Shown here: positions 1-64,000 of the stretch, in pieces
Numbering within the stretch: the stretch's first letter is position 1
How the letters are laid out: every line of letters begins with the position of its first letter
Assembly: GCA_028280845.1 (NCBI GenBank)
Contig: JANQKZ010000020.1
Span: 1-64,000 of the forward strand
Direction of reading: 5' to 3'
Length of the DNA stretch: 64,000 bases
Origin: Opitutales bacterium
GTDB taxonomy: Bacteria > Verrucomicrobiota > Verrucomicrobiia > Opitutales > JABSRG01
Made by a program: the position numbers and the translations under genes
The notes under the pieces: generated by a model
Database searches by the model: none
Told to the model about the DNA's origin: nothing
Seen by the model: only the letters and a program-made list of their open reading frames with translations

Positions 1-3000
1 TCCATTGCCGGAACTTGTGATCACATCACTCTGGGTGACATCGGTCACGGGAGAGGTGGTCGCATCGCTGCCCACACGATTGATCGTAGCCGAGGTATCG
101 TCCACCGTAAGGCCATTGGCTTCCAGGATGCTGATGCCGCCACTGGTGGCCCGGGCGCTCAGGGTATTGATACTGGTCTCGATCGGATTTACCAGGGAGC
201 CCAGCTGCCCGGCTCCGACCGCGGCGTTAATGCGGAGAGCGGTTGCATTGATGTCGAGGGCGCCGTTTGTATCTCCATCAAAAATCGTTCCGGTGTTCGT
301 CGTCAGGCTCACGGAACCGGTAGTCGTGATCGTCCCACCGAGGATGATGTTCACGTTGGCCAGCATCCGAACATCTCCCGAACCCGTGGTCTGGTCCGCA
401 TCCGTGGCCAGGGTAATGGAACCGGTGGTGGCCTGCAGGTCGATTGAACCGGTCAGGCTGGTGGTGATATCAGCTTCGGCAGTAAACTCAATAGATCCGG
501 AAGCCAAAATAGTGACGTTGCCACTACCGCTCAGCACATCGGCATTGGCAGTAATGGAACCTGCGATTGTTTCCAAGAGCACGTTTCCAGTCCCATTCGC
601 GCTGACCGTAGTATTGTCAGCTGCAGCAGTTCCGTCGTTCAGGGTCAAATCACCGGCAGTCAGGCGGATCACGATGGAGCCATTACCCGAGGCGGTCGAC
701 ACATCGCTTTGGGTGGCGTCGGTCACCGTCGATGTCGTGGCGTCGCTGGCTACGCGGTTGATAGTCGCGCTGGTATCATCCACAGTCAGACCATCCGCTT
801 CCAGGATACTGACTCCACCACTCGTAGCACGACCGCTAATGGTGTCGATATTGGTTTCGATCGGATTCACCGATCCACCAAGTTGTCCGGCTCCCACACC
901 GGCAGAGAAGCGCAGGGCAGATGCATCGATATCGAGGCCGGCATCCACATCACCATCAAGGATGGACCCCGTTCCAGCCGTTAAGCTGACGGAACCGGAG
1001 GTCGTGACTATCCCACCCAGCGTAATATCGACTCCCGCCAGCATCCGCACGTCACCACTTCCCGTGGTCTGGTCTGCATCGGTGGCGAGGGTGATGGAAC
1101 CGGCAGTTGCTTCGACATCGATCGTACCAGTCAGACTGGTGGTGATATCAGCTTCGGCGTTAAAGGTAACTGAGCCCGAAGCCAGGACAGTGATATTTCC
1201 GCTGCCACTGAGCACATCCGCGTTGGCCACGATGGAACCGGCCAGGGTATTGAGTAACAGGTTGCCTGTTCCATTTACGCTGGCAGCAATACCGTCTGCC
1301 GCAGGTCCGGCATTCAGAGTAAGGTCACCCATTTCGACCACCAGGATGGCCGTTCCATTATTGCTGGTAGTGAGATCTTCCTGATTAAAGAATGTGGTTC
1401 CAACCGGGGTAAGGCCATTCGTTCCGATCCGATTTACTTCCACGGTGGCCCCATCCACGATCAGGGCGCTTGCTTCCTCCAGATACACCCCATTGTCGGC
1501 CCCGTTGGCCGACCCGCTGGCGGCGTTGAGGGTGCCGACCTGAGTCTCGATGGGATTGGTGGCCGAGCCAACATTCGTGCCCGCATTAAGGATGAGGAGA
1601 CCGGAGATCAGGTCGTCCGCCGTATCCGCAGCAATATCATTAATGGCTCCGACATTGGCGAGCACCGCAATGACCGCGCTGTTGCTTTCTGAGCCACTGG
1701 AAATAAGTTCGATTTGGATATCCCCCGTCACCGCATTGTAGAAGACATCTCCGTCATTCGTGGTGGTTTGGGCACCCGCATTCATCGTGATGTCATCTGC
1801 AGCCAATACGTCTAACGTTTGTCCGGAAGCCTGAACCGCGATATCACCATTGGCGTTTTGGATGATGTCATCTCCGGAATGCAGACTCATATTACCGGTC
1901 GTGCTGATAACGGACGCGTTTAACGTGATATGGTCGTCGTCCAGATCTGTCGCCTCACCGGTTTCTCCACTTTGCAGGAAGACGTTGCCGACTGCAGTGA
2001 CCGCATTGGAATCCGCATCGCTTCCATCCTCGAGCGTAATCGAACCATGGATAGTGGTGACGACCAGTGCGCCATCGCTGACAAGATCACTTTGCGCGGC
2101 ATCGGTTGGCGTGGAGGCAATAGCTCCATCCGTTCCGATCCGGTTCACGGCGATACTGGAGGTTTCCGTCACCACCAGGCTGTCTGTTTCCCGCAGGAAG
2201 AGCCCAGCGGTGTCGACGTCGGCACTGACCTCAGAGACCAGAACTTCCAGGCTGTCCGCTCCCGTACCTACGCCACCGGATTGTCCTGATTCGGTAGCCA
2301 GGCGAAGTTCTTCAGCCTGCACGTCGATCACGGAATCGCCGTCAGCCGCGCTGTCGACGATTGAGCCAAACGCGTAGAGGCTGACATCGTTCGAGGCCCC
2401 GGCAAGGATTTGACCTACGGTCAAGTCACCCCCCGCAGCAAAGTAGCGGATGTTGGCCCCATTGGTCGCCGTAGAGGTCACCCCGTCTGCCATCGATATG
2501 CCAGCCGTAGCAAAGACATCAATGGTCTGAGAGGCAGTTTGCGTTTCAAGCGTTCCTCCAGCCGCCTGGACAACATCATCGGCCGATACCAGGCTGATGC
2601 TGCCGCCCACGCTGACGACCGAAGCATTAAGCGTGATGTCGTCGGAATTGTCCTCCACACCTTCTCCGATTTCGCCGGACTGTAGAAGCAGGTTACCCGA
2701 TATCGACGCACCGGTGGTGGCGGTCGCGGTGCCACCATTCACGGTAATAGAACCATCCAGGGTCTGAAGCACCAGGGCACCACCATTGGTCGTGGTGAGG
2801 TCTTCCTGGGTCGTATCCGTAGTGGAAACCGGGGTCTCTCCGCTGGCAGTCAAACGATTGATCGCAACAGTCACACTACCGGTGGCCACAGAATTGGTCT
2901 CGGTGAGGAAAGTGCCGTCGGTGCCACCCGAAGCAGTGGTCAAGGTATCCACCGTAGTCTCGAGGGCATTGCTTCCCTCACCGGCATTGAGGGCGGCGGA

Positions 3001-6000
3001 GATCAACAAGCCAGCCGCCACCACATCGACGGCATCGGAATCGGCATTGTCCAGAATGGAATTCGTATTGGAGATCAGGGCCACATTGCCAGTGGTGACA
3101 AAGCGAGCAATGATCATGGCATTTTGGGCTTCAACCCGGATATCCCCGGTGCCCGCATCGGTGACATTGTCTTCGAAGGCCGTAAAGGTGTTTCCTGCCA
3201 CGATATCTACCGTGCCAGAGGTGGTGGTGATGTCACTTTCGGTATTGGCTGCCCCACCCTGGGTAATCGCTCCACTGACCGACACGGTGATGTGGCCACT
3301 GCCTGCGTCGATAGCGCTCAGAATATTCAGATTACCTGTGGTAGAGATAAAGACATTGCCCGACCCAGCCGCACTCACCACTTGGTTATCCGTATCACCG
3401 TCATTCAGGGTCAGGGTGCCTCCGGTGGTTAAGGAAATGGTACCATTGTTGGTCGCCTCCATATCTGACTGGGAGAAGTCGGTCGTAGAAATCGGGTCGC
3501 TTCCATCATCAGCGACCTCGTTGACGCTCACGGCCACCGTTTGTACGATGAGCCCATCCAACTCAGTGATGAAGGTTCCGGCTGCGCCATCCGAAGCAGA
3601 GCTTAGGGTGGCAACTGCGGTTTCGATGGCGTTATCTGAAGCCCCGATATTGGAGCCGGCATCCAGAATGAGCCCATTGGCAAGAATATCGACTGCCGCA
3701 CTGTCGACCAAGTCCAGGATGGAAGTTCCCGCGGAAATCACCACGTCGCCCGTTCCTGTGCTCAGGAGACCCAAGGTCACGGATCCAGCCGCTGCCCGGT
3801 AACCCAGATCGCCGTTGGTCGTGGTGGCGATTGCCCCATCTGCCATGGCAATAGATCCCGCTGCCTGCACGTCGACCGTCTTGGCCGAGCCTTGTCCAAT
3901 GATATCACCATCGGCAGTTTGTGACACATCGTCAGCAGAAACAACGGTGATGTGTCCATTCGTGCTGGTAATCGCGGCTTCGATCACCACATCATCGGAG
4001 TCGTCCTCAGCCACCTCGCCGACTTCGCGAGATTTCAGTAAAATGTTGGCTCCGGCAGTCACCCCGGAGGCTCCGGATACGACGGTGATGGCCCCGTCCG
4101 TGGTGATGAGGACAACCGCAGCGCTGCCATTCAGGTCAATCACATTGATGGAATCGGACTCCGCAATCTCGATATCACCCGAGCTCGAGTTAGTCGCATC
4201 GATAGACTCGACTCGGGTCTCCAAGGCATTTCCGTTACCAATGCCGGTAAGCGCGGTAATCACCAGACGACCGGCGAGGGCATCGACATCGAGATGGGTA
4301 TCGCCCCCGTCAACCACCGCAGTATTGGTGGTCAGCGTTACCGCGGTGGCCGTATTATTGGTCGTGATCAAACCACCCAGGGTGATATCCCCTCCGTTGG
4401 CTCCGGTGCTTACCGAAATTGTCCCGCTTCCCGCATCCGCGGTGGATCCGTCAGCCATCTGAACGATCTCACCACTGTTTCCACCGGCTGCGCCGTCATG
4501 GTTGGCGGTCAGATTCACACTACCGGTCCCGGTTCCCGTGATAGATCCGGCGGCGGTAAAAATGATAGAGTCATCCGCATTCAGGCTGACCTGGGCCGTC
4601 CCCGATGTCGTGATGGCCTGATTGACCAGAATGTCTGCATTGGCCGTCTGAGCGGTGAGGACAATATTTCCGTCGATGGAGCTCACTCCAGTGCCGGCAG
4701 ACTCGACGGTGATGGTTCCTGCCGTCGTGGTCACGGACACTCGACCGGTCAGGCTATTGCTATCATCCGCGACCTGGTTGGAGACGTGAATGATGCTCAA
4801 GTCATTGCTTTCCAGGATTTCAATGTTTCCAGCAGCCGCGTCGTCTGAAGGGGTTCCGGCTGCATTATCTGCATCGATCGAGGCGACTTCTATCTCAAGC
4901 GCATTTCCGTTACCAATACCCGTGACCGCGTCAATGACCAGGCGACCGGAGGCTGCATCGACCTCCAGGGTGGCATCTCCCCCATCAATCACAGCCTGAT
5001 CGGTGGTAATCGTGACCGCCGTATCCGATGTGCTCATGGTGACGAGACCGCCCAAGGTGATATCCCCACCCTGACCATTGGTGGCGCCAGTGGTAGAGAG
5101 CGAAATTGTTCCCGTATCGGCATCAATCAAGGTGGCGTCATTCATCGTAATTCCGTTTCCGGAATTGCCGGCCGCGTCATCGTGGTTGGCCGTGATGGAA
5201 ATGTTGCCCGTTCCCATGGCAGTGATGTCGCCATTCGCATCAAAGGTAATGCTGTCATCCGCCTCCAGGGTCACCGAACCGTTATTCGTGTTAACGGAAT
5301 CATTAAAGGTCATGTCAGCGTCCGTATTGTTCGCGCTGATGAAAACTTGCCCGTTGAGGAGATCCACGCCACCACTACCCGCTTCGATGGTCAGGCTGCC
5401 GAAGTTGACCAGGTTCAGATTACCGGCGTTCGTGATCTGGATGCCATTGAGATCCTTGTTGGCCCCGGCATTAAAGATATTTGAATCAATTGCCGTCAGG
5501 TCAGTCCGGGCGGTAATCGTCCGGGTCACGATGTTGGAAACCGTGGTGCGCAGGGCTACCCCGTCAGCTGCTTCGATAGCGAGGTCATTTGCCGTCAACA
5601 TGCTCGGATTAGTCTGTCCCTCAATCGCTCCTGCGGGGCTGTAAAGCAGGATGCCTCCGTCTGCGCCAGCTGCAGACACCGTTGTCGTCGTAAACGTGAT
5701 GTTCCCGCTACTGGAGCCGGACACCATTTCCACCAGGCCATTTACTGATCCATCCGTAGCGGCAACGGAACCCGTATTTAAACCGCTTCCATCGACCACG
5801 ATGCTACCATTGCCGTCTGGGGAAAGCGCATCGACATCGAATCCAGCAGCCAGGGATACCCGCTCGAGGGCCTCGACAGGAGCGTTGATAGTGATGTCGG
5901 CCTGCGACTCCATCCGAATCCACGCATTCCGACGCCCCGTGGTGTCACCGATGGGAGCGTTCACCGTGATACCGGCTCCGCTCACTTCATTAGCCTTAAA

Positions 6001-8200
6001 GAGGACGTAGTCCACACCCGTGCCGGACAACTCAATTTCGCCGTCCACGACAATGCTTCCCCCATGGATTTCCATGACATTGATGATCCGGGTGGTCTGG
6101 GTAACAAGCAGGTCGCCAATCGTAATCAGCCCCAATCCGGTATTCAGGTGGCCGATGATCACCTGATCCCAGTTGCTGGAGATGGCCTGGATGTCCTGGT
6201 CGGAAATGTCGAGGGTGCCGGCACCGGAATTTGGCGAGCCAATGTCAATGCTGGTGGCAGCCGTCGTGCTGAATGGTGCAATGGTCAGAACCGAACCGGT
6301 CGACCCATTAATCGTGCCCGTTCCAAAGCTGAAGTCAGCCTCGTCAGAGAAGAGCGTGACATCACCGGTCGCATTCAGGAGGTTGGCGAAGATCACTCGG
6401 GTCTGGGTCGTGATCTCGATGTTGCGGGCCGTGACTTGCTGGGAGAAGCGAGTCGTTCCTGTTCCTGTGGTCTGGAAGATATCACGGGCGTTGATGTCTC
6501 CACTGACCGTTACATTCCGGGCTTGTGAGATGGTGAAATCGGAGTTGCCGCTATTCACTGCAACCGAACCGGAGAGGGTGATGTCGCGATTCGCACTGGG
6601 AACATTCAGAATGATATCGCCGCCGGAAACAACGTCGCCGTCTACGGTGATGTTTCCATCTGCCGTGGTAATCGTGATCGTTCCGGCCACCTCAAGGCGT
6701 CCGTTGAAGTCGACCGAATTGACCCCCGAAATAGTGAGGTTTCCTTCGATATCCACATTACCATCGAAGGTGACGGCATCCGCAGACGTGATCGTGAGGT
6801 CGCCATCGAGGGTGACGTCCCCCTGCAGGGTGATGTTGTTGCCCGCGCTCATCGTCAGATTCCGCAGCGGGTCAGATCCGCCAAAGGGCAGATTGGAAAC
6901 AATGCTGTTACCTGCAGTCAGGGTCAGATCATCTGGATTAGCATCTCCATCGCCAGAGATGGCGATACCAGGAATGGTGAACGAAATATTCTGATCAGAT
7001 TGGATGGACCGGTCTCCCGTCACTTCCACGGAATCACTAAAGGTAACACTCATGACATCCATGATGTCGGCCATGAGCTGCACCGTGCTGCCATCTCCAA
7101 AGAAGACGAGAACGTTACCCGTAATATCACTGGTCACCTCGATGAGATCACCCCGAATAATGGTAATGGGGCCGGTGAAATCAACCGGGTTGGACGAACC
7201 ATCTCCGATGGTGATCCGGTTCCGGAGGGTCTCCGAGCCGATAATGACCGAGCCCCCGGCCTGTAAGTTATTGATCTCATCCTGGGTGAGAATCATCCCC
7301 GTAATGGCATTGGGCACATTACCCAGGAAGTTGGTATTGGATACCAGAACGATCGGGATATTTACACTCGCCGTGGAAACAAGGATGTTATTGTCCGTCG
7401 TAACGGGTTCATCCACCGCCAGCTGGTTGCTGATCAGGGCAATGGACTGATCCTGCCCATCAATGGTGGTTTCGGCTTCCTGGGTACCCAGTAGACTGTA
7501 GAGCGTAATTTGACCGGATGAGGAAGGGCTGAAGGTCTGCACATCATCTACCTCAATGACATAGGTTTCGGAGAAATCTTCACTCCTGAACGTGATGTCA
7601 TTAACCCGGGTCATGATCGATTTCGGGCTGGCAAAGAAACCGTCCAGTTCTTCTCCGATCCGGTTGGCAGCCGTCATCGTCAGGCTACCCCCCGCGGAAG
7701 AAATGAAAGCGCCCCGATCTGTCCGGATGGTGGTGCCATTTGGCAAGAAGGTGATGGTTTCAAAGGTCTGGGCATCGGCGGTATTGATGCGCGCGGTGTC
7801 CTTGTTGATCGAGGACTCATTAAAGCGTCCAAACTTCATCGCCCAGTCCAGATCCGGCTCAAAGGCCCCGGTGTCAAAACTGCCATCTGCGCGGAGCCAG
7901 CCGTTACCATCCGTCAGGATCGACCCGCCACGGGCAAGCAGGGTGATATCTCCGGAGCCGTCACCGATGGCCGAGTTCACATCCGCGCTGCTGTAGATGC
8001 CGTCGTGCAGGGTGATATCTCCCGTCAAGGCATCCAGGGTGACGTTACCATTCGAACGAGCCCGCAGATCGTAATTCACGGCCAGTCCAGTATCGCTGTC
8101 AAAGTAGACATCCCCGGCATGGACGACTCCATCCCAGGCAATGGAAGTGGCGGTTACATCAAAGGTTTCCTTCAGATCGATTTTCTTGGTGCCCGCCGCA
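1..8200 (-). repeat. Filamentous-haemagglutinin-like repeats of the giant protein
   Basis: This part is built from short strands such as GSITLATDAD, GNVLLETIAG and SGSGNVTILASG, as in beta-helical FHA-type adhesins. A longer unit of about 675-680 bases is visible in the leftmost part. The same segment, ending in TQSDVxTxSGNG, lies at plus-strand positions 2 and 680, with weaker copies near 1355, 2060, 2780 and 3440. The two leftmost units are very similar at DNA level. The array continues beyond base 1. Confidence 0.8.
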
Positions 8201-11200
8201 CCAGATCCAGAAATGGTGACCGGGGCAGCCGGAGCGGCCACAGTAATCTTATCGACATTGTTGTAGCCAGGATCGAAACGCACCTCATCGACATTGGTCG
8301 GGCTGATGGTCTGGGTGATTTTGGCGTCTCCCGTCGTATCAGAGATCCGGACTGCGCTTGCGGAGGAGGTGGTTACCGTCAGGAAATCGATGTCCGAATT
8401 CGTTGTAGCGTCATCAATCACAATGTCACCCACGATATTGTTTCCTGAATTAGCCCCAAGCGTCACATTGTAGAGGTCACTGCCTGCATTACCTTGGAGG
8501 GTAATATCGTTGGCATGGGAACCCGTCACATTGAAGGTGTCGACACCAGATCCGGTTTCAAAAATCTCAACCAGGCGGGTGGTGTCGGTCAGCGTCTGGC
8601 CCGCAACAGAAACGGTGTAATTTGAGGTTCCCAGGACCGTCGTGATGGCGCTGGTGATAGCAGAGAAGTCTACCTTGTCGGCATTGTCCGTTCCAGATTC
8701 CTGCAAGGTGTCCGTGCCAAAATTATCCGCAAAGATGTAGGTATCGTTTCCGGTGAAGCCTTGCAGCCCGTCATTACCAGTGCCGCCAGTCAGGGTATCA
8801 TTGCCTTCACCCCCGTATAGGGTGTCATTTCCAGCTTCGCCATAGAGATTATCGTTGCCGGCGCCTCCATTCAGGGAGTCATTTCCTGCCCCACCGTAGA
8901 GGGAATCATTGCCAGTGCCTCCGAACAGGCTGTCATTTCCGTCATTGCCACGGAGGGTGGCTGCCCCGCTGCCAAAAACATAGATCTGGTCATTTCCAAC
9001 CCCACCATTTGCGGTTACCGGAACATCATTTCCATTGATCTGAACATAGTCGTCACCGTTGCGGGCGTCGGTGATCTGGATGCTCTTTACACCCGAGTAA
9101 TCGATATTAAACCCGAGGGCCGCGACATTATAGGTGTAGCTATCGCTTCCTGCATCGTAGGCGCCTTGGGTGATAACAAAATTCTCCCCGTCATCCGTTG
9201 AATAGAAAGACCCCCGTTTCGGGGCATCGACCCCCATGTGGACGAGGAGGACTCCATTACTATCTACCGAAGCCAGGACCGGAGGCGGACGGAAGGACCA
9301 GGTATGTTTTGCCGGGATGGTAAAGGGTCCTACGTCGACCCGAGCAAAAATAGTCACTTCCCCGCGGCCGATATTGAAATCAAATCCAATATTGAAGGAG
9401 GCCAGGTTGAAATTAATGTCGGGGAGAGGCCACGGTAGGCTGAGTTCAAAACGGAGGCTGCCGCTTGCACTACCGGCGAAACGGTCATGTCCCAGGGTGA
9501 CGGAAAGGCTGGCACTGAATGCGAGCGGGCCAAACTTAAAGCTCAATCCGGCACTACCGGTGATCTGGAAATGACCATTAGATTGAACGTAACCAGATAC
9601 ATTAATGTTGACCGCACCAAAGAAATCCAGGGTGCCAGAGAAGTCCATGCGGAGCAGGCTTCCACTGAACCGGATGCTGGCGGATACATCCACGCTGAAG
9701 ACCCAGAGATTAACCGAACCCACTACCCCAACCTCAAAGGTATTTCCAGTCACCGTGATTCCACCCAGCGTCTTCGAGGTGCTGCTCGTGTTGAGCTTCA
9801 ACATGAAGGTGGCGTCAATATTCAGGCCGGCTACGGAAAGCAAATCTGCGCCGAGGTCGAGAGCCAGCGCAAAATAAGCATCGCTGCCCGTTCCAATCTC
9901 AGCCCCGCCTGCCACATTGAGGGAACCAAGACCAAGCATATCCAGCGTGGCATTGAATTGCACGGAGAAAAGGGTGGTGCCCAAAGTGATCATGGCCTCA
10001 CCGCTGATGGTGAAACCACCCACCGTCAGGTTACCACCGAAGGAGAGCTTCAGCGTTCCCGCGGCGATAGATTCGGTCTTAAACCCAGCAACGGCTCCCG
10101 TGGTCGAATTGACATCCAATACTTGGATATTGGCCGCCGCGGCAGTCGTATTGACAGCAAGCTGGAAGCGTCCGTTCAGACTGACCCCTGCTAATCCGCT
10201 CAGGGTAGATCCGGTGGAGAGACCGACCTGAAGGCTGGCGACGAGACCTGCGCTGCTTAAATCCATGGAGCCGGTCACCGCCAGGGTGCCCAGGGGTCCA
10301 ATAGCAGCGGTTCCGTTCACATCCAACGAGACACCCGAGGTACTGAACTCAAAGATGACCGAACCATTGATCGTCAGAATGCTGGCCAGGACCAGATCTC
10401 CGGAAGCCGAAATCCGCAAAGTTTGAGCCGCCACCGTTCCAGAGGCAAAGGTCCGGTCGATACTGGTCGTGTTGACTTCCAATTTAAAGGTCGCAGTCAG
10501 GGAGAATCCGGTCCCGCTGAAGGCGGAACCCGTGTCGAGGGCGAGCGAAAGCCCGAGAGCGAATCCGCCGTTGTTGCCCGCGTAGATTCCTGCCCCACCG
10601 GCGACATTCAGTTTAACGCCAATGACCGACACATGGCCGTCTACATTCACCTCCAGATCGGAGCCCGAGAAGGTCAGTTCGAAGCGGCCCACGATATCGA
10701 GAACACTCGATATGGTCAGTTTACCAAAGGCTGCAACCCGGGCGGTGTTGTTGGCGATCGTCACATTCTCGCGGACGATATTGTTACTGCCATCACGGAC
10801 GATATTGCCGTTGTCATCAATGGTGGCCCTCGAAATGGTCTGATCACCGTTAGAGAAATTAAATTCTAACTGGAAGAAGGCGCTCAACTGGAAGCCAATT
10901 CCATCCAGAGCTTCACCGGTATCGACCCCGAGTTGCAGGGCGCCAAAAAAGCCATTGGCCGCACTGCCACTAATGGCGCCATCCACGGCCAGAGCCCCGA
11001 GCGGTCCGAGATTAACAATCCCCGTTACTGAAATAGAGAAAGCCGTCGGTCCACCGGTGAGGACAATTTCTCCTTCAATGGCAAAAAGGGTGGCGCTGGA
11101 TACCGGATCCTTGATGCGCAAGGTGCCACTGGCCGCGAAGCCGACCGCCGTGCCTCCCGCAATCGTGAAGCTCTCTCCCCCACCCGATATCGTGACATCA

Positions 11201-14200
11201 CTTCCGGTTGTGTTAAGGCGGAATTCCACACTGCCCTGGAAATAGAGCGGCACTCCCGGAACCAGTTGTGACTCGGTGGATCCGGCCGAAGCCCTGGCAC
11301 CGATCACAATACCATCCGGGCTGATCTGGAAGGCGGCACTGCCGAATGCATTCGACGAACCTCCAATGGTGATCCCCACACCCAAGGCGGCTGCAGTGAT
11401 CGTAGTTCCCCTTACTTCGAGGAACATGGACGAGGCGGTAAAGCTGGCTACCCCGGATATGCCGATGGTGACCCCCGACACTTCTAACCGGAAGAAGGGT
11501 CCGGCCGGAATCGCCGGGCTGAAATTCGTCGAGCCGATCGTCGAAACCTCAGAACCCAGGGTGTTGATACGGAAGGTAAAGGTTCCATTGATCGTGATGC
11601 CGCCCGTGAGCAGCGAAAGGCCACCGGTTCCCACAGATATCGACACATTCATGGCCAGCCCGATACTCGGTGCGACCTGGAGTAAGGCATCTCCCTGAAC
11701 GGCCAGGCTGACCCCAAGCACATTCAGACTGGCGCTGATGTTCACTGCCGCAAATGTTGCGGTCGCACTGCTCGCCGCCTGGAATTCAAAACTACCTACC
11801 AGGCTTTGTCCCGCCACAGTCAGGGAGCCGCCCAAATACAATCGTGCGGAGGTGGCCGCGACCGACACGTCCGTCGTCACGGGGTCCCCATCGGCATCGG
11901 TCACCAGGGTACCGCTCGAGTCGATGGTGAACCGCTTCACCGTTTGAGCGGTGGACGTGGTATTAAATTCAGCCTGGAATTTACCCGTGAGGGAGAATCC
12001 GGCGCCAGTCGGAAGCCCAGCGGATAAAGTCAGCTCAAGGGTTCCGAAAGCTCCCGTTTCGGTGTTCCCCAGCCCCGTCAGAATGACGAAATTACCCTGA
12101 GCGGTGAAGCTGAGTAGATTGGTGGATCCTATCTTGAAGTTCAGGGTTCCCGCCACACTGACATCCAGTCGGGACGGGGTGATCAGGAAGGTGATGGTGC
12201 CCTGAATGGCCAGCGAGTTCAGGATCGTGAGCGATCCGTTGGCGTTGATCAATAAGTAGGGCTCAGCGGTGGTTCCCCCTGGAGGTGTCCCCGAAATGGT
12301 GAGGACCCGCTCAGTTTCTCCAGTCGTGCTGCCGGATACCGCCCGTGTCGTCTCACCCGGTACGGCTGAGAAGTCGTCCGGAATGACATAGGTAATATCG
12401 GAAGAGGTGGAATTGAAGACCAGGTTGAAGCTGGCATTTAAATCGATACCATAATCCGAGCCGAATCCGCCATCGACCGCCAAGGACAGGTTTAAGCGCA
12501 AGGCCAGGCCACTGGTTTGGGCAACAAAGAGTCCGGTGGCATTAAAGGAAAGAATTGGGGAAGACTGACTGCCGATGAAGAGACTGCCATTGACGAAGGC
12601 CTGTAAGGAGGAGCCATTGATCTCAAATTCGAAATCCGCATTAATGCCGAACCAGGGGTCGGTATTGGTTGCCCCCGAAGACAAGGTGACCACCACCGTG
12701 CCTTTGACCCGCAGCAGGAATCCATCAAAGTCAATGATGACCGGCGTCCCGCCCGTTTCTATTGCTAAACCTGGAGGATCTAATACTCCATCTCCGTCCA
12801 GATCCTCGCTCAGGTTGGTATCTAACACCCCGTTGCCGTTCAGGTCCTCTCCGGCATCCAGCTCACCGTTGCTGTTGGCGTCCTCATTGAGGTTGGTATC
12901 TAAGGTGTCATTGTCGTTGAGGTCCTCGTTGTAGGTGGCAGCAAAATCGACGACCGACAGGCCGGAGGAGAATCCGGCACCAACATTGGCCTCGACGACC
13001 AGATTGTTGGCCGCTGCCGTGACTCCGGTTAATCCGACCATTTGGACCGATCCAACACTGGCCTTGACGGCAGCAAATACGCCCGGATCCAGCAGATTGG
13101 TCGAGGTCATCAAGACCATGCCAAAGTTCAAATTGGACATGGCCAAGCCGACACTGGATGAATTCGGCGTGTCGTTGCCGTCAATCACCAGGTCCCCACT
13201 GCCATCGGATTCATTATTATCCTGCCAATACTGGCCTCCGAGCCCCATGAAGCCGTAAATGTTGGAGCCCCCGACCTGAATCGTAGTCACCGCCTTGGTC
13301 GTGCCGTCAGCCAGGGTCACCGTCTGGGCTGCCCCCTTGGTGAAGGCAATGCTGCCCACCAGCTGAAGTGCATTGGCCACACTGAATTCAGCATATTTTA
13401 CTTTGGCCTGGATGATTTCCGTATCGGCATCGAGATAGAAGGTTTCGGTTCCAGCCTGGACTGCCAGTCCAGCAGGATCCTGCACTCCATTACCATTCAC
13501 ATCCTCCGCAGGGTTATTGGTATCAAAGGTGGAATCGCTGCCCGTCGTTTCCGCCGGGAAACTGGTGGCCAGTTTGACATGAGGAAGGGCAAGCAGGAGG
13601 CTGGCCGCTCCCGCTTGGGAGGCCACTGAACTGGTGTTGATCTCAATGTCGATTTCGTTGGCGTTGAGGGTCACCAGATCCTCAATCCCAACCAAGCCGG
13701 CAAACGCGGCGGAGGCTTTCAGGGAAATAAACTTGGGGGCAAAAGAGGAGGACCCGGCGTTGAAGTTGGTGAACAACGTCGGGGTCATGATCGACAAGGC
13801 AAAATCGGCGTCATTGATTGCCAGACCGATGGCGCCCTGATCCCCTTCGTCGGCAAAACTGCCATCATTATCGTCATCGACCAACGGTCCGTTGACCCCG
13901 ACAAACGCGGTCACGTTGGAAGCCCCAATATTGAGCAATTCAACCTGAACGTTGCTTAAGGTCTGGGGAACACTCGACAACGTGGCTCCAATGAAACCGG
14001 TATCCACCGTAACATTCCGTGTCGGTCCCTTTTCAAAAGTGAATCCACCTTCCAGGTAAACAAAGTCGAGCAGGTTAAAGGTCGCATCATCGACACTGAC
14101 GCGAATCAGCTCGTCATTAAAGTCGAGGAACACGGACTCCGTTCCCGTACCGGTCAGAATCTCAAAACCTGATTTATCCAGAACTCCATTATTATTGGCA

Positions 14201-17200
14201 TCCGACTCCGCCACCGAGTCGACCTTGCCATCCCCATCGACATCGGTCTCATTGGAGTCGAGCACTCCGTCGTTATCGAGATCTTCATCGACATCGGTAT
14301 TGCCATCATTGTCGAGGTCTTCACCGGGGAAGCTGTCCAGCCAACGGATCACCGGGGTCACCCCACCGAAGGCCGAACTCGAGGAATTTATTTCTACTTC
14401 AATGCCGTTGAGCGTGACCGTGAAGACATCACCCAGGCCCACCAGGCCAGCTGAAGCGGCCGTAGCCTTCAACCCGATAAACTTGGGAGAATAGGAATCG
14501 GCTCCGGGCACGATCGAGGTCGCAGTGGGCTTCATATAGGCCAGACCAAAATCGAGGTCTCCAATATAGACCCCCACGGTGCCATCGGCCACATCACCTT
14601 CCCCAAAGTAGGGATCCCCAATGCCCACGAATGCTTTCACTCCGGATGCACCCACGGTTAGGGTTTCTACTTCAACCCCAGTCACGATTGGGCTGGCGGG
14701 TGTAGAGGAGAGGCCAAGGATGTTGGCAATGGTGGAATTGATGCCGGTGTCGACATTCACCGTTTCGGTCGGGCCCATGACGAAGGCGAAGGACCCCTGC
14801 AGGTGGACAAAATCAAACAGCTTGAGGGTGGCGCTGCCGACGGTGACCTGAACGCGGAAATTGCCGTCCATATCCAGGTAGATGGGATTGGCCGGGTTCC
14901 CGGTGTTGACTTCCAACCCGGCCGGATCCAGTTTCCCGTCTCCATCCGTATCCTCTGAGGTGGTAAAGGTTTCATCCGCCCCGGCCGATTCCGCCGGGAA
15001 GCTCGTAGCAAAATCAATCGCAGGCGGTCCAACCACCCCACCCCACTCGGAGCCGCCATTCAGCTCGAGCACAATATCTTCGGCCGTGAGGGTAAACTGG
15101 TCGCCCAGTCCGACCAGACCCACTGTCGTCGCAGTCGCCTTGAGGGCCCAGAAATCAGGCAGGATGGGGAGCACGCCCTTCAACGTCGGCTGGAAGAAGG
15201 CAACGGCCAGATTCAGGTTATCGAGCACCAGACCGACCGCTTCACTGTTGATCGTATCATTGGTGTCGATGACTCCGTCGTTGTTGGTATCCGTCCGGTA
15301 TGGCCCATCCAGGCCGAGGAAAGCCTGCACATTGGATGCACCAATGGTCATGGATTGCACTTCCAGGCCGGTAATCTGGGTGAAATCAGAGGAAATGTTT
15401 ATTCCGGAAGCAGGCGCTGTCAGGCTATTAAAGAGATCTCCAATCCCGAGCGTGGAGGCGACGGTTCCAATATTTGCCGGGAAGCCGGTGCCGACCGTCA
15501 CGGTGTGGCGCGGCCCGAGTTCAAAAGCAAAGCTGCCTTGCAGGAAGAGGAAATCGTAGAATTGCAGGACGGCATTGCCCACCTCGGCTGCCACGCGGAA
15601 TTCACCTGCAAAATCGAGGAAGAGGGGATCCGAAGTCGTGCCTGTCTGAACTTCCAGACCCCGTTGATTGAATTCGCCATTTCCATCCGCATCGGTCCAG
15701 ACATCAATGACGCCGTTGCCGTTCAGGTCTTCTCCGGCATCGAGAGTATCATTGTCATTTACATCTTCGGAGAAGGTGGTGGTGCCATCGGGCTGGTTGG
15801 TCGCCGTTTCCGGAGCAAAGGAGTCCAGGCTATCCCCGGCAAACGAGGTCTGGTAGTTGACCGCCGCCGGCGAGGCTGCGCCCGGCAGGCTCGGACCCCC
15901 ATTGACCTCGAGCGTGATGGCGCCAGCCGACATTTTCAGGTCGTCGGTTCCGACGAGTCCAAAGGAGTCTGCGGTGGCTTTTAATGCAATGAGGGCCGGG
16001 GTGCTGCTTCCTTGTCCGGCTACACTGATGGGCAGGTTGGGTCGGAGGATGGAGAGCGCAAAATCGAGATTGGCCATCTGAAGACCCAGGGCATTCGGGT
16101 TGGTCGTGTCGGCCGCGTTTTCCACGGTAGTTCCATCTGCAGCCAAGATATCGACCGGGGTCAGCACCCCGTCATTGTTGCTGTCTCCGTCGGGATAGTA
16201 AGGACCATCCAGCCCGACAAAGGCGGAGATTCCTGTTCCACCCACCGTGAGGGAGCTCATGCTGATATCACTCAGCGTGGTGGGTATGCCGGGTAGATTG
16301 GCCGAGTATCCCGTGGAGACATCTACATCGTAGGTGGGACCATATACAAAAGCGAAGGAACCATTCAGGTGGACAAAATCAAACAGAGTGAGCTTGGCAT
16401 CATCGACGCTGAAGCTGATGAGCTCTCCATCAAAATCGAGATATTCCGGAGTGGTCCCTACCCCGCCGGTCGCCACTTCGAAGCCAATCGGGTCCAGTTT
16501 ACCATCTCCATCGGCGTCCTCATTGAGGGCGTCATCGAGTTGGGAATTGCCGTTCAGGTCCTCACCTGCATCCAGAGTGCCATTACCATTGGCATCCTCA
16601 TCGATGGAAGTTTGCAGGGTGCCATTTCCATTGAGATCTTCCGCCGGGAAGCTGGAGACAAAGTCGATCGTCGGAGTGGATGGTGTGCTCAGGCTGCTGG
16701 TATTTACTCGCAACTCCAGGTTATTTGCCTCTAGGTCAAAGATATCCCCTCCGCCCACAAAATCGATGGATGAGGCCGAGGCCTTTAATGCGATAAAGGA
16801 AGGCGCATTGGAGAATCCTGCCAGGGCCGTCGGCTTCATGATGGCGAGCCCAAGATCCAGATCGGAGATGGCCAGGCCGAATGCGTCAGGATTGGTCGTA
16901 TCGGCAGCATTCCTGACCGTGGTTCCATCGGCTTCAAAAATGGTTTCGTGGGTCACCACTCCATCGCCATTGCTGTCCCCGTTGGTGTAGAACGGCACCC
17001 CGAATCCGACAAAGGCGGATACATTGGATGCGCCGATGGTCAGGGTGGACATCTCCACACCGGAAATGGTGGCTGGAATGATGGAGTCGGTGAGCGGTCC
17101 AACATTGGTATCGATATCCACCGTCGTGCGGGGTCCCTTCTGGAAAGCAAAGTTGCCATAGACCTCAACGAAGTTAAGCAGGCGGACGACCGCATCATTT

Positions 17201-20200
17201 ACCTTTATACCAAGGATGGGATCTTCGAAATCGAGATAGATCGGGTTGTTTCCGCTCGTATCGGTGTCAATACGGAACCCGTCATCGAGGACACTGTTAT
17301 TGTTGGTATCCTCGGCTACATCCAGGTTGCCGTCACTGTCGGTATCCTCTCCGGCATCGAGAGTGCCATTGTCGTTAAGGTCCTCGTTGGCGGTATCCAG
17401 GGTGCCATCCCCATCGAGATCTTCACCATCGAAGCTGGCTGCAAAATCGATCGTAGACTCACCCGCCAGCGGGAACATCTTTCCGCCCGTGTTGATGTCG
17501 ATTTCAATATCGCTGGCGGAAAGCTCAAAGAAGCCGGTCGGTAAGGTGCCCCCTCCGAACTCAAAGGAGCTGGCTGTGATCTTGGCGGCATAAAAGGTAG
17601 GCAGGCCAGCGCTCAGGGTCGGGGTAAATTGAGCCAGCCCGAGGTTCAACCCCTGCAGGGCAAATCCAAATACATTATCCTGAGAAGCCAGGGTCTGATC
17701 AAAATCATAGCTGCCCGAGGTGACGATTCCGGCGAACAGCTTGCCGTTGCCGATGCCCAGCTTCATGACCTGGGTCTCAACTCCGGTCAAGGTGGTGAAG
17801 TTGGTTCCGATATTGATGGAAGCCAGGCTGTTGACTTGGGCGAAAACAGGAGCGAGTCGAATGTTGAGCGAATTCTTCAGCTGCTCGATTTTAGCGTCAA
17901 TCCGGGCAAAGAGAGGATTGATCTTCGTCTCAATGACTTCCGTGATCTTGGCTTCCGCAGCCGCCAGCCCCTCATTCAAGGCAGATTCAACACTTCCCTG
18001 GATAGTATCTACCGCGGTAGCCACAGCTTCCCCCAGGATGCTGGAATAAGCTTCGATGATCAGATCCTGGATCGGATTGATGATCAGGTTGAGGACTCCG
18101 GCCAAGCTGGAGGGGAAAGCACTCTTGATCGGGTTTAGGGCGGAATTAATGATGCCTTCGATTGCGGTAGTATCCGTAGCAGCGGATTTCACCGAGGCCA
18201 GTGCCGTATCCACACTGCTTTGCACGCTCGCCACCGTATTATTCAAACCCGTGACGATCGAGCTGATCACCGTATCCTTAGTAGCCGCAATGGTGCCGCG
18301 CAGGGATTCCAGCGTGGTCGAAATCTGAGTTTGAATGTTCGAGGTGAAAGTGCCAACCGTAGTCGCAAAGGAATTGATTGCTGTGCGCACCGAGGCCAGT
18401 TGGGTTTCTGCCGCTGCCCCGATGTTGGCCGAGATACCGGTGTCAATCGTGACCGTCTCCAGGCCACCCATTTCAAAATTAACACTCCCCTGCACCACCA
18501 GGAACTCGGATACTTTGATCTTGGCCAGATCGGTGGATGCCTTAATCAGCTCGCCATCGAAATCCAGGGTCTGGCTAGTATCGGTGCCGGTCGCAACGAC
18601 CAGGCCTCCACCTTCGAGGGCTGAAAAATCGATAGGTGGATTATCGCTTCCCGTCGCCCGATTGACTTCAACCACAACGTTGGAGGCGCTGAAATCGAAG
18701 ATATCCGTCCCTACAAATTCCACGACGGTCGCGGAGGCTTTCAGGCCGAAATATTTTACCGAGGCACTATCCGTGTTGGGCCGCAGCACAGCGAGGGCGA
18801 AGTCTACATTCGACATCGAAAGCCCAACCGCTTCGCTGTTCGGAGTATCGGCCTGGTTCAACACCGTGCTGGTCGGATCATTGGGGTCTTCCAGAATATT
18901 TTCTGTCGCGATGACTCCATCACCGTTGGTATCCGTCCACTTGGGACCATTGACTCCGAAGAACGCATTGACGCCTTCGGCTCCCACAAGGAGGGGATTG
19001 ACGGTCACCTCGGTGGCGGCGTCATCAGCCAGGTTTGCATCCAGGGCTGCGCCTTTTTCAAAGCCGAAGGATCCTTCCAGGAAGACAAACTCATCAATTT
19101 GCAGGAGCCCGTAGCCCACCGTTACCTTGACCACCTTGTCGCTGAAATCGAAATCAACCGTTCCCCCACCTGTTTCAAACGCGAGCTTTTCATCCGGCAG
19201 CGCGGAAAAGTCGATGACAGTCGTATCGTTGGCATCACTCGAATTGCTGACCGTGTTGAACTCCACGGCAATGTCCCGGGCTTCAATATCCAGGAAGTCC
19301 AGACCCACCAGGGCCACGCTGTCGGCATCGGCCTTGGCGGTGTAGTATTTCGGCCCGCTGCCCGAAGCAGCCTTGGTCATCATGAATCCGAAGGTTACAT
19401 TTTCCATGGCCAGCCCCACGGCATCTGCATTTCGGGTATCGTTGAAGTCAATGACCCCATCGGTGTTGGTGTCCTCAAAGTAGGTCCCGTAACCGACGAA
19501 AACATCCAGGCTGCTGCCCCCAAAACCAACCGATTTCGCATCAAAGGTGGTCTCGTCCGTCTTGGTCAGCGTTACGCTGTCCATCTGAGTAAAGGACAAG
19601 CCGCCGGAGACATAGATGAAATTGTCGATATTCAGCGTAACATTTTCGATCGATACCCGGAGCAGGCGGCTGAAATAATCAAAGCGAACCGAGGATCCCG
19701 CCCCAAGCTCGACCTCAAATCCGGTCGGCTCCAGAACTCCATCCCCATTCTCATCTTCATTCAGGTCCGTATCCAGGATTAAGTTCCCGTTCAGGTCTTC
19801 CCCGTCATCCAGATCCAGGATGGAATTGCCATTTACATCCTCGCTGAGGTTCGTATCGAGCACCCCATTTCCATTGAGGTCTTCTCCCGGGAAACTGGTC
19901 TGGAAATCAATGGCTGGTTTGGCCGAGGAGTCATCCCCATCGCTGCCCCCATTGACTTCCACCGTGTATCCACTGGCACTGATCTGAATCGGACTGGAGG
20001 ATTGGTCCACGCCTACCAGGCCAACCGTGCTTGCAGTGGCTTTCAGGGCGTAGTATTTGCTGCTATCCGAAGAATCTGTGGGTTTGAAGACCGCCAGGGC
20101 GAAATCGACATCGCTCAGGGCCAGGCCAAATGCATCCGTGCTGGGGGTGTCATCGGAATCGATATCTCCATCATTGTCGCTATCGACAAAGTAGGGCCCG

Positions 20201-23200
20201 ACCCCCGCAAAGATATTAACATTCTCGGCTCCGAAACTCGCCACCGAGACCGATTTGGGATCGCCGCCGGTGGTCAGGCTGACGTCAACAGCGGCCTCCT
20301 TCTTAAAGTTGAAGGCCCCTTGGACAAAGACGAAATCAGATACAGCCAGGGTGGCTTTGGCCAGGCTGACCTGCAGGAAGTTATCGGAATAATCAATGGC
20401 CAGCGAACCGGAACCCGTATTCAGGCTATATCCTGCCCCGCTGTTGAGGGCACTGAAATCAATGACGGTCGTGTCGCTGGTGTCGTCGGGGTTGTTGACC
20501 CGATTCATCTGAACCGTGTTACCCTTCGAGTTGAGGGTAATTCCCGGAATACCGACAAAACCGATGAGATCGTTGGTCACCTTGAGTGCCGTATACCTGA
20601 TATTTTTCCGCGATTCTTCCGTGGGAGACAGGGAGAGGAAGCCGAACGAGGTGTTGTCCACTGCCAGGCCGATCGCATCGCTTCCTCGGGTATCGTCGCT
20701 GTCGATGTCTCCATCGTTGTCAGAATCCTGGAAGTAGGTGCCGTAGCCGACGAACAGGTCGACGCTTCCAGCCCCAACCGCAATACCGGATACGGTTTCC
20801 TCAGTCGCTTCCGTTACCGGGGTGGTGGTGTCATCCCCGTCATTGAGGGTGACAGCCAAAGAATCAATCTTGGTAAAAGAGAAGGATCCGTTGATATAAA
20901 GGAAGCTCTCGATCGCCAAAGTGGCTTTGCTGACGGAAAATTCGAGGAAGGCGGAATCATAGTCAAAATCGACTTCCCCGCCCTCGGCCAACGTCACAGT
21001 AAATTTTCCATCCTCCAGAGTGGTGAAGTCCAGGGCCGGCGTGGCCGAATCATCGCTGCTGTCGCTCCCTCCATTCACCTGAATGCTGTAACCGCTGGCA
21101 TCGATGGTGAACCCACCTTCGCCATCACCGAGTCCGACCAAACCGATGGTATCGGCGGTGGCACTGACCGCGTAGTAAGATTTAGTACTATTTCCCGTGG
21201 GTTCAAAAAGGCCAACCGCGATATCGATGTTGGTCATGGTGAACCCAATCGCGCTGTCATCTGTATTGAAGGTCCCAGAATCCTCGTCGAAGGTGGTGAA
21301 GTATGGGCCATCTCCTACAAAGACATTGACATTCTCCGCCCCGAAGGTGGTCACCGCCACCGTTTCATCCTCGGTGCCTCCGACCTCTTGTAAGGTCAGG
21401 TCTCCCTCCTTGGAGTAACTGATACTGCCCGAGATGTGCACAAAGTCCGACACCTTCATCAGGGTCTGCCGCATATTGAAGGCGATCACCGAATCGGTGT
21501 AATCCAGGCTGATCGGAGTGCCTCCGGTCGCCACACTTAGACTTTCGTCGGTAAAGTCGACAAAAGGAGTGGCGGTCAAAACGGAGGCAAAGGGCGCCCC
21601 GGAATTCAACTCCAGGCTGGCCTCACCGATAGAGAATTCAAAGAAGCCCCAGTCCAGGCTGAGATCAGACAGACTCGCCTTCAGGGCATACATGCCGGGG
21701 ACGACCCCATCCGGGTCCGCAGCATCCGTCGCAGAAAAGAGGGACAACCCGAATCCAATATTGTTGAGGACAAACCCAAGCGCATCGGAGTCCGGAGTGT
21801 CATCGCCATCGATGTCTCCATCATTATCGCTATCAATAAAGTAAGGTCCAACCCCGACAAATACCGTGACGTTGGACGCCCCGACCGTCGTGATCGACAC
21901 CGGCAGGTCCTCGATGGTCTGGGTGGCGCTATCCCAACCCGTCACCTTGGCCAGGCTGGCTGCCAGATCTGGATTGGAGGCGAGGTCAGAACTGGAAAGG
22001 CCGGTTTCCACATCGACCGTACCGGAGGTTAACTCAAAGGCAAAGGATCCCTGGATATGGACAAAATTGGCCAGGCTGATCAGGGTCGATCCGGAGGAGA
22101 GACCCAAGACAAATTGATTAAAGTCCAACTCAACCGGAGTTCCCCCCGTGGGCACATCCAGGTGCATGTCTGTCGGAAAACTGGTCTCAAAATTGACGAA
22201 GGGGGTCGCGGACAGGCCGGTGCCCCAGGAACCGCCTGCATTGGCGGCGACCGAGACGTCGTCCATTTTAAAGGTGATCCCGGCAGTATCGAGGTTCACC
22301 GCATTGGCGATATCCGCTTTAAAGGCGTAGAGGGAGGGCACCACCCGGTCCGGATCGGCAGCCTCGGTCGAGGTAAAGATGCCCAGACCAAAAGAAATTC
22401 CGGTGAAGGAGAAGATCGCACTGGCTTCATCCGTTCCTCCGACAAAGACATTGGCGCTGTCCGCCCCGAAGGTGATCGAATCGACGGCGAGGTCATTAAT
22501 CGTGGTGTAGTCGGAAGAGGTGCCGGTTATTTTGTCGAGACCGGCCTTCAGATCAGCGTTCGCCGCGTCGTTGACCACCGCAGAGGTGAGTCCGGTGCTG
22601 ATGTCGAGCGTTTGCCCGGAGGATTGTTTGAAGGCAAAATTTCCGGCCACGGTGATGACCTGGGATATGGCCAACTTGGCTCCCTGGACATCCGCTTCGA
22701 TCAACTCCCCTTCGCCGCCATCCATGTCCAGGGTGATCGAGGTGCTGGGACCGGTACTTACAGCGAGATTTTCAGAATTCCAGTCAATGACTGAATCATC
22801 GGAAGCTCCCAGGTTAATGGTGACTGCTGCACTTGTGGCGCTCAGTTCAAAATCACCCAAGCCGACAAAGCCGATTGAGGCGGAGGAGGCTTGCAGGGCG
22901 GTCCAGCTCCGTGGGGTGTCCCCACCCTGCTCCGATGCGAGGGCCAGGGCAAAGTTAACCTGGTTTAACTGAATGCCGGTTGCTTCGGTGCTTCCTCCAT
23001 TGAGACCAACAAAGGCAGTCAGGTTATTGCCTCCCACCGTCAGCAGATCGACATCGGTAGATTCCGATGCTCCTTCAAGGGTTACGCTGCCCGTGCTCTT
23101 CTTGAAGGCAAGAGATCCATTGACCTGGAAGAACCCAGCAATGTCTAAATTGATAGTTCCGCTGGCTTCGACCAGCTCGCCCTCTGCCCCATCCAAGTTG

Positions 23201-26200
23201 ATCACCTCGGTGTCGCTCGCCCCCGATCCGGTGGAAACGGTCAGGTTCCGGGTCTTATAATCCAGCACCTGGGTGGCCCCGGCAGATTTTAAATTGACTG
23301 CAATCGCTATATTGCTGGCAGAGACTGTGGTGCCTGTAGGCAACCCATCGACCATCACCGACGTGGCGTTGGCTTCCAGTGTCGTCCAGCTCTGCGAGGC
23401 ATCTGCCTGGCTTGTTGCAAGAGCCAGGGCGAATTCCACACCAGACAGGTTCAACCCCACCCGGTCATCGGTGTCATTGCCATTAAGCCCGGCGAAGGCG
23501 CTCAGGTTTGATCCTCCGACCGTGAGAAGGTCCACTGCGGTGTTGGTCAAATCTCCAGTCACTCGAACATCTCCGATGCTCTTTTCAAAAGCGAGAGAAC
23601 CGTTTACCTGGAAGAAGCCGGCCACATTGAGATCAATCGTCCCGCTGGCCTGAATGAGCTCTCCTTTTGAACCTTCCAGGGTCAACGTTTCCGTATCCGT
23701 TGCTCCCGGACCGGTGGATACCGTGAGATTGGTGGTATGGTAGTCCAGAACCTTGGATGCTCCGGCTGACTTCAGATTCACCGCAACCGCAAGGTCACTG
23801 GCTGCTGCGCTGGATCCATCCGGAAGCCCTTTGGCTGCAATGGAAGTAGCACTGGCCACCAAGGTGGTCCAACTCCTTGCCGAATCCGTTGCCAAGGCGA
23901 GGGCAAACTCAACCCCGGTCAGCCCTAATCCAACCTGGTTATCCGTATCGTTGCCATTCAATCCGGCGAAAGCGCTTAAATTACTGCCCCCCACCGTGAG
24001 CAAGTCGACCGCAGTGTTTTCTGTATCATCCGTAACCCGGACTTCACCGGAACTGCGCTCAAACGCAAGGGATCCGTTAACTTGGAAGAAGCCGGCCACA
24101 TTGAGGTCGATCGTTCCCGCAGCCTGGATGAGCTCTCCTTTCGAGCCTGCTAGCGAGAGGGTCGTCGGGGTCGCCGTGCCGTTTGCCACGTCCAGCGACG
24201 TCGTGCTATAGTCAATGACATCCGAGGCGGCATCGGACTTTAAATTGATCGAAACGGCAAGATCACTTGCCGAAGCGCTGGATCCCGCTGGTAACCCCTT
24301 GGCGGAGATAGAAGTGGCGGTGGCCGTCAGGGTGGTCCAGTTGTTAGCCGAATCGGACGAGTCAGATGCCAGAGCCAAGGCAAAGTCAACGCCGCTCAGG
24401 CTCAAACCCATTTCATTGACGGCATTTCCTCCGTTCAGCCCGGCAAACGCACTGACTCCGCTACCCCCAATGGTCAGCAAGTCCATGCTGGTGTTGTCTG
24501 TATCTCCATTGACCCGGAGGTCCATGCTGTCCTGGAGAATGTCGAGCGATCCTTCTACCCGGAAAAAGTCTCCTACCTTGAGGGCAGCGTCAGTCAGGCT
24601 GACCGCTTTCAGGGTTGAGGAAGCTCCCAGGTCACCGAAGGTATAGGACACCCCTCCCGCTGAAATTTCCTCTCCTGTGTAAGCAGTGCCCGTCTCGTTC
24701 CACTTCACCCGGGTGGTCACCGCGCTGAGACTGACCGCAGAGCCTAACTGAACCGCAAGGGCACCAGCGGCTTCGAGCGCGCGCCCACTTGCACTGAATA
24801 CGATTCCAACCGACGCTGCAGAGACTCCGGCGGAGAATCCGCCCGCGGTCAGAGATACCGCGGCATTATTGGCCACCGCCAGAATGGTCCCCGCCGTATC
24901 ATCCTTAGCAAAACCGAAATCACCGGAAAGGGCGAAGGCAGACCCAAGCGTAGCCGACAGCCCTTCGACGCTCACCTCTCTCAAATCAGATGAAGCGTCG
25001 AGCTCCTCGAAGGTATAAGTCAAATCTGCCGCTTCCAGAGTTTCTCCAGTGTAGGCGGTTCCCGTGGTATTAAAGCGGACATCGACATTGCTCGCACTTA
25101 CACCAGCAAAGCTAACACCGGAAAGAACTGCGGTTCCGTCTGCCTCCAGAGCAATTCCGTCCGCTTCAGCCACCATTCCGAACGTGGCATCGGAAACCCC
25201 GACCGTCAGCCCTCCGGCACTGAAGGAAGCTCCCACTCCGGATCCAGTAGCAATTAAAGTGGATCCGTCCTTGGCAAATCCAAAGGATCCGGAGATGGAA
25301 AATGGCCCCGCTGAAAAGCTTAGTGTCCCACTGGCTTCGACCCCTTGCCCCGAGGATCCGTCCCCGTCAAAAACTGCGAGTTGCCCGCTGCTGTCCGAAA
25401 TTGTCACACTGGCCGAAGAAAAATTTACCACCTGGGGAGTGGCCCCGTTGCCCAACTCCAGACTGGCTAGTAGCGAAAGACTTCCCGATGTAAAGGTAAG
25501 GTCGCCCATTCCCACTAAGGAAATTCCGGAGGCAGAGCCCTTGATATCGAGCCAGGCTCTCTGATCACTAATATCAACCGGATCGTGGAAAACGAGACCC
25601 AGGTCGATATCTGTAAAAGAGAACCCGATGGCTCCCGTATTACTAGCAGGTCCATCGGCTCCAAAGAATCCAGTCGCATCTCTTAAACCGAATGTCCAGC
25701 GTTCAACTGTAACAGTGGAGTTGTCAGTTAAAGTTATGCTATTACTATCTCCGCCATAACCAAGAAGTATAGAACCTTCAAGATAGAGAGTGTCAGCCAC
25801 ATTTATGGAGCCGCTGAACTCGATGGATGACGGTAGCGTCGTAAAGTAGTCGAGATTCAGGAATTCACCAACTGTGTCGTTCGCTGCAGCATCTGCCGCG
25901 GATATCAGAAAAGCCGAGCCAGGAAGGAATTCTCGCACTACCAGGTCAATGCTATTAGCGTCCTGCTGAATATCAAAGTAGTAATCCCCATAAAAACCAA
26001 ACAACCCCTGTGCAGAACTAAAGCTCCCTGTCGCTGTTGCGAACGTTATAATAGAAAAAGTGTCACCCACCTCCGGAGTGAAACCATTAATAATATCGAT
26101 ATCTAATGTTCCAGCTAGTGTAGCTGTATTAGTAACCTGAATCTGATCGTATTCAGTACCGGCAGCTGTGCCTCCGATTTCGAAGAGGAGCGTGCTGGAC

Positions 26201-26745
26201 CCCGTTTGAGTCAGGTCGGCCACACTGAGTAGACCCGGGGAATTCCCTGGGCTGATTACTCCATAGTTTTGGAGACGACTATTATAAAAACCTTGCCCCC
26301 CCAGGATCTGAGATCGGGTGACTACCCCATCGACGTCTCCAGACAAAAGATCGCCAACGCGAATAAAATCTAAATCTCCATAATATGCACCCTCAGCACT
26401 CGGTGAATCCGGCTCAAGGCCTGGTGCAGTCGGAGATTCCAGCTCCAGTGGATCATCCTCGCCATCCTGTTCAGAGTCGACGTCCCCCGTATCATCTCTT
26501 TCATCCTCAACAACTTCTACGCCTGGGATGTCTTCAAACAGGGCTTCATCTGCCCCGACTGCAGCATATTCGCTTTCAAAACCTTCTACTTCCTCTTCCC
26601 CAATCTCAATTTTTTCCTGAGTGATCCGCTCCAGGTTCTGGGCTTTATCCTCTCCTAAGCCCCCTAATACAGCAGCGTCAGCCGAGAGCATGATCCGGGG
26701 CTCGAGGCTTTCTATCTCATAGCGCTGAGAGAAAGGAGAAGACAT
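1..26745 (-). CDS. Giant LEPR-motif repeat adhesin, C-terminus beyond window
   Basis: The frame is open from the ATG at 26743-26745 to the left edge, giving at least 8,915 residues. Residues 14-22 read LEPRIMLSA, the LEPR-xLL motif known near the N-terminus of very large surface proteins in Planctomycetes, Verrucomicrobia and some other Gram-negatives. No classical signal peptide is visible. After an acidic linker come an autotransporter-like beta stretch, about 19 tandem modules, EF-hand-like Ca loops, a helical insertion, a beta-rich region, eight RTX nonapeptides and filamentous-haemagglutinin-like repeats. Composition is rich in Gly, Ser, Thr, Ala, Asp and Asn with almost no Cys, as in extracellular beta-solenoid adhesins. 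The likely role is a Ca-stabilised surface or secreted adhesin or sheath. The divergent TolC/HlyD/M50/SecA-like operon is the probable exporter. Function is inferred; the coding call is very secure. Confidence 0.95.
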   Translation of the reverse strand, partial: MSSPFSQRYEIESLEPRIMLSADAAVLGGLGEDKAQNLERITQEKIEIGEEEVEGFESEYAAVGADEALFEDIPGVEVVEDERDDTGDVDSEQDGEDDPLELESPTAPGLEPDSPSAEGAYYGDLDFIRVGDLLSGDVDGVVTRSQILGGQGFYNSRLQNYGVISPGNSPGLLSVADLTQTGSSTLLFEIGGTAAGTEYDQIQVTNTATLAGTLDIDIINGFTPEVGDTFSIITFATATGSFSSAQGLFGFYGDYYFDIQQDANSIDLVVREFLPGSAFLISAADAAANDTVGEFLNLDYFTTLPSSIEFSGSINVADTLYLEGSILLGYGGDSNSITLTDNSTVTVERWTFGLRDATGFFGADGPASNTGAIGFSFTDIDLGLVFHDPVDISDQRAWLDIKGSASGISLVGMGDLTFTSGSLSLLASLELGNGATPQVVNFSSASVTISDSSGQLAVFDGDGSSGQGVEASGTLSFSAGPFSISGSFGFAKDGSTLIATGSGVGASFSAGGLTVGVSDATFGMVAEADGIALEADGTAVLSGVSFAGVSASNVDVRFNTTGTAYTGETLEAADLTYTFEELDASSDLREVSVEGLSATLGSAFALSGDFGFAKDDTAGTILAVANNAAVSLTAGGFSAGVSAASVGIVFSASGRALEAAGALAVQLGSAVSLSAVTTRVKWNETGTAYTGEEISAGGVSYTFGDLGASSTLKAVSLTDAALKVGDFFRVEGSLDILQDSMDLRVNGDTDNTSMDLLTIGGSGVSAFAGLNGGNAVNEMGLSLSGVDFALALASDSSDSANNWTTLTATATSISAKGLPAGSSASASDLAVSINLKSDAASDVIDYSTTSLDVANGTATPTTLSLAGSKGELIQAAGTIDLNVAGFFQVNGSLAFERSSGEVRVTDDTENTAVDLLTVGGSNLSAFAGLNGNDTDNQVGLGLTGVEFALALATDSARSWTTLVASATSIAAKGLPDGSSAAASDLAVAVNLKSAGASKVLDYHTTNLTVSTGPGATDTETLTLEGSKGELIQASGTIDLNVAGFFQVNGSLAFEKSIGDVRVTGDLTNTAVDLLTVGGSNLSAFAGLNGNDTDDRVGLNLSGVEFALALATSQADASQSWTTLEANATSVMVDGLPTGTTVSASNIAIAVNLKSAGATQVLDYKTRNLTVSTGSGASDTEVINLDGAEGELVEASGTINLDIAGFFQVNGSLAFKKSTGSVTLEGASESTDVDLLTVGGNNLTAFVGLNGGSTEATGIQLNQVNFALALASEQGGDTPRSWTALQASSASIGFVGLGDFELSATSAAVTINLGASDDSVIDWNSENLAVSTGPSTSITLDMDGGEGELIEADVQGAKLAISQVITVAGNFAFKQSSGQTLDISTGLTSAVVNDAANADLKAGLDKITGTSSDYTTINDLAVDSITFGADSANVFVGGTDEASAIFSFTGISFGLGIFTSTEAADPDRVVPSLYAFKADIANAVNLDTAGITFKMDDVSVAANAGGSWGTGLSATPFVNFETSFPTDMHLDVPTGGTPVELDFNQFVLGLSSGSTLISLANFVHIQGSFAFELTSGTVDVETGLSSSDLASNPDLAASLAKVTGWDSATQTIEDLPVSITTVGASNVTVFVGVGPYFIDSDNDGDIDGDDTPDSDALGFVLNNIGFGLSLFSATDAADPDGVVPGMYALKASLSDLSLDWGFFEFSIGEASLELNSGAPFASVLTATPFVDFTDESLSVATGGTPISLDYTDSVIAFNMRQTLMKVSDFVHISGSISYSKEGDLTLQEVGGTEDETVAVTTFGAENVNVFVGDGPYFTTFDEDSGTFNTDDSAIGFTMTNIDIAVGLFEPTGNSTKSYYAVSATADTIGLVGLGDGEGGFTIDASGYSIQVNGGSDSSDDSATPALDFTTLEDGKFTVTLAEGGEVDFDYDSAFLEFSVSKATLAIESFLYINGSFSFTKIDSLAVTLNDGDDTTTPVTEATEETVSGIAVGAGSVDLFVGYGTYFQDSDNDGDIDSDDTRGSDAIGLAVDNTSFGFLSLSPTEESRKNIRYTALKVTNDLIGFVGIPGITLNSKGNTVQMNRVNNPDDTSDTTVIDFSALNSGAGYSLNTGSGSLAIDYSDNFLQVSLAKATLAVSDFVFVQGAFNFKKEAAVDVSLTTGGDPKSVSVASFGAENVNIFAGVGPYFVDSDNDGDIDSDDTPSTDAFGLALSDVDFALAVFKPTDSSDSSKYYALKATASTVGLVGVDQSSSPIQISASGYTVEVNGGSDGDDSSAKPAIDFQTSFPGEDLNGNGVLDTNLSEDVNGNSILDLDDGEDLNGNLILDTDLNEDENGDGVLEPTGFEVELGAGSSVRFDYFSRLLRVSIENVTLNIDNFIYVSGGLSFTQMDSVTLTKTDETTFDAKSVGFGGSSLDVFVGYGTYFEDTNTDGVIDFNDTRNADAVGLAMENVTFGFMMTKAASGSGPKYYTAKADADSVALVGLDFLDIEARDIAVEFNTVSNSSDANDTTVIDFSALPDEKLAFETGGGTVDFDFSDKVVKVTVGYGLLQIDEFVFLEGSFGFEKGAALDANLADDAATEVTVNPLLVGAEGVNAFFGVNGPKWTDTNGDGVIATENILEDPNDPTSTVLNQADTPNSEAVGLSMSNVDFALAVLRPNTDSASVKYFGLKASATVVEFVGTDIFDFSASNVVVEVNRATGSDNPPIDFSALEGGGLVVATGTDTSQTLDFDGELIKASTDLAKIKVSEFLVVQGSVNFEMGGLETVTIDTGISANIGAAAETQLASVRTAINSFATTVGTFTSNIQTQISTTLESLRGTIAATKDTVISSIVTGLNNTVASVQSSVDTALASVKSAATDTTAIEGIINSALNPIKSAFPSSLAGVLNLIINPIQDLIIEAYSSILGEAVATAVDTIQGSVESALNEGLAAAEAKITEVIETKINPLFARIDAKIEQLKNSLNIRLAPVFAQVNSLASINIGTNFTTLTGVETQVMKLGIGNGKLFAGIVTSGSYDFDQTLASQDNVFGFALQGLNLGLAQFTPTLSAGLPTFYAAKITASSFEFGGGTLPTGFFELSASDIEIDINTGGKMFPLAGESTIDFAASFDGEDLDGDGTLDTANEDLNDNGTLDAGEDTDSDGNLDVAEDTNNNSVLDDGFRIDTDTSGNNPIYLDFEDPILGIKVNDAVVRLLNFVEVYGNFAFQKGPRTTVDIDTNVGPLTDSIIPATISGVEMSTLTIGASNVSAFVGFGVPFYTNGDSNGDGVVTHETIFEADGTTVRNAADTTNPDAFGLAISDLDLGLAIMKPTALAGFSNAPSFIALKASASSIDFVGGGDIFDLEANNLELRVNTSSLSTPSTPTIDFVSSFPAEDLNGNGTLQTSIDEDANGNGTLDAGEDLNGNSQLDDALNEDADGDGKLDPIGFEVATGGVGTTPEYLDFDGELISFSVDDAKLTLFDFVHLNGSFAFVYGPTYDVDVSTGYSANLPGIPTTLSDISMSSLTVGGTGISAFVGLDGPYYPDGDSNNDGVLTPVDILAADGTTVENAADTTNPNALGLQMANLDFALSILRPNLPISVAGQGSSTPALIALKATADSFGLVGTDDLKMSAGAITLEVNGGPSLPGAASPAAVNYQTSFAGDSLDSFAPETATNQPDGTTTFSEDVNDNDTLDAGEDLNGNGVIDVWTDADGNGEFNQRGLEVQTGTTSDPLFLDFAGEFRVAAEVGNAVLQFYDFLFLQGSFAFELGPRHTVTVGTGFPANIGTVASTLGIGDLFNSLTAPASGINISSDFTQITGLEVQSMTIGASNVQAFLGLDGPYRTDTNNDGVIDTNDTINSEAVGLVLDNLNLAVAFFQPTLKGVLPILPDFWALKATATTVGLVGLGDQFTLTAEDIVLELNGGSEWGGVVGPPAIDFATSFPAESAGADETFTTSEDTDGDGKLDPAGLEVNTGNPANPIYLDMDGNFRVQVTVGSATLKLFDFVHLQGSFAFVMGPTETVNVDTGINSTIANILGLSSTPASPIVTGVEVETLTVGASGVKAFVGIGDPYFGEGDVADGTVGVYIGDLDFGLAYMKPTATSIVPGADSYSPKFIGLKATAASAGLVGLGDVFTVTLNGIEVEINSSSSAFGGVTPVIRWLDSFPGEDLDNDGNTDVDEDLDNDGVLDSNETDVDGDGKVDSVAESDANNNGVLDKSGFEILTGTGTESVFLDFNDELIRVSVDDATFNLLDFVYLEGGFTFEKGPTRNVTVDTGFIGATLSSVPQTLSNVQVELLNIGASNVTAFVGVNGPLVDDDNDGSFADEGDQGAIGLAINDADFALSIMTPTLFTNFNAGSSSFAPKFISLKASAAFAGLVGIEDLVTLNANEIDIEINTSSVASQAGAASLLLALPHVKLATSFPAETTGSDSTFDTNNPAEDVNGNGVQDPAGLAVQAGTETFYLDADTEIIQAKVKYAEFSVANALQLVGSIAFTKGAAQTVTLADGTTKAVTTIQVGGSNIYGFMGLGGQYWQDNNESDGSGDLVIDGNDTPNSSSVGLAMSNLNFGMVLMTSTNLLDPGVFAAVKASVGSVQMVGLTGVTAAANNLVVEANVGAGFSSGLSVVDFAATYNEDLNDNDTLDTNLNEDANSNGELDAGEDLNGNGVLDTNLSEDLDGDGVLDPPGLAIETGGTPVIIDFDGFLLRVKGTVVVTLSSGATNTDPWFGINADFEFEINGSSLQAFVNGSLFIGSQSSPILSFNATGLFVAQTSGLALRLNLSLAVDGGFGSDYGIDLNASFNLVFNSTSSDITYVIPDDFSAVPGETTRAVSGSTTGETERVLTISGTPPGGTTAEPYLLINANGSLTILNSLAIQGTITFLITPSRLDVSVAGTLNFKIGSTNLLSFTAQGNFVILTGLGNTETGAFGTLELTLSAGLPTGAGFSLTGKFQAEFNTTSTAQTVKRFTIDSSGTLVTDADGDPVTTDVSVAATSARLYLGGSLTVAGQSLVGSFEFQAASSATATFAAVNISASLNVLGVSLAVQGDALLQVAPSIGLAMNVSISVGTGGLSLLTGGITINGTFTFRINTLGSEVSTIGSTNFSPAIPAGPFFRLEVSGVTIGISGVASFTASSMFLEVRGTTITAAALGVGITIGGSSNAFGSAAFQISPDGIVIGARASAGSTESQLVPGVPLYFQGSVEFRLNTTGSDVTISGGGESFTIAGGTAVGFAASGTLRIKDPVSSATLFAIEGEIVLTGGPTAFSISVTGIVNLGPLGALAVDGAISGSAANGFFGALQLGVDTGEALDGIGFQLSAFFQLEFNFSNGDQTISRATIDDNGNIVRDGSNNIVRENVTIANNTARVAAFGKLTISSVLDIVGRFELTFSGSDLEVNVDGHVSVIGVKLNVAGGAGIYAGNNGGFALGLSLALDTGSAFSGTGFSLTATFKLEVNTTSIDRTFASGTVAAQTLRISASGDLVLASILTINGSVIFEFSTSGVSLDVNGTAAIGPLGTLAVTGSMDLSSAGLVASLQVGLSTGSTLSGLAGVSLNGRFQLAVNTTAAAANIQVLDVNSTTGAVAGFKTESIAAGTLKLSFGGNLTVGGFTISGEAMITLGTTLFSVQFNATLDMLGLGSLNVAGGAEIGTGSDAYFALALDLGADLLSVAGLNIDATFMLKLNTSSTSKTLGGITVTGNTFEVGVVGSVNLWVFSVDVSASIRFSGSLLRMDFSGTLDFFGAVNINVSGYVQSNGHFQITGSAGLSFKFGPLAFSASLSVTLGHDRFAGSASGSLRFELSLPWPLPDINFNLASFNIGFDFNIGRGEVTIFARVDVGPFTIPAKHTWSFRPPPVLASVDSNGVLLVHMGVDAPKRGSFYSTDDGENFVITQGAYDAGSDSYTYNVAALGFNIDYSGVKSIQITDARNGDDYVQINGNDVPVTANGGVGNDQIYVFGSGAATLRGNDGNDSLFGGTGNDSLYGGAGNDSLNGGAGNDNLYGEAGNDTLYGGEGNDTLTGGTGNDGLQGFTGNDTYIFADNFGTDTLQESGTDNADKVDFSAITSAITTVLGTSNYTVSVAGQTLTDTTRLVEIFETGSGVDTFNVTGSHANDITLQGNAGSDLYNVTLGANSGNNIVGDIVIDDATTNSDIDFLTVTTSSASAVRISDTTGDAKITQTISPTNVDEVRFDPGYNNVDKITVAAPAAPVTISGSGAAGTKKIDLKETFDVTATSIAWDGVVHAGDVYFDSDTGLAVNYDLRARSNGNVTLDALTGDITLHDGIYSSADVNSAIGDGSGDITLLARGGSILTDGNGWLRADGSFDTGAFEPDLDWAMKFGRFNESSINKDTARINTADAQTFETITFLPNGTTIRTDRGAFISSAGGSLTMTAANRIGEELDGFFASPKSIMTRVNDITFRSEDFSETYVIEVDDVQTFSPSSSGQITLYSLLGTQEAETTIDGQDQSIALISNQLAVDEPVTTDNNILVSTASVNIPIVLVSNTNFLGNVPNAITGMILTQDEINNLQAGGSVIIGSETLRNRITIGDGSSNPVDFTGPITIIRGDLIEVTSDITGNVLVFFGDGSTVQLMADIMDVMSVTFSDSVEVTGDRSIQSDQNISFTIPGIAISGDGDANPDDLTLTAGNSIVSNLPFGGSDPLRNLTMSAGNNITLQGDVTLDGDLTITSADAVTFDGNVDIEGNLTISGVNSVDFNGRLEVAGTITITTADGNITVDGDVVSGGDIILNVPSANRDITLSGSVAVNSGNSDFTISQARNVTVSGDINARDIFQTTGTGTTRFSQQVTARNIEITTQTRVIFANLLNATGDVTLFSDEADFSFGTGTINGSTGSVLTIAPFSTTAATSIDIGSPNSGAGTLDISDQDIQAISSNWDQVIIGHLNTGLGLITIGDLLVTQTTRIINVMEIHGGSIVVDGEIELSGTGVDYVLFKANEVSGAGITVNAPIGDTTGRRNAWIRMESQADITINAPVEALERVSLAAGFDVDALSPDGNGSIVVDGSGLNTGSVAATDGSVNGLVEMVSGSSSGNITFTTTTVSAAGADGGILLYSPAGAIEGQTNPSMLTANDLAIEAADGVALRTTVSNIVTRTITARTDLTAIDSNIFNAGANKDLNGIQITNAGNLNLVNFGSLTIEAGSGGVDLLNGQVFISANNTDADMTFNDSVNTNNGSVTLEADDSITFDANGDITAMGTGNISITANHDDAAGNSGNGITMNDATLIDADTGTISLSTTGATNGQGGDITLGGLVTMSTSDTAVTITTDQAVIDGGDATLEVDAASGRLVIDAVTGIGNGNALEIEVASIDADNAAGTPSDDAAAGNIEILESNDLSIIHVSNQVADDSNSLTGRVSVTTTAGTITVESAGTGVSSIDGNIVLTAQTANADILVNQAITTSGTAQVSLNADDSIIFTAAGSITGTGTGSVNLTANHDGAAGGNSGEIVQMADGSTADAGSGTISVSTGANGGDITLGGLITTNNTATAVTLTTNTAVVDGGDTHLDVDALAGRLVITALTGIGNGNALETRVESIDATNSSSGDIEIAESDSINVIDLNGSAAVVLITTDGAITVVSGASGVTAGANILLKSREVGEVAEDDSDDVVIEAAITSTNGHITVVSADDVSQTADGDIIGQGSAKTVDVQAAGSIAMADGAIATTTNGDLGYRAAAGSVTLGLLSTGTGDVVISAGTSILDLVDSAAVDILANGLILDAGSNIGASDNAIETAVATLSSASDGAAGTFITELDGLIVQTVAVSVNEVADDGSDPISTTDFSQSDMEATNNGTISLTTGGTLTLNDGDTDNQVVSAAGSGNVFISTTGNLNILSAIDAGSGHITVSVSGAITQGGAANTESDITTTSGTVDIVAGNTFTAFEDNVTDAGTGDIRVEAQNAMIIARFVTTGNVALISNTNSILDNADSDAVDVVAAGLLISAALNAGEGSNALETTVDTLTTASGGTDGTFLTETNSVATGSVTVAINRLTASGETPVSTTDTTQEDLTTTNGGALVLQTLDGSITVNGGTATATTGASISGNLLLQSGEIGEGVEDNSDDITLNASVVSVGGSISLVSADDVVQAAGGTLETQTASQTIDVFATAGISMADGVTSTATNGANIRYFAAGGDLTVGQILAGASNDVSLYAFGSIVDSAADGDSVIDVQAEELRLATESGQSGGVGTGADSLEVLVSEVSADVDTAGLFLRETDSLVVTETSSIAVNRIGTDGAIASTPTDAAQSDLVSDGALVVTTIHGSITLEDGSDADSNAVTAVGNVFLQSGETGEATDLDDDHITLNASVISTTGNMSLHSGDDIIQNANGDIAVQASGQTLDVLAADDITMNAGAQTTTNDGDVFYNAVTGDIQIELISSGSESNSAVIAVLANVGAINDIAADTADDLISGLLILNAGTNVGSATNPIETQVGTLNAASGSANGADNGVYLEEASALIVDGATVEVNRIGTNGLTPVGTTFFNQEDLTTSNNGTAILVVEMGDLTLNAGPAADGIAASVNGTGNLLLNTLAGSIVANADVLSGSGNITVLASGSVTFNAEADITTSLTGTIDVEATAGSITLATDADQTTGSGDVRMLAGVDITLGGIVTTSGSVSLTAGTGSILDGDVDAGLDIDASALRFSAGVGAGQLGGSVNPIETNIDTISGRATSGGVSILEADGLTVDDTSATINRVASDATTSTVTDATQSDVSTASGNGSIVIRLTAGDLTLNDGTAAADNTTVSANGTGNVLLETIAGSITANADVLSGSGNVTILASGSIEFTAEADITTSLTGSIDLQATTGSITLATDADQTTGSGDVRMLANVNIILGGTITTTGSVSLTTNTGTIFDGDTNGALDINATALRINAAVGAGQLGSLVNPIETSINTLSARATSGGISILEANGLTVDDTSATINRVGSDATTSPVTDVTQSDVITSSGNG
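8737..8960 (-). repeat. Eight RTX calcium-binding nonapeptides
   Basis: Eight consecutive 27-base units encode G-G-x-G-N-D-x-L-x type nonapeptides (GGTGNDSLYG, GGAGNDSLNG, GGEGNDTLTG and so on). They form the parallel beta-roll of RTX proteins and bind Ca outside the cell. RTX arrays are a hallmark of substrates exported through a TolC-type channel, which fits the neighbouring operon. Confidence 0.9.
9150..12770 (-). repeat. Beta-rich repeat region of the giant protein
   Basis: This stretch contains about ten diverged units built from 'G-T-L-x-[IVL]' strands, 'L-x-[LV]-G-G-x-x-[TI]-x-G' turns and 'F-x-[LV]-x-[FVL]-N-T-[TS]' strands. Unlike the upstream modules it has no Ca loops and no GPYF-type cores. 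It ends in a less repetitive section that leads into the RTX repeats. Confidence 0.7.
12775..19895 (-). repeat. EF-hand/dockerin-like Ca-loop clusters in the giant protein
   Basis: Runs of D-x-[ND]-x-[ND]-G-x-[LI]-D loops, such as EDLNGNGVLDTNLSED, occur at about 12775-12930, 13480-13520, 14165-14335, 15685-15770, 16490-16655, 17270-17435 and 19735-19890. Shorter DSDNDGDID loops occur in the modules between them and up to about 21840. The spacing of Asp/Asn and Gly matches calcium-binding loops of EF-hand, thrombospondin-3 or dockerin type. They sit at module junctions, which suggests Ca-dependent stiffening between modules. Confidence 0.75.
17800..18440 (-). other. Helical, coiled-coil-like insertion in one module
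   Basis: About 210 residues here break the beta pattern. They are rich in Ala, Ile, Lys, Glu and Thr, with heptad-like spacing (for example AEAKITEVIETKINPLFARI and TTLESLRGTIAATK) and few glycines. The segment falls inside one module, which explains its unusual length of about 1.2 kb. Confidence 0.65.
22990..24650 (-). repeat. Compact, highly similar 474-483 bp module array
   Basis: Within the larger module array, four consecutive cores (plus-strand positions 24431, 23954, 23480 and 22997) are spaced 477, 474 and 483 bases apart. Their products share AF[AV]GLNG, FALALA, SWT[TA]L and GELI[QE]A blocks. They look like the most recently duplicated part of the module region. Confidence 0.85.
25940..26268 (-). 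other. Autotransporter-like beta stretch in the giant protein
   Basis: This segment contains GVISPGNSPGLLSV followed by alternating hydrophobic and polar strands, ending near GDTFSIITFATATGSF. The G-x-[IL]-SPGNSPG pattern is typical of autotransporter-associated beta-helix passengers and of related PVC surface proteins. It occurs once and precedes the tandem modules. Confidence 0.65.
26646..26745 (-). other. LEPR-xxL N-terminal targeting motif
   Basis: The first 33 codons give a short Ser/Phe/Tyr/Glu-rich start and then LEPRIMLSADA. In giant surface proteins of several phyla this motif lies near the N-terminus, and it has been proposed to be a sorting or processing signal. Here it replaces a normal Sec signal peptide, so the exporter would have to recognise this segment. 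About 75 mainly acidic residues follow (26646 down to about 26400). Confidence 0.8.
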
Positions 26746-27396
26746 TAGCGAGTGAGTTTATTGGGGTATACGCCCCAGAGAGACCCCAATAACAAGTCAC
26801 AGGACTCCCCCGAAATCAACACTTATTTTATAAGAATTTATAAAAGCTTAAGATCAGGAGCATGATAAGGCTATTTCAATACTATTTCATGAGAGATCCT
26901 CCATCATCGGAGATTAGAAATGATATTTGTAATCGCCTCTCAAAGAAGACAATTTAATCCCTTCAAAGGGGATTATATCGAATTTAGTTTTCTCAATTTT
27001 ACTCTCTTTTTAATGCGACAAAAATAAACTTATTCAAAAATTAAATGAGTTTAAATGAATAATTTTTAAAGTACTTTTATCTGACATATAATTTTCGTAT
27101 TTATAAAAGTTTTAGATCGCATAAATTAAATCAACTATCGATAGATATATAAAATTTTATTAGTCTCATCAATAAAAAATAGAGTCATTTTTTTATATTA
27201 ATAATACTTTCATATAAAATCTCATATTAATGGGTAATTTTGTCTCAGTCCGAAAAATATATAAAATAGATTTAATTTATTAAATCATCTAAACATCGAA
27301 AAGTTAATAGGGATGCAAAAAAGGACCTTATCGATTAGGGTTGCATTGTCTGCGTGGAAGGCCAATTAAGACCGGTTTTCCGCATCTTAACATTTC
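26746..27396. promoter_or_regulatory. AT-rich divergent control region
   Basis: This 651-base gap separates the giant adhesin gene from the divergent exporter operon. I counted 43 G+C in 240 bases at 27001-27240, about 18%, against well above 50% in the flanking genes. No convincing ORF is present. It must hold both divergent promoters, but many AT hexamers occur and I cannot choose a -10/-35 pair. A weak hairpin (AATCCC/GGGATT, near 26955-26975) is also present. Such AT islands are typical targets of nucleoid-associated silencing proteins. Confidence 0.7.
26758..26792. promoter_or_regulatory. Inverted repeat just upstream of the giant gene
   Basis: The arms TTATTGGGG (26758-26766) and CCCCAATAA (26784-26792) are perfect 9-bp complements separated by 17 bases. 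The proximal arm lies 12 bases from the start codon of the giant gene. It could be an operator or an mRNA hairpin over the ribosome entry region. No T-run follows on the minus strand, so it is not an intrinsic terminator. Confidence 0.55.
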
Positions 27397-28947
27397 ATGC
27401 AACGAACAATATCCATCATTCTATTCCTATCGCTAAATGCCGCGATACTCTTAACACTCGCAGCACATGCTCGTGCGCAAAGCACACCCCCGGAGCCCCT
27501 TGAGTATACCATTTACGAATTTGCTCTGATGGCTCTGCAAAACAACCAGGAACTGGAGGTTGAACGGCTTGGGCCACAGATTCAGGAGGAGGCCATCAAC
27601 GAGGCACGGGGTGCATTCAATCCTGCCCTGAAGGTATCCGTAAACCACGAAGACCGGGAACGCAATTTGGATCAACGCGCCTTCAACGGAGTCTCCAGTA
27701 TTCTATTTGGGGGCGGTGGTGGAGACTCAACCGTCTTCGCCGAAGTCAACTCCGGGGTAGAAACCGGAATTGAAGGGCGAACCCCCTTGGGCACCCAATA
27801 TAATTTGTCCATGTTCAACCGGATCACGGAAAACGATGCCAATGAGTTCCTGGCAGAATACACCTCGGAACTCAACCTGACCGTGAAACAGCCGATTCTC
27901 CGTGGTTTTGGGAGAGACTACAATACGGCAGTCATCCGCCTGGCGGAGAATCGGTATGAGCAACAGGAATTCCGCCTGCGCAGCATCGTGCTCTCTGTGC
28001 TGCAGGAGACGATCAATGCCTGTGTGGAGCTTAAATTTGCTCAAGAAAACATGCGGGTAAAGCGGGAATCCATTGAACTGGCGGAACAGTTCGTTAGGGA
28101 AAACAAACGGAGGGTTGAAGAGGGCCGTATGAGTGAAATCGAAGTCGTTCAGGCGGAGACCCGACTTTCAGAAGCCAAAGAGGAAGCCTTACAGGCAAAA
28201 GGATTCTACATCCAACGGCTCAACCGCCTGCGGGCCCTGATCTATGCCGATGCCAATGAATATCACGATCAACCGCTACGCATTGATTACGAATTTGACG
28301 GAGACCGTAATTTACCGGGCCGAGATGATTTGCTCTGGTCCGCCAAGAACCGCAATCCGAACTACCTGCTTGCCAAGAAGCAAATCGAGGAACGATCCAT
28401 TTCACTCGACCGGGCAGAACAGGATATTTTACCCGAGTTAAACCTGGTCGCAGGCGTAGGCTACCAGGGCCTTGGATTCGACAATATCCACTCCGCCATC
28501 GACGACTACGCCAACCGGGATGGCCCCAACTGGTTAGTAGGGGTCGAGTTCGTATATCCACTTGGAAACGACACTGCCCTCTCCCGACGGAGAGCCGCCC
28601 TTCTCGGCAAGCGGCAGGCCGAGTACAACTTGGCCCAGATCGAGAACCGCCTCGTAACCACCTTGGACCAGGCGATCGGAAATGTCGAAGTCACCCTCGA
28701 GATCATCGACACAGCCGCCGACTCCGTCCGACTGGCCACGGAATCTCTTGAGGCGGAACAGACTCGCCTGGTGAACGGACGGACCACGAGTTTCAATGTC
28801 GCCCAACTCCAAAGGAATCTTTCGGTTGCCCGCACCCGTGAGCTGGCAGCCTATGTTGAATACGAAAAGGCGCGGTCCACCCTTTGGACCCTGGTGGGTA
28901 TCCTCGACCAGCGCATGAATCTTCAATCTGAAACCCTGGCGAACTGA
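27397..28947 (+). CDS. TolC-family outer-membrane channel
   Basis: The 516-residue product has a Sec signal peptide (residues 1 to about 27, ending AHARAQ). It then has the two-fold TolC architecture: long amphipathic helices around residues 180-290 and 400-510, each flanked by beta-strand segments. The sequence RVEEGRMSEIEVVQAETRLS is a typical helix-turn of the OEP fold. TolC proteins trimerise into a periplasm-spanning duct used by type I exporters and efflux pumps. It is first in a five-gene operon, and its TGA overlaps the ATG of the adaptor gene by one base. The ATG has no Shine-Dalgarno sequence. The expected substrate is the divergently encoded giant protein (inference from context). 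Confidence 0.9.
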   Translation: MQRTISIILFLSLNAAILLTLAAHARAQSTPPEPLEYTIYEFALMALQNNQELEVERLGPQIQEEAINEARGAFNPALKVSVNHEDRERNLDQRAFNGVSSILFGGGGGDSTVFAEVNSGVETGIEGRTPLGTQYNLSMFNRITENDANEFLAEYTSELNLTVKQPILRGFGRDYNTAVIRLAENRYEQQEFRLRSIVLSVLQETINACVELKFAQENMRVKRESIELAEQFVRENKRRVEEGRMSEIEVVQAETRLSEAKEEALQAKGFYIQRLNRLRALIYADANEYHDQPLRIDYEFDGDRNLPGRDDLLWSAKNRNPNYLLAKKQIEERSISLDRAEQDILPELNLVAGVGYQGLGFDNIHSAIDDYANRDGPNWLVGVEFVYPLGNDTALSRRRAALLGKRQAEYNLAQIENRLVTTLDQAIGNVEVTLEIIDTAADSVRLATESLEAEQTRLVNGRTTSFNVAQLQRNLSVARTRELAAYVEYEKARSTLWTLVGILDQRMNLQSETLAN

Positions 28948-29675
28948 TGCGTTTCCTCCTACCCTTGATATCTATCGCTCTCGCGGTTTCCGTTAGCTTA
29001 CCAGTCACTTCGCCCGCGCGGGAGGTCGAGGGCATTGTTCAGGCAGATAAAGACATCACGATCAGCGCCAGGACGGAAAACGTCATCGTATCTATGGAGG
29101 TTGAAGAAGGCGACCTCGTGGAAGCTGATCAACTATTGGCCCGCCTCGACAGCCGCACCCAGAAGCTACAGGTCGCCCTGTGGGAAAAACGACTCGAATT
29201 GCTCCAGGTCGCCTACGAGAGCTCTCTCAATCTGAGCCGGGATAATATTGTGAGCCGCGAAGAATTGCTCACCGCCGAAATTGAACGCGACCTCGCTCAG
29301 ATCCAACTGGAAGCTGCCATGGTCGATCTCGCCGATACTGAGCTGCGATCAGCCATTAACGGAGTGATTGTAGAAATAACGAAAGAACCCGGTGAACAGA
29401 CCCAACTGGGAGAGGAGCTTTTCCGCATCGTCAATACGGAGATCGTCTTCATACAGCTCTACCTTCCAGCCGAGGAAGCCGCCACCCTGTCGCTGGGCCA
29501 GGAATTTGTGGTTAAGTTTCCCCAACTGAAGAATCTGGAGACCACCGACGCCACCATCTCCTTTATTGATCCGGCCGTTGACCCCAATAGCGGGTTTCAA
29601 CGCATCCGTTTGCTCCTCCCCAATCCCGACAATAATATCCGGACCGGCCAGCGATGCCGGGTCGTCTTTCCCTGA
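28947..29675 (+). CDS. Short periplasmic adaptor (HlyD/RND MFP type)
   Basis: The 242-residue product has a signal peptide (residues 1 to about 24). A biotinyl-lipoyl half-motif follows (VSMEVEEGDLVEADQLLARL, residues about 49-68), then a short helical hairpin with an 'SREELLTAEIERDLAQIQLE' type sequence, the second lipoyl half (INGVIVEITKEPGEQTQLGE) and a beta-barrel to the C-terminus. This is a compact membrane-fusion protein that would couple an inner-membrane unit to TolC. It lacks the N-terminal membrane helix of HlyD and overlaps the preceding gene by one base. Six bases separate it from the next gene. It is the smallest of three proteins in the operon with lipoyl/HlyD-like parts. Confidence 0.85.
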   Translation: MRFLLPLISIALAVSVSLPVTSPAREVEGIVQADKDITISARTENVIVSMEVEEGDLVEADQLLARLDSRTQKLQVALWEKRLELLQVAYESSLNLSRDNIVSREELLTAEIERDLAQIQLEAAMVDLADTELRSAINGVIVEITKEPGEQTQLGEELFRIVNTEIVFIQLYLPAEEAATLSLGQEFVVKFPQLKNLETTDATISFIDPAVDPNSGFQRIRLLLPNPDNNIRTGQRCRVVFP

Positions 29676-29681
29676 TTTTAA

Positions 29682-31511
29682 ATGAACCTAGAATCAAAAT
29701 TTAGGGAGCAGCTTAAGGTCTGCCGCAATTTCGCCGGCTCCGCAGGTGAGTTCTGGACCCAGTATAGTTCCCTCCTCGGACAACTCGGCGTCGCCGAAAA
29801 ACTTTGCATATTGATCCTGAACCCGGAGGGAAAATGGCAAGCGCTCGCCTCCTACCCGTTGGCTGCCGAACGCTTCTCCATGCCCATCGCCCTCGGCGAT
29901 GCGGATTTCCAATCCTGGGTCGACGAATCCCTTGAACACGGATTTGCCACCCGCGACGGTGAACCCGTACGGCAGGGCAGTGCGCTTCTCATCGCCCTGG
30001 AAACGGGCTCCAATCAATCGGTCCTGGCGCTTTTTCATGATCCTCTGAAATCCATGGACACCCTGGCTCAACAGGGGCCCGTCCTACAAACCGTCGCCGA
30101 TGTCCCCGCCTCCTATTTGCGGGGCCGGCAGCTGCATCAAGCCCTGGAGGATGTTCGACATTGTATCCAAACTCTGGATACTCTTAATATCATCAACAGC
30201 CAGACACGGTTCTATGCCATGGCCATGGCCCTCTGCAACGAGGTCAAAGATCGCTTTGGTTGTTCCCGGGTCAGTCTGGGCTACTTTAAGGAGCCCTACA
30301 TCCGGGCTCAGGCCATCAGCAACATGGACCGGTTTGAACCCAAGATGGAGATCGTTCAGCAGCTGGAGGCCACCATGGAAGAGGCGGTCGATCAGGATGA
30401 GGACATTCTCTATCCGGCCCCCGATAACCAGGGCGGGGCCATCACACGCGAACACCGGCAATACGCGGAGGCCGAAGGATCCGGATTTTTGCTGACCATG
30501 CCCCTCCGCCTTGGAGAGCAGGCTGTCGGCGCCATTTGCTTTGAGCGTCAGGATCGGACCTTTTCAGAGCACGACATCCGGGCCTTACGGGTCCTCTGTG
30601 ACCAGGTGGCCCGGCGGGTTCACGACTTGAGAGAATCAGATCGATGGATCGGCGCCCGGATGGCTGCAGGCCTGCGCCAGTTTTTTGGCGGTTACCTGGG
30701 ATATACACATACCTGGCGCAAGGTGTTTGCCATCCTTGGAACCGCGGTCTTCCTGGCCCTGATATTTATCCGGGTCGAATATCGGGTCGAGGCCCCCTGC
30801 ATCCTGCGCAGCTCGCAACTACTCCACCTCCCCTCGCCCTATCAGGGATTTATAGAGGAGGTGAATGTCAAGGTAGGTGACTTTGTTCCCGCACAACAGG
30901 TATTACTCGCCCTGGATACCAGTGAACTCCTGGTCGAACGGGCCAACCGACTGGCGGAAATCCAGGCGTATTCCAGCGAGGCCGAAAATGCTGAGGCGGA
31001 ACGACGCTTGGCCGATTTACGAATCGCCAATGCTCAGAGAAAACAAAGTGAGGCCGCCCTGGAACTCATCGAGTTTCAACTGGCCCGCGCCGATCTTCGG
31101 GCTCCCTTTGCCGGCGTTATTGTGGAAGGGGATCTGACCGAACGCGTGGGGGCTCCCGTCGAAAAAGGAGAAACCCTCATGCGCTTATCCCGCCTTGAGG
31201 ATCTCTACGTCGAGATGAAAGTAAACGAACGGGACATCCCCCATATCCAGGATAGCATCGGGGGCGAGTTTGCCCTGGCCAGTAAGCCGGATGAACGATT
31301 TCCCTTCACCATCGAACGCATCGAGCCGGTTGCCCTGGCCGAACCCAACGGCAGCGTCTTTCACGTTCGCGGAGTTATAGACGATACAGCAAATGACTGG
31401 TGGCGGCCTGGCATGAGCGGGGTGGCCAAAATCAATACGGAAAAACGATCCCTCCTCTGGATCTTCACCCACCGCCTGGTCGACTTTCTCCGACTCCAAC
31501 TCTGGTGGTAA
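29682..31511 (+). CDS. GAF-domain/HlyD fusion membrane protein
   Basis: The product has 609 residues. Residues about 1-330 are cytoplasmic and include a GAF-like fold (about 160-330, ending ERQDRTFSEHDIRALRVLCD). A single membrane helix follows (about 346-364, FAILGTAVFLALIFI). The C-terminal half is a periplasmic HlyD-type adaptor, with lipoyl halves near PYQGFIEEVNVKVGDFVPAQ and LRAPFAGVIVEGDLTERVG around an alpha-hairpin. GAF domains bind small molecules or act in signalling, so this adaptor could sense a cytoplasmic ligand and gate export. The gene starts six bases after the previous stop and lies 15 bases before the next gene. The ligand is unknown. Confidence 0.85.
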   Translation: MNLESKFREQLKVCRNFAGSAGEFWTQYSSLLGQLGVAEKLCILILNPEGKWQALASYPLAAERFSMPIALGDADFQSWVDESLEHGFATRDGEPVRQGSALLIALETGSNQSVLALFHDPLKSMDTLAQQGPVLQTVADVPASYLRGRQLHQALEDVRHCIQTLDTLNIINSQTRFYAMAMALCNEVKDRFGCSRVSLGYFKEPYIRAQAISNMDRFEPKMEIVQQLEATMEEAVDQDEDILYPAPDNQGGAITREHRQYAEAEGSGFLLTMPLRLGEQAVGAICFERQDRTFSEHDIRALRVLCDQVARRVHDLRESDRWIGARMAAGLRQFFGGYLGYTHTWRKVFAILGTAVFLALIFIRVEYRVEAPCILRSSQLLHLPSPYQGFIEEVNVKVGDFVPAQQVLLALDTSELLVERANRLAEIQAYSSEAENAEAERRLADLRIANAQRKQSEAALELIEFQLARADLRAPFAGVIVEGDLTERVGAPVEKGETLMRLSRLEDLYVEMKVNERDIPHIQDSIGGEFALASKPDERFPFTIERIEPVALAEPNGSVFHVRGVIDDTANDWWRPGMSGVAKINTEKRSLLWIFTHRLVDFLRLQLWW

Positions 31512-31526
31512 GCCCCTTGAGAAGCA

Positions 31527-33686
31527 ATGAGTGATAATCCCTCATTTTACAGCGAGTCCTGGTATCGTGTCCGCAGCCAGCATGTTTCGCTGCGACCCAA
31601 TGTGGTTATCCACAAACAATCCTTCCGCGGCAGGATCTGGTATGTGGTGGAAGACCCATTCAATAACCGGTTTTACCGGTTTCGCCCTCAGGCTTACTCC
31701 TTCATTGCCAGGCTTTCCGAACATAAGACCGTCGAAGAAGTCTGGCAGCAGTGCCTTGATGATGATCCGGAAAATGCGCCTGGCCAGCCCGAGGTAATCC
31801 GCATGCTGGCCCAACTCTACCAGGCCAGCCTGTTGCAATCTGACCTCTCCCCTGATGCTGCCCGCCTCTTTGAACGGCACCGTCGCCAGAAGCAACGGGA
31901 ACTCAAAGCCAAGTTACTCAGCATTCTCTTTATCCGGATTCCGCTCTTCGACCCCAATAGATTACTCGACCGCCTGATGCCGGTCGTGGGGCCGTTGATG
32001 GGTCGGGGTGGCCTCGCCATCTGGCTCCTTGTTGTGCTCCTTGGAGGAAAAACGGTGATCGATAATTTCGCTGCGCTCCGCGATCAAACCGAAGGTATCC
32101 TGGCTCCTGATCGCCTGATTTTTCTCTACCTGAGTTTCATCCTGGTCAAAATTCTACACGAATTCGGGCATGCCTTTCTCACCAAAAAATGGGGAGGAGA
32201 GGTTCACACCGCCGGTATTATGCTCATGGTGTTCAACCCCATCCCCTATGTGGATGCCACGGCCGCATGGGCCTTCCGGGAACGGTGGAAACGGGTCCTC
32301 GTCGGATCCGGAGGCATGCTGGTCGAGCTCTTTCTCGCTGCTATTGCCGCCTTTGTCTGGGCCGCCACGGACGAAGGATTTTGGAACGGGCTCGCCTACA
32401 ACGTGATGTTTGTCGCCTCCGTATCCACCTTGCTCCTGAACATTAATCCGCTGATGCGGTTCGATGGGTATTACATCCTTTCGGACCTCACCGATACCCC
32501 CAACTTAAACCAGCGGTCGAATCGACACGCACTCTACCTCGCGGAGCGCTATATCCTCGGCAGTAAATTGGCCCGGACTCCCGCGGAGTCGAAAAATGAA
32601 GGGGTCTGGTTGGCCGTATTTGCCATTGCCGGCTGGTTCTATCGCCTTTTCATCTTCGCGGTCATTCTCTGGTTTGTGGCTGACCGATTTTTCGGGTTGG
32701 GGTTCCTCGCCGCCATGGTGGGGATTGTCACCTTCTTCATTGTCCCCCTGGTGCGCCTCGTGAATTTCCTCCTCAACGAACCCCGGATTGAATCCATCCG
32801 CCTGCGCGCCCAGCTGATTACCGCATCCATTGCCACCGGCCTGGTCCTGTTCTTCGGTTTCGTCCCTATGCCGGCGGCCTTTCGTGCTCAGGGGATCATC
32901 CACGCCCTGCCACACCGGGAAGTCTACGCCGGGTCACCTGGATACATGAATGCAATCACCCGGAGTTCCCTGACCTGGGTTCAACCGGGAGACCAGCTGT
33001 TCCAGATGCAGAATGACGAGCTGGGAATCCTTCACCGGGCAGTCCGGGCGGAACAGGAAGAAATCGAGGCCCTGCTTCAGGTTGCCGTCAACGACCCCAC
33101 CCTGCAACGCCCAGCCAATCGGCAATTGGACGCCGTTGACGAAAAGATCCAACGCCTCGAAACACAAATGGCGGAACTGGATTATGCCGCGCCATTGGAG
33201 GGGCTTTGGGTGATTCCCCGCCAGGAGAACATCATGGGAGCCTACGCTGAACGCGGCACCCCAATTGGACTGATTTTAAATCCGGACCGGTTTGAATTTG
33301 TCGCCGTGGTGCGGCAACGCCACGCCATGCATCTGTTTAATGAAGAAGTGAGCCGGGTTGTCCTGCGTATTCCCGGGCAGTCGGGAGATGCTATACCCTT
33401 GAGCCGACTTCGATTCATCCCGGCTGAGCAGAGCATCCTCCCCCACCCCTCGTTGGGTTGGGCGGGTGGCGGCCCCATCGAAGTTTCCGCGGACGATCCG
33501 AATGGCATACGAGCCATAGAGCCCTTTTTCCTCGTCTATGGTGAAATTCCTGCGTCGGCTGCCGAGTCGGTCACCATGGCCCATAACCTGGGAGGAGTGA
33601 TCCGTTGCCAGCTCCCCCCAAGTCCCTATTTTGTCCAGGGGTATCGGCTTCTCCGCCGCATGCTCCAGGATCGCTTCGAGATTTAG
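31527..33686 (+). CDS. M50 metalloprotease-HlyD fusion with PqqD-like N-terminus
   Basis: The product has 719 residues. Residues about 20-105 resemble the PqqD/RiPP-recognition winged helix (LRPNVVIHKQSFRGRIWYVV, then an acidic helix pair). A polytopic membrane section follows with the M50 zinc motif HEFGH at 211-215, the partner motif NPIPYVD at 237-243, and NPLMRFDGYY at 307-316. Residues about 450-700 form a HlyD-like lipoyl/barrel section (EVYAGSPGYM and later parts). Relatives are annotated as YydH-type 'putative peptide zinc metalloprotease' proteins and usually sit beside HlyD adaptors. It could bind the leader of the giant protein, cleave it, or serve as the inner-membrane channel. 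All zinc-binding residues are intact, so proteolysis is plausible. Confidence 0.85.
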   Translation: MSDNPSFYSESWYRVRSQHVSLRPNVVIHKQSFRGRIWYVVEDPFNNRFYRFRPQAYSFIARLSEHKTVEEVWQQCLDDDPENAPGQPEVIRMLAQLYQASLLQSDLSPDAARLFERHRRQKQRELKAKLLSILFIRIPLFDPNRLLDRLMPVVGPLMGRGGLAIWLLVVLLGGKTVIDNFAALRDQTEGILAPDRLIFLYLSFILVKILHEFGHAFLTKKWGGEVHTAGIMLMVFNPIPYVDATAAWAFRERWKRVLVGSGGMLVELFLAAIAAFVWAATDEGFWNGLAYNVMFVASVSTLLLNINPLMRFDGYYILSDLTDTPNLNQRSNRHALYLAERYILGSKLARTPAESKNEGVWLAVFAIAGWFYRLFIFAVILWFVADRFFGLGFLAAMVGIVTFFIVPLVRLVNFLLNEPRIESIRLRAQLITASIATGLVLFFGFVPMPAAFRAQGIIHALPHREVYAGSPGYMNAITRSSLTWVQPGDQLFQMQNDELGILHRAVRAEQEEIEALLQVAVNDPTLQRPANRQLDAVDEKIQRLETQMAELDYAAPLEGLWVIPRQENIMGAYAERGTPIGLILNPDRFEFVAVVRQRHAMHLFNEEVSRVVLRIPGQSGDAIPLSRLRFIPAEQSILPHPSLGWAGGGPIEVSADDPNGIRAIEPFFLVYGEIPASAAESVTMAHNLGGVIRCQLPPSPYFVQGYRLLRRMLQDRFEI

Positions 33687-35682
33687 TTCCTTGCTATCTA
33701 CCACCGCAGAATACCAGGCCACGGATTTGGTCCGCAACGCCCCCCTGCCCCAGGGACTGGATCGGCTCGTCTATTCCTCGGCGGGTCTCTTCAAGCGGTT
33801 GAGCGATTCCTCCAAAGCATTCGGTCTCCGGGCAGACGATATCCTGCAGCAGCGGGAGGAGTTCAAAACCTGGAAATCGGGGCGTCTGAAACAGGAAATC
33901 CGATCGCTCCGGGAGGCGGTTCGCCGGGAACGCCATGATCCGACCGAAGCGGCCATCGCCGCCCTCCCCGCTCTGGTTGAAGCCTCCTCCCGGGTCTTAC
34001 GCCTCACCCCTTACCGGGAACAGATCATGGGGGTGCTCGCGCTGCAGGGAAACCATATTACTGAAATGGCTACCGGCGAGGGGAAGACCCTCACTATCGC
34101 CTTGGCAGGGATAACGGCTGGTTGGACCGGGTTCCCCTGCCACATCATTACCGCCAATGATTATTTGGCCGAACGGGATGCCACCAACATGCGCCTGCTC
34201 TACACCTTTTGTGGATTAACCGTAGAATCTGTGCTGCGCAACATGGATCCACCGGCCCGCCAAAAGGCCTACCGTGCCGATGTGGTTTACACGACCAGCA
34301 AAGAGGTGGTAGCCGATTTCCTCCGTGACCGCTTACGCCTCCGCCGGCTACACCCCTCTGCCTTTCGCTCCAACCGGAAGCTGGTCGACCATCGCATGAA
34401 TACTCTCGAGCTGCTCGTCCAACGCGGGATGCACACCGCGATCGTGGACGAGGCCGACAATCTGTTAATCGATGAAGCCGTCACCCCATTAATTATCAGC
34501 CGCCCCCAGGAGAACCAATCGTTAGCCAAAGCCATACGAGTGGCGGACGAAGTAGCCCGCGAACTGGTAGAAGGCCAGGACTTTGTCCGGGATGACCAAC
34601 TGCGGACCGTGGAGTTGTACGCGTCCGCCAAAGAGCGCATGCATCAACACAAGGATCGCCTCGGCAGGTTTTATCGCGAATCCACCTGGCTCGAGGAATT
34701 ACTCCAGAAAGCCCTCATTGCGCGCTGTTACTTTGAACGGGATCGACAGTATGTCGTGCAGGACAAAGAAATCATCATTGTCGATGACTTCACGGGGCGC
34801 CTCATGCAGGGTCGCTCCTGGAAGCAGGGCCTCCAGCAAGCCATTGAAGCCAAGGAAGACCTGCCCATCACCGATCCGAGCGAATCGGTTACCTCGTTGA
34901 GCTTTCAACGCTTTTTCCGATTCTACCGGCGTCTCTCGGGAATAACCGGAACGGCCAGGGAATCCGCCCATGAGTTCTGGGAGGTGTATAACCTGTCCTT
35001 TATCCGCATTCCCCGCCACAGGCCCCTCCAACGCGTAGACAATCCTTCACGGGTCTATCCCGATACTGGGTCCAAATGGGAAGCCCTGCTCGATGAGATT
35101 GAAAGCGTGCACGAAACCGGACGCCCTATCCTGGTAGGAACCCGCAGTATCCACGATTCGGAGCGCATCTCTGAGCAACTTTCTCATCGAGGAGTGGCCC
35201 ACCGGCTCTTAAACGCCTCCAGGGAACGGGAAGAAGCCCAGATCATTGCCCTGGCCGGGCACCGCGACGGAGTCACCATCGCAACCAATATGGCGGGCCG
35301 TGGAACCGATATTAAACTCCACGACGACGTGATTAAACTCGGTGGCCTTCATGTCATCGCCACCGAACTGAATGAGTCCCTCCGCATCGACCGCCAGCTT
35401 TACGGCCGGGCCGGGCGTCAGGGGGATCCCGGGACCTCCTCCACTCTGGTCTCCCTCGAAGATGGTGTCCTCATTCAACACGGCAAATTCATCAAACAAA
35501 TCATGGACGCCCTGTTTCGCCTGCCTCCCTTTCCCGCGCGCGACCGCCTGGCGCGGCTCGCCCTCCGCCTGGCTCAAAGGAAGGCGGAACGCACGGCCAG
35601 GACGCAACGCGGCGGCGTAACCCGGCGCGACTCCTGGATTGAAGAGGTCTTTGCCATGAGTGGGATGGAACTGGGAAGTTGA
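33631..35682 (+). CDS. Shortened SecA-like translocase ATPase
   Basis: The product has up to 683 residues. SecA motor motifs are clear: YREQ Q-motif region (about 128-131), Walker A MATGEGKT (146-153), DEAD box VDEADNLLIDEA (about 272-283), TNMAGRGTDI (about 552-561) and the arginine-finger segment QLYGRAGRQGDPG (about 588-600). Canonical SecA has 800-900 residues; this protein ends about 70 residues after the last motor motif, so it lacks most of the helical wing and scaffold and the C-terminal zinc tail. No ATG precedes the motor. TTG at 33631 overlaps the M50 gene by 56 bases, and TTG at 33691, four bases after its stop, is an equally good start. It probably energises export of the giant protein. 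It is a paralogue, not the housekeeping SecA. Confidence 0.85.
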   Translation: MSRGIGFSAACSRIASRFSSLLSTTAEYQATDLVRNAPLPQGLDRLVYSSAGLFKRLSDSSKAFGLRADDILQQREEFKTWKSGRLKQEIRSLREAVRRERHDPTEAAIAALPALVEASSRVLRLTPYREQIMGVLALQGNHITEMATGEGKTLTIALAGITAGWTGFPCHIITANDYLAERDATNMRLLYTFCGLTVESVLRNMDPPARQKAYRADVVYTTSKEVVADFLRDRLRLRRLHPSAFRSNRKLVDHRMNTLELLVQRGMHTAIVDEADNLLIDEAVTPLIISRPQENQSLAKAIRVADEVARELVEGQDFVRDDQLRTVELYASAKERMHQHKDRLGRFYRESTWLEELLQKALIARCYFERDRQYVVQDKEIIIVDDFTGRLMQGRSWKQGLQQAIEAKEDLPITDPSESVTSLSFQRFFRFYRRLSGITGTARESAHEFWEVYNLSFIRIPRHRPLQRVDNPSRVYPDTGSKWEALLDEIESVHETGRPILVGTRSIHDSERISEQLSHRGVAHRLLNASREREEAQIIALAGHRDGVTIATNMAGRGTDIKLHDDVIKLGGLHVIATELNESLRIDRQLYGRAGRQGDPGTSSTLVSLEDGVLIQHGKFIKQIMDALFRLPPFPARDRLARLALRLAQRKAERTARTQRGGVTRRDSWIEEVFAMSGMELGS

Positions 35683-35724
35683 ATTTACACTTCACTTTCC
35701 CCTCCCTTTCACTTTCACTCTTGA

Positions 35725-36171
35725 ATGCAACTATCCCCACGACCGACTGAAAAAGCTGAACTCGAGGAAGGCGCATTATTTCAGCCCAAGTTTGACGGCG
35801 ACGGCTTGATCCCCTGCATCTGCCAGGATGCTGATTCCGGGATGATCCTCATGTTTGCTTTCATGAACGAGGAGTCCCTCAAGGAGTCGATTCGGACAAA
35901 GACCGCTGTCTATTTCTCCCGCTCCCGCCAGAAATTATGGAAAAAGGGGGAGTCTTCCGGCAATGTGCAACACATCGTAGATATCCGAACCGACTGCGAC
36001 CAGGACGTGGTCCTGATTCGCGTTAGAGCGGACGGGGCAGCCTGCCACATGGGTTATCCGTCCTGTTTCTATCGCGAAGTCAGTTTACCTGCCGTGGAAG
36101 ACGCTCCCGTGGCTTTGCGTGCGGTCGGCCTTGAAAAGGAATTTGACCCGAAAGAGGTCTACAAGTCCTAG
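35725..36171 (+). CDS. hisI: Phosphoribosyl-AMP cyclohydrolase
   Basis: The 148-residue product carries the HisI signature: FDGDGLIPCICQDADSG, FAFMNEESLKESI, YFSRSRQKLWKKGESSG, TDCDQDVVLIRV and ACHMGYPSCFY. The cysteines of DCD, ACH and SCFY are the zinc ligands of this enzyme, which opens the pyrimidine ring of PR-AMP in histidine biosynthesis. Its length matches the single-domain enzyme with no HisE fusion. It follows the SecA-like gene by 42 bases of pyrimidine-rich sequence with no Shine-Dalgarno, and mogA begins five bases after its stop. No other his gene lies in the window. Confidence 0.95.
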   Translation: MQLSPRPTEKAELEEGALFQPKFDGDGLIPCICQDADSGMILMFAFMNEESLKESIRTKTAVYFSRSRQKLWKKGESSGNVQHIVDIRTDCDQDVVLIRVRADGAACHMGYPSCFYREVSLPAVEDAPVALRAVGLEKEFDPKEVYKS

Positions 36172-36176
36172 CCTCG

Positions 36177-36713
36177 ATGCCCGAACAGATCAAAATTGGT
36201 ATTATCAATGTATCGGACCGGGCCAGTGCCGGTGTATATGAAGATATTCCAGGCCAATCCGCCAAAGAAATTCTCAGCGATTACCTGCTGAATCCTGTAG
36301 CATTTGAGTATGCCGTCATTCCGGACGAACAGGCCCGGATCGAAGCGCAGTTGAAACAGATGGCGGACGATGACGGTTGTTGTCTGGTCATCACCACGGG
36401 GGGAACCGGACCGGCCTTGCGGGACGTCACCCCGGAAGCCACGGAAGCGGTTTCAGAAAAATTGATGCCCGGCTTCGGAGAGCTCATGCGCGCGACTTCC
36501 CTCCAATATGTCCCTACGGCCATCCTCAGTCGGCAAACTGCCGGAATACGGGGATCCTGCCTCATCGTGAACCTTCCCGGCAAACCGAAGGCCATCCGGG
36601 AGTGCCTCGAGGCCGTGTTTCCCGCCGTCCCATATTGCATTGATCTTATTGGGGGACCCTATCTAGAATCTAATACTCAACATATTGTATGTTTTCGACC
36701 AAAATCAAAATAG
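36177..36713 (+). CDS. mogA: Molybdopterin adenylyltransferase
   Basis: The 178-residue protein matches MogA along its length. It has IGIINVSDRASAGVYED at the N-terminus, the MPT-binding TTGGTGPALRDVTPEAT loop (about residues 73-89), the MPGFGELMR helix, TAILSRQTAGIRG and the LIVNLPGKPKAIRECLEAVF segment. MogA adenylylates molybdopterin before molybdate insertion in molybdenum cofactor synthesis. The gene sits five bases after hisI and nine bases before the response-regulator gene, so the three are probably co-transcribed, though their pathways are unrelated. Confidence 0.95.
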   Translation: MPEQIKIGIINVSDRASAGVYEDIPGQSAKEILSDYLLNPVAFEYAVIPDEQARIEAQLKQMADDDGCCLVITTGGTGPALRDVTPEATEAVSEKLMPGFGELMRATSLQYVPTAILSRQTAGIRGSCLIVNLPGKPKAIRECLEAVFPAVPYCIDLIGGPYLESNTQHIVCFRPKSK

Positions 36714-36722
36714 GGTGTTGTT

Positions 36723-37331
36723 ATGCAAATAATGGTTGTTGAGGATGACCACATCTCCCGGCGTCTAGTGACTACAGTGCTCAAGCAGTTGGGATACGAT
36801 TTGATTGTCGCTGAAGATGGAGAGGAAGCGTGGCGAATGTTTCAGGTCTCCCCGGTGCGACTCGTAGTCAGCGACTGGCTCATGCCCAAGATGGACGGAC
36901 TGCAGCTGTGTGAAAAGATTCGGGAGCACGACCAGGACGGCCCCTATACCTACTTCATATGTCTCACCGCCAACGCATCCGAGCGGGAAAACTACATCAA
37001 AGCCATGCAGGTCGGGGTGGATGACTTCCTCAGCAAACCCCTCGACCGCGCCAAGCTCGAAATTCGCCTGAAAGTAGCTGAACGTATCCTCAAAGCCACC
37101 TCTCGGATCGAGTCCCTGGAAAACGTTCTCACCATTTGCACCTATACCAAGAAAATTCAACTGCCTGAAGAGGGCTGGGAAACGATCGAGGAGTTCCTGC
37201 AAAAGCATCTCGGCATCACGGTCACACACGGGATCTCCCCGGACCATTACGAAACCGTCATCAAGCCTCAGCTGGAAGAACTCAAACGGCAAACCCAGAA
37301 CCCCGCCGGCCAGTCGTTGCCCGGGTCATAG
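36723..37331 (+). CDS. Response regulator with unusual C-terminal tail
   Basis: The 202-residue protein has an N-terminal receiver domain (residues 2 to about 122). The acidic pocket EDD is at 7-9, the phosphoacceptor is D51 in [12 protein letters not shown], the conserved Thr lies in CLTANA, and the Lys in FLSKPLD. There is no DNA-binding domain. The tail (about 135-185) resembles the short segment found after PAS or receiver modules, with pattern 'ICxxCKKI...W..IE.....HGICPEC', but here it reads ICTYTKKI and HGISPDHY, so most cysteines are lost. It could act by protein-protein contact. No histidine kinase is adjacent. Confidence 0.9.
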
Positions 37332-37380
37332 ACATCAGACACAATCTCTCTTCTCTCTCTTTCCCTTCCACCTCTTTCCT

Positions 37381-38082
37381 ATGAGCGTACACATCGGAGC
37401 CCAACTTGGCGACATCGCAGAAACCGTACTCCTTCCGGGGGACCCCCTGCGAGCCAAAACCATTGCGGACACCTTCTTTGAGGATCCCGTCTGCTATAAC
37501 GAAGTGAGAGGCATGCTCGGCTTCACCGGAACCTACAAAGGGAAACGGGTATCCGTGCAGGGCACCGGAATGGGGATGCCATCCATATCCATCTATGTAA
37601 ACGAGCTCATCTCCCAATACGGCGCGAAACACCTCATGCGGGTCGGCACCTGTGGCGCTTTTCAGGAAGACCTTAAAATTGGAGATGTCATTCTAGGCCA
37701 GGCCGCCTCCACTGATTCCCATATCAATCGACTTCGCTTCAGCGGGATGGACTTCGCCCCGACTGCCGATTTCGGCTTACTCCACGCGGCCTATACCCAG
37801 GCTCAGGCATTGGGCTTTCCCGTAAGTGTAGGCAACATCCTTTCCTCCGACACCTTTTATGGGGACGACCCCGACGCCTGGCGACACTGGGCCAAATTCG
37901 GGATTTTAGCCGTGGAAATGGAAGCCGCCGCCCTCTACACCCTTGCTGCCAAATTCGATGTGAAGGCCCTCGCCATCTGTACCGTCAGCGACTCCCTCGC
38001 TACCGGGGAATCCGCCCCCGCCGAGGTACGCCAGAATAATTTCAAGCGTATGATGGAGCTGGCCCTCGAAATCACCCCATGA
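37381..38082 (+). CDS. deoD: Purine nucleoside phosphorylase, DeoD type
   Basis: The 233-residue enzyme matches hexameric DeoD. It has His in SVHIGAQ near the N-terminus, the phosphate loop [45 protein letters not shown], the VEMEAAALY purine/ribose site and the catalytic Asp in [11 protein letters not shown]. It cleaves purine (deoxy)nucleosides with phosphate in salvage. The start follows a pyrimidine-only tract with no Shine-Dalgarno sequence. A nucleoside hydrolase gene lies 6 kb downstream, but there is no operon linkage. Confidence 0.95.
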
Positions 38083-38160
38083 TCCGGCTTCCCCGTGTTG
38101 TTGGAATGGGAGTACCAATTCTAAACGAAGCACAAAGTACCATTTACGCAAAACGAACCC

Positions 38161-38610
38161 ATGTCTGAGCACAAAGCCCGGTTGACCTGGAAGAGGGGCG
38201 AGGCAGAGTTCTCCTACAAAACCTACTCGCGCAACCATGAATGGCGTTTTGAAAACGGCCATGCTTTGACGGCCTCCGCGGCCGCACAATTCCTCGGGGA
38301 TCCCGATCAGGTCGACCCCGAGGCCGCCTACGTCGCTTCCCTTTCCAGCTGTCACATGCTCACCTTCCTCGCCATCTGCGCACTCAAAGGAATCGTAGTC
38401 GAGCACTATACGGATGACGCCGTGGGCTACCTGGAAAAAAACCGGGATGGAAAACTGGTCATCACCCGGGTTGAACTCCACCCCGTCGTAATATTCCAGG
38501 ATCCGAGCGTCGTAGGCAGGAAACAACTCCAGGAGCTCCATCATAAATCCCACCACGACTGCTTCCTCGCCAACTCCGTCAAAACCGAAATCACCACCAT
38601 TCTCGACTAG
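38161..38610 (+). CDS. OsmC/Ohr-family peroxidase
   Basis: The 149-residue protein shows the OsmC fold. It has an N-terminal strand region with the substrate-facing DPDQVDPEAAYVASLSSCH segment (Cys near residue 64) and a second Cys in HHDCFLANS (near residue 125). Paired redox cysteines reduce organic hydroperoxides in this family. It is more like the general OsmC branch than Ohr. It lies 78 bases after deoD and about 140 bases before the usp gene, which suits a small stress group. Confidence 0.85.
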   Translation: MSEHKARLTWKRGEAEFSYKTYSRNHEWRFENGHALTASAAAQFLGDPDQVDPEAAYVASLSSCHMLTFLAICALKGIVVEHYTDDAVGYLEKNRDGKLVITRVELHPVVIFQDPSVVGRKQLQELHHKSHHDCFLANSVKTEITTILD

Positions 38611-38750
38611 ATCAGGAGGTCAAATTGCGGCATGAAGGCGCAAGAACCCCATCCTGCACTCTGCAGAAAACCAAGTTCTCGAAATCTCCTCCACATCTCA
38701 CAATTCACACCTCACGCTTCACACCCTCCCCATTTTCAATCCCCAGCTCC

Positions 38751-39620
38751 ATGTCCGATTACTCCAAAGCCATCATCGATCAGATTCTGTTGCCGACCGA
38801 TTTTTCTCCTGAGGGGGAAGTGGCCTTTATGCACGCTCTCAAAATCGCCCTGGCTGCTCAAACCCAGCTCACCCTGCTCCACATTGTTTCAGGACACAGC
38901 GCCAATTGGGATGAGTTTCCCTCCGTCCGCGAACCCCTCGTCCGATGGGGCCTCATCCCACCCGACGCCCCCCGTTCGGCCGTCGTCGATTTAGGCATTG
39001 AGGTGCGGAAAGTCGTCGCCGAATCCGACAATCCGGTAGATGGTGTCCTGGAATACATGGAAAGCCACCCGCCGGACCTCGTCGTGCTCAAAACCGCGGT
39101 AAACCAGGGCAAAATGCAGTGGTTCAAACATTCCGAGGCGAAGCCCCTCACCTTGAAGTCCCCCCAGATGACCCTGATTATTCCCTCCGGGGTCGAAGGC
39201 TTTGTCTCCCGGGATACCGGTGACATCCAACTGAATAACATTCTGATCCCCGTGGCCGAGAACCCCGATGCGATCTCCGCCGTTGAAGGTGCCCGCCGCA
39301 TGGTGATCCGGACCGGTGCTCCGGAAGGAACGATCCACCTCCTCCATGTGGGGGAAAACCAGGACCTGGCCCCCCGCCTCGAAATCGAGGACGTCCCCGG
39401 TTGGACCTGGAATCGCATGATGGCCCAAGGTCCCGTCGTCGAAACCATTGCCGATGTCGCCCGCGACATCCAGGCCGATGCCATCATCATGTCCACCAAC
39501 GGCCGCGACGGCTTCCTCGACGCCCTCCGCGGCAGCCATAGTGAACGCCTCCTTCACCATACCCCCTGCCCCGTCATCGCCATCCCCGAATCCGCCAACG
39601 TCAATTTCGACCTCAGGTAA
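38751..39620 (+). CDS. Tandem universal stress protein
   Basis: The 289-residue product has two Usp domains. The first begins ILLPTDFSPEGEVAFMHALK. The second begins ILIPVAENPDAISAVEGARR and ends STNGRDGFLDALRGSHSERL followed by PCPVIAIPE, close to the Usp nucleotide-binding motif. I chose ATG 38751; the frame stays open back to TTG 38625, but those residues are Pro/Ser/Thr-rich and not Usp-like. The sequence before the ATG is pyrimidine-rich, with no Shine-Dalgarno. Confidence 0.85.
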   Translation: MSDYSKAIIDQILLPTDFSPEGEVAFMHALKIALAAQTQLTLLHIVSGHSANWDEFPSVREPLVRWGLIPPDAPRSAVVDLGIEVRKVVAESDNPVDGVLEYMESHPPDLVVLKTAVNQGKMQWFKHSEAKPLTLKSPQMTLIIPSGVEGFVSRDTGDIQLNNILIPVAENPDAISAVEGARRMVIRTGAPEGTIHLLHVGENQDLAPRLEIEDVPGWTWNRMMAQGPVVETIADVARDIQADAIIMSTNGRDGFLDALRGSHSERLLHHTPCPVIAIPESANVNFDLR

Positions 39621-39644
39621 TCCTAGGCTACTCGGACTCGCCCT

Positions 39645-39708
39645 GGGAGGGACGCATGGTATGCGTCCGCTTAACCTAAAATGCCTCCCGGCAGGATCCC
39701 ATCCTGCC
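39645..39708. repeat. Pair of REP-like hairpins
   Basis: There are two perfect small hairpins: GGACGCAT-GGT-ATGCGTCC (39650-39668) and GGCAGGAT-CCC-ATCCTGCC (39690-39708). An outer pairing GGGAGG/CCTCCC (39645-39650 with 39684-39689) also encloses the first one. They lie after the usp stop codon, as REP elements typically do, and there is no T-run. Confidence 0.6.
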
Positions 39709-39772
39709 CTCCCCTTTCCATTCGACTTCGCTAATTCTTATTCAGTCACCCCTCCACAAGTTCGGCGACTTA

Positions 39773-40015
39773 ATGACCCTAGGGAAGCTGGCCCGGCAGA
39801 TCGTCCCCGGTCTGGCTTACCAGCGCGGCTGGAATAATGTGCTACGCAGGCATACCCGCAACCTGGCACCCAAGCAGCAGACCCTGGCCCAGCCCCTCTC
39901 CTCCCGGCAGAAGGAAATCGCCTGTATGTGGCGCTTCGCCAAAAACAACGGCATCACCGAAGGCTTCCGCAAGCTTAACCACTACCGCCTCCGCGTCATC
40001 GCCTTGTGCGGGTAA
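39773..40015 (+). pseudogene. Remnant of an ISL3-type transposase C-terminus
   Basis: The 80-codon frame ends in MWRFAKNNGITEGFRKLNHY followed by RLRVIALCG. This resembles the end of ISL3-family transposases, where the same blocks read roughly 'WRF..NNGITEGFH...YGFRNF.NYRLRV..MC'. Here about 15 residues between TEGF and NYRLRV are missing, the catalytic core is absent, and no inverted repeats are recognisable. It is therefore a decayed insertion-sequence fragment, and the ATG at 39773 may not be used. It lies between REP-like hairpins and a tRNA gene. Confidence 0.6.
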
Positions 40016-40095
40016 ACCAACATCAACCCTCTACTTACAACCCTATCCCCAAGCTTTGGTGTAGACCCTTCTCATTCCCCCTTGCGATTGGCGTG

Positions 40096-40132
40096 CCATC
40101 CGTAGCTCGCTCAATGGGCGAGCGAAGGATGG
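40096..40132. repeat. REP-like palindrome overlapping the tRNA-Ala 3' end
   Basis: The outer arms CCATCC (40096-40101) and GGATGG (40127-40132) and the inner arms GCTCGCTC/GGGCGAGC form a long imperfect stem around an AAT loop. The right arm includes the last bases of the tRNA gene (its CCA end). On the minus strand it lies directly downstream of the tRNA and could help 3'-end formation. Confidence 0.6.
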
Positions 40133-40205
40133 TGGAGCCGATCAGGATCGAACTGACGACCTCTTGCATGCCATGCAAGCGCTCTTCCAACTGAGCTACG
40201 GCCCC
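40130..40205 (-). tRNA. tRNA-Ala (anticodon GGC)
   Basis: The reverse complement folds into a 76-nt cloverleaf. The acceptor stem GGGGCCG pairs with CGGCTCC, with discriminator A and an encoded CCA. The D arm is GCTCAGTTGGAAGAGC, the anticodon stem CTTGC/GCAAG closes the loop ATGGCAT (anticodon GGC), and the T arm contains GTTCGATC. It reads GCC/GCU alanine codons. Confidence 0.97.
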
Positions 40206-40221
40206 GAATGAGAAAAGAGAT

Positions 40222-40250
40222 CAAAACATCAGCTTTCCGCTTTGGGTCAA
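40222..40250 (-). promoter_or_regulatory. Possible tRNA-Ala promoter
   Basis: On the minus strand TTGACC (40245-40250) lies 17 bases upstream of GTTTTG (40222-40227), about 16 bases before the tRNA 5' end. The -35 is good and the -10 is poor. Confidence 0.35.
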
Positions 40251-40296
40251 CCCTTTTTTATTGCTCGTGAATAGTTCGACTTTTGAATGAACTCCC

Positions 40297-41595
40297 ATGG
40301 ACGCAGCCCCCACTCCGCTCTCAAGACGCAGTTTTATACAGGCCACTGGAAAAGGCGCCGCTGCCATGGCCGTAGCCCCCTCCATCCTTAAAGGGGCAAG
40401 TCCTACTCAGGATCCGGTGCGTATCGCACATATTGGAATAGGAACGCGGGGAGGAACGCTGATGCGTTACACGGGCTCCATCGATATGTGCAAAGTGGTG
40501 GCAGTTTGCGATGTCTACCAACCCCATGTGGAAAAAGCCGCAAAGTTATCCAATAATCCGGAAGTGGCCCGCTACACGGATTACAGAGAGTTGCTCAATG
40601 ATCCCACGATCGAGGCCGTCATTATAGCCACTCCCGATCATTGGCATGAGCAGATGCTCCTCGATGCCATCGCAGTGGGCAAAGACGTCTACTGTGAAAA
40701 GGGGTGGACTACCTCCGTAGCTGCCGCCAGGCGCATGCGCGATGCAGTCAAAAAGCATAATACAGTCATGCAGCTGGGGCACCAGGGCCGGCAGCTGCCC
40801 TCCGCGGACATCGCTAAACAGATGATTGAGAATGGGGATCTCGGGAATGTCACCCTGGTCAATACCGGCCGTTACTTTAACGCACCGGTCGATCGACCGC
40901 CCTGGCGATGGTATGGATGGTATAGCAATTACGACCGCCCAGACCCCAAGCAGGTAATCAAGGATCTGGATTGGGAGCTGTGGCTCGGGGATGCCCCCGG
41001 TATCGAGTTCAATGAACGGCATTTCTGGCACTGGCGGTGTTATTGGCCCTATGGCACCGGCCAGGCAGGAGACCTCCTCTCCCACGAGCTGGATTTTGTC
41101 CAGTCTGTCCTCGGCTATGGGATCCCCGACACTTGTTTCACCTCGGGCCACAATGCCTTCTGGCATGACGATCGAGAAGTCCCGGATACCTGGATCGCAT
41201 CCAACACCTTCGAGGCCCAGAACTGCACCGTCACTTTTCAGGGCTGCATGAATTCCAACCGTCAACAGACCCCCGAATTTATTGGGAATAAAGGCCGTAT
41301 GATTTTCAACAAAATCGGCCAGGACGCCTCTATGTTCGAAGTCTACGCGGATGAGCCCATGTATAAACCCGCGCGCTATCCCCAATCCAAGCCGACTTTC
41401 TTTTTCGCTCCTGGAAGGGAGCATAAAAAGCCGACCCACATGGAAAACTTCCTCACCTGTGTCCGGACTCGGGAGCGCCCGACTTGTAACGAGGATGAAG
41501 CGTTCATTGAGGCCGTCACCCTCCTCATGTCGGTGGAGAGTTATATGCAAAAACGACTGGTGCGTTGGGATAAAGCAAAGGAAGAAATTGTTTAA
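40297..41595 (+). CDS. Tat-exported Gfo/Idh/MocA oxidoreductase
   Basis: The 432-residue protein starts with a twin-arginine signal (SRRSFIQATGKGAAAMAVAP). A Rossmann domain follows: VRIAHIGIGTRGG, then VCDVYQPH, and IIATPDHWH near residues 108-116. The usual catalytic EKP is here CEKGW. The C-terminal alpha/beta domain has the LWLGD and GDLLSHELDF segments typical of PVC family members. Such proteins oxidise or epimerise sugars with NAD(P), and the exported ones may carry a pre-bound cofactor. An ATP-binding subunit gene follows. The substrate cannot be read from the sequence. Confidence 0.88.
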   Translation: MDAAPTPLSRRSFIQATGKGAAAMAVAPSILKGASPTQDPVRIAHIGIGTRGGTLMRYTGSIDMCKVVAVCDVYQPHVEKAAKLSNNPEVARYTDYRELLNDPTIEAVIIATPDHWHEQMLLDAIAVGKDVYCEKGWTTSVAAARRMRDAVKKHNTVMQLGHQGRQLPSADIAKQMIENGDLGNVTLVNTGRYFNAPVDRPPWRWYGWYSNYDRPDPKQVIKDLDWELWLGDAPGIEFNERHFWHWRCYWPYGTGQAGDLLSHELDFVQSVLGYGIPDTCFTSGHNAFWHDDREVPDTWIASNTFEAQNCTVTFQGCMNSNRQQTPEFIGNKGRMIFNKIGQDASMFEVYADEPMYKPARYPQSKPTFFFAPGREHKKPTHMENFLTCVRTRERPTCNEDEAFIEAVTLLMSVESYMQKRLVRWDKAKEEIV

Positions 41596-41695
41596 CTCGG
41601 CCAGAGGCCAAACACAACCTGCACCGATCCCGGAAATCGGGTTCTAAAGCCGGAAGCTCCAAGTCTGAACCCATTCATGACCTCACCCCCAGCAC

Positions 41696-42817
41696 ATGGC
41701 GATTGTTGAATTCAAGGCCGTAAATAAAGTCTATCCCGCCGCCAAGGGGCATGAGCCTTTCCAAGCGGTAAAATCGATAGATCTGGCTGTCCGGGACAAG
41801 GAATTCATGGTTCTGGTCGGACCCTCCGGCTGTGGAAAATCTACCAGCCTTCGCATGTTGGCCGGCCTGGAATCCATCACGAGTGGTGAAATCCGGATCG
41901 ATGGCCTTCCCGTAAACAACCTCCCCCCCAAATCGCGGGATGTGGCCATGGTGTTTCAAAACTATGCCCTTTATCCCCACATGACGGTGTATGAAAACCT
42001 GTCCTTTGGGTTGAGGATGCAAAAAACCCCAAAAGCGACCATTGATGACAAGGTCAAAGAAGCGGCAGATATCCTCGGCCTCACCGAGCTCCTCTCTCGT
42101 AAACCGAAAGCGCTCTCCGGCGGCCAGCGCCAACGGGTTGCCCTGGGCCGGGCCATCGTCCGGCATCCAAAGGTCTTCCTCTTTGATGAGCCCCTCTCCA
42201 ATCTTGACGCCAAAATGCGCGTCCAGATGCGCACCGAGATCATCAAGTTGCACCAGCGCCTCGAAGCAACCATGATCTATGTCACCCATGACCAAGTGGA
42301 GGCCATGACCATGGGAGACCGGATCTGCGTCATGAACGAGGGAGAAATCATGCAGGTCGACACCCCCATGGGCCTCTACCGAAACCCCGCCAATCGCTTC
42401 GTCGCCTCCTTCATCGGCAGTCCGCCCATGAACCTGTTCAGCGTCTCCATCACTTCGCAGAAGAAGTCTTCGGTATTTTCTCTAGGCAAGTCCACGTTCT
42501 CTCTCCCTGCCCCTCTACATTCGAAAATAGCTTCCTTGGACATGAAACAGGTAATCCTTGGTATACGGCCAGAAGACTGGGTGGTCCTTCCCCAGGGAGA
42601 TAATGGATTTAAAGTCACGGTAGACGGCATCGAACCTTTGGGCCCTGAAACCTTGATCACATTTGCCCATGAAGGTTCTACTATGGTAGTGAAGGTGTCT
42701 CCGGAGTTAGACCTTCGCCCTGGGGACACCATCCATCTAGACCTGAAACCGGAGAAATTGCACTGCTTTGATCCCACCCCGACTGGCGCCACGTTAAGTC
42801 CCTTGCCACCCGCCTAG
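41696..42817 (+). CDS. MalK/UgpC/MsmK-type sugar ABC transporter ATPase
   Basis: The 373-residue protein has Walker A GPSGCGKST (residues about 44-52), signature LSGGQRQRVALGRAIV (about 141-156), Walker B VFLFDEPLSNLD (about 161-172), the H-loop VTHDQVEAM and a C-terminal TOBE/OB region (about 285-365). This identifies the CUT1-type cytoplasmic ATPase of carbohydrate importers. No permease or binding-protein gene is adjacent, so it probably serves several importers elsewhere, as MsmX does. It lies between two oxidoreductase genes on the same strand, about 100 bases after the first. It has no membrane or peptidase domain and is not a type I exporter ATPase. Confidence 0.92.
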   Translation: MAIVEFKAVNKVYPAAKGHEPFQAVKSIDLAVRDKEFMVLVGPSGCGKSTSLRMLAGLESITSGEIRIDGLPVNNLPPKSRDVAMVFQNYALYPHMTVYENLSFGLRMQKTPKATIDDKVKEAADILGLTELLSRKPKALSGGQRQRVALGRAIVRHPKVFLFDEPLSNLDAKMRVQMRTEIIKLHQRLEATMIYVTHDQVEAMTMGDRICVMNEGEIMQVDTPMGLYRNPANRFVASFIGSPPMNLFSVSITSQKKSSVFSLGKSTFSLPAPLHSKIASLDMKQVILGIRPEDWVVLPQGDNGFKVTVDGIEPLGPETLITFAHEGSTMVVKVSPELDLRPGDTIHLDLKPEKLHCFDPTPTGATLSPLPPA

Positions 42818-42852
42818 AGTTTTATATAGAGTTCCGCTCACATCAATACCAC

Positions 42853-44184
42853 ATGAATCCCCTATCCCGCCGTTCCTTCATTCGAAACTCCAGCCTGGCC
42901 ACGGCCTCCCTCGGTCTGGTCCCCCAATTCCTCAACGCCAGCGAAGTCGCTCCCAGCGAATCAGTCACCGTGGCCCTCATCGGGGCCAACGGTATGGGCT
43001 CCTCCGATCTCGAGACCATGCTGGAAGTCCCCGGCGTGAAATGCGCCGCAATCTGCGATGTCGACCAACGGGTGCTCGAGACCAAGGCCCGCCTCGCGGA
43101 AATGAACACCGGCGTTCGTCCGGATATTTATACTGACTTCAGAAAAGTCCTGGATCGCAAAGATATCGATGCCGTCATCATTGGCACCCCGGACCACTGG
43201 CATTGCCTCATGATGGCGATGGCCTGCGAGGCGGGGAAGGATGTCTATTGCGAAAAGCCCGTGGCCAATTCGATCGAAGAGGCGGAACTCATGGTCAAAA
43301 TCGCCGAGCGCACCGGTCGTGTGGTCCAGGTCGGCCAATGGCAACGGAGTGACCAACATTGGTTTGATGCCGTCCAATATGTGCAAAACGGTGCCTTGGG
43401 ACGGATCCGGGTAGTCCATGCCTTCGCCTATATCGGATGGATCAACGCCCTGACCCCCGTTGCCGACTCCGCTCCACCCGATCATGTGGATTATGACATG
43501 TGGCTGGGCCCCGCGCCCAAGCGGCCCTTCAACAAGTATCGGTTCCACAGCGATTTCCGATGGTTCTGGGACTACGCCGGGGGTCTTATGACCGATTGGG
43601 GGGTTCACCTGTTGGACTTCGCACTTTTCGGCATGGACCAGTACGTTCCCAAATCCGTCGTCGCAGCGGGAGGTAAAATGGCGTATCCGGACGACATGGC
43701 CGAGACTCCGGACACCCTGTCCACCGTTTATGAGTTCGATGGGTGGAACCTGGTCTGGGAACAGATGGCGGGCATTTATGATGGTCCGCTTGGAAACTAC
43801 CACGGGGTCCACTTCACCGGCGAAAACGGTCGACTTCACGTCAACCGGGACGGCTGGCAGGTTTATCCCGGCCACGACGGTCTCCCCTGGCAGGGCGAGC
43901 CTGTACCCAAAATGGAAGCCGTTCCCTGGCAAGCCAACAGCGGAAACGGTCTCCTCAATCACGTCACCAATTTTGTCGATTGTATCAAAACCCGCGAAAA
44001 ACCGACCGCGGACATCGAGATTGGAGCGCATATTGCCAAGGTCGCTCACCTCGGCAATATCGCCTATCGCACCGGTCGTAAAATTTACTGGGATCCGGAA
44101 AAGATGGAACTCACCGGAGATCCGGAAGCTACCGCCCTGACCAGGGCGAACTATCGGTCTCCCTGGTCCCTCCCCCAAGCCTGA
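42853..44184 (+). CDS. Tat-exported Gfo/Idh/MocA oxidoreductase
   Basis: The 443-residue protein begins with a Tat signal (SRRSFIRNSSLATASLGLVP). It then has the Rossmann fold VTVALIGANGMGSSD, ICDVDQR, IIGTPDHWH and the canonical catalytic CEKPVANSIEEAE (about residues 134-146). The C-terminal domain carries MWLGPAP and GGLMTDWGVHLLDF, typical of large PVC families in this group. The intact EKP distinguishes it from the 40297 and 55085 paralogues. The substrate is probably a sugar, inositol or glycoside in the periplasm. It starts 35 bases after the MalK-type gene and may be in one operon with it. Confidence 0.9.
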   Translation: MNPLSRRSFIRNSSLATASLGLVPQFLNASEVAPSESVTVALIGANGMGSSDLETMLEVPGVKCAAICDVDQRVLETKARLAEMNTGVRPDIYTDFRKVLDRKDIDAVIIGTPDHWHCLMMAMACEAGKDVYCEKPVANSIEEAELMVKIAERTGRVVQVGQWQRSDQHWFDAVQYVQNGALGRIRVVHAFAYIGWINALTPVADSAPPDHVDYDMWLGPAPKRPFNKYRFHSDFRWFWDYAGGLMTDWGVHLLDFALFGMDQYVPKSVVAAGGKMAYPDDMAETPDTLSTVYEFDGWNLVWEQMAGIYDGPLGNYHGVHFTGENGRLHVNRDGWQVYPGHDGLPWQGEPVPKMEAVPWQANSGNGLLNHVTNFVDCIKTREKPTADIEIGAHIAKVAHLGNIAYRTGRKIYWDPEKMELTGDPEATALTRANYRSPWSLPQA

Positions 44185-44238
44185 CCCCGGCGAGAAAACC
44201 CGATAAATTTCTCATATTCCATCCAAACCTATCCCTGT

Positions 44239-44257
44239 CCGATCTCTAGCAGATCGG
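44239..44257. other. Small hairpin upstream of the nucleoside hydrolase
   Basis: CCGATCT and AGATCGG are perfect 7-bp arms around CTAGC, 14 bases before the GTG start. No T-run follows, so termination is unlikely. It may be a translational or protein-binding element, or chance. Confidence 0.3.
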
Positions 44258-44271
44258 GTATAGTTCTACCC

Positions 44272-45249
44272 GTGAACCCCACAAACCCTCTCAGACTTCT
44301 TGTCGCCTTAACTGCATGCTTTATCCTGGCCTGCCCTTCTTATGGATCGCCTTCTCCCATCCCGGTAGTATTGGACACCGATATAGGAAGTGATGTGGAC
44401 GATACATGGGCCTTGGCCTATCTCCTCCGCTGCCCTGAGCTCGAGGTAAAGATGGTACTCTGCGGGACAGCCAATACCGAATACCGGGGACGGCTCGCCG
44501 CCAAATTCCTCGAGGTTTCCGGACGAACGGATGTCCCCGTCGGATTGGGCCCCACCGGGGGTTCCTCGAATGAATTCCAACTCCCCTGGGTCGGCGATTA
44601 CCAGCTTTCCGACTATCCCGGGACCATCTATCGAGATGGTGTAGACGCCTTCATCCGGCTGGTCCACGAATCCCCGGTCCCCCTCACCTTACTCGCAGTA
44701 GGCCCCCTACCCAATATCAAAGAAGCCCTCAAACGCGATCCTTCCATTGCCCCCAAGGTACACTTCATTGGAATGCATGGCAGCATCGACCGGGGATACG
44801 GGCCTGAACCCGTTGCCGAAACCAATGTGCGGGTCGATGTTGATGCTTTCCGGAAAGTCCATGCCGCAGATTGGCTTTCTTTTCGCATCACCCCCCTCGA
44901 TACCTGCGGACTCGTGGTTTTAGGAGGGGAAAATTACCAGAAAGTGTTTCATTCAACAGATCCCATGCTCGTCGCCTTGATCGAAAACTACAAAATCTGG
45001 TCTGAATTGGTCACCTGGATGGAAGTCGATTTTTTCGAAGAACAATCGTCCACCCTCTTCGACTTGGTCCCCATCTACATGGCCATCGATGACTCGCTCC
45101 TGGAATATGACCAAATCCCCATCTCAGTTAATGATGCAGGATTCACCCTCCGCGACCCCGAAAACGGAACGTTGACGAGGACCGCCATGCGGTGGAAAGA
45201 TTTAAATGCCTTTTATGATCACATCACGGAACGACTTCTGGGTAAATAG
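44272..45249 (+). CDS. Exported inosine-uridine-type nucleoside hydrolase
   Basis: The 325-residue product starts at a GTG. Its hydrophobic signal sequence (about residues 8-25) contains a possible lipobox (ILAC) but could also be cut by signal peptidase I at SYGS. The mature protein opens with VVLDTDIGSDVDDTWALAYL, the Ca-binding DxDxxxDD motif of IU-nucleoside hydrolases. VGPLPNIKEAL and the His/Asp-containing MHGSIDRG region follow. Members cleave ribonucleosides or related N-ribosides to sugar and base. The exported location suits scavenging next to exported oxidoreductases. Confidence 0.88.
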   Translation: MNPTNPLRLLVALTACFILACPSYGSPSPIPVVLDTDIGSDVDDTWALAYLLRCPELEVKMVLCGTANTEYRGRLAAKFLEVSGRTDVPVGLGPTGGSSNEFQLPWVGDYQLSDYPGTIYRDGVDAFIRLVHESPVPLTLLAVGPLPNIKEALKRDPSIAPKVHFIGMHGSIDRGYGPEPVAETNVRVDVDAFRKVHAADWLSFRITPLDTCGLVVLGGENYQKVFHSTDPMLVALIENYKIWSELVTWMEVDFFEEQSSTLFDLVPIYMAIDDSLLEYDQIPISVNDAGFTLRDPENGTLTRTAMRWKDLNAFYDHITERLLGK

Positions 45250-45327
45250 GTTCTAACCGTTCTGAACGCTGGACGATCAGTCGAACAAGCTTTTCTGTTT
45301 TAGTAAAACCACTCATCCATTCTAACC

Positions 45328-46746
45328 ATGTCTGATATACCCCCAATTAATCGCCGAAATTTCATAAAGAAATCCGCCATCGGGGCTGGAATGCTGTCCA
45401 CCCTCCCGTCCATTTCCAAAGCCACTCCCTACGGCGGGGCCTCCGCTAATGGAAAGCTCAACGTCGCCATTGTCGGAGTTGGAGGAAAAGGTCGCGGCCC
45501 CACAGTGGAGACCAGCCAGAACCACAACATTGTGGCGCTCTGTGATGTGAACTTCCCGGGCGTCGATGCCGCGCGAAAATCAGAACACTGGCAGGCTGCC
45601 GATTTTGATGCCGCCCTCACGAAGGTCGAAAATAAGGGAGCCAAGCGCTACACCGACTACCGGGTCATGTTCGAAGAGATGGCCGACAAAATCGATGCTG
45701 TCATTATCTCCACCCCGGACCATATGCACTACCCCATCGCATTGTCCGCCTTGAATCTCGGTATCCATGTATATTGTGAAAAACCCTTAACTCACAAAGT
45801 AGCCGAGGCCCGTCACCTGGCGAAGGTCGCCAAGAAAAAAGGATTAGTGACTCAAATGGGGAACCAGGGCCACTCCATGGAAGGTACTCGTCTGGTCTAC
45901 GAGTGGGTCAATGCGGGGGTCATCGGCGAGATTAAAGAAGTCCATTCATGGACCGACCGCCCCGCCATCTTCTGGCAACAGGGCTTGGAGAAACCCGATC
46001 ACTCCGAAATGATCCCCGTAAAACCCGATGGATTCGAATGGGATCTCTGGCTTGGCGTCGCGGATAAGCGCCCCTACGATCCAGCCTATGCCCCCTTCAG
46101 ATGGCGCGCCTATCTCGACTTCGGTTGCGGGGCCCTCGGGGATATGGCCTGCCACATCATGGACTCTTCATTCTGGGCTCTTGGCCTGGAATCCCCCACG
46201 TCCATTTCGGCAGCCTGTACCAACCTGACCGGTTACACCTATCCCGTCAGCTCAGTGGTCACCTTCCAATTCCCTGCCCGCGGCAAAATGCCCCCGGTCA
46301 CCTTTAAATGGTACGACGGCGATATGCGTCCCTCCATCCCCAACTTCCTCAAGCGTGAGAACCCCCTGACCGGGCAATATCATTCCAACGGCACTATGAT
46401 CGTGGGTGAAGATGCCATTATCCTGACCGATACCTACAGCAAGGGAGCTCGTATATTCCCCTATGCCAAATTCCAGGAGCTGCGCTCCGATCTCCCCGGA
46501 AAGAGCTTGCGTCGTATCAAGGGATCCCACCTCAATGAGTTCTACTCGGCCATCCTCGAAGGACGGAAGGCCAGCAGTGACTTCGAATATGCGGCCCCCT
46601 TCACCGAAACAATCCTTCTGGGAACCATTGCCCAACAAACCCAACGGGACCTGACCTTCGATGGGAAAGCCGGCAAATTCATCAATGACGACGAAGCCAA
46701 TAAGCTACTCACCAAGGATTACCCCGACGGCTGGATTCTTTCATAA
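45328..46746 (+). CDS. Tat-exported Gfo/Idh/MocA oxidoreductase
   Basis: The 472-residue protein has a Tat signal (NRRNFIKKSAIGAGMLSTLP). The Rossmann domain shows LNVAIVGVGGKGRGP, CDVNFPG, IISTPDHMHY and the canonical catalytic YCEKPLTHKVAEAR. The C-terminal domain has LWLGVADKRPYDP and GCGALGDMACHIMDS. The length and the WYDGDMRP segment place it in the large subfamily common in Planctomycetes and Verrucomicrobia. A REP-like hairpin and an intrinsic terminator follow the stop codon. The substrate is unknown; sugars are expected. Confidence 0.9.
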   Translation: MSDIPPINRRNFIKKSAIGAGMLSTLPSISKATPYGGASANGKLNVAIVGVGGKGRGPTVETSQNHNIVALCDVNFPGVDAARKSEHWQAADFDAALTKVENKGAKRYTDYRVMFEEMADKIDAVIISTPDHMHYPIALSALNLGIHVYCEKPLTHKVAEARHLAKVAKKKGLVTQMGNQGHSMEGTRLVYEWVNAGVIGEIKEVHSWTDRPAIFWQQGLEKPDHSEMIPVKPDGFEWDLWLGVADKRPYDPAYAPFRWRAYLDFGCGALGDMACHIMDSSFWALGLESPTSISAACTNLTGYTYPVSSVVTFQFPARGKMPPVTFKWYDGDMRPSIPNFLKRENPLTGQYHSNGTMIVGEDAIILTDTYSKGARIFPYAKFQELRSDLPGKSLRRIKGSHLNEFYSAILEGRKASSDFEYAAPFTETILLGTIAQQTQRDLTFDGKAGKFINDDEANKLLTKDYPDGWILS

Positions 46747-46764
46747 TTTACTGAAGCTTCCGTA

Positions 46765-46786
46765 GGGACGGCGTTCAGGCCGGCCC
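46765..46786. repeat. REP-like hairpin
   Basis: GGGACGGC (46765-46772) pairs with GCCGGCCC (46779-46786) in seven of eight positions around a 6-base loop, 19 bases after the oxidoreductase stop. It resembles the GC-rich palindromes near 39650 and 40096. Confidence 0.45.
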
Positions 46787-46796
46787 CAAACCTTTC

Positions 46797-46826
46797 AAAA
46801 GGCGGCCCTTCATGGGTCGCCTTTTT
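46797..46826 (+). terminator. Intrinsic terminator of the oxidoreductase gene
   Basis: AAAAGGCGGCCC and GGGTCGCCTTTT form a 12-bp stem with one G-T pair and a 5-base loop (TTCAT), ending in five T. Because the stem opens with AAAA it could also stop transcription of polB arriving on the minus strand. Confidence 0.8.
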
Positions 46827-46903
46827 CATTTCCAAGTGTGAGTTATCAGTAAATTATTGGATTTCGCCAACGCAAGGCCCATTACTTGCAGGGTGGCTAT
46901 GAT

Positions 46904-49129
46904 TCAGGCCTTCAATCGAAAGCTCTCCGGATCATCCTCGGGCTGAGGTAAAAATTCTCCGTAGCGCTTCAACCAGTCCTTCAGTTTCCTGATGTAGTAT
47001 TTCGGATCGTAGGGAGCGCTTTCAGGATCAAAGGCATCCAGGGCGTTGGCCCGCTGCCAATCGCTGGTCTGCCCCTTTTCCTTTGGTAGAATGTAGAACG
47101 AAACCTGGTCTCCCATCTTAACCGGCTTATCCATTTTTAAAGCGACCTCCAGCGACGCTCGCCGTGGCTTTCCTCCACTGTCAATTTTTTTGCGGTATGC
47201 TTCCGGGTGCATGCTCAAATACTCTGACTTGGCCAGCTGCCCCACCGGCATCTCGCCGGATTGAATCAGCCCCTCCATACGCTCCATGAGATCAGTTGGA
47301 TTTTCCGGGTCTACGCCAAGGAGATACCGGATCAATTGATCGCTTAAGGACTTGAGGAACGGTTCGGTTCCACGGTTGCGCAAGGCCGAACCCCGGATCG
47401 TGATTTTCTCTCCATCGTAGAGCGCATAGTTTTTCGCCTTATAACAGAACATGGAGTTGTAGCGGCCGTCGTACTCAAGATCGATTCCATCAGGCAGGAG
47501 AGGGTTCACTGTTTCCAGGAGCATCGCTGGGTGGTCCCAGTCCTTGGCAGAGCTGACATAGATCCCGTCGGTATCCGCCTCCAGCACTGTGCCTCCGGAT
47601 TCCTGAAACCCCTCGATCAAAGAAACCAGCAGGTCCCGGCCACGCTGGGTAACCTCCCCAGCCAATTCACTATCCCCAAATCGGGCTCCACCAAATCCAA
47701 GGTACCCGTAAAACGAATTGATCAATATTTTGAAGCTGGCCTGCCGGGCCTGGTACTCCTGGCGCAATTCCTCCGTCTGCGCGCTCTTTGCCAGTTCTTT
47801 ATACCGCAGGCGCTCCTCCCGGAGTTCTTTCAACATAGGGATAAAAACCCCGAGAGAGTCCGATCCCGGATTTCGGCCAATCAACATAAGTAGGCTGGGA
47901 TAGAGGGACGCCACGTCAAAGTGAAGCACATGGGTAAACACACCCACTTCAAAACTTTTTGTATACCCACCAGCAAAGGTCCTCACCTCCGGCATGGCAG
48001 GCAGGCTATAACCCGAATGGTAGTATCTATCGAGGAACAGCATATCAACCTTGTTCGCCGTTCCTCTCAGACAAATTTCCTGCAAAGTCATCGGGAAGCT
48101 TCGGGCCTGTGCGACGTAGGTCGGTAGCAGCACTTCCGCCACCCCCTTGGTTTCTCGCAAATCATCCCTTAAGTAGGATCGAAAGACCTCCCGATCCGAG
48201 TCAAATACATGCTGGATCTGCCCCCCCTCTAAATAAGTACGGTCCTCTCCTGTCTCAGGAGTTACTCCGAGATACCGAGCCACTTCCTTCAAGCCATAGC
48301 TGGGCAGGTCGCGCGTGGAGACATCAAACACCTGGATCATGAGGTAGGTATCAAAGATGGTCCTTCCCGGAATATCGCAACGGATAAAGTCCACTTGCCG
48401 CTCCGCGATCCGAATCCGGCTTGCCCGGGTGGATGCCTTTTGACCAAAGCGGCCCCATTCCGGAGCCACTTTGTAGCGTCGACACCGTTTGTAGATGAAA
48501 TTCAGATCGAAATTAAATAGATTGTGCCCCTCAATGACATCCGGATCCCAGACCAGCAGCTGCTCTCCAAATTGTTTCAACAGGACCCGCTCCGCTGCGT
48601 CGGTCATCGCTTCGATCTCTAACAGGACCTCCTCGTCCCCACGCCGCATTCCAATGGCCAGGACACGATCCCCCGCCCGTGTGGGATCACTGAACCCTCC
48701 TTCTACCTCACAGCTGGTTTCAATATCCACCTGCACCCGCACGACCTGCTGAAAGGGCTGGTCCCCAAAAAGTCGGAGCTTCCAGTCCATTAAGGCCTGG
48801 TTTTCCAGAATCCGGATATATTCCACATCCAGAGCTAAGCTCCGATCCCGGATCAAGCCCCAATAGGCCTCCACATCCTCAAAATGCACCAGGTGGTCCA
48901 ACGGGCCCTCCCCCCTCAGCCGCTCTACCGATACGGTGTCCTCTCCTAAATGATCCGGTACCCCAGACGTCCAGGCAAAGGGCCGAAACGCTGCCACGGC
49001 CTCCCGCACTCCGCCATCTTCCGTCCGGATACATCCATGGACCTCTGCCCCCGGACTCACCCAGAGCCCACACAAAGCTTCACCTGTTTCCAATTCAAAT
49101 GCCACCCCTCCACCATGCACCCCATCCAC
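46904..49129 (-). CDS. polB: Family B DNA polymerase (Pol II-like)
   Basis: The product has about 741 residues. The proofreading exonuclease domain has ExoI DIETSC, ExoII GHNLFNFDLNF and ExoIII SYGLKEVARYLG. The polymerase has motif A HFDVASLYPSLL, motif B KILINSFYGYLG and motif C ADTDGIYVSS. All acidic catalytic residues are present, so it should be active. Bacterial family B enzymes act in repair and translesion restart. The frame opens at GTG 49129, but GTG 49120 has a GGAG at 8-base spacing and may be the true start. A 38-bp perfect palindrome lies 19 bases upstream, which suggests tight repression and perhaps damage induction. It converges with the preceding oxidoreductase gene. Confidence 0.92.
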   Translation of the reverse strand: MDGVHGGGVAFELETGEALCGLWVSPGAEVHGCIRTEDGGVREAVAAFRPFAWTSGVPDHLGEDTVSVERLRGEGPLDHLVHFEDVEAYWGLIRDRSLALDVEYIRILENQALMDWKLRLFGDQPFQQVVRVQVDIETSCEVEGGFSDPTRAGDRVLAIGMRRGDEEVLLEIEAMTDAAERVLLKQFGEQLLVWDPDVIEGHNLFNFDLNFIYKRCRRYKVAPEWGRFGQKASTRASRIRIAERQVDFIRCDIPGRTIFDTYLMIQVFDVSTRDLPSYGLKEVARYLGVTPETGEDRTYLEGGQIQHVFDSDREVFRSYLRDDLRETKGVAEVLLPTYVAQARSFPMTLQEICLRGTANKVDMLFLDRYYHSGYSLPAMPEVRTFAGGYTKSFEVGVFTHVLHFDVASLYPSLLMLIGRNPGSDSLGVFIPMLKELREERLRYKELAKSAQTEELRQEYQARQASFKILINSFYGYLGFGGARFGDSELAGEVTQRGRDLLVSLIEGFQESGGTVLEADTDGIYVSSAKDWDHPAMLLETVNPLLPDGIDLEYDGRYNSMFCYKAKNYALYDGEKITIRGSALRNRGTEPFLKSLSDQLIRYLLGVDPENPTDLMERMEGLIQSGEMPVGQLAKSEYLSMHPEAYRKKIDSGGKPRRASLEVALKMDKPVKMGDQVSFYILPKEKGQTSDWQRANALDAFDPESAPYDPKYYIRKLKDWLKRYGEFLPQPEDDPESFRLKA

Positions 49130-49148
49130 TCCAGAGCAACCGCTTTAA

Positions 49149-49186
49149 GTGTCAATACACAGTGTATATACACTGTGTATTGACAC
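49149..49186. promoter_or_regulatory. 38-bp perfect palindrome upstream of polB
   Basis: Bases 49149-49167 (GTGTCAATACACAGTGTAT) are the exact reverse complement of 49168-49186. The palindrome holds two TACACWGTGTA cores 13 bases apart and an outward TTGACA at each end. It lies 19 bases from the polB start and 64 bases from the divergent ORF at 49251, so it could control both. It shares its outer arm with the palindrome at 52819. Confidence 0.75.
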
Positions 49187-49250
49187 CCGCCTTTCCCGGA
49201 CAGCCCGTCATCTGCTCCAAATTTAGGCTACAGCAGTCAAAAGCTGACTT

Positions 49251-49699
49251 ATGAATAAGTTCTCCGGATCACTCCCCTCTAGATTGTTCTCGCCGGCCCC
49301 TGTTGTGGAATCACCGCTTACTCCCGAATCCAGGCTCTTCTATCGGCAAATTTCATGGATGACTTTCCTTTCGGGCCTCATCCTCCAGCGACTAGTTAGT
49401 TGGCCGGGCCTTTTTGACCAGAGTGCCCTACCCGCCTTGGCGGGAATGAGCAATTTCGTCTACGTGGCCTTGATCGTGGACCTGAAGGGGATCGGGTTGA
49501 TAATGGCTGCCATGGCGGGGAGCGCACGCTTTTTGGGCTGTTAGGGCTTACTTTGACCTATCCGGTCGGCTTACCTGCGGTTTTCGGGATACATGCCATC
49601 TCTGGAAGCCAGCTGATCGCTCAATTCCCGGAAGACAGCACTTCCCTATCCCTGCTTTGGCCTGGATGGGCTGTTTCGCAGCTGCGGGATGGTCCCTGA
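49251..49699 (+). pseudogene. Frameshifted small membrane protein gene
   Basis: The first frame (49251-49544) encodes 97 residues with a hydrophobic segment near residues 70-92 (FVYVALIVDLKGIGLIMAAM). It stops at TAG 49542-49544, just where another frame continues as LLGLTLTYPVGLPAVFGIHA and runs to TGA 49697-49699. One indel near 49515-49535 would join them into a protein of about 148 residues. No family is recognised. It faces polB across the 38-bp palindrome and converges with putA. It is either a decayed gene or a base-calling error. Confidence 0.4.
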
Positions 49700-49710
49700 T
49701 TTGAAGTAAG

Positions 49711-52710
49711 CTATTCTTCTTCCATGGGAGCGAAGCCCTGACGCATCGTATTTTCTGACAAGGCACGAGGGATAACGAACTGGTGCAAATAATCGGGTCC
49801 ACCGGCTTTACTCCCGATACCCGACATAGCGGCACCCCCAAATGGCTGGCGGTTAACCTGGGCTCCAGTGCACCCACGGTTTAAATAAAGATTCCCGACT
49901 CGAAATTCCCGTGCCGCCTGTCGGAGGTGGCTGGGACTCCGGCTGAATACCGCCCCGGTGAGGGCATATTCAGTATCCATCGCCTTTTCCATGGCGTCGT
50001 CAAAACTGTCCACTACCATCACGGCCAAAATCGGTCCAAAGAACTCCTCCCGGAAGAGCAAATCTCCTTCAGGAACCTCGGCAAAAATAGTGGGCGGGAC
50101 AAAGAAACCCGTGTCGGCTATCTCACTCAGAGGAGCCTCAAACGTAAACCCTACGCGCTCTGTGGCCTTGGCGATGACATCCAGTTGTCGCTTCCAGGCA
50201 ATCTCATCAATGACGGGCCCTACCCCATGCTTTGCATGAGTGGCTGGACCGACTTGCAGGCTTTTCATTCCATCGACCAATCGGTCCATGAGACGTTCAT
50301 AAGCGGGCCGCACCACGATTAGCCGGGAACAGGCGCTACACTTTTGACCGGCAAATCCGTAGGCTGACTGGAGAATGCCCTTCACAGCCTGGTCCAGATC
50401 CGCATCTGCATCCACCACGATGGCATTCTTTCCGCCCATCTCCGCAATGACCTTTTTAATGTGACGCTGTCCCGGGCTGACGACTGCGGCACGTCGAACG
50501 ATATCCAGACCCACAGCCTTGGATCCCGTGAAGGCAATGGTAGCCACATCGGGGTGTTCAACCATGCGCTTGCCCAGGGTTTCGCCCTGGCCCGGAAGAA
50601 AGGAAACCACATCTTGAGGAATACCCGAATCGAGCAAAGCCTGGAAAAAGAGAAAAGCGGTCCAGGAGGATTGCTCGGCAGGTTTCAGCACGGCACAATT
50701 GCCCGACACCAACGCAGCCGTCATCATCCCACAGGGAATGGCTACGGGGAAATTCCAGGGTCCGATGATCCCCGCTACACCCCGCCCCTCATAGAAGAGG
50801 AGGTTCTCTTCACCATCAAAGTCAGTCTGGGGATGCACCTGCATCAACTCGATTGCGTGCTTGCCATAGTAGTTGAGGAAATCGATGGCTTCGGCGATAT
50901 CGGCATCGGCATCCAACCACGGTTTTCCTGTCTCCAGAATAACCGCTGCAGTAAATTGCGCCCGCTGTTCTTCCAGTCGATCCGCTGTCTTGAAGAGAAA
51001 CTCAGCTCGTTCTTCGACTGAGCGATCGCGCCAGGAAGGAAAGGCCATGGCGGCTCGTGCAATCGCCTGATCAACGTGGTCGACACTCGCGTAATGCACT
51101 TCGGTCAATCTCTGATTGCGATTCTCTGGAGTATGCATGGGAACCACCTCGATTCCCTTTTGCCGCTCTCCATTCACGATCGGGTATACCTCAATCCGCC
51201 GATGGGAAACCGTTGTAATCCATTGGTCCAGGGCTCGCTGAACAGCCTCGCGGTTGCTGGCCAGAGAAAAGTCCCACAGCGCGGAGTTTCGAAACGCCTG
51301 CCTGCGGTCATACTGAAGATATTCACGGCCGGTATCTTCCCGCTTAACTGTTGGGGGGGCTAGCAACACTTCGACTTTTTCGTCCTCATGAAATCCCTGA
51401 CGGATAAACCCTTTGTTGCTTGTATTCTCCAGGAGCCGACGCACCAGGTAGCCCATACCCGGAATGAGCTCCCCGATAGGGGCATAATCCCGAACCAGGT
51501 AGCCCCGGTTGCTGAACGCCGCCTTAATCGGCTCAGCCATACCAAACAGAGCCTGAATTTCGTAGTCATTCTGGGTCAGTCCCTTCGATTCGGCATACTT
51601 GATCGCATAGCACAGAGACCGAATATTATGAGAACCGAACGCGGGAGTCACCCATTGGGCATGATCGATCAGGATGCGGGCGCATCGTTCGTAGGCCGCA
51701 TCGCTGGCCGCCTTTTCCTGCCAGACCGGAATAGGCCACTCGGCTGCCTTCGCATGTATCGTCTCCGTATCCCAATAGGCCCCCTTGACTAAACGAATGG
51801 TGAGCGGTCGGTCATGGGTCTTGAGGAAAGCCATCATATCTTGCAGGTCCTCCTCCGTCCGGCGCAGGTAGGTCTGGAAGACCATGCCGATCCGGTCATA
51901 GGCCTTAAAACGGGGATCGACCAATATGCGCTTCATCACTTCGATCGTGATTGAGGTCAACTTGGTGTCTTCCATATCTACATTGATGAAAGCCCCATTC
52001 AACATTGCCTGCTCCAGGATTTCTCCCAGGCGCTCACTCAGCTTCTGGACTGTATCCTCAAAACTGACCGCTTTGGACTGCGAGTATAGCGCACTGAGTT
52101 TCACCGACACATTGACCGGTGTAGCTTCCCCGGAATGCCCTTCGACCAGGGGCTTGGACTCACTCCATTTAGGGACCTCCCGGCAGAGCACATCGATTAA
52201 TTCCAGGTAACGCTTCAGGTAGATTTCAGATTCTTTTTCGCTCACCGTCGCTTCACCCAGCAGGTCCACGGTAAACGCCAATCGATCTTTCCGGATCCTC
52301 CGCAAAGGCTTCAGGGCCTTGGCCGGTGTCTCTCCCAGAATGAAACGCTCCGCCATACCGCCGATCTGGCTTTTCACCAGGGCACCGGCAGCTTTGGCTG
52401 GCAGCGAATTGGGATCCAAGTTTAATCCCCATTTCATTAGACCGGGGATACGATGAGCCACAGGCTTAAAATACTCCTGCACGTGGCCAATGATCTCAGC
52501 CGACGAGCGCAAGGAGGGGAGCACATCAACAAAGCGAAACAGACTGACGCGGAATTCGTCGTCTTCCATCGCCCAGTTGATCAACTTGCCGGTATAAAAC
52601 TCTGGATTGAATAAGGATACCGAGGCATTCTGGACATCTGAGAATACTTCCTTTCCCAGAGTCTGAATACCCGCCTCGATATCCGCTTCATGGTTTACTA
52701 AAACAGACAT
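49711..52710 (-). CDS. putA: Bifunctional proline dehydrogenase / P5C dehydrogenase
   Basis: The product has 999 residues. The N-terminal PRODH barrel (about residues 115-450) has TLRRTEEDLQD-like and IRLVKGAYWDTE segments that bind FAD and proline. The C-terminal aldehyde dehydrogenase (about 520-990) has IGPWNFPVAIP, FTGSKAVG, EMGGKNAIVVDADAD and the catalytic Cys at about 791 in GFAGQKCSAC. It converts proline through pyrroline-5-carboxylate to glutamate. The length fits the short PutA type without a ribbon-helix-helix domain, so it should not be self-regulating. Its ATG has no Shine-Dalgarno. A 31-bp palindrome lies about 110 bases upstream, between it and dapF. Confidence 0.93.
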   Translation of the reverse strand: MSVLVNHEADIEAGIQTLGKEVFSDVQNASVSLFNPEFYTGKLINWAMEDDEFRVSLFRFVDVLPSLRSSAEIIGHVQEYFKPVAHRIPGLMKWGLNLDPNSLPAKAAGALVKSQIGGMAERFILGETPAKALKPLRRIRKDRLAFTVDLLGEATVSEKESEIYLKRYLELIDVLCREVPKWSESKPLVEGHSGEATPVNVSVKLSALYSQSKAVSFEDTVQKLSERLGEILEQAMLNGAFINVDMEDTKLTSITIEVMKRILVDPRFKAYDRIGMVFQTYLRRTEEDLQDMMAFLKTHDRPLTIRLVKGAYWDTETIHAKAAEWPIPVWQEKAASDAAYERCARILIDHAQWVTPAFGSHNIRSLCYAIKYAESKGLTQNDYEIQALFGMAEPIKAAFSNRGYLVRDYAPIGELIPGMGYLVRRLLENTSNKGFIRQGFHEDEKVEVLLAPPTVKREDTGREYLQYDRRQAFRNSALWDFSLASNREAVQRALDQWITTVSHRRIEVYPIVNGERQKGIEVVPMHTPENRNQRLTEVHYASVDHVDQAIARAAMAFPSWRDRSVEERAEFLFKTADRLEEQRAQFTAAVILETGKPWLDADADIAEAIDFLNYYGKHAIELMQVHPQTDFDGEENLLFYEGRGVAGIIGPWNFPVAIPCGMMTAALVSGNCAVLKPAEQSSWTAFLFFQALLDSGIPQDVVSFLPGQGETLGKRMVEHPDVATIAFTGSKAVGLDIVRRAAVVSPGQRHIKKVIAEMGGKNAIVVDADADLDQAVKGILQSAYGFAGQKCSACSRLIVVRPAYERLMDRLVDGMKSLQVGPATHAKHGVGPVIDEIAWKRQLDVIAKATERVGFTFEAPLSEIADTGFFVPPTIFAEVPEGDLLFREEFFGPILAVMVVDSFDDAMEKAMDTEYALTGAVFSRSPSHLRQAAREFRVGNLYLNRGCTGAQVNRQPFGGAAMSGIGSKAGGPDYLHQFVIPRALSENTMRQGFAPMEEE

Positions 52711-52818
52711 AGGACAAAATGGGGTTAAAACGTAGGTTTAGTCATGTTTGTTGTTAATTCTACACTGCTCCCCCTGCTTTTCCAAATCCAAACGCGTCTC
52801 CCTCCTCATCGCCCCGCC

Positions 52819-52849
52819 GGCCGGTGTCAATACACTGTGTATTGACACC
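52819..52849. promoter_or_regulatory. 31-bp perfect palindrome between putA and dapF
   Basis: The 15-base arm CCGGTGTCAATACAC (52819-52833) is exactly mirrored after a single central T. The 25-base core contains TACACTGTGTA and shares its outer arms with the palindrome upstream of polB. It is placed between the divergent putA and dapF genes and could bind the same regulator. Confidence 0.7.
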
Positions 52850-52861
52850 GGGCATCGAGGA

Positions 52862-52876
52862 CCCCCGCGCGGGGGG
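52862..52876. other. GC hairpin upstream of dapF
   Basis: CCCCC and GGGGG pair around a GCGC loop between the palindrome and the dapF promoter. It could be an attenuator-like or protein-binding element. There is no T-run. Confidence 0.3.
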
Positions 52877-52905
52877 TTGCCAAGCTGGAGGAATCTCCTT
52901 TTATC
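52877..52905 (+). promoter_or_regulatory. Candidate dapF promoter, possibly leaderless
   Basis: TTGCCA (52877-52882) and TTTATC (52900-52905) are separated by exactly 17 bases. A start site about 7 bases after the -10 would coincide with the GTG start at 52912, predicting a leaderless mRNA. This is a match to the consensus only. Confidence 0.4.
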
Positions 52906-52911
52906 GGAATT

Positions 52912-53754
52912 GTGAAATTTTTCAAATACCATGCCTTAGGGAATGATTATCTCGTCCTGGATCCTGAATTCTGCGAGTCCGCCCCCTCCCCGGCCCATAT
53001 CGAACGGATTTGCCATCGCAACTTCGGTCTTGGGTCCGATGGGATTCTCTATGGGCCCCTTTCCCATGAGGACGCACAGTTCGGGCTTCGCATATTTAAT
53101 CCGGACGGCTCTGAGGCCGAAAAGAGCGGCAATGGTCTACGCATATTCAGCCGGTATTTGTTCGACATCGGTAAGGTAAAAGAAGCGGACCCATTCACCA
53201 TATGGACTCCAGGTGGCAGGGTGGAATCTACGATTCTCGAAGGTGGAAAGTCGGCCAAAGTTGAGATGGGAGCCGTATCTTTTGAGAGCGCCCTGATCCC
53301 CGTGGTGGGCGAACCCAGGGAAGTACTGAACGAAAGCATTGAGCTCGGAGGTAAGGTTTACCTCTATTGTGCTGCCACGATTGGAAACCCCCATGCGGTG
53401 TTCCCCATGGAATCGATTTCAGAATCGTTGGCCATGGAGATGGGTCCCCTGGCCGAGGTGCACGCTAACTTTCCCAACCGGACCAATGTCCAGTTACTCC
53501 AAGTCCTCAACCGCAATGAAATTGCCATCGAAATCTGGGAACGCGGAGCCGGCTACACCCTGGCCTCTGGAAGCTCCAGCTCCGCAGCCGCCGCTGTCGC
53601 TCACCGATTGGGAGCTGTGGACAATCAAATCACGGTGCATTGCCCCGGGGGCGATATCGAAATCGAAATCCGAAATGGCTATCAGATTCTGATGACTGGC
53701 GGAGTCACCCGGGTTGGAGAAATGATTCTGGATCCCGAGTGTTTGACCGATTGA
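52912..53754 (+). CDS. dapF: DapF-family protein lacking both catalytic cysteines
   Basis: The 280-residue product has the two-lobed diaminopimelate epimerase fold: YHALGNDYLVLD at the N-terminus, RNFGLGSDGILYG, the NPDGSEAEKSGNGLRIF loop, TIGNPHAVFP, and ERGAGYTLASGSSSSAAAA. In true DapF the two active-site bases are Cys residues in CGNG and in ETLACGTGAC. Here both codons encode Ser (AGC in SGNG, TCT in ASGS), and the Glu before TLA is Tyr. Epimerisation of LL-DAP by the usual two-thiol mechanism is therefore doubtful. It may act on another substrate, or be regulatory. The start is GTG, and the ligand-contact segments are otherwise well kept. Confidence 0.85.
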   Translation: MKFFKYHALGNDYLVLDPEFCESAPSPAHIERICHRNFGLGSDGILYGPLSHEDAQFGLRIFNPDGSEAEKSGNGLRIFSRYLFDIGKVKEADPFTIWTPGGRVESTILEGGKSAKVEMGAVSFESALIPVVGEPREVLNESIELGGKVYLYCAATIGNPHAVFPMESISESLAMEMGPLAEVHANFPNRTNVQLLQVLNRNEIAIEIWERGAGYTLASGSSSSAAAAVAHRLGAVDNQITVHCPGGDIEIEIRNGYQILMTGGVTRVGEMILDPECLTD

Positions 53755-53784
53755 ATGTCTATAAACCATTCGACCGGTAGTTCC

Positions 53785-54879
53785 CTATTCCTCAACCATA
53801 ACGGCTCGAAACAGGGCATAACCCGAGGACTCGGACAACGGGATGAGCAAGGGGTTTTCTTCCAAGTAATACTCCCCATAGAGGAACCAATTCCCGGTCG
53901 CCGGGGAATCACATCTCATTAGTTGAACGGCCCGACCAAAGGCTCCGGAAAGCACAAGATATGGAACAGCATTCTGGTTTTTATTTCCATCTCTACCCGA
54001 GGCGGCTCTGGCAGCGGGGTCACCTCATAGCCCTCAGCTTCCAATAAAGCCAGCAGGCCCCACGACCCTGGCAGGTGGGCTGATCCCACAACAATGAACG
54101 CATCCTCGTTTCTATCCAGGTAACCTTCGATGGACGGCATCCAATTCAGATTTCGGTCCTTCAGCATAGGATCCTCATCATAATACGGCCCATCCTGGTC
54201 GATGAGCATAGCTTCGATGACGTTCAGGTCACCTGTCTTCCAGTTATCGATCGATTCAAAGCCACCCTCATGATAATACTCCGGGTGATCGATCAAGTAT
54301 TCGATAAACTGAACCGCCTCCAGTTCGGGGATCGCCTGCTAGTTCGCTTTAATGATGCGGACAGGATCCTTCCAGTCCTCCAATCCGTAAATGGGCTTCC
54401 TACCCCTCCTTGCCCAGTTTTCGAAGTATTCATCGACCCCTTCCGCATCGAAGACGGTATCATCGTAAGCGACCATACCAATGACCATATACAAATAAAA
54501 CCAGGGCTTGTATTGGGGGTCATAGGGGAAGTCCTGGGAGGCCAAAAAGGATTTCAATTGCTCTTGCTGCCGGGGGAGTCATGATGTCCTCCAAGCTTTG
54601 CCCGTAAGGATAGAACGCGCCCTGATGCATAAAATCCCAATATTCTTCCGCAGTGAGGTCGTCGGTGACCGTTTCTAAAACCAGAAGCTCAGTTACCCCA
54701 TAAACAAGATCTAGAAAGTGGGGCATAGGATGGTCTCCTGACCGCAACACATGCACTGACCCCAGTAAATAAATGGAGGAGTCTGCATCCGATATCTGCC
54801 ATATGAGTGGGCGGAATTCCTCTTGGCCCTTCGCCGAGATAGAGATTAATAACCCTAATACGAAAACACATCCTCTCAT
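53785..54879 (-). pseudogene. Decayed TraB/GumN-family protein gene
   Basis: The reading starts at ATG 54879 with a signal sequence (RGCVFVLGLLISISAKG). It continues with the TraB/GumN hallmark IYLLGSVHVLRSGDHPMP. The frame is lost at the CCCCC run near 54571-54575. It resumes as LKSFLASQDFPYDPQYKPWF up to an in-frame TAG (54339-54341), then reads through IPELEAVQFIEYLIDH and the second hallmark VVGSAHLPGSWGLLALLEAE. A third lesion at the A5 run near 53976-53980 shifts into a C-terminal segment ending FRAVMVEE and TAG 53785-53787. That segment resembles short beta-rich tails of verrucomicrobial exported proteins. Two frameshifts plus one nonsense codon make a functional product unlikely. Confidence 0.75.
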
Positions 54880-55084
54880 GAATTTCTTATAGCAGATTGC
54901 ATAGCAATGAAGTAAATGGAAAAGCACTCTCTTCCGCTATGCCGCTGCCCACAGCCATGGAGGACAGAATTCACCTGAATTCCAGATACGAGTCCAAGCT
55001 TCAACGATGACTTCATGAGAGTGGAAACCACCCCACACTCCCCCACAATCAAGATATTCTATACCCCATTCATTACCCCCTATC

Positions 55085-56605
55085 ATGAGAAAGCCCAAAG
55101 CGCTGAATCGGCGGGAATTCATAGGCTCGGCGGTCGCCACCGCCGCAACCGTCAGCATCGTCCCGAGCCATGTGGTTGCGGGTTCCGGAAAAACACCGCC
55201 TTCCGAAAAGTTGACTATCGCCAACATCGGCTGCGGGACCCAAGGCATACGGGAAATGCGCCACCTGCTGAATAATGACCAGGTCCAAGTCGTAGCGGTC
55301 TGCGATCCCAATCAATTTTCGACGGACTACCTGGATTGGTCCGAACATGCGGCTCGCGGTTATATCCGTGAATCCATCGGGGATGAAACCTGGGGGGAAG
55401 ATCTCGATGGGGTTCCCGGCGGCCGTGAGGTGGGTAAATTGCAGGTGGAGGGTTTCTATGCGCGACAGACGCGCTCCGACCGTTACACGGGCTGCACCGC
55501 TTACGAAGACTTTCGTGAGCTTCTCGCCCAAGAGGCCGATCTCGACGCAGTCAAAATCATGACTCCGGATCACTTACATGCTACGATTTCCCTAGCCGCG
55601 CTGGATCACGGGAAACACGTGGCGACGCATAAACCCATCGCCAACCGGATGACGGAGGCTCGACTGGTCGTCAACAAGGCACGGGAAACGGATGTCGTCA
55701 CGCATTTGCTCGCCTGGTCAGACCGCCCGCAATACCGCCTCATCAAAGAATGGATTGAAAACGGAGCCATCGGCGAGCTCAGGGAAATCCATAACTGGAC
55801 TGCACGTCCGGTCTGGAAGCAATGGAACCAGCGGCCAAAGGGAAGTATGCCCATCCCCGACGGGTTCAACTGGCAGCTGTGGCTGGGGCCGGTCCCGGAT
55901 ATGCCCTACCACCCTCATTATACCCATAATGTATTTCGGGGATGGTATGATTTTGGTGGAGGGAGTGTGGCAGACATGGGACACTACAGCCTCTTTCCCC
56001 TTTTCGAGACCTTTGGGATTATCCACCCGGCCGTGTCAGCTCATGCCTATGGGACTACTTCTCGTGAAATCTCCGGCCACACTTTTGAATGGATAGACAA
56101 CAGCGCCTCCTTTCCGCTGAGTTCGATGGTTCGCCTGCATATGCCCGATCAACCCACGCTTCCTGCTTTCGATTTATTTTGGTATGATGGAGGCATGAAA
56201 CCCTTTCCTCCCCTGGAAATTGAGTCTGACAACCGCAACATGCCCGATGAGGGTCTGCTGTTCGTTGGCACCGAGGGCAAAATCATGGCAGGGTTCCGGG
56301 GCAGTACGCCACAGATTATCCCCCGGGACCGCATGCGCAAATACACCGGTCGCAAATCGATCAAGGCGGGAAATGACTCCTACGTCTCCTACCCCTGGCT
56401 CGACCACATGATCCACCGCACGCCTTCGCCCGGAAGCTTTGTTCGGGCAGCCTGTGTCACGGAAACCATCAATCTCGCCGCCATTGCTATCCGGGCTCGC
56501 CATCGCGTAGATTACGACTCCGCCCGCATGAAAATTACTAACCACGAAGCAGATAATGCCTTCCTGACCCGGGAATACCGGGAAGGTTGGGAACTCCACA
56601 CATAA
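55085..56605 (+). CDS. Tat-exported Gfo/Idh/MocA oxidoreductase, THKP variant
   Basis: The 506-residue protein has a Tat signal (NRREFIGSAVATAATVSIVP). The Rossmann part shows LTIANIGCGTQG, VCDPNQFS and a long inserted loop (about residues 80-130, rich in Gly/Asp/Arg). IMTPDHLHA follows, and at the catalytic site is THKPIANRMTEAR, so the usual E of EKP is replaced by H. The C-terminal domain has LWLGPVPDMPYHPHY and GGSVADMGHYSLFPLF. It overlaps the open frame of the next gene and is probably transcribed with it. The product is periplasmic; the substrate is unknown. Confidence 0.88.
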   Translation: MRKPKALNRREFIGSAVATAATVSIVPSHVVAGSGKTPPSEKLTIANIGCGTQGIREMRHLLNNDQVQVVAVCDPNQFSTDYLDWSEHAARGYIRESIGDETWGEDLDGVPGGREVGKLQVEGFYARQTRSDRYTGCTAYEDFRELLAQEADLDAVKIMTPDHLHATISLAALDHGKHVATHKPIANRMTEARLVVNKARETDVVTHLLAWSDRPQYRLIKEWIENGAIGELREIHNWTARPVWKQWNQRPKGSMPIPDGFNWQLWLGPVPDMPYHPHYTHNVFRGWYDFGGGSVADMGHYSLFPLFETFGIIHPAVSAHAYGTTSREISGHTFEWIDNSASFPLSSMVRLHMPDQPTLPAFDLFWYDGGMKPFPPLEIESDNRNMPDEGLLFVGTEGKIMAGFRGSTPQIIPRDRMRKYTGRKSIKAGNDSYVSYPWLDHMIHRTPSPGSFVRAACVTETINLAAIAIRARHRVDYDSARMKITNHEADNAFLTREYREGWELHT

Positions 56606-56607
56606 CC

Positions 56608-57474
56608 ATGACATCCTCCACCCGTAGAAATTTTATTAAAACTACCGCTTCAGCCGCTGCTGGAGGACTCTTCCTCTCCTCCCAGCCGGCCACGGCCAAA
56701 CAACACCAACCTTCTCTTCCAATGAAAGATGACATTTCCCTGGCCCAATGGGCGCTAGTCCAAGAAATGCGCGATGGAAAATGGTCGAATATCGACTTTC
56801 CTCGGATCGCGCGGGAAGACTTCGATTTAAACGGCATTGAGTTCGTTAACCAGTTGTTTCCCGTTCCGACCATTGTTCACCTCAATGACCTCAGACAACG
56901 GGCCAAAGACTACGGGGTAACCATGGTGCTCATTATGGTAGACCAGGAGGGGGATGGCGCTGAACCCACGAAGGAACTCCGCAAACAATTTGTCGTCAAC
57001 CACAAGAAATGGATCGATATCGCCCATTACCTGGGGTGCCATTCCATCCGCACAAATTGCCGCGGCCCAGAGGGCGCAGATCCGGGTGAGATGATGAAAT
57101 GGGCCGTAGAATCCTACAACATGCTCCTGGACTATGCCAAAGACTCCGGCGTGGGCGTCACTATTGAAAATCATGGCCGAATCTCCAACGATGCCGACTG
57201 GATGGTGGAATTGACCCACAAACTCGATAACCCACTCTATGGCACCTACCCCGATTGGCGGGGACCCGGCCCCGACTTCGATAATGTTACCTTCCTCCAG
57301 AAAACGATCCCTTATGCGCGGGGAACCTCCTATCGTAATCAGCCCACCGAGGCCGAAAGCGCGAAAATGATTAAGATCTGCCAGGACGCCGGTTATAAAG
57401 GCTGGTATGGAATCGAATCCAGCGGGCGGGAAGCTATCCACGAAGGTATCCGCATCCTGAAGAAATACCTATAG
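56608..57474 (+). CDS. Tat-exported sugar phosphate isomerase/epimerase-like (TIM barrel)
   Basis: The product is 288 residues from ATG 56608; TTG 56587 is in frame but would overlap the upstream gene and add nothing to the signal. It has a Tat signal (TRRNFIKTTASAAAGG), then an AP-endonuclease-2-like TIM barrel with IEFVNQLF, RTNCRG, VTIENHGRISND and GWYGIESSGREAIHEG. The conserved Glu/His/Asp metal-site positions appear present. Members isomerise ketoses or related sugars. It sits two bases after the oxidoreductase stop, a pairing common in PVC inositol/sugar-oxidising loci, so the two probably act in sequence in the periplasm. Confidence 0.87.
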   Translation: MTSSTRRNFIKTTASAAAGGLFLSSQPATAKQHQPSLPMKDDISLAQWALVQEMRDGKWSNIDFPRIAREDFDLNGIEFVNQLFPVPTIVHLNDLRQRAKDYGVTMVLIMVDQEGDGAEPTKELRKQFVVNHKKWIDIAHYLGCHSIRTNCRGPEGADPGEMMKWAVESYNMLLDYAKDSGVGVTIENHGRISNDADWMVELTHKLDNPLYGTYPDWRGPGPDFDNVTFLQKTIPYARGTSYRNQPTEAESAKMIKICQDAGYKGWYGIESSGREAIHEGIRILKKYL

Positions 57475-57675
57475 TTACCATGGCAAATCAACCCTTGGAG
57501 GGAGGCGAAGGTTGAGACAAAAGCCTTGATTTGGGGCATACATCGCCCTTGCTCCTGAGGAGTTGGTGGAGTGCATGGGAAAGCTATAACTGATTCTAGA
57601 ATCCGAGCGGCTACCTTCAAAATATACGTCGCTTATGCCTCATCTGTTTCCGCAACTTCCCGGTTCGGATTGAGA

Positions 57676-58413
57676 TTAGGTCGGCTTTTGCACGACCCAG
57701 AACCGGCATTCATCGCTGAATTCCCGAACCCTCGGTGATTCATTGGCCACTTGGCTCCGCAAGACATCCGCCTCGATTCGAAAACCTGCTTGTTTCAGCA
57801 TATCCCGCATCTCCCGGGTTGTAGGAACGTGAATGAACAAATCACCAAGTGGAGTCGCCTCAAAGCGGTCTCCATAATCATCCAAATCGGGGTTCTGTTT
57901 ATCTCGGCGCCACAACAGTTTTTCCTTCTGCCAGAACCCCTTGTATTTTCCCAACTCCCGGTCGTGGGTCGTAAACACGAACCATCCTCCCGGTTTCAGT
58001 ACATGAAACACGCGGTTGAGCGCCTCTTGCCGGTTCGCTCGTCCGGGTATCTGCATCAGGCCATTGAACCCGAATATGACCCCATCGAACAAATCGGCGT
58101 CAAAGCTCAGCCGGGTCGCGTCTTCCACTTTCCAATGAATGCCGTAGTCGAGGATTTTAGCCATCCGGCGACACTCCAGAATGAGCTCCCTCGAGAAATC
58201 GGTCGCCATGAGATTGCGATATCCTAATTCCCACAGCCCCATGGCTATTCTCCCGGCTCCGCAGCCCAGCTCCAGGAGGGTTTGGTCCCTTTGGAAGACC
58301 TTCTGAAAAATCAACTCCTCACTTTTCCACAAGCCCACCTGGATCGCGGCATCCGCATAGTATTTCACCACCTGGGGTGAACTGTAGTAGTTTTTGACAA
58401 CCTCTGGTTTCAC
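57676..58413 (-). CDS. SAM-dependent class I methyltransferase
   Basis: The 245-residue protein has the SAM-binding motif [19 protein letters not shown] (residues about 46-64), then [12 protein letters not shown], the acidic residue of motif II in [12 protein letters not shown], and [10 protein letters not shown] followed by [14 protein letters not shown]. These define a class I Rossmann methyltransferase of the UbiE/Methyltransf_11/25 type. No substrate clue is visible. It is a single minus-strand gene, converging with the isomerase gene. The 200-base gap between them (57475-57675) holds nothing recognisable. Confidence 0.85.
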
Positions 58414-58563
58414 CTAACGTATTTTCAAAAAGATCCGATCATCTGCATTATCCTGCAAGGGGAAAGCAAATTCATCTCCATGGGACCGGCTCACTTTTGT
58501 CCAAAAGCATCCACTTTCCTTCTTGCTTTTTCCCTTGTAACCTATTTTCTAGACTCTTTTTCC

Positions 58564-58878
58564 ATGAAAGCGACAATCCAGACACAAGGTAAGCAAGTTA
58601 CCGTTGAAGAGGGCGATATCCTGAAATTGAACCGTTTTACCGAAACGGACGCAGGCGCAACCGTCGAAATCAGCGATGTCCTTGCCGTCATTGATGGCGA
58701 AAATGTAAAATTTGGTAATCCCCTCGTAGAAGGCGCCTCCGTTACTGCAAAAGTTCTTGAGAATAAGAAAGATAAGAAAGTTATCGTCTTCAAGAAGAAG
58801 CGTCGCCAAGGGTGGAAACGCCGCAAGGGACACCGGCAGGAAATCTCCGTTATACAAATCGAATCCATCAAAGGTTAA
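58564..58878 (+). CDS. rplU: Ribosomal protein bL21
   Basis: The 104-residue protein begins [20 protein letters not shown], as in bL21. It continues with [38 protein letters not shown] and the C-terminal VIQIESI. It binds 23S rRNA in the large subunit. The upstream frame (from 58480) is an untranslated pyrimidine-rich leader. It is followed after 27 bases by rpmA, the universal bL21-bL27 pairing. Confidence 0.97.
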
Positions 58879-58905
58879 TTCATCTTATTTTAAGAGGACC
58901 GATCC

Positions 58906-59157
58906 ATGGCACATAAAAAAGGACAAGGAACTTCCAAAAACGGCCGCGACAGCAACGCCAAACGCCTCGGCGTGAAAAAGTTCGGTGGCGAGCGCGTCAT
59001 TGCTGGTAACATCATCATGCGTCAGCGCGGCACCCGTTACCACCCCGGCACGAATGTCGGCTTGGGCAACGACCACACGCTCTTCGCCAAAGCAGACGGA
59101 GTCGTCGAATTTGACAAGGCTCACCGCAAAGTCTCCGTCGTGCTGGAAAGCAACTGA
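58906..59157 (+). CDS. rpmA: Ribosomal protein bL27
   Basis: The 83-residue protein starts [20 protein letters not shown] and continues [20 protein letters not shown] and [20 protein letters not shown]. There is no Firmicute-type cleavable N-terminal extension, so the Ala-His-Lys-Lys end is ready to reach the peptidyl-transferase centre. It has an AGAGG-like ribosome site upstream and a strong terminator downstream. Confidence 0.98.
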
Positions 59158-59174
59158 TTCAGGCATTCTCTTTC

Positions 59175-59210
59175 AAAATCCCGCTTCCCGAAGGAAGCGG
59201 GATTTTTTTT
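59175..59210 (+). terminator. Strong intrinsic terminator of rplU-rpmA
   Basis: The stem ATCCCGCTTCC/GGAAGCGGGAT encloses a CGAA tetraloop and is followed by eight T. A-T pairs extend the stem on both sides. Confidence 0.95.
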
Positions 59211-59248
59211 GTCTTCACACTCGGTAAAAAACCGCTGAGCCTACCCTT

Positions 59249-59611
59249 ATGCCTAACTCAAAGGATGAGCTGCTTCGGCAAAAAGCCCTCATTGAGGAGC
59301 AATTGAAGTGGATCGAACAAAAGTTGGATGAGCTGGACCATCCGGTCCCGGATCAGGTTGGTGTTCCCCGCATCCAACCCCCTCCCCCGAAGCTCAAAGC
59401 CGACCCGGTGTCCTCCCTCCACCCGCCAGCTTTTTCCGCAGAAGAAAGTCCCAACATTCCTTCGGCTACCGATCCCGATATCCTGGCCGATCTCCACCTG
59501 GATCAAACCCTTTCCCCCACGATGGCCAAGGCCGGGTGCATCCTGATCGCCATAACGGCCTGCGCAGCCGTCCTCTTTTTTATCTTTGGCCTCCCCTATT
59601 TATTGGACTAG
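59249..59611 (+). CDS. Small tail-anchored hypothetical protein
   Basis: The 120-residue protein has an N-terminal coiled-coil (about residues 4-30, LLRQKALIEEQLKWIEQKLD). A Pro-rich linker follows (about 38-85), with a single C-terminal membrane helix (about 94-116, CILIAITACAAVLFFIFGLP). The order suggests a tail-anchored inner-membrane protein with a cytoplasmic coiled coil. No family is recognised. It follows the rpmA terminator and is probably transcribed on its own. Confidence 0.7.
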   Translation: MPNSKDELLRQKALIEEQLKWIEQKLDELDHPVPDQVGVPRIQPPPPKLKADPVSSLHPPAFSAEESPNIPSATDPDILADLHLDQTLSPTMAKAGCILIAITACAAVLFFIFGLPYLLD

Positions 59612-59697
59612 GAACCAAGTTGGGCCGTCCTCGAAACCCACAACCTCCTTGAGGCCAGACAGCGCACATCCCGATGTCTGCCTGCTCCCTTCTCCCC

Positions 59698-60732
59698 TCA
59701 GGTACGCTCTCCCTTTTGGTAAGAGTCGAAAACACGTTGGGTGAACTCCATATAGCGGACGCCCTCTGAAAAGGAGGTCAGCCGAACCGGGGTACCGTTA
59801 CGAATGCTGTCAATGAAATCCGCTTCGACCTGCCAACCACGCTGCTTGGCCAACGGAATCGTGATGACGGACTCTTCCGTTTCACCCGCCTCAGCGAAGA
59901 GCAGGGTTCCCTGAACCAGATCCAGACGGAGACTGCCTTTGGAACCATTCAATCTGAACTCCATCACGGGCTGACCGGACTCAACCCCGCTGAAATGATA
60001 AATCAGGCGGCTGTGGTCCGCGAAAGCTCCAAACACGCTCAGGCTTTCCGGAATGCGTACATGGTGAGGCCGTTCCGTTTCCGGATCGATCCGATATTCA
60101 TTGAAAACCGCGGCATCGGCTAAAATCCAGATCGGGTCACCATCGACCCATCGCTGCACCACTTCATGAAAGATTCCCATGGTGAGCACATTAATGCCGC
60201 TATACTCAAAATGCTGCCTCCAATTAAGAGGAATTTCAGGGGAAGCCTGGTTTCCTGCAGTATGGGTGACTCGGATTTCGTAAAGCTTGCCCAGGCGCTC
60301 CTCCTCCAGCCAGTGCCGGATTGTTTCATCGAAGTCTAGGGTAAAGGGAGATGGAACAATTTGCGCAATCTGGTCGGGCGCCCGCTCGGCCGCAGCCAGC
60401 ATCTGATGGGCTTCTTCGAGATTCATCGCCATGCGAGCCTCACACAGTACATGTTTACCGGCTTCCAGGGCGGCAATAGTCGCCTCGGCATGCAGATAGG
60501 GCCAAGTTCCAATACACACCGCATCAATCGCCGGGTCCTGTACGACCTCCTTCCAGGTATAGGCAGTTCGAGGGATCTCCAAGGCTTCAGCTGCTGCCCG
60601 GGTGGATGCTTCACTTCGATTACAAACCAGGTCCACCGTGACACCGGGCTGTTCCCGAAAACCCGGAATGTGGCGAAGCCGGGTATTTGCTCCAGCCCCG
60701 ATGATGCCGATTCGAATAGGATCCTCTGCCAT
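59698..60732 (-). CDS. Cytosolic Gfo/Idh/MocA oxidoreductase, EARM variant
   Basis: The 344-residue protein has no signal. It begins PIRIGIIGAGANTRLRHIPG and has VCNRSEAS and IGTWPYLHAEATIAALEAGK. At the catalytic site is CEARMAMNLEEAHQ, where the usual EKP is EAR. C-terminal features include GIFHEVVQRWVDG and GSKGSLRLDL. It is about 100 residues shorter than the Tat-exported paralogues and resembles the standard cytosolic branch. It probably acts on a sugar or sugar acid. It is a single gene, divergent from the LOG gene. Confidence 0.88.
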   Translation of the reverse strand: MAEDPIRIGIIGAGANTRLRHIPGFREQPGVTVDLVCNRSEASTRAAAEALEIPRTAYTWKEVVQDPAIDAVCIGTWPYLHAEATIAALEAGKHVLCEARMAMNLEEAHQMLAAAERAPDQIAQIVPSPFTLDFDETIRHWLEEERLGKLYEIRVTHTAGNQASPEIPLNWRQHFEYSGINVLTMGIFHEVVQRWVDGDPIWILADAAVFNEYRIDPETERPHHVRIPESLSVFGAFADHSRLIYHFSGVESGQPVMEFRLNGSKGSLRLDLVQGTLLFAEAGETEESVITIPLAKQRGWQVEADFIDSIRNGTPVRLTSFSEGVRYMEFTQRVFDSYQKGERT

Positions 60733-61049
60733 AGGGAAAAAGTGTTAAATCCTGAACACCGTTTGGCAATTCCAATGGGTGACCGTCCACTCGGGAAGTC
60801 CTTCCGTTTCAGTGGTGGAGAGCCCGATACTAGCCATTGGACTTACCAACCAACCCCTTCGCCGCTTAGACTGGATCCCGGATCTATATCCTCCACTTGC
60901 AGGAGTTGGCTTACCCGGCAATCCTGCCCAATTTCCTCCCCTTCTCTAAATTCTTACCATGGAGCCGGAGCGCCTCACCCGGATCTAAGTCAAAAACCAA
61001 CACCCCCAGGCTTGCACCGCCCCCCAGAGAAATCCCTAATCAGTACCCG
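60733..61049. other. Divergent intergenic region, nothing identified
   Basis: This 317-base gap between the divergent oxidoreductase and LOG genes contains no convincing ORF, hairpin or promoter. The LOG frame is open back to 60897, but those residues are Pro/Ser-rich and unlike the family. Confidence 0.5.
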
Positions 61050-61592
61050 ATGAACTTCATATGTGTATTCTGTGGCTCGCGCATGGGCAACCACCCCGTA
61101 TATCGGCAAAAGGCGGAGGAACTTGGACGGGAAATCGTTCGCCGGGAATGCGGTCTGGTCTACGGCGGAGGCAATGTCGGTCTGATGGGAATCATCGCGG
61201 ACTCAGTCATGGCCAACGGAGGACAGGTCATTGGCGTCATTCCCCAATTCATGGTCCCTAAGGAACTTGCGCATGAAGGAATCACGGAGCTCCGCCTGGT
61301 TGATACCATGCACGAACGAAAACAAATGATGGCAGATATCGCCAGTGCATTCATTTCCATGCCCGGAGGCATTGGAACCTTCGAGGAGTGTCTCGAGCAG
61401 ATGGCCTGGCTCAAACTGCAGCTCCATGAGAAACCATCCGGTCTCCTCAACGTCGCGGGCTATTACCAATCTTTAATCCGCTTCCTTCAGGATTCCGTCG
61501 ACCGCGGTTTCTTTGACCAGATGGATCTCGATGATTTGATAGTTGCGGAAGAACCAACAGCCCTACTGGATAGACTCCTGCCGACAATATAA
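61050..61592 (+). CDS. LOG-family nucleoside monophosphate phosphoribohydrolase
   Basis: The product is 180 residues from ATG 61050. The motifs FCGSRMGNHPVYRQKAEELG, VYGGGNVGLMGIIADS and the catalytic MPGGIGTFEECLEQ (PGGxGTxxE) place it in the LOG/TIGR00730 family. Members hydrolyse AMP or cytokinin riboside monophosphates, releasing the base from ribose 5-phosphate. The length is right for this family. It is followed 23 bases later by the YhcH gene. Confidence 0.9.
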   Translation: MNFICVFCGSRMGNHPVYRQKAEELGREIVRRECGLVYGGGNVGLMGIIADSVMANGGQVIGVIPQFMVPKELAHEGITELRLVDTMHERKQMMADIASAFISMPGGIGTFEECLEQMAWLKLQLHEKPSGLLNVAGYYQSLIRFLQDSVDRGFFDQMDLDDLIVAEEPTALLDRLLPTI

Positions 61593-61615
61593 CCCGCCTT
61601 TAATCTCGTACTGCC

Positions 61616-62104
61616 ATGATGCACGACACCCTGAGGAACTGGAAACTTTATGCCCGTGGGCAGGCCGCCGAAAAGGCCATCGATTTTGTCACCCGCCTGA
61701 ATCCAGAATGTGCTATCGGGGAGTACCCGATCATGGGCGGCACCCTCTTTGCAAAAGTCATCGAACCGACTACCATGAGGCGGGAAGAAACGGTCTGCGA
61801 GGCCCATCGTAAATTCATCGACTTACAGGTCATTCTCAAGGGAGAGGAATATGTTGATGTCTATCACACCCCCGACCTAACCGTGAAAACCCCCTACAAT
61901 CCGGAGACCGATGTGGAGTTTTTTGAAATCCCCGAGATTGTCGATGCACGGGTAAAATTAAAACCCGGTAACTTTGCAGTCTTCTTTCCGGATGATGCTC
62001 ATGTTCCCCTCATTATGACTGGAAGCGAGCCTACTCCGCTTAAGATCTGTGTCATAAAAATGGATGTCGACCTCTACCACGGTCGTCATCCGGATTACAG
62101 CTAG
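61616..62104 (+). CDS. YhcH/YjgK/YiaL family protein
   Basis: The 162-residue protein matches the DUF386 beta-barrel family, with VCEAHRKFIDLQVILKGEEY, a metal-site-like DVYHTP segment, FFEIPE and AVFFPDDAHVP. Relatives are linked to sialic acid and other sugar catabolism, and may be anomerases or epimerases. The start could be either of two adjacent ATG codons (61616 or 61619). It probably shares a transcript with the LOG gene. Confidence 0.88.
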   Translation: MMHDTLRNWKLYARGQAAEKAIDFVTRLNPECAIGEYPIMGGTLFAKVIEPTTMRREETVCEAHRKFIDLQVILKGEEYVDVYHTPDLTVKTPYNPETDVEFFEIPEIVDARVKLKPGNFAVFFPDDAHVPLIMTGSEPTPLKICVIKMDVDLYHGRHPDYS

Positions 62105-62105
62105 C

Positions 62106-62369
62106 TCATTCTGAGAGGCCGACAATCCTCACCTGCTTGTTGGGCTGGGTGTGACTCCCAAATAATTTCAATATCCCCGGGTTTCACCCTAAAACAGGTT
62201 GCCAGCGCCCGCATCACCGCCTGGTTCGCCTTTCCAGCCCAGCCTCAGGTGGTGCCATGATCTTTACTTTCAACGCTTCTCCGATCTCGCCCACGACGCC
62301 CTCCCACCTTGAATCGGGAATCACTTTAATTGCGATTATCCGCTCCCCCACGTTCACCCGGAAGCACAA
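62106..62369 (-). pseudogene. yggU: Decayed DUF167/YggU gene
   Basis: Directly after pheA the minus strand encodes FRVNVGERIIAIKVIPDSRW, VGEIGEALKVKIMAPPEAG, then in another frame GKANQAVMRALATCFRVKPG and IEII, then in a third frame GSHTQPNKQVRIVGLSE followed by a TGA. Together these cover the whole DUF167 family. The first break is a tandem duplication of GCTGG (about 62239-62248). The second is a one-base shift near 62162-62168. A duplication of five bases is hard to explain by base-calling error, so this looks like a real pseudogene. Confidence 0.75.
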
Positions 62370-62375
62370 GCTCCT

Positions 62376-63449
62376 CTACCCCGTGATCATGGGGTAGCTT
62401 CCCAGCCACTTCACAAAGGGACAGTGCTCTTCGAGATCCTGCATCGCCTCAGCGACCACGGGGTCTTCTATATGGCCAAGAAAGTCGACGTAAAAATAAT
62501 AATCCCATGCTTTCCGACGGCTGGGTCGCGACTCAATTTTGACCAGGTTGATATTCCGTTGAGAAAAGGACTCCAGGGCTTTCTGTAATCCCCCGACTTC
62601 ATCTTTAATGGAGAAGACCAGACTGGTCTTGTCTTTACCTTCACCCAGGGGGGCCGCAGCCTTTCTTCCAATCACGAGAAATCGCGTCATGTTGTCCTGG
62701 CTGTCCTGAATATTCTCCTTCAAAACCGGCACGCGGTGAATCTCACTCGCTATTATGCTGGCGATCGCCGCAGTCCCTTCCTTTTCGCGAGCGATCTGGA
62801 CCCCCTTCGATGTGCTGCTGACATCGATCAACGCCGCCTCCGGTAAGTTGCGGCGCAACCAATCCCGACACTGATTAAAGGCCTGGTCCTTCGAATAGAT
62901 CTCCTCAATCTCCCCGAGTGGAGAATTGGAAATCAGGCAGTGCTGCACCTTGAGATAAACCTGAGAAATGATTTTAAGATCGGTTTCCGCCAGGATCTCC
63001 TGCGAATTATTAACCGACCCACCGGTCGAGTTTTCGATGGGGAAGACACCATAATCGGCATCCCCACGCTGCACCTCAATGATCACATCCACGATTGTAT
63101 TCAAGGGACGATAATCCAGGCTGGATCCAAAGTTTTTTATGGCCGCCTGGTGGGTGAAGGTCGCCTCCGGTCCGAGATAGGCCACCACTAGTTTTTTCTG
63201 CAGGGCGGTCGCTGCGGAGATGATCTCCCGATAGATGAAATGGATCGAAGATTCATCCAACGGTCCCTTATTCATCTCTGTGATCTGCTTCAGGACTTGG
63301 CTTTCCCGGGTAGGATTATAGATCTCAGCGCCACTTTTACTCTTTAATCGACCAATCTCACAGGCCAACCGAACCCGTTCGTTCAGATGGTCAATGATAT
63401 CACGATCAATGTGGTCTATCTTTTTCCTTAGGTCGTCGAGGTTACTCAT
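62376..63449 (-). CDS. pheA: Bifunctional chorismate mutase / prephenate dehydratase
   Basis: The product has 357 residues. An AroQ chorismate mutase domain (about 1-85, LRKKIDHIDRDIIDHLNERV) precedes the prephenate dehydratase lobes: YLGPEATFTHQAA, FPIENSTGGSV, and the catalytic TRF triad in NMTRFLVIG at about 250-262. A C-terminal ACT domain (about 277-350) has the ESRPSRRKAWDYYFYVD phenylalanine-binding segment. It makes phenylpyruvate from chorismate and should be inhibited by phenylalanine. It lies between scpB and the decayed DUF167 gene. Confidence 0.95.
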   Translation of the reverse strand: MSNLDDLRKKIDHIDRDIIDHLNERVRLACEIGRLKSKSGAEIYNPTRESQVLKQITEMNKGPLDESSIHFIYREIISAATALQKKLVVAYLGPEATFTHQAAIKNFGSSLDYRPLNTIVDVIIEVQRGDADYGVFPIENSTGGSVNNSQEILAETDLKIISQVYLKVQHCLISNSPLGEIEEIYSKDQAFNQCRDWLRRNLPEAALIDVSSTSKGVQIAREKEGTAAIASIIASEIHRVPVLKENIQDSQDNMTRFLVIGRKAAAPLGEGKDKTSLVFSIKDEVGGLQKALESFSQRNINLVKIESRPSRRKAWDYYFYVDFLGHIEDPVVAEAMQDLEEHCPFVKWLGSYPMITG

Positions 63450-63458
63450 GAAAGGGAT

Positions 63459-64000
63459 TTAGTTCGGGTTGACCGCTTCGGCCTCCGCCGCTTCTTCGGT
63501 TGGCTCAGCGGATAGCAGTTCATCCTCAGTCGAAGGAAGTCCAACATCCTCATCGCTGAGTGGATGTTGCTGATTTGCCTGACGGATCCAGGTGTCGAGT
63601 TTCTGTTGGGAAATGATGTCGCTCGCGGGCAATTCTTCGATGGAACGAATTCCCGCGTGCTCCAGGAACTTTTCCGTGGTTCCGTATTGAATGGGGCGAC
63701 CGGGTAACTCTGCCCGACCCACGATCTGGACCAGGTCAAACTCCAGGCATTTGTTGAGCGCGCTATCGACCGAAACTCCGCGAATCGTCTCCATTTCAGC
63801 CCGGGTTACCGGTTGCCGGTAGGCCACAATAGCCAACGTCTCCATCGCTGCCGGGCTCAGTTTCATGGGCCGCGGTTCATCACGGAGGAGGCGTATCCAG
63901 TCCGCGTACTGGGGAGCGGTCACAATTCGAAAGCCCTGGTGGGTTTCCAGGATACGGAACACCTCATCCTTCGATTCCAGATCAGTCTGCAAGCCCTCAA
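63459..64000 (-). CDS. scpB: Segregation and condensation protein B, start beyond window
   Basis: The frame runs to the right edge, so the N-terminus is missing. The visible part has the winged-helix core VTAPQYADWIRLL, LSPAAMETLAIVAYRQPVTR and IRGVSVDSALNKCLE, then VQIVGRAELPGRPIQYGTTE and the FLEHAGIRSIEELP tail, all typical of ScpB. An acidic C-terminal extension (about 50 residues) follows. ScpB joins ScpA to Smc in chromosome condensation. pheA starts nine bases after its stop. Confidence 0.92.
   Translation of the reverse strand, partial: EGLQTDLESKDEVFRILETHQGFRIVTAPQYADWIRLLRDEPRPMKLSPAAMETLAIVAYRQPVTRAEMETIRGVSVDSALNKCLEFDLVQIVGRAELPGRPIQYGTTEKFLEHAGIRSIEELPASDIISQQKLDTWIRQANQQHPLSDEDVGLPSTEDELLSAEPTEEAAEAEAVNPN

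Follow-up and report, generated by a model that had tools for sequence, protein, structure and literature searches.

How giant proteins are exported is largely an open question in the phyla that are rich in them. The locus analysed here raises it directly: a giant gene stands divergent from a five-gene operon encoding a TolC-type channel, a small HlyD adaptor, a GAF-HlyD protein, an M50-HlyD protein and a short SecA. Does this operon export the giant, and what would mark the cargo and drive it?

The giant gene and the divergent operon

The window, meaning the whole stretch of 64,000 nucleotides that was analysed, begins at base 1 of contig C1 in contig coordinates, so the assembly truncates the giant gene, and the C-terminus of its product is missing. 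An Rfam scan of the window gave one tRNA and no other match. The features of the locus are as follows.

1–26745, minus strand: giant gene, the presumed cargo; an uninterrupted frame of at least 8915 codons that runs off the contig at base 1
8761–9006, minus strand: short internal RTX stretch, giant residues about 5914–5995
26680–26706, minus strand: LEPR tag LEPRIMLSA, followed by D; giant residues 14–22, matched by NF012209 and the tag profile
26746–27396, no strand: divergent intergenic region, A+T-rich, with promoter-like sites on both strands (by consensus only)
27397–28947, plus strand: TolC-type outer membrane channel (OEP), PF02321, 7.2e-46
28947–29675, plus strand: small HlyD adaptor, PF16576, 1.6e-19; hydrophobic N-terminus resembling a signal peptide
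29682–31511, plus strand: GAF-HlyD protein; GAF at residues 183–312, HlyD from about residue 378
31527–33686, plus strand: RRE/PqqD–site-2 protease (M50)–HlyD protein (P0004), proposed tag receptor and peptidase
31554–31841, plus strand: RRE-like domain of P0004, residues 10–105, assigned by fold and by Pfam PqqD in relatives
32100–32681, plus strand: site-2 protease core of P0004, residues 192–385; HExxH (211–215) and D313 intact
32862–33650, plus strand: HlyD/MacA-like periplasmic adaptor part of P0004, residues 446–708
33691–35682, plus strand: short SecA ATPase (P0005), 663 aa; listed ORF start 33631, inferred start 33691

An earlier, sequence-only reading of this DNA had described a tightly linked operon of five genes divergent from a giant ORF of at least 8915 residues with a LEPR motif. 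ORF coordinates and domain matches bear this out, with a revised start for the SecA gene. The giant matches the LEPR-XLL model NF012209 at 26.2 bits, above the curated cut-off of 17, and the tag search places its match at C1:26668–26715. A second complete copy of the operon is found on contig C32 of the same genome, where it likewise diverges from a LEPR giant.

The same reading had taken the RTX repeats as a pointer to type I-like export. In the window giant, whose sequence is truncated at the contig end, these repeats form a short stretch inside the protein rather than a C-terminal array, and no RTX match was found in the second LEPR giant of the genome. RTX was rejected as a common export signal; the feature shared by the cargo is the N-terminal tag.

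No exporter-type ABC ATPase was found in the window with Pfam models. The sole ABC ATPase match, at 41696–42817, is of the MalK importer type, which agrees with the earlier observation that no HlyB-type ATPase accompanies the operon.

The M50-HlyD protein combines three parts. Adaptor folds dominated the structure search with the whole model, and the N-terminal domain was therefore folded separately. On its own it forms a three-stranded sheet with three helices and resembles leader-bound TbiB1 (VIA-align); other winged-helix proteins, GdmN and NO66, also match it, and Foldseek returned no match below E 0.001 for the domain folded alone. Pfam PqqD falls below the reporting limit in the window member and is matched at E≤0.01 by 20 of the 46 relatives. 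These relatives and the VIA-align comparison together point to an RRE-like domain.

The protease core aligns with RseP (7w6x) with Z 10.1 over 160 residues at 4.1 Å. The Pfam M50 score of the window member is 20.6, below the cut-off of 27.2; the HExxH and NxxPxxxxD motifs and the S2P fold identify it as a site-2 protease. HExxH and D313 are invariant in 46 of 46 aligned M50 sequences, and HExxH is present in all 112 SecA-side and all 24 SecA-less sequences. For the second motif, a less strict pattern failed to pick up 13 of the 112 and one of the 24, probably as an artefact of the pattern. The idea of a dead M50 serving only as a pore is not supported, HExxH being present throughout. Residues 21–411 of P0004 also match the daptide HExxH protease model NF041824 at 162.7 bits, below its cut-off of 300. 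A recognition domain joined to a site-2 protease is common to P0004 and to the daptide protease and YydH/LiaK, which serve in peptide maturation, while here the M50 forms one protein with an HlyD adaptor and its partners are very large proteins instead of short peptides.

The listed start of the SecA gene, a TTG at 33631, lies inside the M50 gene. Judged against its relatives, the gene more likely starts at an in-frame TTG at 33691, just past the M50 stop. Pfam finds SecA_DEAD and the preprotein cross-linking domain in the product and no match to SecA_SW. The profile of the short SecA aligns to about residues 10–612 of solved SecA chains, and the active-site residues G149, G151, K152, D273 and E274 are invariant in 29 of 29 members. 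By the domain limits of SecA, the short form ends before the wing domain and the two-helix finger, the latter being the part of SecA that is used with SecY. SecA2 of the accessory Sec system is likewise a second, shortened SecA for special cargo, but P0005 scores far below the cut-offs of the NCBIfam SecA2 models (486/1085, 460/930, 409/725 and 371/1100 bits). The neighbours also differ: SecY2 and Asp proteins in accessory Sec, HlyD and TolC proteins here.

Co-occurrence and linkage across genomes

The sequence-only reading had proposed a neighbourhood search across genomes, and the search revealed strong co-occurrence of short SecA, M50-HlyD and LEPR. The Verrucomicrobiota sample held 240 genomes, with strong matches counted for M50-HlyD and matches to P0005 at E≤1e-130 for short SecA. 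LEPR was found in 20 of them, M50-HlyD in 16, and short SecA in the identical 16. That these two sets coincide exactly is tied to the score limit, as diverged short SecA proteins in G189, which has no LEPR match, and G217 were missed by it. LEPR was present in 15 of the 16 genomes with M50-HlyD and in 5 of the 224 others (Fisher 1e-18). Among 185 Gammaproteobacteria, 16 had LEPR, 15 had M50-HlyD and 13 had both, the last being 13 of 15 against 3 of the 170 without M50-HlyD (Fisher 2e-15); genomes within each of these two samples are phylogenetically non-independent. Three genera (g5, g10 and g54) each contain at least one genome with both partners and at least one with neither. Of 79 named genomes with M50-HlyD, drawn from many phyla, 66 had LEPR and 13 had no LEPR match.

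Exceptions occur on both sides. M50-HlyD without LEPR was seen in G086 of the 16 Verrucomicrobiota and in G326 and G412 of the 15 Gammaproteobacteria. LEPR without M50-HlyD was seen in G119, G059 and G025 (Verrucomicrobiota) and in G394 and G438 (the other sample), and three of these five carry HlyD-only pieces. Tag matches in G119, G059, G025 and G438 are weak (E 9.6e-4 to 9e-3, in frames of 99–636 aa); G394, with a match at 1.4e-5, counts as a genuine exception. G190, G217 and G437 have LEPR with a distant M50-HlyD, G064 has the tag variant described below without M50, and G316 (Marinobacter) has tag and M50 but canonical SecA only.

Physical linkage was also frequent. At 11 of 18 SecA-type M50 loci a LEPR-tagged gene lies within 15 kb, and the same count gave linkage at 20 of 42 loci; weak tag matches of G119, G190, G059 and G025 were omitted from it and kept in all co-occurrence counts. 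Operons usually lying apart from LEPR genes, which had been named beforehand as a finding that would speak against the proposal, are thus not the pattern for the SecA subtype. Less favourable to the link, a fitting tag was found within the 10-kb flanks of only 12 of 80 named loci; many of these contigs are short, and giant starts may lie further out.

The typical tag of the SecA subtype is LEPRxLLS-A/G-D, and a signal-peptide-like core is absent by hydrophobicity from 98 of 99 tag stretches. In some planctomycetes, one or two M50-HlyD genes are accompanied by 9–22 LEPR matches in frames of widely differing length. Giant size is therefore not required of the cargo. The earlier proposal of a system for LEPR giants stands in its LEPR part, through co-occurrence and linkage, and needs widening as to size.

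A sister branch without the short SecA

A sister branch of M50-HlyD proteins lacks the short SecA and goes with a variant tag, LEDRILFDGAA. In the 16 genomes of this branch that were tested (13 Verrucomicrobiota and 3 Gammaproteobacteria), SecA was found only in a frame of 913–1048 aa, the canonical size, and the variant tag is present in all 13 Verrucomicrobiota. The subtype of the tag agrees with that of M50. With a tag variant peculiar to the SecA-less branch, it is M50-HlyD and not SecA that the tag follows. SecA as the reader of the tag was rejected as a general rule: SecA-less genomes are still tagged, with SecA of canonical size only.

In four genomes of one genus, the operon that contains the SecA-less M50 module also encodes an HlyB-type ABC exporter, an HlyD adaptor and an OEP. 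In the 16 SecA-type Verrucomicrobiota genomes, the four candidates scored per genome included no HlyB/LssB-like exporter of at least 450 bits; in the window genome the best LssB match of the four (1.7e-95) is under this cut-off. For the SecA subtype, then, the linked exporter ABC that had been named as evidence against the proposal was seen neither by Pfam models in the window nor among the candidates scored in these 16 genomes. 7 of 21 tag-positive SecA-less genomes have neither a short SecA nor an HlyB/LssB-like exporter of at least 450 bits, 4 of the 7 lying outside the finer SecA test. A simple swap of motors does not explain all genomes, because these 7 show neither motor.

These patterns leave room for a wider class, which we put forward tentatively and consider rather doubtful as a whole: an RRE/site-2-protease/HlyD receptor would read and remove the N-terminal LExR tag by a RiPP-like leader mechanism and pass the chain to interchangeable motors, either a truncated SecA or an HlyB-type ABC. 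If so, some of the largest bacterial proteins would be exported by such a mechanism, and the class would be widespread. One of the ABC exporters of the SecA-less branch stands beside locus L186.

Export route and alternatives

For the SecA-type operon itself, the reading that we find the likeliest, and moderately likely to be correct, is a dedicated exporter of LExR-tagged proteins, in which tag binding and cleavage would fall to M50-HlyD, with SecA as the motor for passage through HlyD and TolC. The RRE-like domain would bind the tag at the inner membrane, and the short SecA, with its ATPase core and preprotein-binding domain, would hydrolyse ATP to feed the chain, doing the work of an HlyB-type ABC. 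The M50 active site may cleave at the tag or behind it, the chain would reach the surface by way of TolC and the HlyD parts of three proteins, and the GAF domain may gate export, which is envisaged as one step along a path through the inner membrane. The computed support consists of gene content, integrity of domains and active sites, conservation across phyla, co-occurrence and linkage of the tag with M50-HlyD, and the lack of an exporter ABC in the window. From the original interpretation this retains a dedicated LEPR system with SecA filling the role of the ABC, and it drops RTX as the common denominator. A point against it is that no known protein channel is found among the operon products, and we know of no site-2 protease that conducts polypeptide chains. 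The lack of the two-helix finger in this SecA, the genomes that hold one partner without the other, and a tag at the N-terminus, where type I substrates have a C-terminal signal, also weigh against it.

An unlikely alternative is that the cargo is exported by some other route and the operon retains and releases it: the RRE would hold the tag at the inner membrane while the giant hangs through TolC at the cell surface, until a signal through GAF lets the site-2 protease cut it free. The Lap adhesin system follows a comparable logic. An N-terminal tag would exit last in C-terminus-first export, a GAF sensor is fused to an adaptor, the protease motifs are intact, and in one genus the M50 module adjoins an HlyB-type ABC, an HlyD adaptor and an OEP. 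The other route would, however, have to differ in the 16 SecA-type genomes without a qualifying HlyB/LssB-like exporter, and SecA tracks the module genome for genome.

It is also quite unlikely that the short SecA works with SecYEG to push tagged proteins into the periplasm, where M50-HlyD and TolC would process them and pass them on. This would supply a known inner-membrane channel and would suit the homology to SecA, including the preprotein cross-linking domain, but the absence of the wing domain and two-helix finger, the 98 of 99 tags without a signal-peptide-like core, and a sister branch that manages without short SecA argue against it. SecA2 proteins elsewhere do act with the canonical translocase (PMC4452313).

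A purely ecological link, with surface-living, large-genome bacteria keeping giants and operon for unrelated reasons, would fit the non-independent samples and the genomes that hold one partner without the other, and is very improbable given the counts of physically linked loci (11 of 18, 20 of 42), two operons in the window genome that each face a tagged giant, the contrasts within three genera, and the fit of tag subtype to M50 subtype.

The proposed exporter resembles type I secretion (HlyB-HlyD-TolC; LapBCE for giant adhesins) in its HlyD adaptors, TolC-type channel and large acidic cargo. It differs in that no HlyB-, LapB- or PrtD-type ABC was found in the window, in the additional M50, GAF and SecA, and in a common cargo signal that is N-terminal, whereas type I substrates carry theirs at the C-terminus. 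The giant shares its N-terminal domain with LEPR-XLL proteins (NF012209); LEPR-XLL is the name of a motif, and the literature passages that print it assign no machinery.

In many bacterial phyla, giant proteins carry a short address tag near the N-terminus, which the protease built into the system probably reads and cuts. If so, a short tag marks the cargo of the route and the M50-HlyD gene marks the genomes that have it. SecA as the motor of a TolC-type exporter would break the rule of ABC, RND or MFS pumps, and the recognition and removal of leaders, familiar from small peptides, would extend to proteins of thousands of residues.

The composition of the operon had been thought to match no characterised system. 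It is indeed uncharacterised, but the locus was published by Kamneva, Poudel and Ward in 2015 as a secondary SecA_DEAD, type I-related locus of several phyla, with short SecA, M50-HlyD, GAF-HlyD, HlyD and sometimes OEP, and SecA was suggested there as the ATPase replacing the ABC motor and M50 as the membrane part (PMC4452313). META1p2402-2399 of Methylobacterium extorquens AM1 is among the loci that it names. The two descriptions agree in a SecA_DEAD protein without most of the scaffold and wing, in the M50, GAF-HlyD, HlyD and OEP neighbours, and in having no ABC exporter; the cargo tag, RRE domain, SecA-less sister branch and ABC-linked operon are added here. As far as its main text goes, that paper gives no substrate and lacks the words giant, RTX, adhesin and LEPR (PMC4452313), and no paper joining LEPR giants to the SecA/M50-HlyD locus was found in the open-licence PMC literature. 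If the export reading is right, a locus without a substrate since 2015 has found a use. The link of the 2015 locus to giant proteins comes from the present analysis.

The locus in the window and its second copy

The window starts at the first base of its contig, in an assembly of 4.79 Mb. A 651-base A+T-rich gap separates the giant gene from a divergent operon whose order is OEP/TolC, HlyD, GAF-HlyD, M50-HlyD and short SecA, with the SecA start probably at 33691 rather than 33631. The giant gene is:

26745 to contig base 1, minus strand: giant ORF of at least 8915 codons, open at the contig edge

Its product is acidic (1129 D+E, 270 K+R), with the LEPR-XLL domain at residues 11–26. Compared with the sequence around it, the gap (26746–27396) is A+T-rich. 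Of 13 promoter-like sites in 26700–36200, where 5.3 were expected in total, 6 fall inside it.

A second set in identical order (OEP, HlyD, GAF-HlyD, M50-HlyD, SecA) lies on contig C32 of the same genome, divergent from a LEPR giant gene of ca. 3489 codons including the stop. The genome has only two LEPR matches, one giant per operon. The second short SecA (L070, G000:C32:20522-22483) has one stop near the end of the alignment, slightly before the alignment of the window's short SecA (P0005) finishes – either a natural end or a small truncation.

Other genes in the window include a family B DNA polymerase (46904–49129, minus strand), here on a bacterial chromosome contig. Five of the 10 proteins scanned between 40297 and 60732 are GFO/IDH/MocA oxidoreductases, and a MalK-type ABC ATPase and a nucleoside hydrolase are interspersed with their genes.

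Co-occurrence of the tag and the export genes

In an even draw of 240 Verrucomicrobiota genomes, the LEPR model (NF012209) matches 20 at E ≤ 0.01. The window's M50-HlyD protein (P0004) matches 52 at 1e-10, divided after the scores were seen into 16 strong (best E below 1e-90) and 36 weaker. Short SecA at E ≤ 1e-130, a limit that misses diverged copies in at least G189 and G217, is found in 16 genomes, identical to the 16 with strong M50. LEPR and strong M50 overlap in 15 genomes (Fisher 1e-18), or in 14 of the 15 strong-M50 genomes without the window's own (Fisher 1e-17), kinship being ignored in both tests. The sequence-only reading had named strong co-occurrence as support for its proposal; short SecA, M50-HlyD and LEPR coincide in these 15 of 240 sampled genomes.

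LEPR and M50-HlyD also vary together inside single genera. Both are present in G039 and neither in G048 and G108 (genus g5); both in G140 and neither in G085 (g10); both in G093 and G186, with G023 in neither match list (g54). In the strong group, a tagged gene lies within 15 kb of the M50 gene in 11 of 18 cases. One genome, G086, has the main operon genes and no LEPR match. Five LEPR genomes are without strong M50, among them G217, in which a divergent short SecA directly adjoins a LEPR gene of 7111 codons.

The second sample, of 185 genomes, covered Gammaproteobacteria, the class to which Seongchinamella unica (G296) belongs. LEPR was found in 16, M50-HlyD in 15 at E ≤ 1e-130 (a limit chosen after seeing the scores; 26 genomes at the looser 1e-20), and both in 13 (Fisher 2e-15, or 2e-14 with the centre genome removed). 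Among named genome contigs, alignment A1 found at least 555 confirmed relatives, of which the best 80 loci, from 79 distinct genomes, were kept. By record title these belong to Verrucomicrobiota, Planctomycetes, Lentisphaerae, Nitrospirota, Desulfobacterota, Spirochaetes, Elusimicrobia, Fibrobacter, Chlorobi, Omnitrophota, and alpha-, beta- and gammaproteobacteria; two of the genomes, G243 and G253, seem to be the same as G126 and G140 in the Verrucomicrobiota set. SecA was present in 68 of these 80 loci, GAF-HlyD in 73, and both beside M50-HlyD in 62. The finding is real, and it is conserved across many phyla. A LEPR match was found in 66 of the 79 genomes (43/50 and 24/30 in two batches that share one genome), and a fitting tag in the flanks of 12 of the best 80 loci, where many contigs end early.

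Several planctomycetes have far fewer full-length M50-HlyD genes than LEPR matches: 1 versus 22 in G305 (L157), 1 versus 13 in both G282 (L133) and G289 (L140), 1 versus 9 in G284 (L135), and 2 versus 11 in G264 (L115). With one or two M50-HlyD genes for 9 to 22 matches, the tag seems to serve as an address shared by many cargos, not as a property of giants in themselves.

The tag was compared over 99 LExR stretches taken at NF012209 places, whose L, E and R follow from how they were selected; 6 fall outside the wider pattern, and some of these are plainly chance matches in other frames. Elsewhere the counts are 73 for P at position 3, 97 for L or M at position 6, 88 for S at position 8, 93 for A or G at position 9 and 58 for D at position 10, and 85 stretches have an E two residues ahead of the motif. 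A second kind (n = 21) is mostly LE[D/E]R[V/I]LF[D/E][A/G]. By a crude hydrophobicity test, a 12-residue core above 2.5 (Kyte-Doolittle) is found in 1 of 99 LEPR-type tags and 0 of 21 of the second kind; the TolC and HlyD N-termini of the operon reach 2.57 and 2.70. The E eight residues ahead of a small-small pair may resemble double-glycine leaders.

Relatives of P0004 were also found in 75 plasmid records, 21 of them covering at least 80% of P0004. The 15 matches listed are mostly alphaproteobacterial; Escherichia and Citrobacter plasmids are among the 75.

Predicted protein functions and earlier description

The AlphaFold2 model of M50-HlyD (mean pLDDT 88.6) matches MacA over residues 449–698 (Z 15.5) and the site-2 protease RseP over residues 192–385 (Z 10.1, 160 residues, 4.1 Å). 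Six residues, H211, E212, H215, N305, P308 and D313, are the same in all 46 relatives. Modelled alone (pLDDT 86.1), the N-terminal domain matches two leader-bound lasso-peptide B1 proteins (Z 9.3 and 9.2) as well as PqqD (Z 8.1); GdmN (Z 10.1) and further winged-helix domains match too. Pfam PqqD is found at E ≤ 0.01 in 20 of the 46 relatives. The best curated relative is a daptide protease model, at 162.7 bits, under its cut-off of 300.

The core ATPase residues of short SecA are invariant (29 of 29). Its profile spans about residues 10–612 of solved SecA chains, some 780–840 residues long. The wing domain and the two-helix finger fall outside this span.

Composition, integrity and association are established, and the steps of the mechanism are inferred. 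The RRE domain would read the tag, M50 would cut it, and short SecA would be the motor; which protein forms the inner-membrane path is likewise a matter of inference. The main competing reading is that the M50/GAF module serves retention and release; passage of the cargo through SecYEG comes second.

The locus itself is not new. In their main text, Kamneva, Poudel and Ward (2015; PMC4452313) describe secondary SecA_DEAD proteins from several phyla whose wing-scaffold domain is wholly or partly missing and which are encoded beside M50-, GAF- and HlyD-domain genes and sometimes OEP, with no ABC homologue detectable at these loci. They proposed that SecA acts as the ATPase and that M50 may form a pore, and left the role unknown. 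The idea of the sequence-only reading that SecA replaces the ABC motor was thus printed in 2015, together with the locus, and priority lies there. That text assigns no cargo, and a term search of it found none of the words giant, RTX, adhesin or LEPR. No connection of the locus with LEPR giants was found in the open-licence papers searched; as far as that literature shows, three points are new: the assignment of tag to cargo, the reading of M50-HlyD as an RRE-protease, and the existence of two branches that differ in their motors.

The SecA-less branch

Twenty loci around weak M50-HlyD genes were fetched. Several hold OEP, HlyD, a HlyD protein without a GAF match (5 scanned) and large proteins starting like MYQLE[DE]RILFDGAAA. 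A profile built from six such N-termini matches 23 of the 240 Verrucomicrobiota genomes – 21 weak-M50, one strong-M50 and one neither (Fisher 2e-18); once the six seed genomes are removed, the weak-M50 group accounts for 15 of the 17 left (Fisher 1e-13). The profile found no match in 15 of the 36 weak-M50 genomes. Of 42 weak M50 genes, 20 have a tagged gene no more than 15 kb away (one of the 20 in a strong genome), and G006 and G009 each have three M50 and three tagged genes, with each tagged gene within 11 kb of one M50.

In a finer test, which used a profile built from 29 short SecAs, canonical-size SecA alone (frames of 913–1048 aa), and no short SecA, was found in 13 of 13 Verrucomicrobiota and 3 of 3 gammaproteobacteria of this branch. 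Among five SecA-type genomes without SecA in the sequence beside M50 (a further one, G495, was left out), four have a short SecA elsewhere. In a FastTree of 137 M50 proteins (SecA adjacent 96, not adjacent 25, unlabelled 15), the 'SecA adjacent' label needs 6 changes versus 23 in shuffles; with midpoint rooting, two SecA-bearing rows (L172, L189) are placed on the SecA-less side. Given the variant tag with SecA-less M50 and this tree, the tag tracks M50-HlyD in both branches, and SecA is mainly in one.

The fifth of the SecA-type genomes without SecA beside M50, G316 (L168, Marinobacter sp. F4216), is the exception: it has M50-HlyD, a tagged gene and canonical SecA alone. Its tag, LEPRMLFSAD, is intermediate between the two types.

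The 240 genomes were also searched with the LssB exporter model, four candidates being scored per genome, and 57 had matches of at least 450 bits. At this score an LssB-type exporter was found in 0 of 16 SecA-type genomes and in 14 of 21 tag-positive SecA-less genomes, and also in many genomes without tag and M50. The genomes G200, G058, G097 and G153, all four of one genus, encode an ABC protein of 860–876 aa that combines ABC_membrane, ABC_tran and C39-like domains. Its gene shares a tight operon with those for an adaptor-size protein, OEP, a tagged protein (973–1511 codons), two further HlyD proteins and M50-HlyD. The adaptor-size gene is HlyD in the two scanned, exceeding the type I HlyD cut-off in L347. 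For two of the four ABC proteins, scanned with NCBIfam, the best model is HlyB (598 and 612 bits, cut-off 725). As the product of a single genus, this operon may represent one event. Neither motor was found at these scores in seven tag-positive SecA-less genomes (G043, G049, G147, G150, G197, G229, G238), which a simple motor swap fails to explain.

Upstream of two SecA-less M50 clusters, open frames of 136 and 166 codons (L174:2353-2760 and L177:2436-2933) carry the tag-like sequence LESRELFAAVA; these short proteins may be small cargos with a tag, or else precursors of peptides.

Follow-up and report, generated by a model that had tools for sequence, protein, structure and literature searches.

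A DapF-type protein with serines at both catalytic cysteine positions as the probable diaminopimelate epimerase of an Opitutales bacterium

Textbooks describe racemases with the DapF fold as working by two-thiol acid/base catalysis, and covalent inhibitors of DapF, the diaminopimelate (DAP) epimerase, are built on this mechanism. In a stretch of 64,000 nucleotides from an Opitutales bacterium (hereafter the window), however, a DapF-type gene encodes serine at both catalytic cysteine positions. The locus thus raises the question of where the meso-DAP of this cell comes from, and whether a protein without the two thiols could supply it. We consider that the gene encodes the cell's DAP epimerase, a member of a distinct DapF clade with serines in place of both catalytic thiols, and give this reading a probability of about two in three. 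That the Ser/Ser protein interconverts LL-DAP and meso-DAP is what we infer from the pathway context and from the distribution of the gene.

Fold and active site of the Ser/Ser protein

The open reading frame (Table 1) scores 220.4 bits with the TIGR00652 profile (cut-off 114.65) and 167.3 bits with PF01678 (cut-off 34.7), the latter as two half-domains. No Pfam family other than PF01678 matches the protein, the proline racemase family included. By sequence, the protein's nearest neighbours among solved structures are DAP epimerases. An AlphaFold model (pLDDT 94.9) also finds its best PDB matches in this group of enzymes, with TM scores of about 0.84–0.91 to those of E. coli, H. influenzae, Pseudomonas, Acinetobacter, and Anabaena. 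The profile score, the model, and these matches bear out the preliminary description of the locus, which had judged the rest of the fold to be conserved. The replacement of both catalytic cysteines, also part of that description, is read directly from the codons, AGC and TCT, neither of which is TGA; selenocysteine at these positions is thereby ruled out. With no catalytic thiols, the usual two-thiol mechanism cannot operate, as had been stated. The further claim that a neighbouring glutamate is a tyrosine is right about the residue, GAGET having become GAGYT at position 215, but this is not the catalytic glutamate. The latter lies in a WER motif (Glu208 in H. influenzae, Glu215 in Anabaena) and is intact here as Glu210. 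Position 215, for its part, also varies among the Cys/Cys DapF proteins of the alignment, where it can be E, I, V, or N.

Table 1. Coordinates of the Ser/Ser DapF-type gene, its key codons, and nearby features in the window
Feature	Position	Strand	Description
Ser/Ser DapF-type CDS	52912..53754	+	280 aa, GTG start; matches to TIGR00652 and PF01678
Lys71	53122..53124	+	AAG; clade-specific, Met in 19/19 Cys/Cys rows
Ser72	53125..53127	+	AGC, motif EKSGNG; position of the first catalytic Cys (E. coli/H. influenzae Cys73)
Glu210-Arg211	53539..53544	+	Catalytic Glu and DAP-carboxylate Arg; invariant in both clades; role from PMC12039745
Tyr215	53554..53556	+	TAC; clade-specific, 163/164 rows; Glu of GAGET in many DapF
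Ser219	53566..53568	+	TCT, motif GYTLASGSSSSA; position of the second catalytic Cys (Cys217)
Ser222	53575..53577	+	TCC; three residues past Ser219; Gly in 19/19 Cys/Cys rows
Palindrome	52824..52850		Perfect, 27 bases, GGTGTCAATACAC-T-GTGTATTGACACC; between putA and dapF
Palindrome half-sites	near 49149..49184		Other side of putA
TraB/PrgY/GumN-type gene	53919..54296 and 54520..54927	-	Seemingly split
Family B DNA polymerase	46904..49129	-	741 aa, with exonuclease domain

In the model, helices start directly after Ser72 and Ser219, and the cysteines of the DapF fold likewise precede helix starts (PMC11602996). The residues that hold DAP were defined in an Anabaena structure (PMC12039745), and the corresponding contact residues are kept over 164 rows (N11, gapped in one row, N63, G73, N74, N159, N192, E210, R211, and G220), with Ser or Thr at position 221; His161 is invariant in the alignment. 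The changes that accompany the serine pair include Met to Lys71, Cys to Ile78, Glu or Ile to Tyr215, and Gly to Ser222. Because the DAP-contact residues are kept and these changes go with Ser/Ser, the substrate pocket looks DapF-like, with change concentrated in the acid/base machinery. Cys34 was rejected as a replacement thiol, as it is invariant in the clade but also present in 18 of 19 Cys/Cys rows, and is absent in E. coli. Lys71 was rejected as an essential base, since a few deep clade members have Ile there.

Spread and conservation of the Ser/Ser clade

When relatives were aligned, as the preliminary description had proposed, serine was found at both catalytic positions in 163 of 163 distinct clade members. 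Both serine codon families are in use, AGY in 117 of these proteins and TCN in 46 at Ser72, and AGY in 17 and TCN in 146 at Ser219. Passing between AGY and TCN needs two base changes, and a single change would turn AGY, TCC, or TCT into Cys; selection therefore appears to hold serine itself. A recent mutation or a pseudogene is ruled out by the clade-wide conservation together with intact frames. In a maximum-likelihood tree, the Ser/Ser rows lie on one side of a branch with an SH-aLRT value of 95 and the Cys/Cys rows on one side of another with a value of 90, the tree being unrooted and thus showing separate branches, not the direction of change.

Among the best 80 loci of a scan of GTDB genomes, 80 of 80 are Ser/Ser/Tyr. 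They belong chiefly to Opitutales and Verrucomicrobia subdivision 3, the other record titles being from Planctomycetota, Myxococcota, Desulfobacteraceae, Cyanobacteriota (Westiellopsis, Aphanothece), Armatimonadota, Chloroflexota, and Sumerlaeota; many clade records are MAGs, and single taxon assignments may be wrong. The cyanobacterial copies sit amid apparently cyanobacterial genes, as judged from open reading frames read by eye. Relatives in the order that carry Ser/Ser share 50–70% identity, with some deep ones at 36–45%, and Opitutaceae loci other than those of Opitutus terrae and Lacunisphaera, such as L125 (titled Opitutus sp. GAS368), are Ser/Ser. Of 388 genomes sampled across the phylum, 91 carry a DNA signature of the second site, a count that a few look-alikes also enter; the signature is nearly absent from the other orders of the same class. 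One genome of 1 Mb (G033) encodes a very divergent DapF homologue (L047) with Ser at the first site and Cys at the second (EMSGNG / TKSCGSGAA), which was set aside as an intermediate since it sits on a very long branch outside both clades. At another locus (L113, contig JANXNI010000058.1, G064:C19), the intact Ser/Ser dapF has a second, broken copy about 4 kb away, whose frame is interrupted by TAG.

Routes to meso-DAP in the source genome and across the order

DapL produces LL-DAP, and meso-DAP is the substrate of LysA and of the MurE usual in Gram-negative bacteria. The source genome, which is 97.7% complete, encodes a DapL of the PRK06290 type (676 bits, cut-off 585, in a scan against all NCBIfam models), which falls under the cut-off with TIGR03540 and TIGR03542. 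It also encodes a MurE with the DNPR motif (495 bits) and a LysA-like decarboxylase that, at 261 bits, is below the cut-off of 298, yet has LysA as its best family. An epimerase acting on LL-DAP is therefore needed. The search for dapF, dapL, and ddh that had been suggested for this genome was run: besides DapL, it found no second dapF, the window's gene being the sole PF01678 gene, and no match to the DAP dehydrogenase Ddh, which is thus ruled out there as the route. The remark that the origin of meso-DAP would call for explanation is thereby vindicated, and the Ser/Ser protein is the only candidate DAP epimerase found in the genome.

No lysine or cell-wall genes adjoin the gene, and none were seen at six named relative loci read by eye. 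The palindrome between putA and dapF, whose half-sites recur on the other side of putA, is possibly an operator, a terminator, or a repeat element. The TraB/PrgY/GumN-type gene, whose downstream open reading frame matches profile positions 185–263 only, may represent a frameshift or a pseudogene. A family B DNA polymerase is also encoded in what is a bacterial chromosome.

Across the order, PF01678 is found in 109 of 132 genomes, nearly always as one gene with two half-domain matches. Families f7 and f24 carry, instead of Ser/Ser, a Cys/Cys DapF that is about 30% identical to the window protein, and one genome (G083) has both types. Another solution is Ddh, which makes meso-DAP and bypasses the epimerase step. 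Nine genomes of the order have a classic Ddh (verified in two by TIGR01921, at 449–462 bits); six of them are without PF01678 (G016, G037, G072, G101, G122, and G134) and three combine it with Ser/Ser DapF (G045, G111, and G146). A more distant Ddh occurs in G034, where it passes TIGR01921 at 310 bits, and in G110. Among genomes at least 90% complete, classic Ddh goes with missing DapF (Fisher p = 1.4e-5, or 1e-4 when the two distant Ddh are counted too), in a test that ignores relatedness and in which two lineages are involved (f19/g35 and f16/g17). Within genus g17 alone, genomes have dapF only (G035, G050, and G086), both genes (G111 and G146), ddh only (G016 and G134), or neither (G100). 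In this natural REPLACEMENTS, Ser/Ser DapF, Cys/Cys DapF, and Ddh look interchangeable in the order, the pattern that production of meso-DAP by the Ser/Ser protein would predict.

Six of the 12 DapF-less genomes that are at least 90% complete are also without Ddh; several are small (0.8–1.1 Mb), and the small genomes may have no DAP synthesis. The genome with neither PF01678 nor Ddh in genus g17 (G100) is a single contig of 2.3 Mb, for which an assembly gap, auxotrophy, or a further route to meso-DAP are the alternatives. In nearly all Verrucomicrobiota carriers tested, the Ser/Ser gene is the only candidate DAP epimerase. Outside the phylum, several genomes have no DapF besides it, e.g. the 5.57-Mb chromosome CP070652.1, and it is accompanied by a Cys/Cys gene in cyanobacteria, Armatimonadota, Sedimentisphaerales, Desulfobacteraceae, and an Olavius-symbiont genome.

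Proposed catalysis, rival readings, and known relatives

In the proposed scheme, DapL would make LL-DAP, which the Ser/Ser enzyme would bind in the manner of DapF, its distal amino acid being held by Asn63, Asn159, Asn192, Glu210, and Arg211 and its reacting carboxylate by the backbone of Gly73-Asn74 and Gly220-Ser221. Ser72 and Ser219, at helix N-termini on opposite faces of the alpha-carbon, would then remove and return the alpha proton, and the product meso-DAP would go to MurE and LysA. The weakest step concerns the co-varying Ser222, Tyr215, and Lys71, which may position or activate the serines and so offset the slowing brought by the change from Cys to Ser. Such changes greatly slow the related HisR (PMC11602996), which counts against two-serine catalysis. 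Loss of the thiols need not equal loss of activity, however, because serine serves as acid/base in related enzymes of the proline racemase fold, namely a Ser/Cys hydroxyproline epimerase and a Ser/Thr dehydratase of the proline racemase superfamily (PMC4113996). Also to be counted against the epimerase reading are the Cys/Cys gene beside Ser/Ser outside the phylum, the three genomes with Ser/Ser and classic Ddh, the absence of Ddh from half of the DapF-less genomes with a completeness of 90% or more, and the lack of neighbourhood support.

The preliminary description had offered a choice between a new enzyme activity and a catalytically dead ligand-binding protein. Neither is kept as the first choice here, given that the DAP-contact residues are retained, that nearly all Verrucomicrobiota carriers tested have no other candidate epimerase, and that relatives without the Ser/Ser gene carry a Cys/Cys DapF or Ddh. 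The clade could run another reaction on a DAP-like substrate, as an epimerase, racemase, or dehydratase, some other enzyme making meso-DAP. The alteration of the catalytic pair together with a set of clade-specific residues would suit this reading, as would the keeping of the Ser/Ser gene beside Cys/Cys DapF in some genomes, and precedents exist in the Ser/Thr enzymes of the related superfamily, which are dehydratases (PMC4113996), and in reassigned DapF-like proteins such as HisR (PMC11602996). We nevertheless regard it as distinctly unlikely: the contact residues for DAP are still there, every carrier whose only DapF is Ser/Ser, i.e. most of those tested, would need an additional epimerase, the gene is missing where Ddh is present (six of the nine classic-Ddh genomes), and no gene neighbourhood points to another pathway. 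A dead protein that binds DAP, with peptidoglycan built with LL-DAP and lysine obtained otherwise, is highly improbable. Both serines and the whole active site are strictly conserved, unlike a dead site, a homologue of LysA, which needs meso-DAP, is present, and the relatives without the Ser/Ser gene carry the meso-DAP-making Ddh. These points outweigh the absence of both thiols and the results of a study of Opitutaceae, in which TLC saw no DL-DAP and GC/MS measured DAP, of unspecified stereochemistry, at roughly one-tenth of the amount in E. coli (PMC5303756). The same study credits Opitutaceae with DapL and an annotated DapF (PMC5303756). Also in favour of a dead protein, E. coli DapF is reported to act as a partner of RppH as well (PMC4227774).

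A further reading would have the Ser/Ser protein epimerise DAP and also make D-glutamate in place of the missing MurI, as the chlamydial DapF does. MurI (TIGR00067) has no match in 47 of 52 genomes of the order, the source genome among them, G037, with Ddh and no DapF, does have MurI, and the C. trachomatis DapF, which is PLP-dependent, has both activities, most PVC bacteria being without MurI (PMC5885031). The missing MurI fits that wider PVC pattern. Like the window protein, the chlamydial enzyme (NF038284; PMC5885031) is a DapF homologue from a PVC bacterium that has DapL and no MurI, but it keeps both cysteines and needs them, and the window protein reaches 56 bits with the bifunctional model against a cut-off of 350. 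MurI is, moreover, equally absent with Cys/Cys DapF (f7 and f24) and so does not track Ser/Ser, and G016 has neither DapF nor MurI; a dual role is therefore rather unlikely.

Returning to the epimerase reading, the window protein resembles canonical DapF (TIGR00652; E. coli, H. influenzae, Anabaena 9MRO, and Arabidopsis 3EJX) in length, two-domain fold, and family score, and has in common with it the DAP-contact residues, Glu210, His161, a single-copy gene, and a place after DapL in the pathway. It differs in the serine pair, in its own tree branch, and in Lys71, Ile78, Tyr215, and Ser222, which are specific to the Ser/Ser clade. The H. influenzae mutants C73S and C217S (2Q9H and 2Q9J) show the same positions, replacements, and fold; they were engineered singly to hinder catalysis and aid crystallisation (PMC12039745), whereas the window protein is natural, double, and fixed in its clade. 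Both the Ser/Cys 4-hydroxyproline epimerase (B9JQV3) and the Ser/Thr trans-3-hydroxyproline dehydratase (B9K4G4) are of the same fold class and use the first-site Ser as acid/base (PMC4113996), but they are distant (fold matches at 12–17% identity), act on other substrates, and do not carry a serine pair. The Ser-x-x-Asn first-site motif of the proline racemase superfamily (PMC4113996) is absent from the window protein (S72-G-N-G). HisR, CntK, and O-ureidoserine racemase have a DapF-like fold and other substrates and are sometimes annotated as DapF; HisR and CntK use two cysteines (PMC11602996). In sequence, O-ureidoserine racemase is further from the window protein than true DapF is. The open-licence PMC papers searched did not mention a Ser/Ser DapF, a result that speaks only weakly for novelty.

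Without the defining cysteines, the Ser/Ser protein should not be filed as a canonical DapF, yet it most likely works as one, and this reaction can probably proceed in ways other than the textbook chemistry of two cysteines. A wider claim, held more tentatively, is that the clade may form a thiol-free, cofactor-independent family of amino-acid epimerases that relies on a pair of serines for both proton transfers and is the sole source of meso-DAP, and perhaps of D-Glu too, across most of the order and in several other phyla. If the Ser/Ser clade does stand in for DapF, it would show that thiols are not required, would provide a natural experiment on how an alcohol pulls a weakly acidic alpha proton, and would predict that some organisms do not respond to DapF inhibitors aimed at thiols. 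A curated NCBIfam model labels these proteins DapF despite the missing catalytic cysteines. Opitutales were long claimed to be without DAP and peptidoglycan, and the finding bears on how meso-DAP is synthesized in this order and on the source of D-Glu in MurI-less PVC bacteria.
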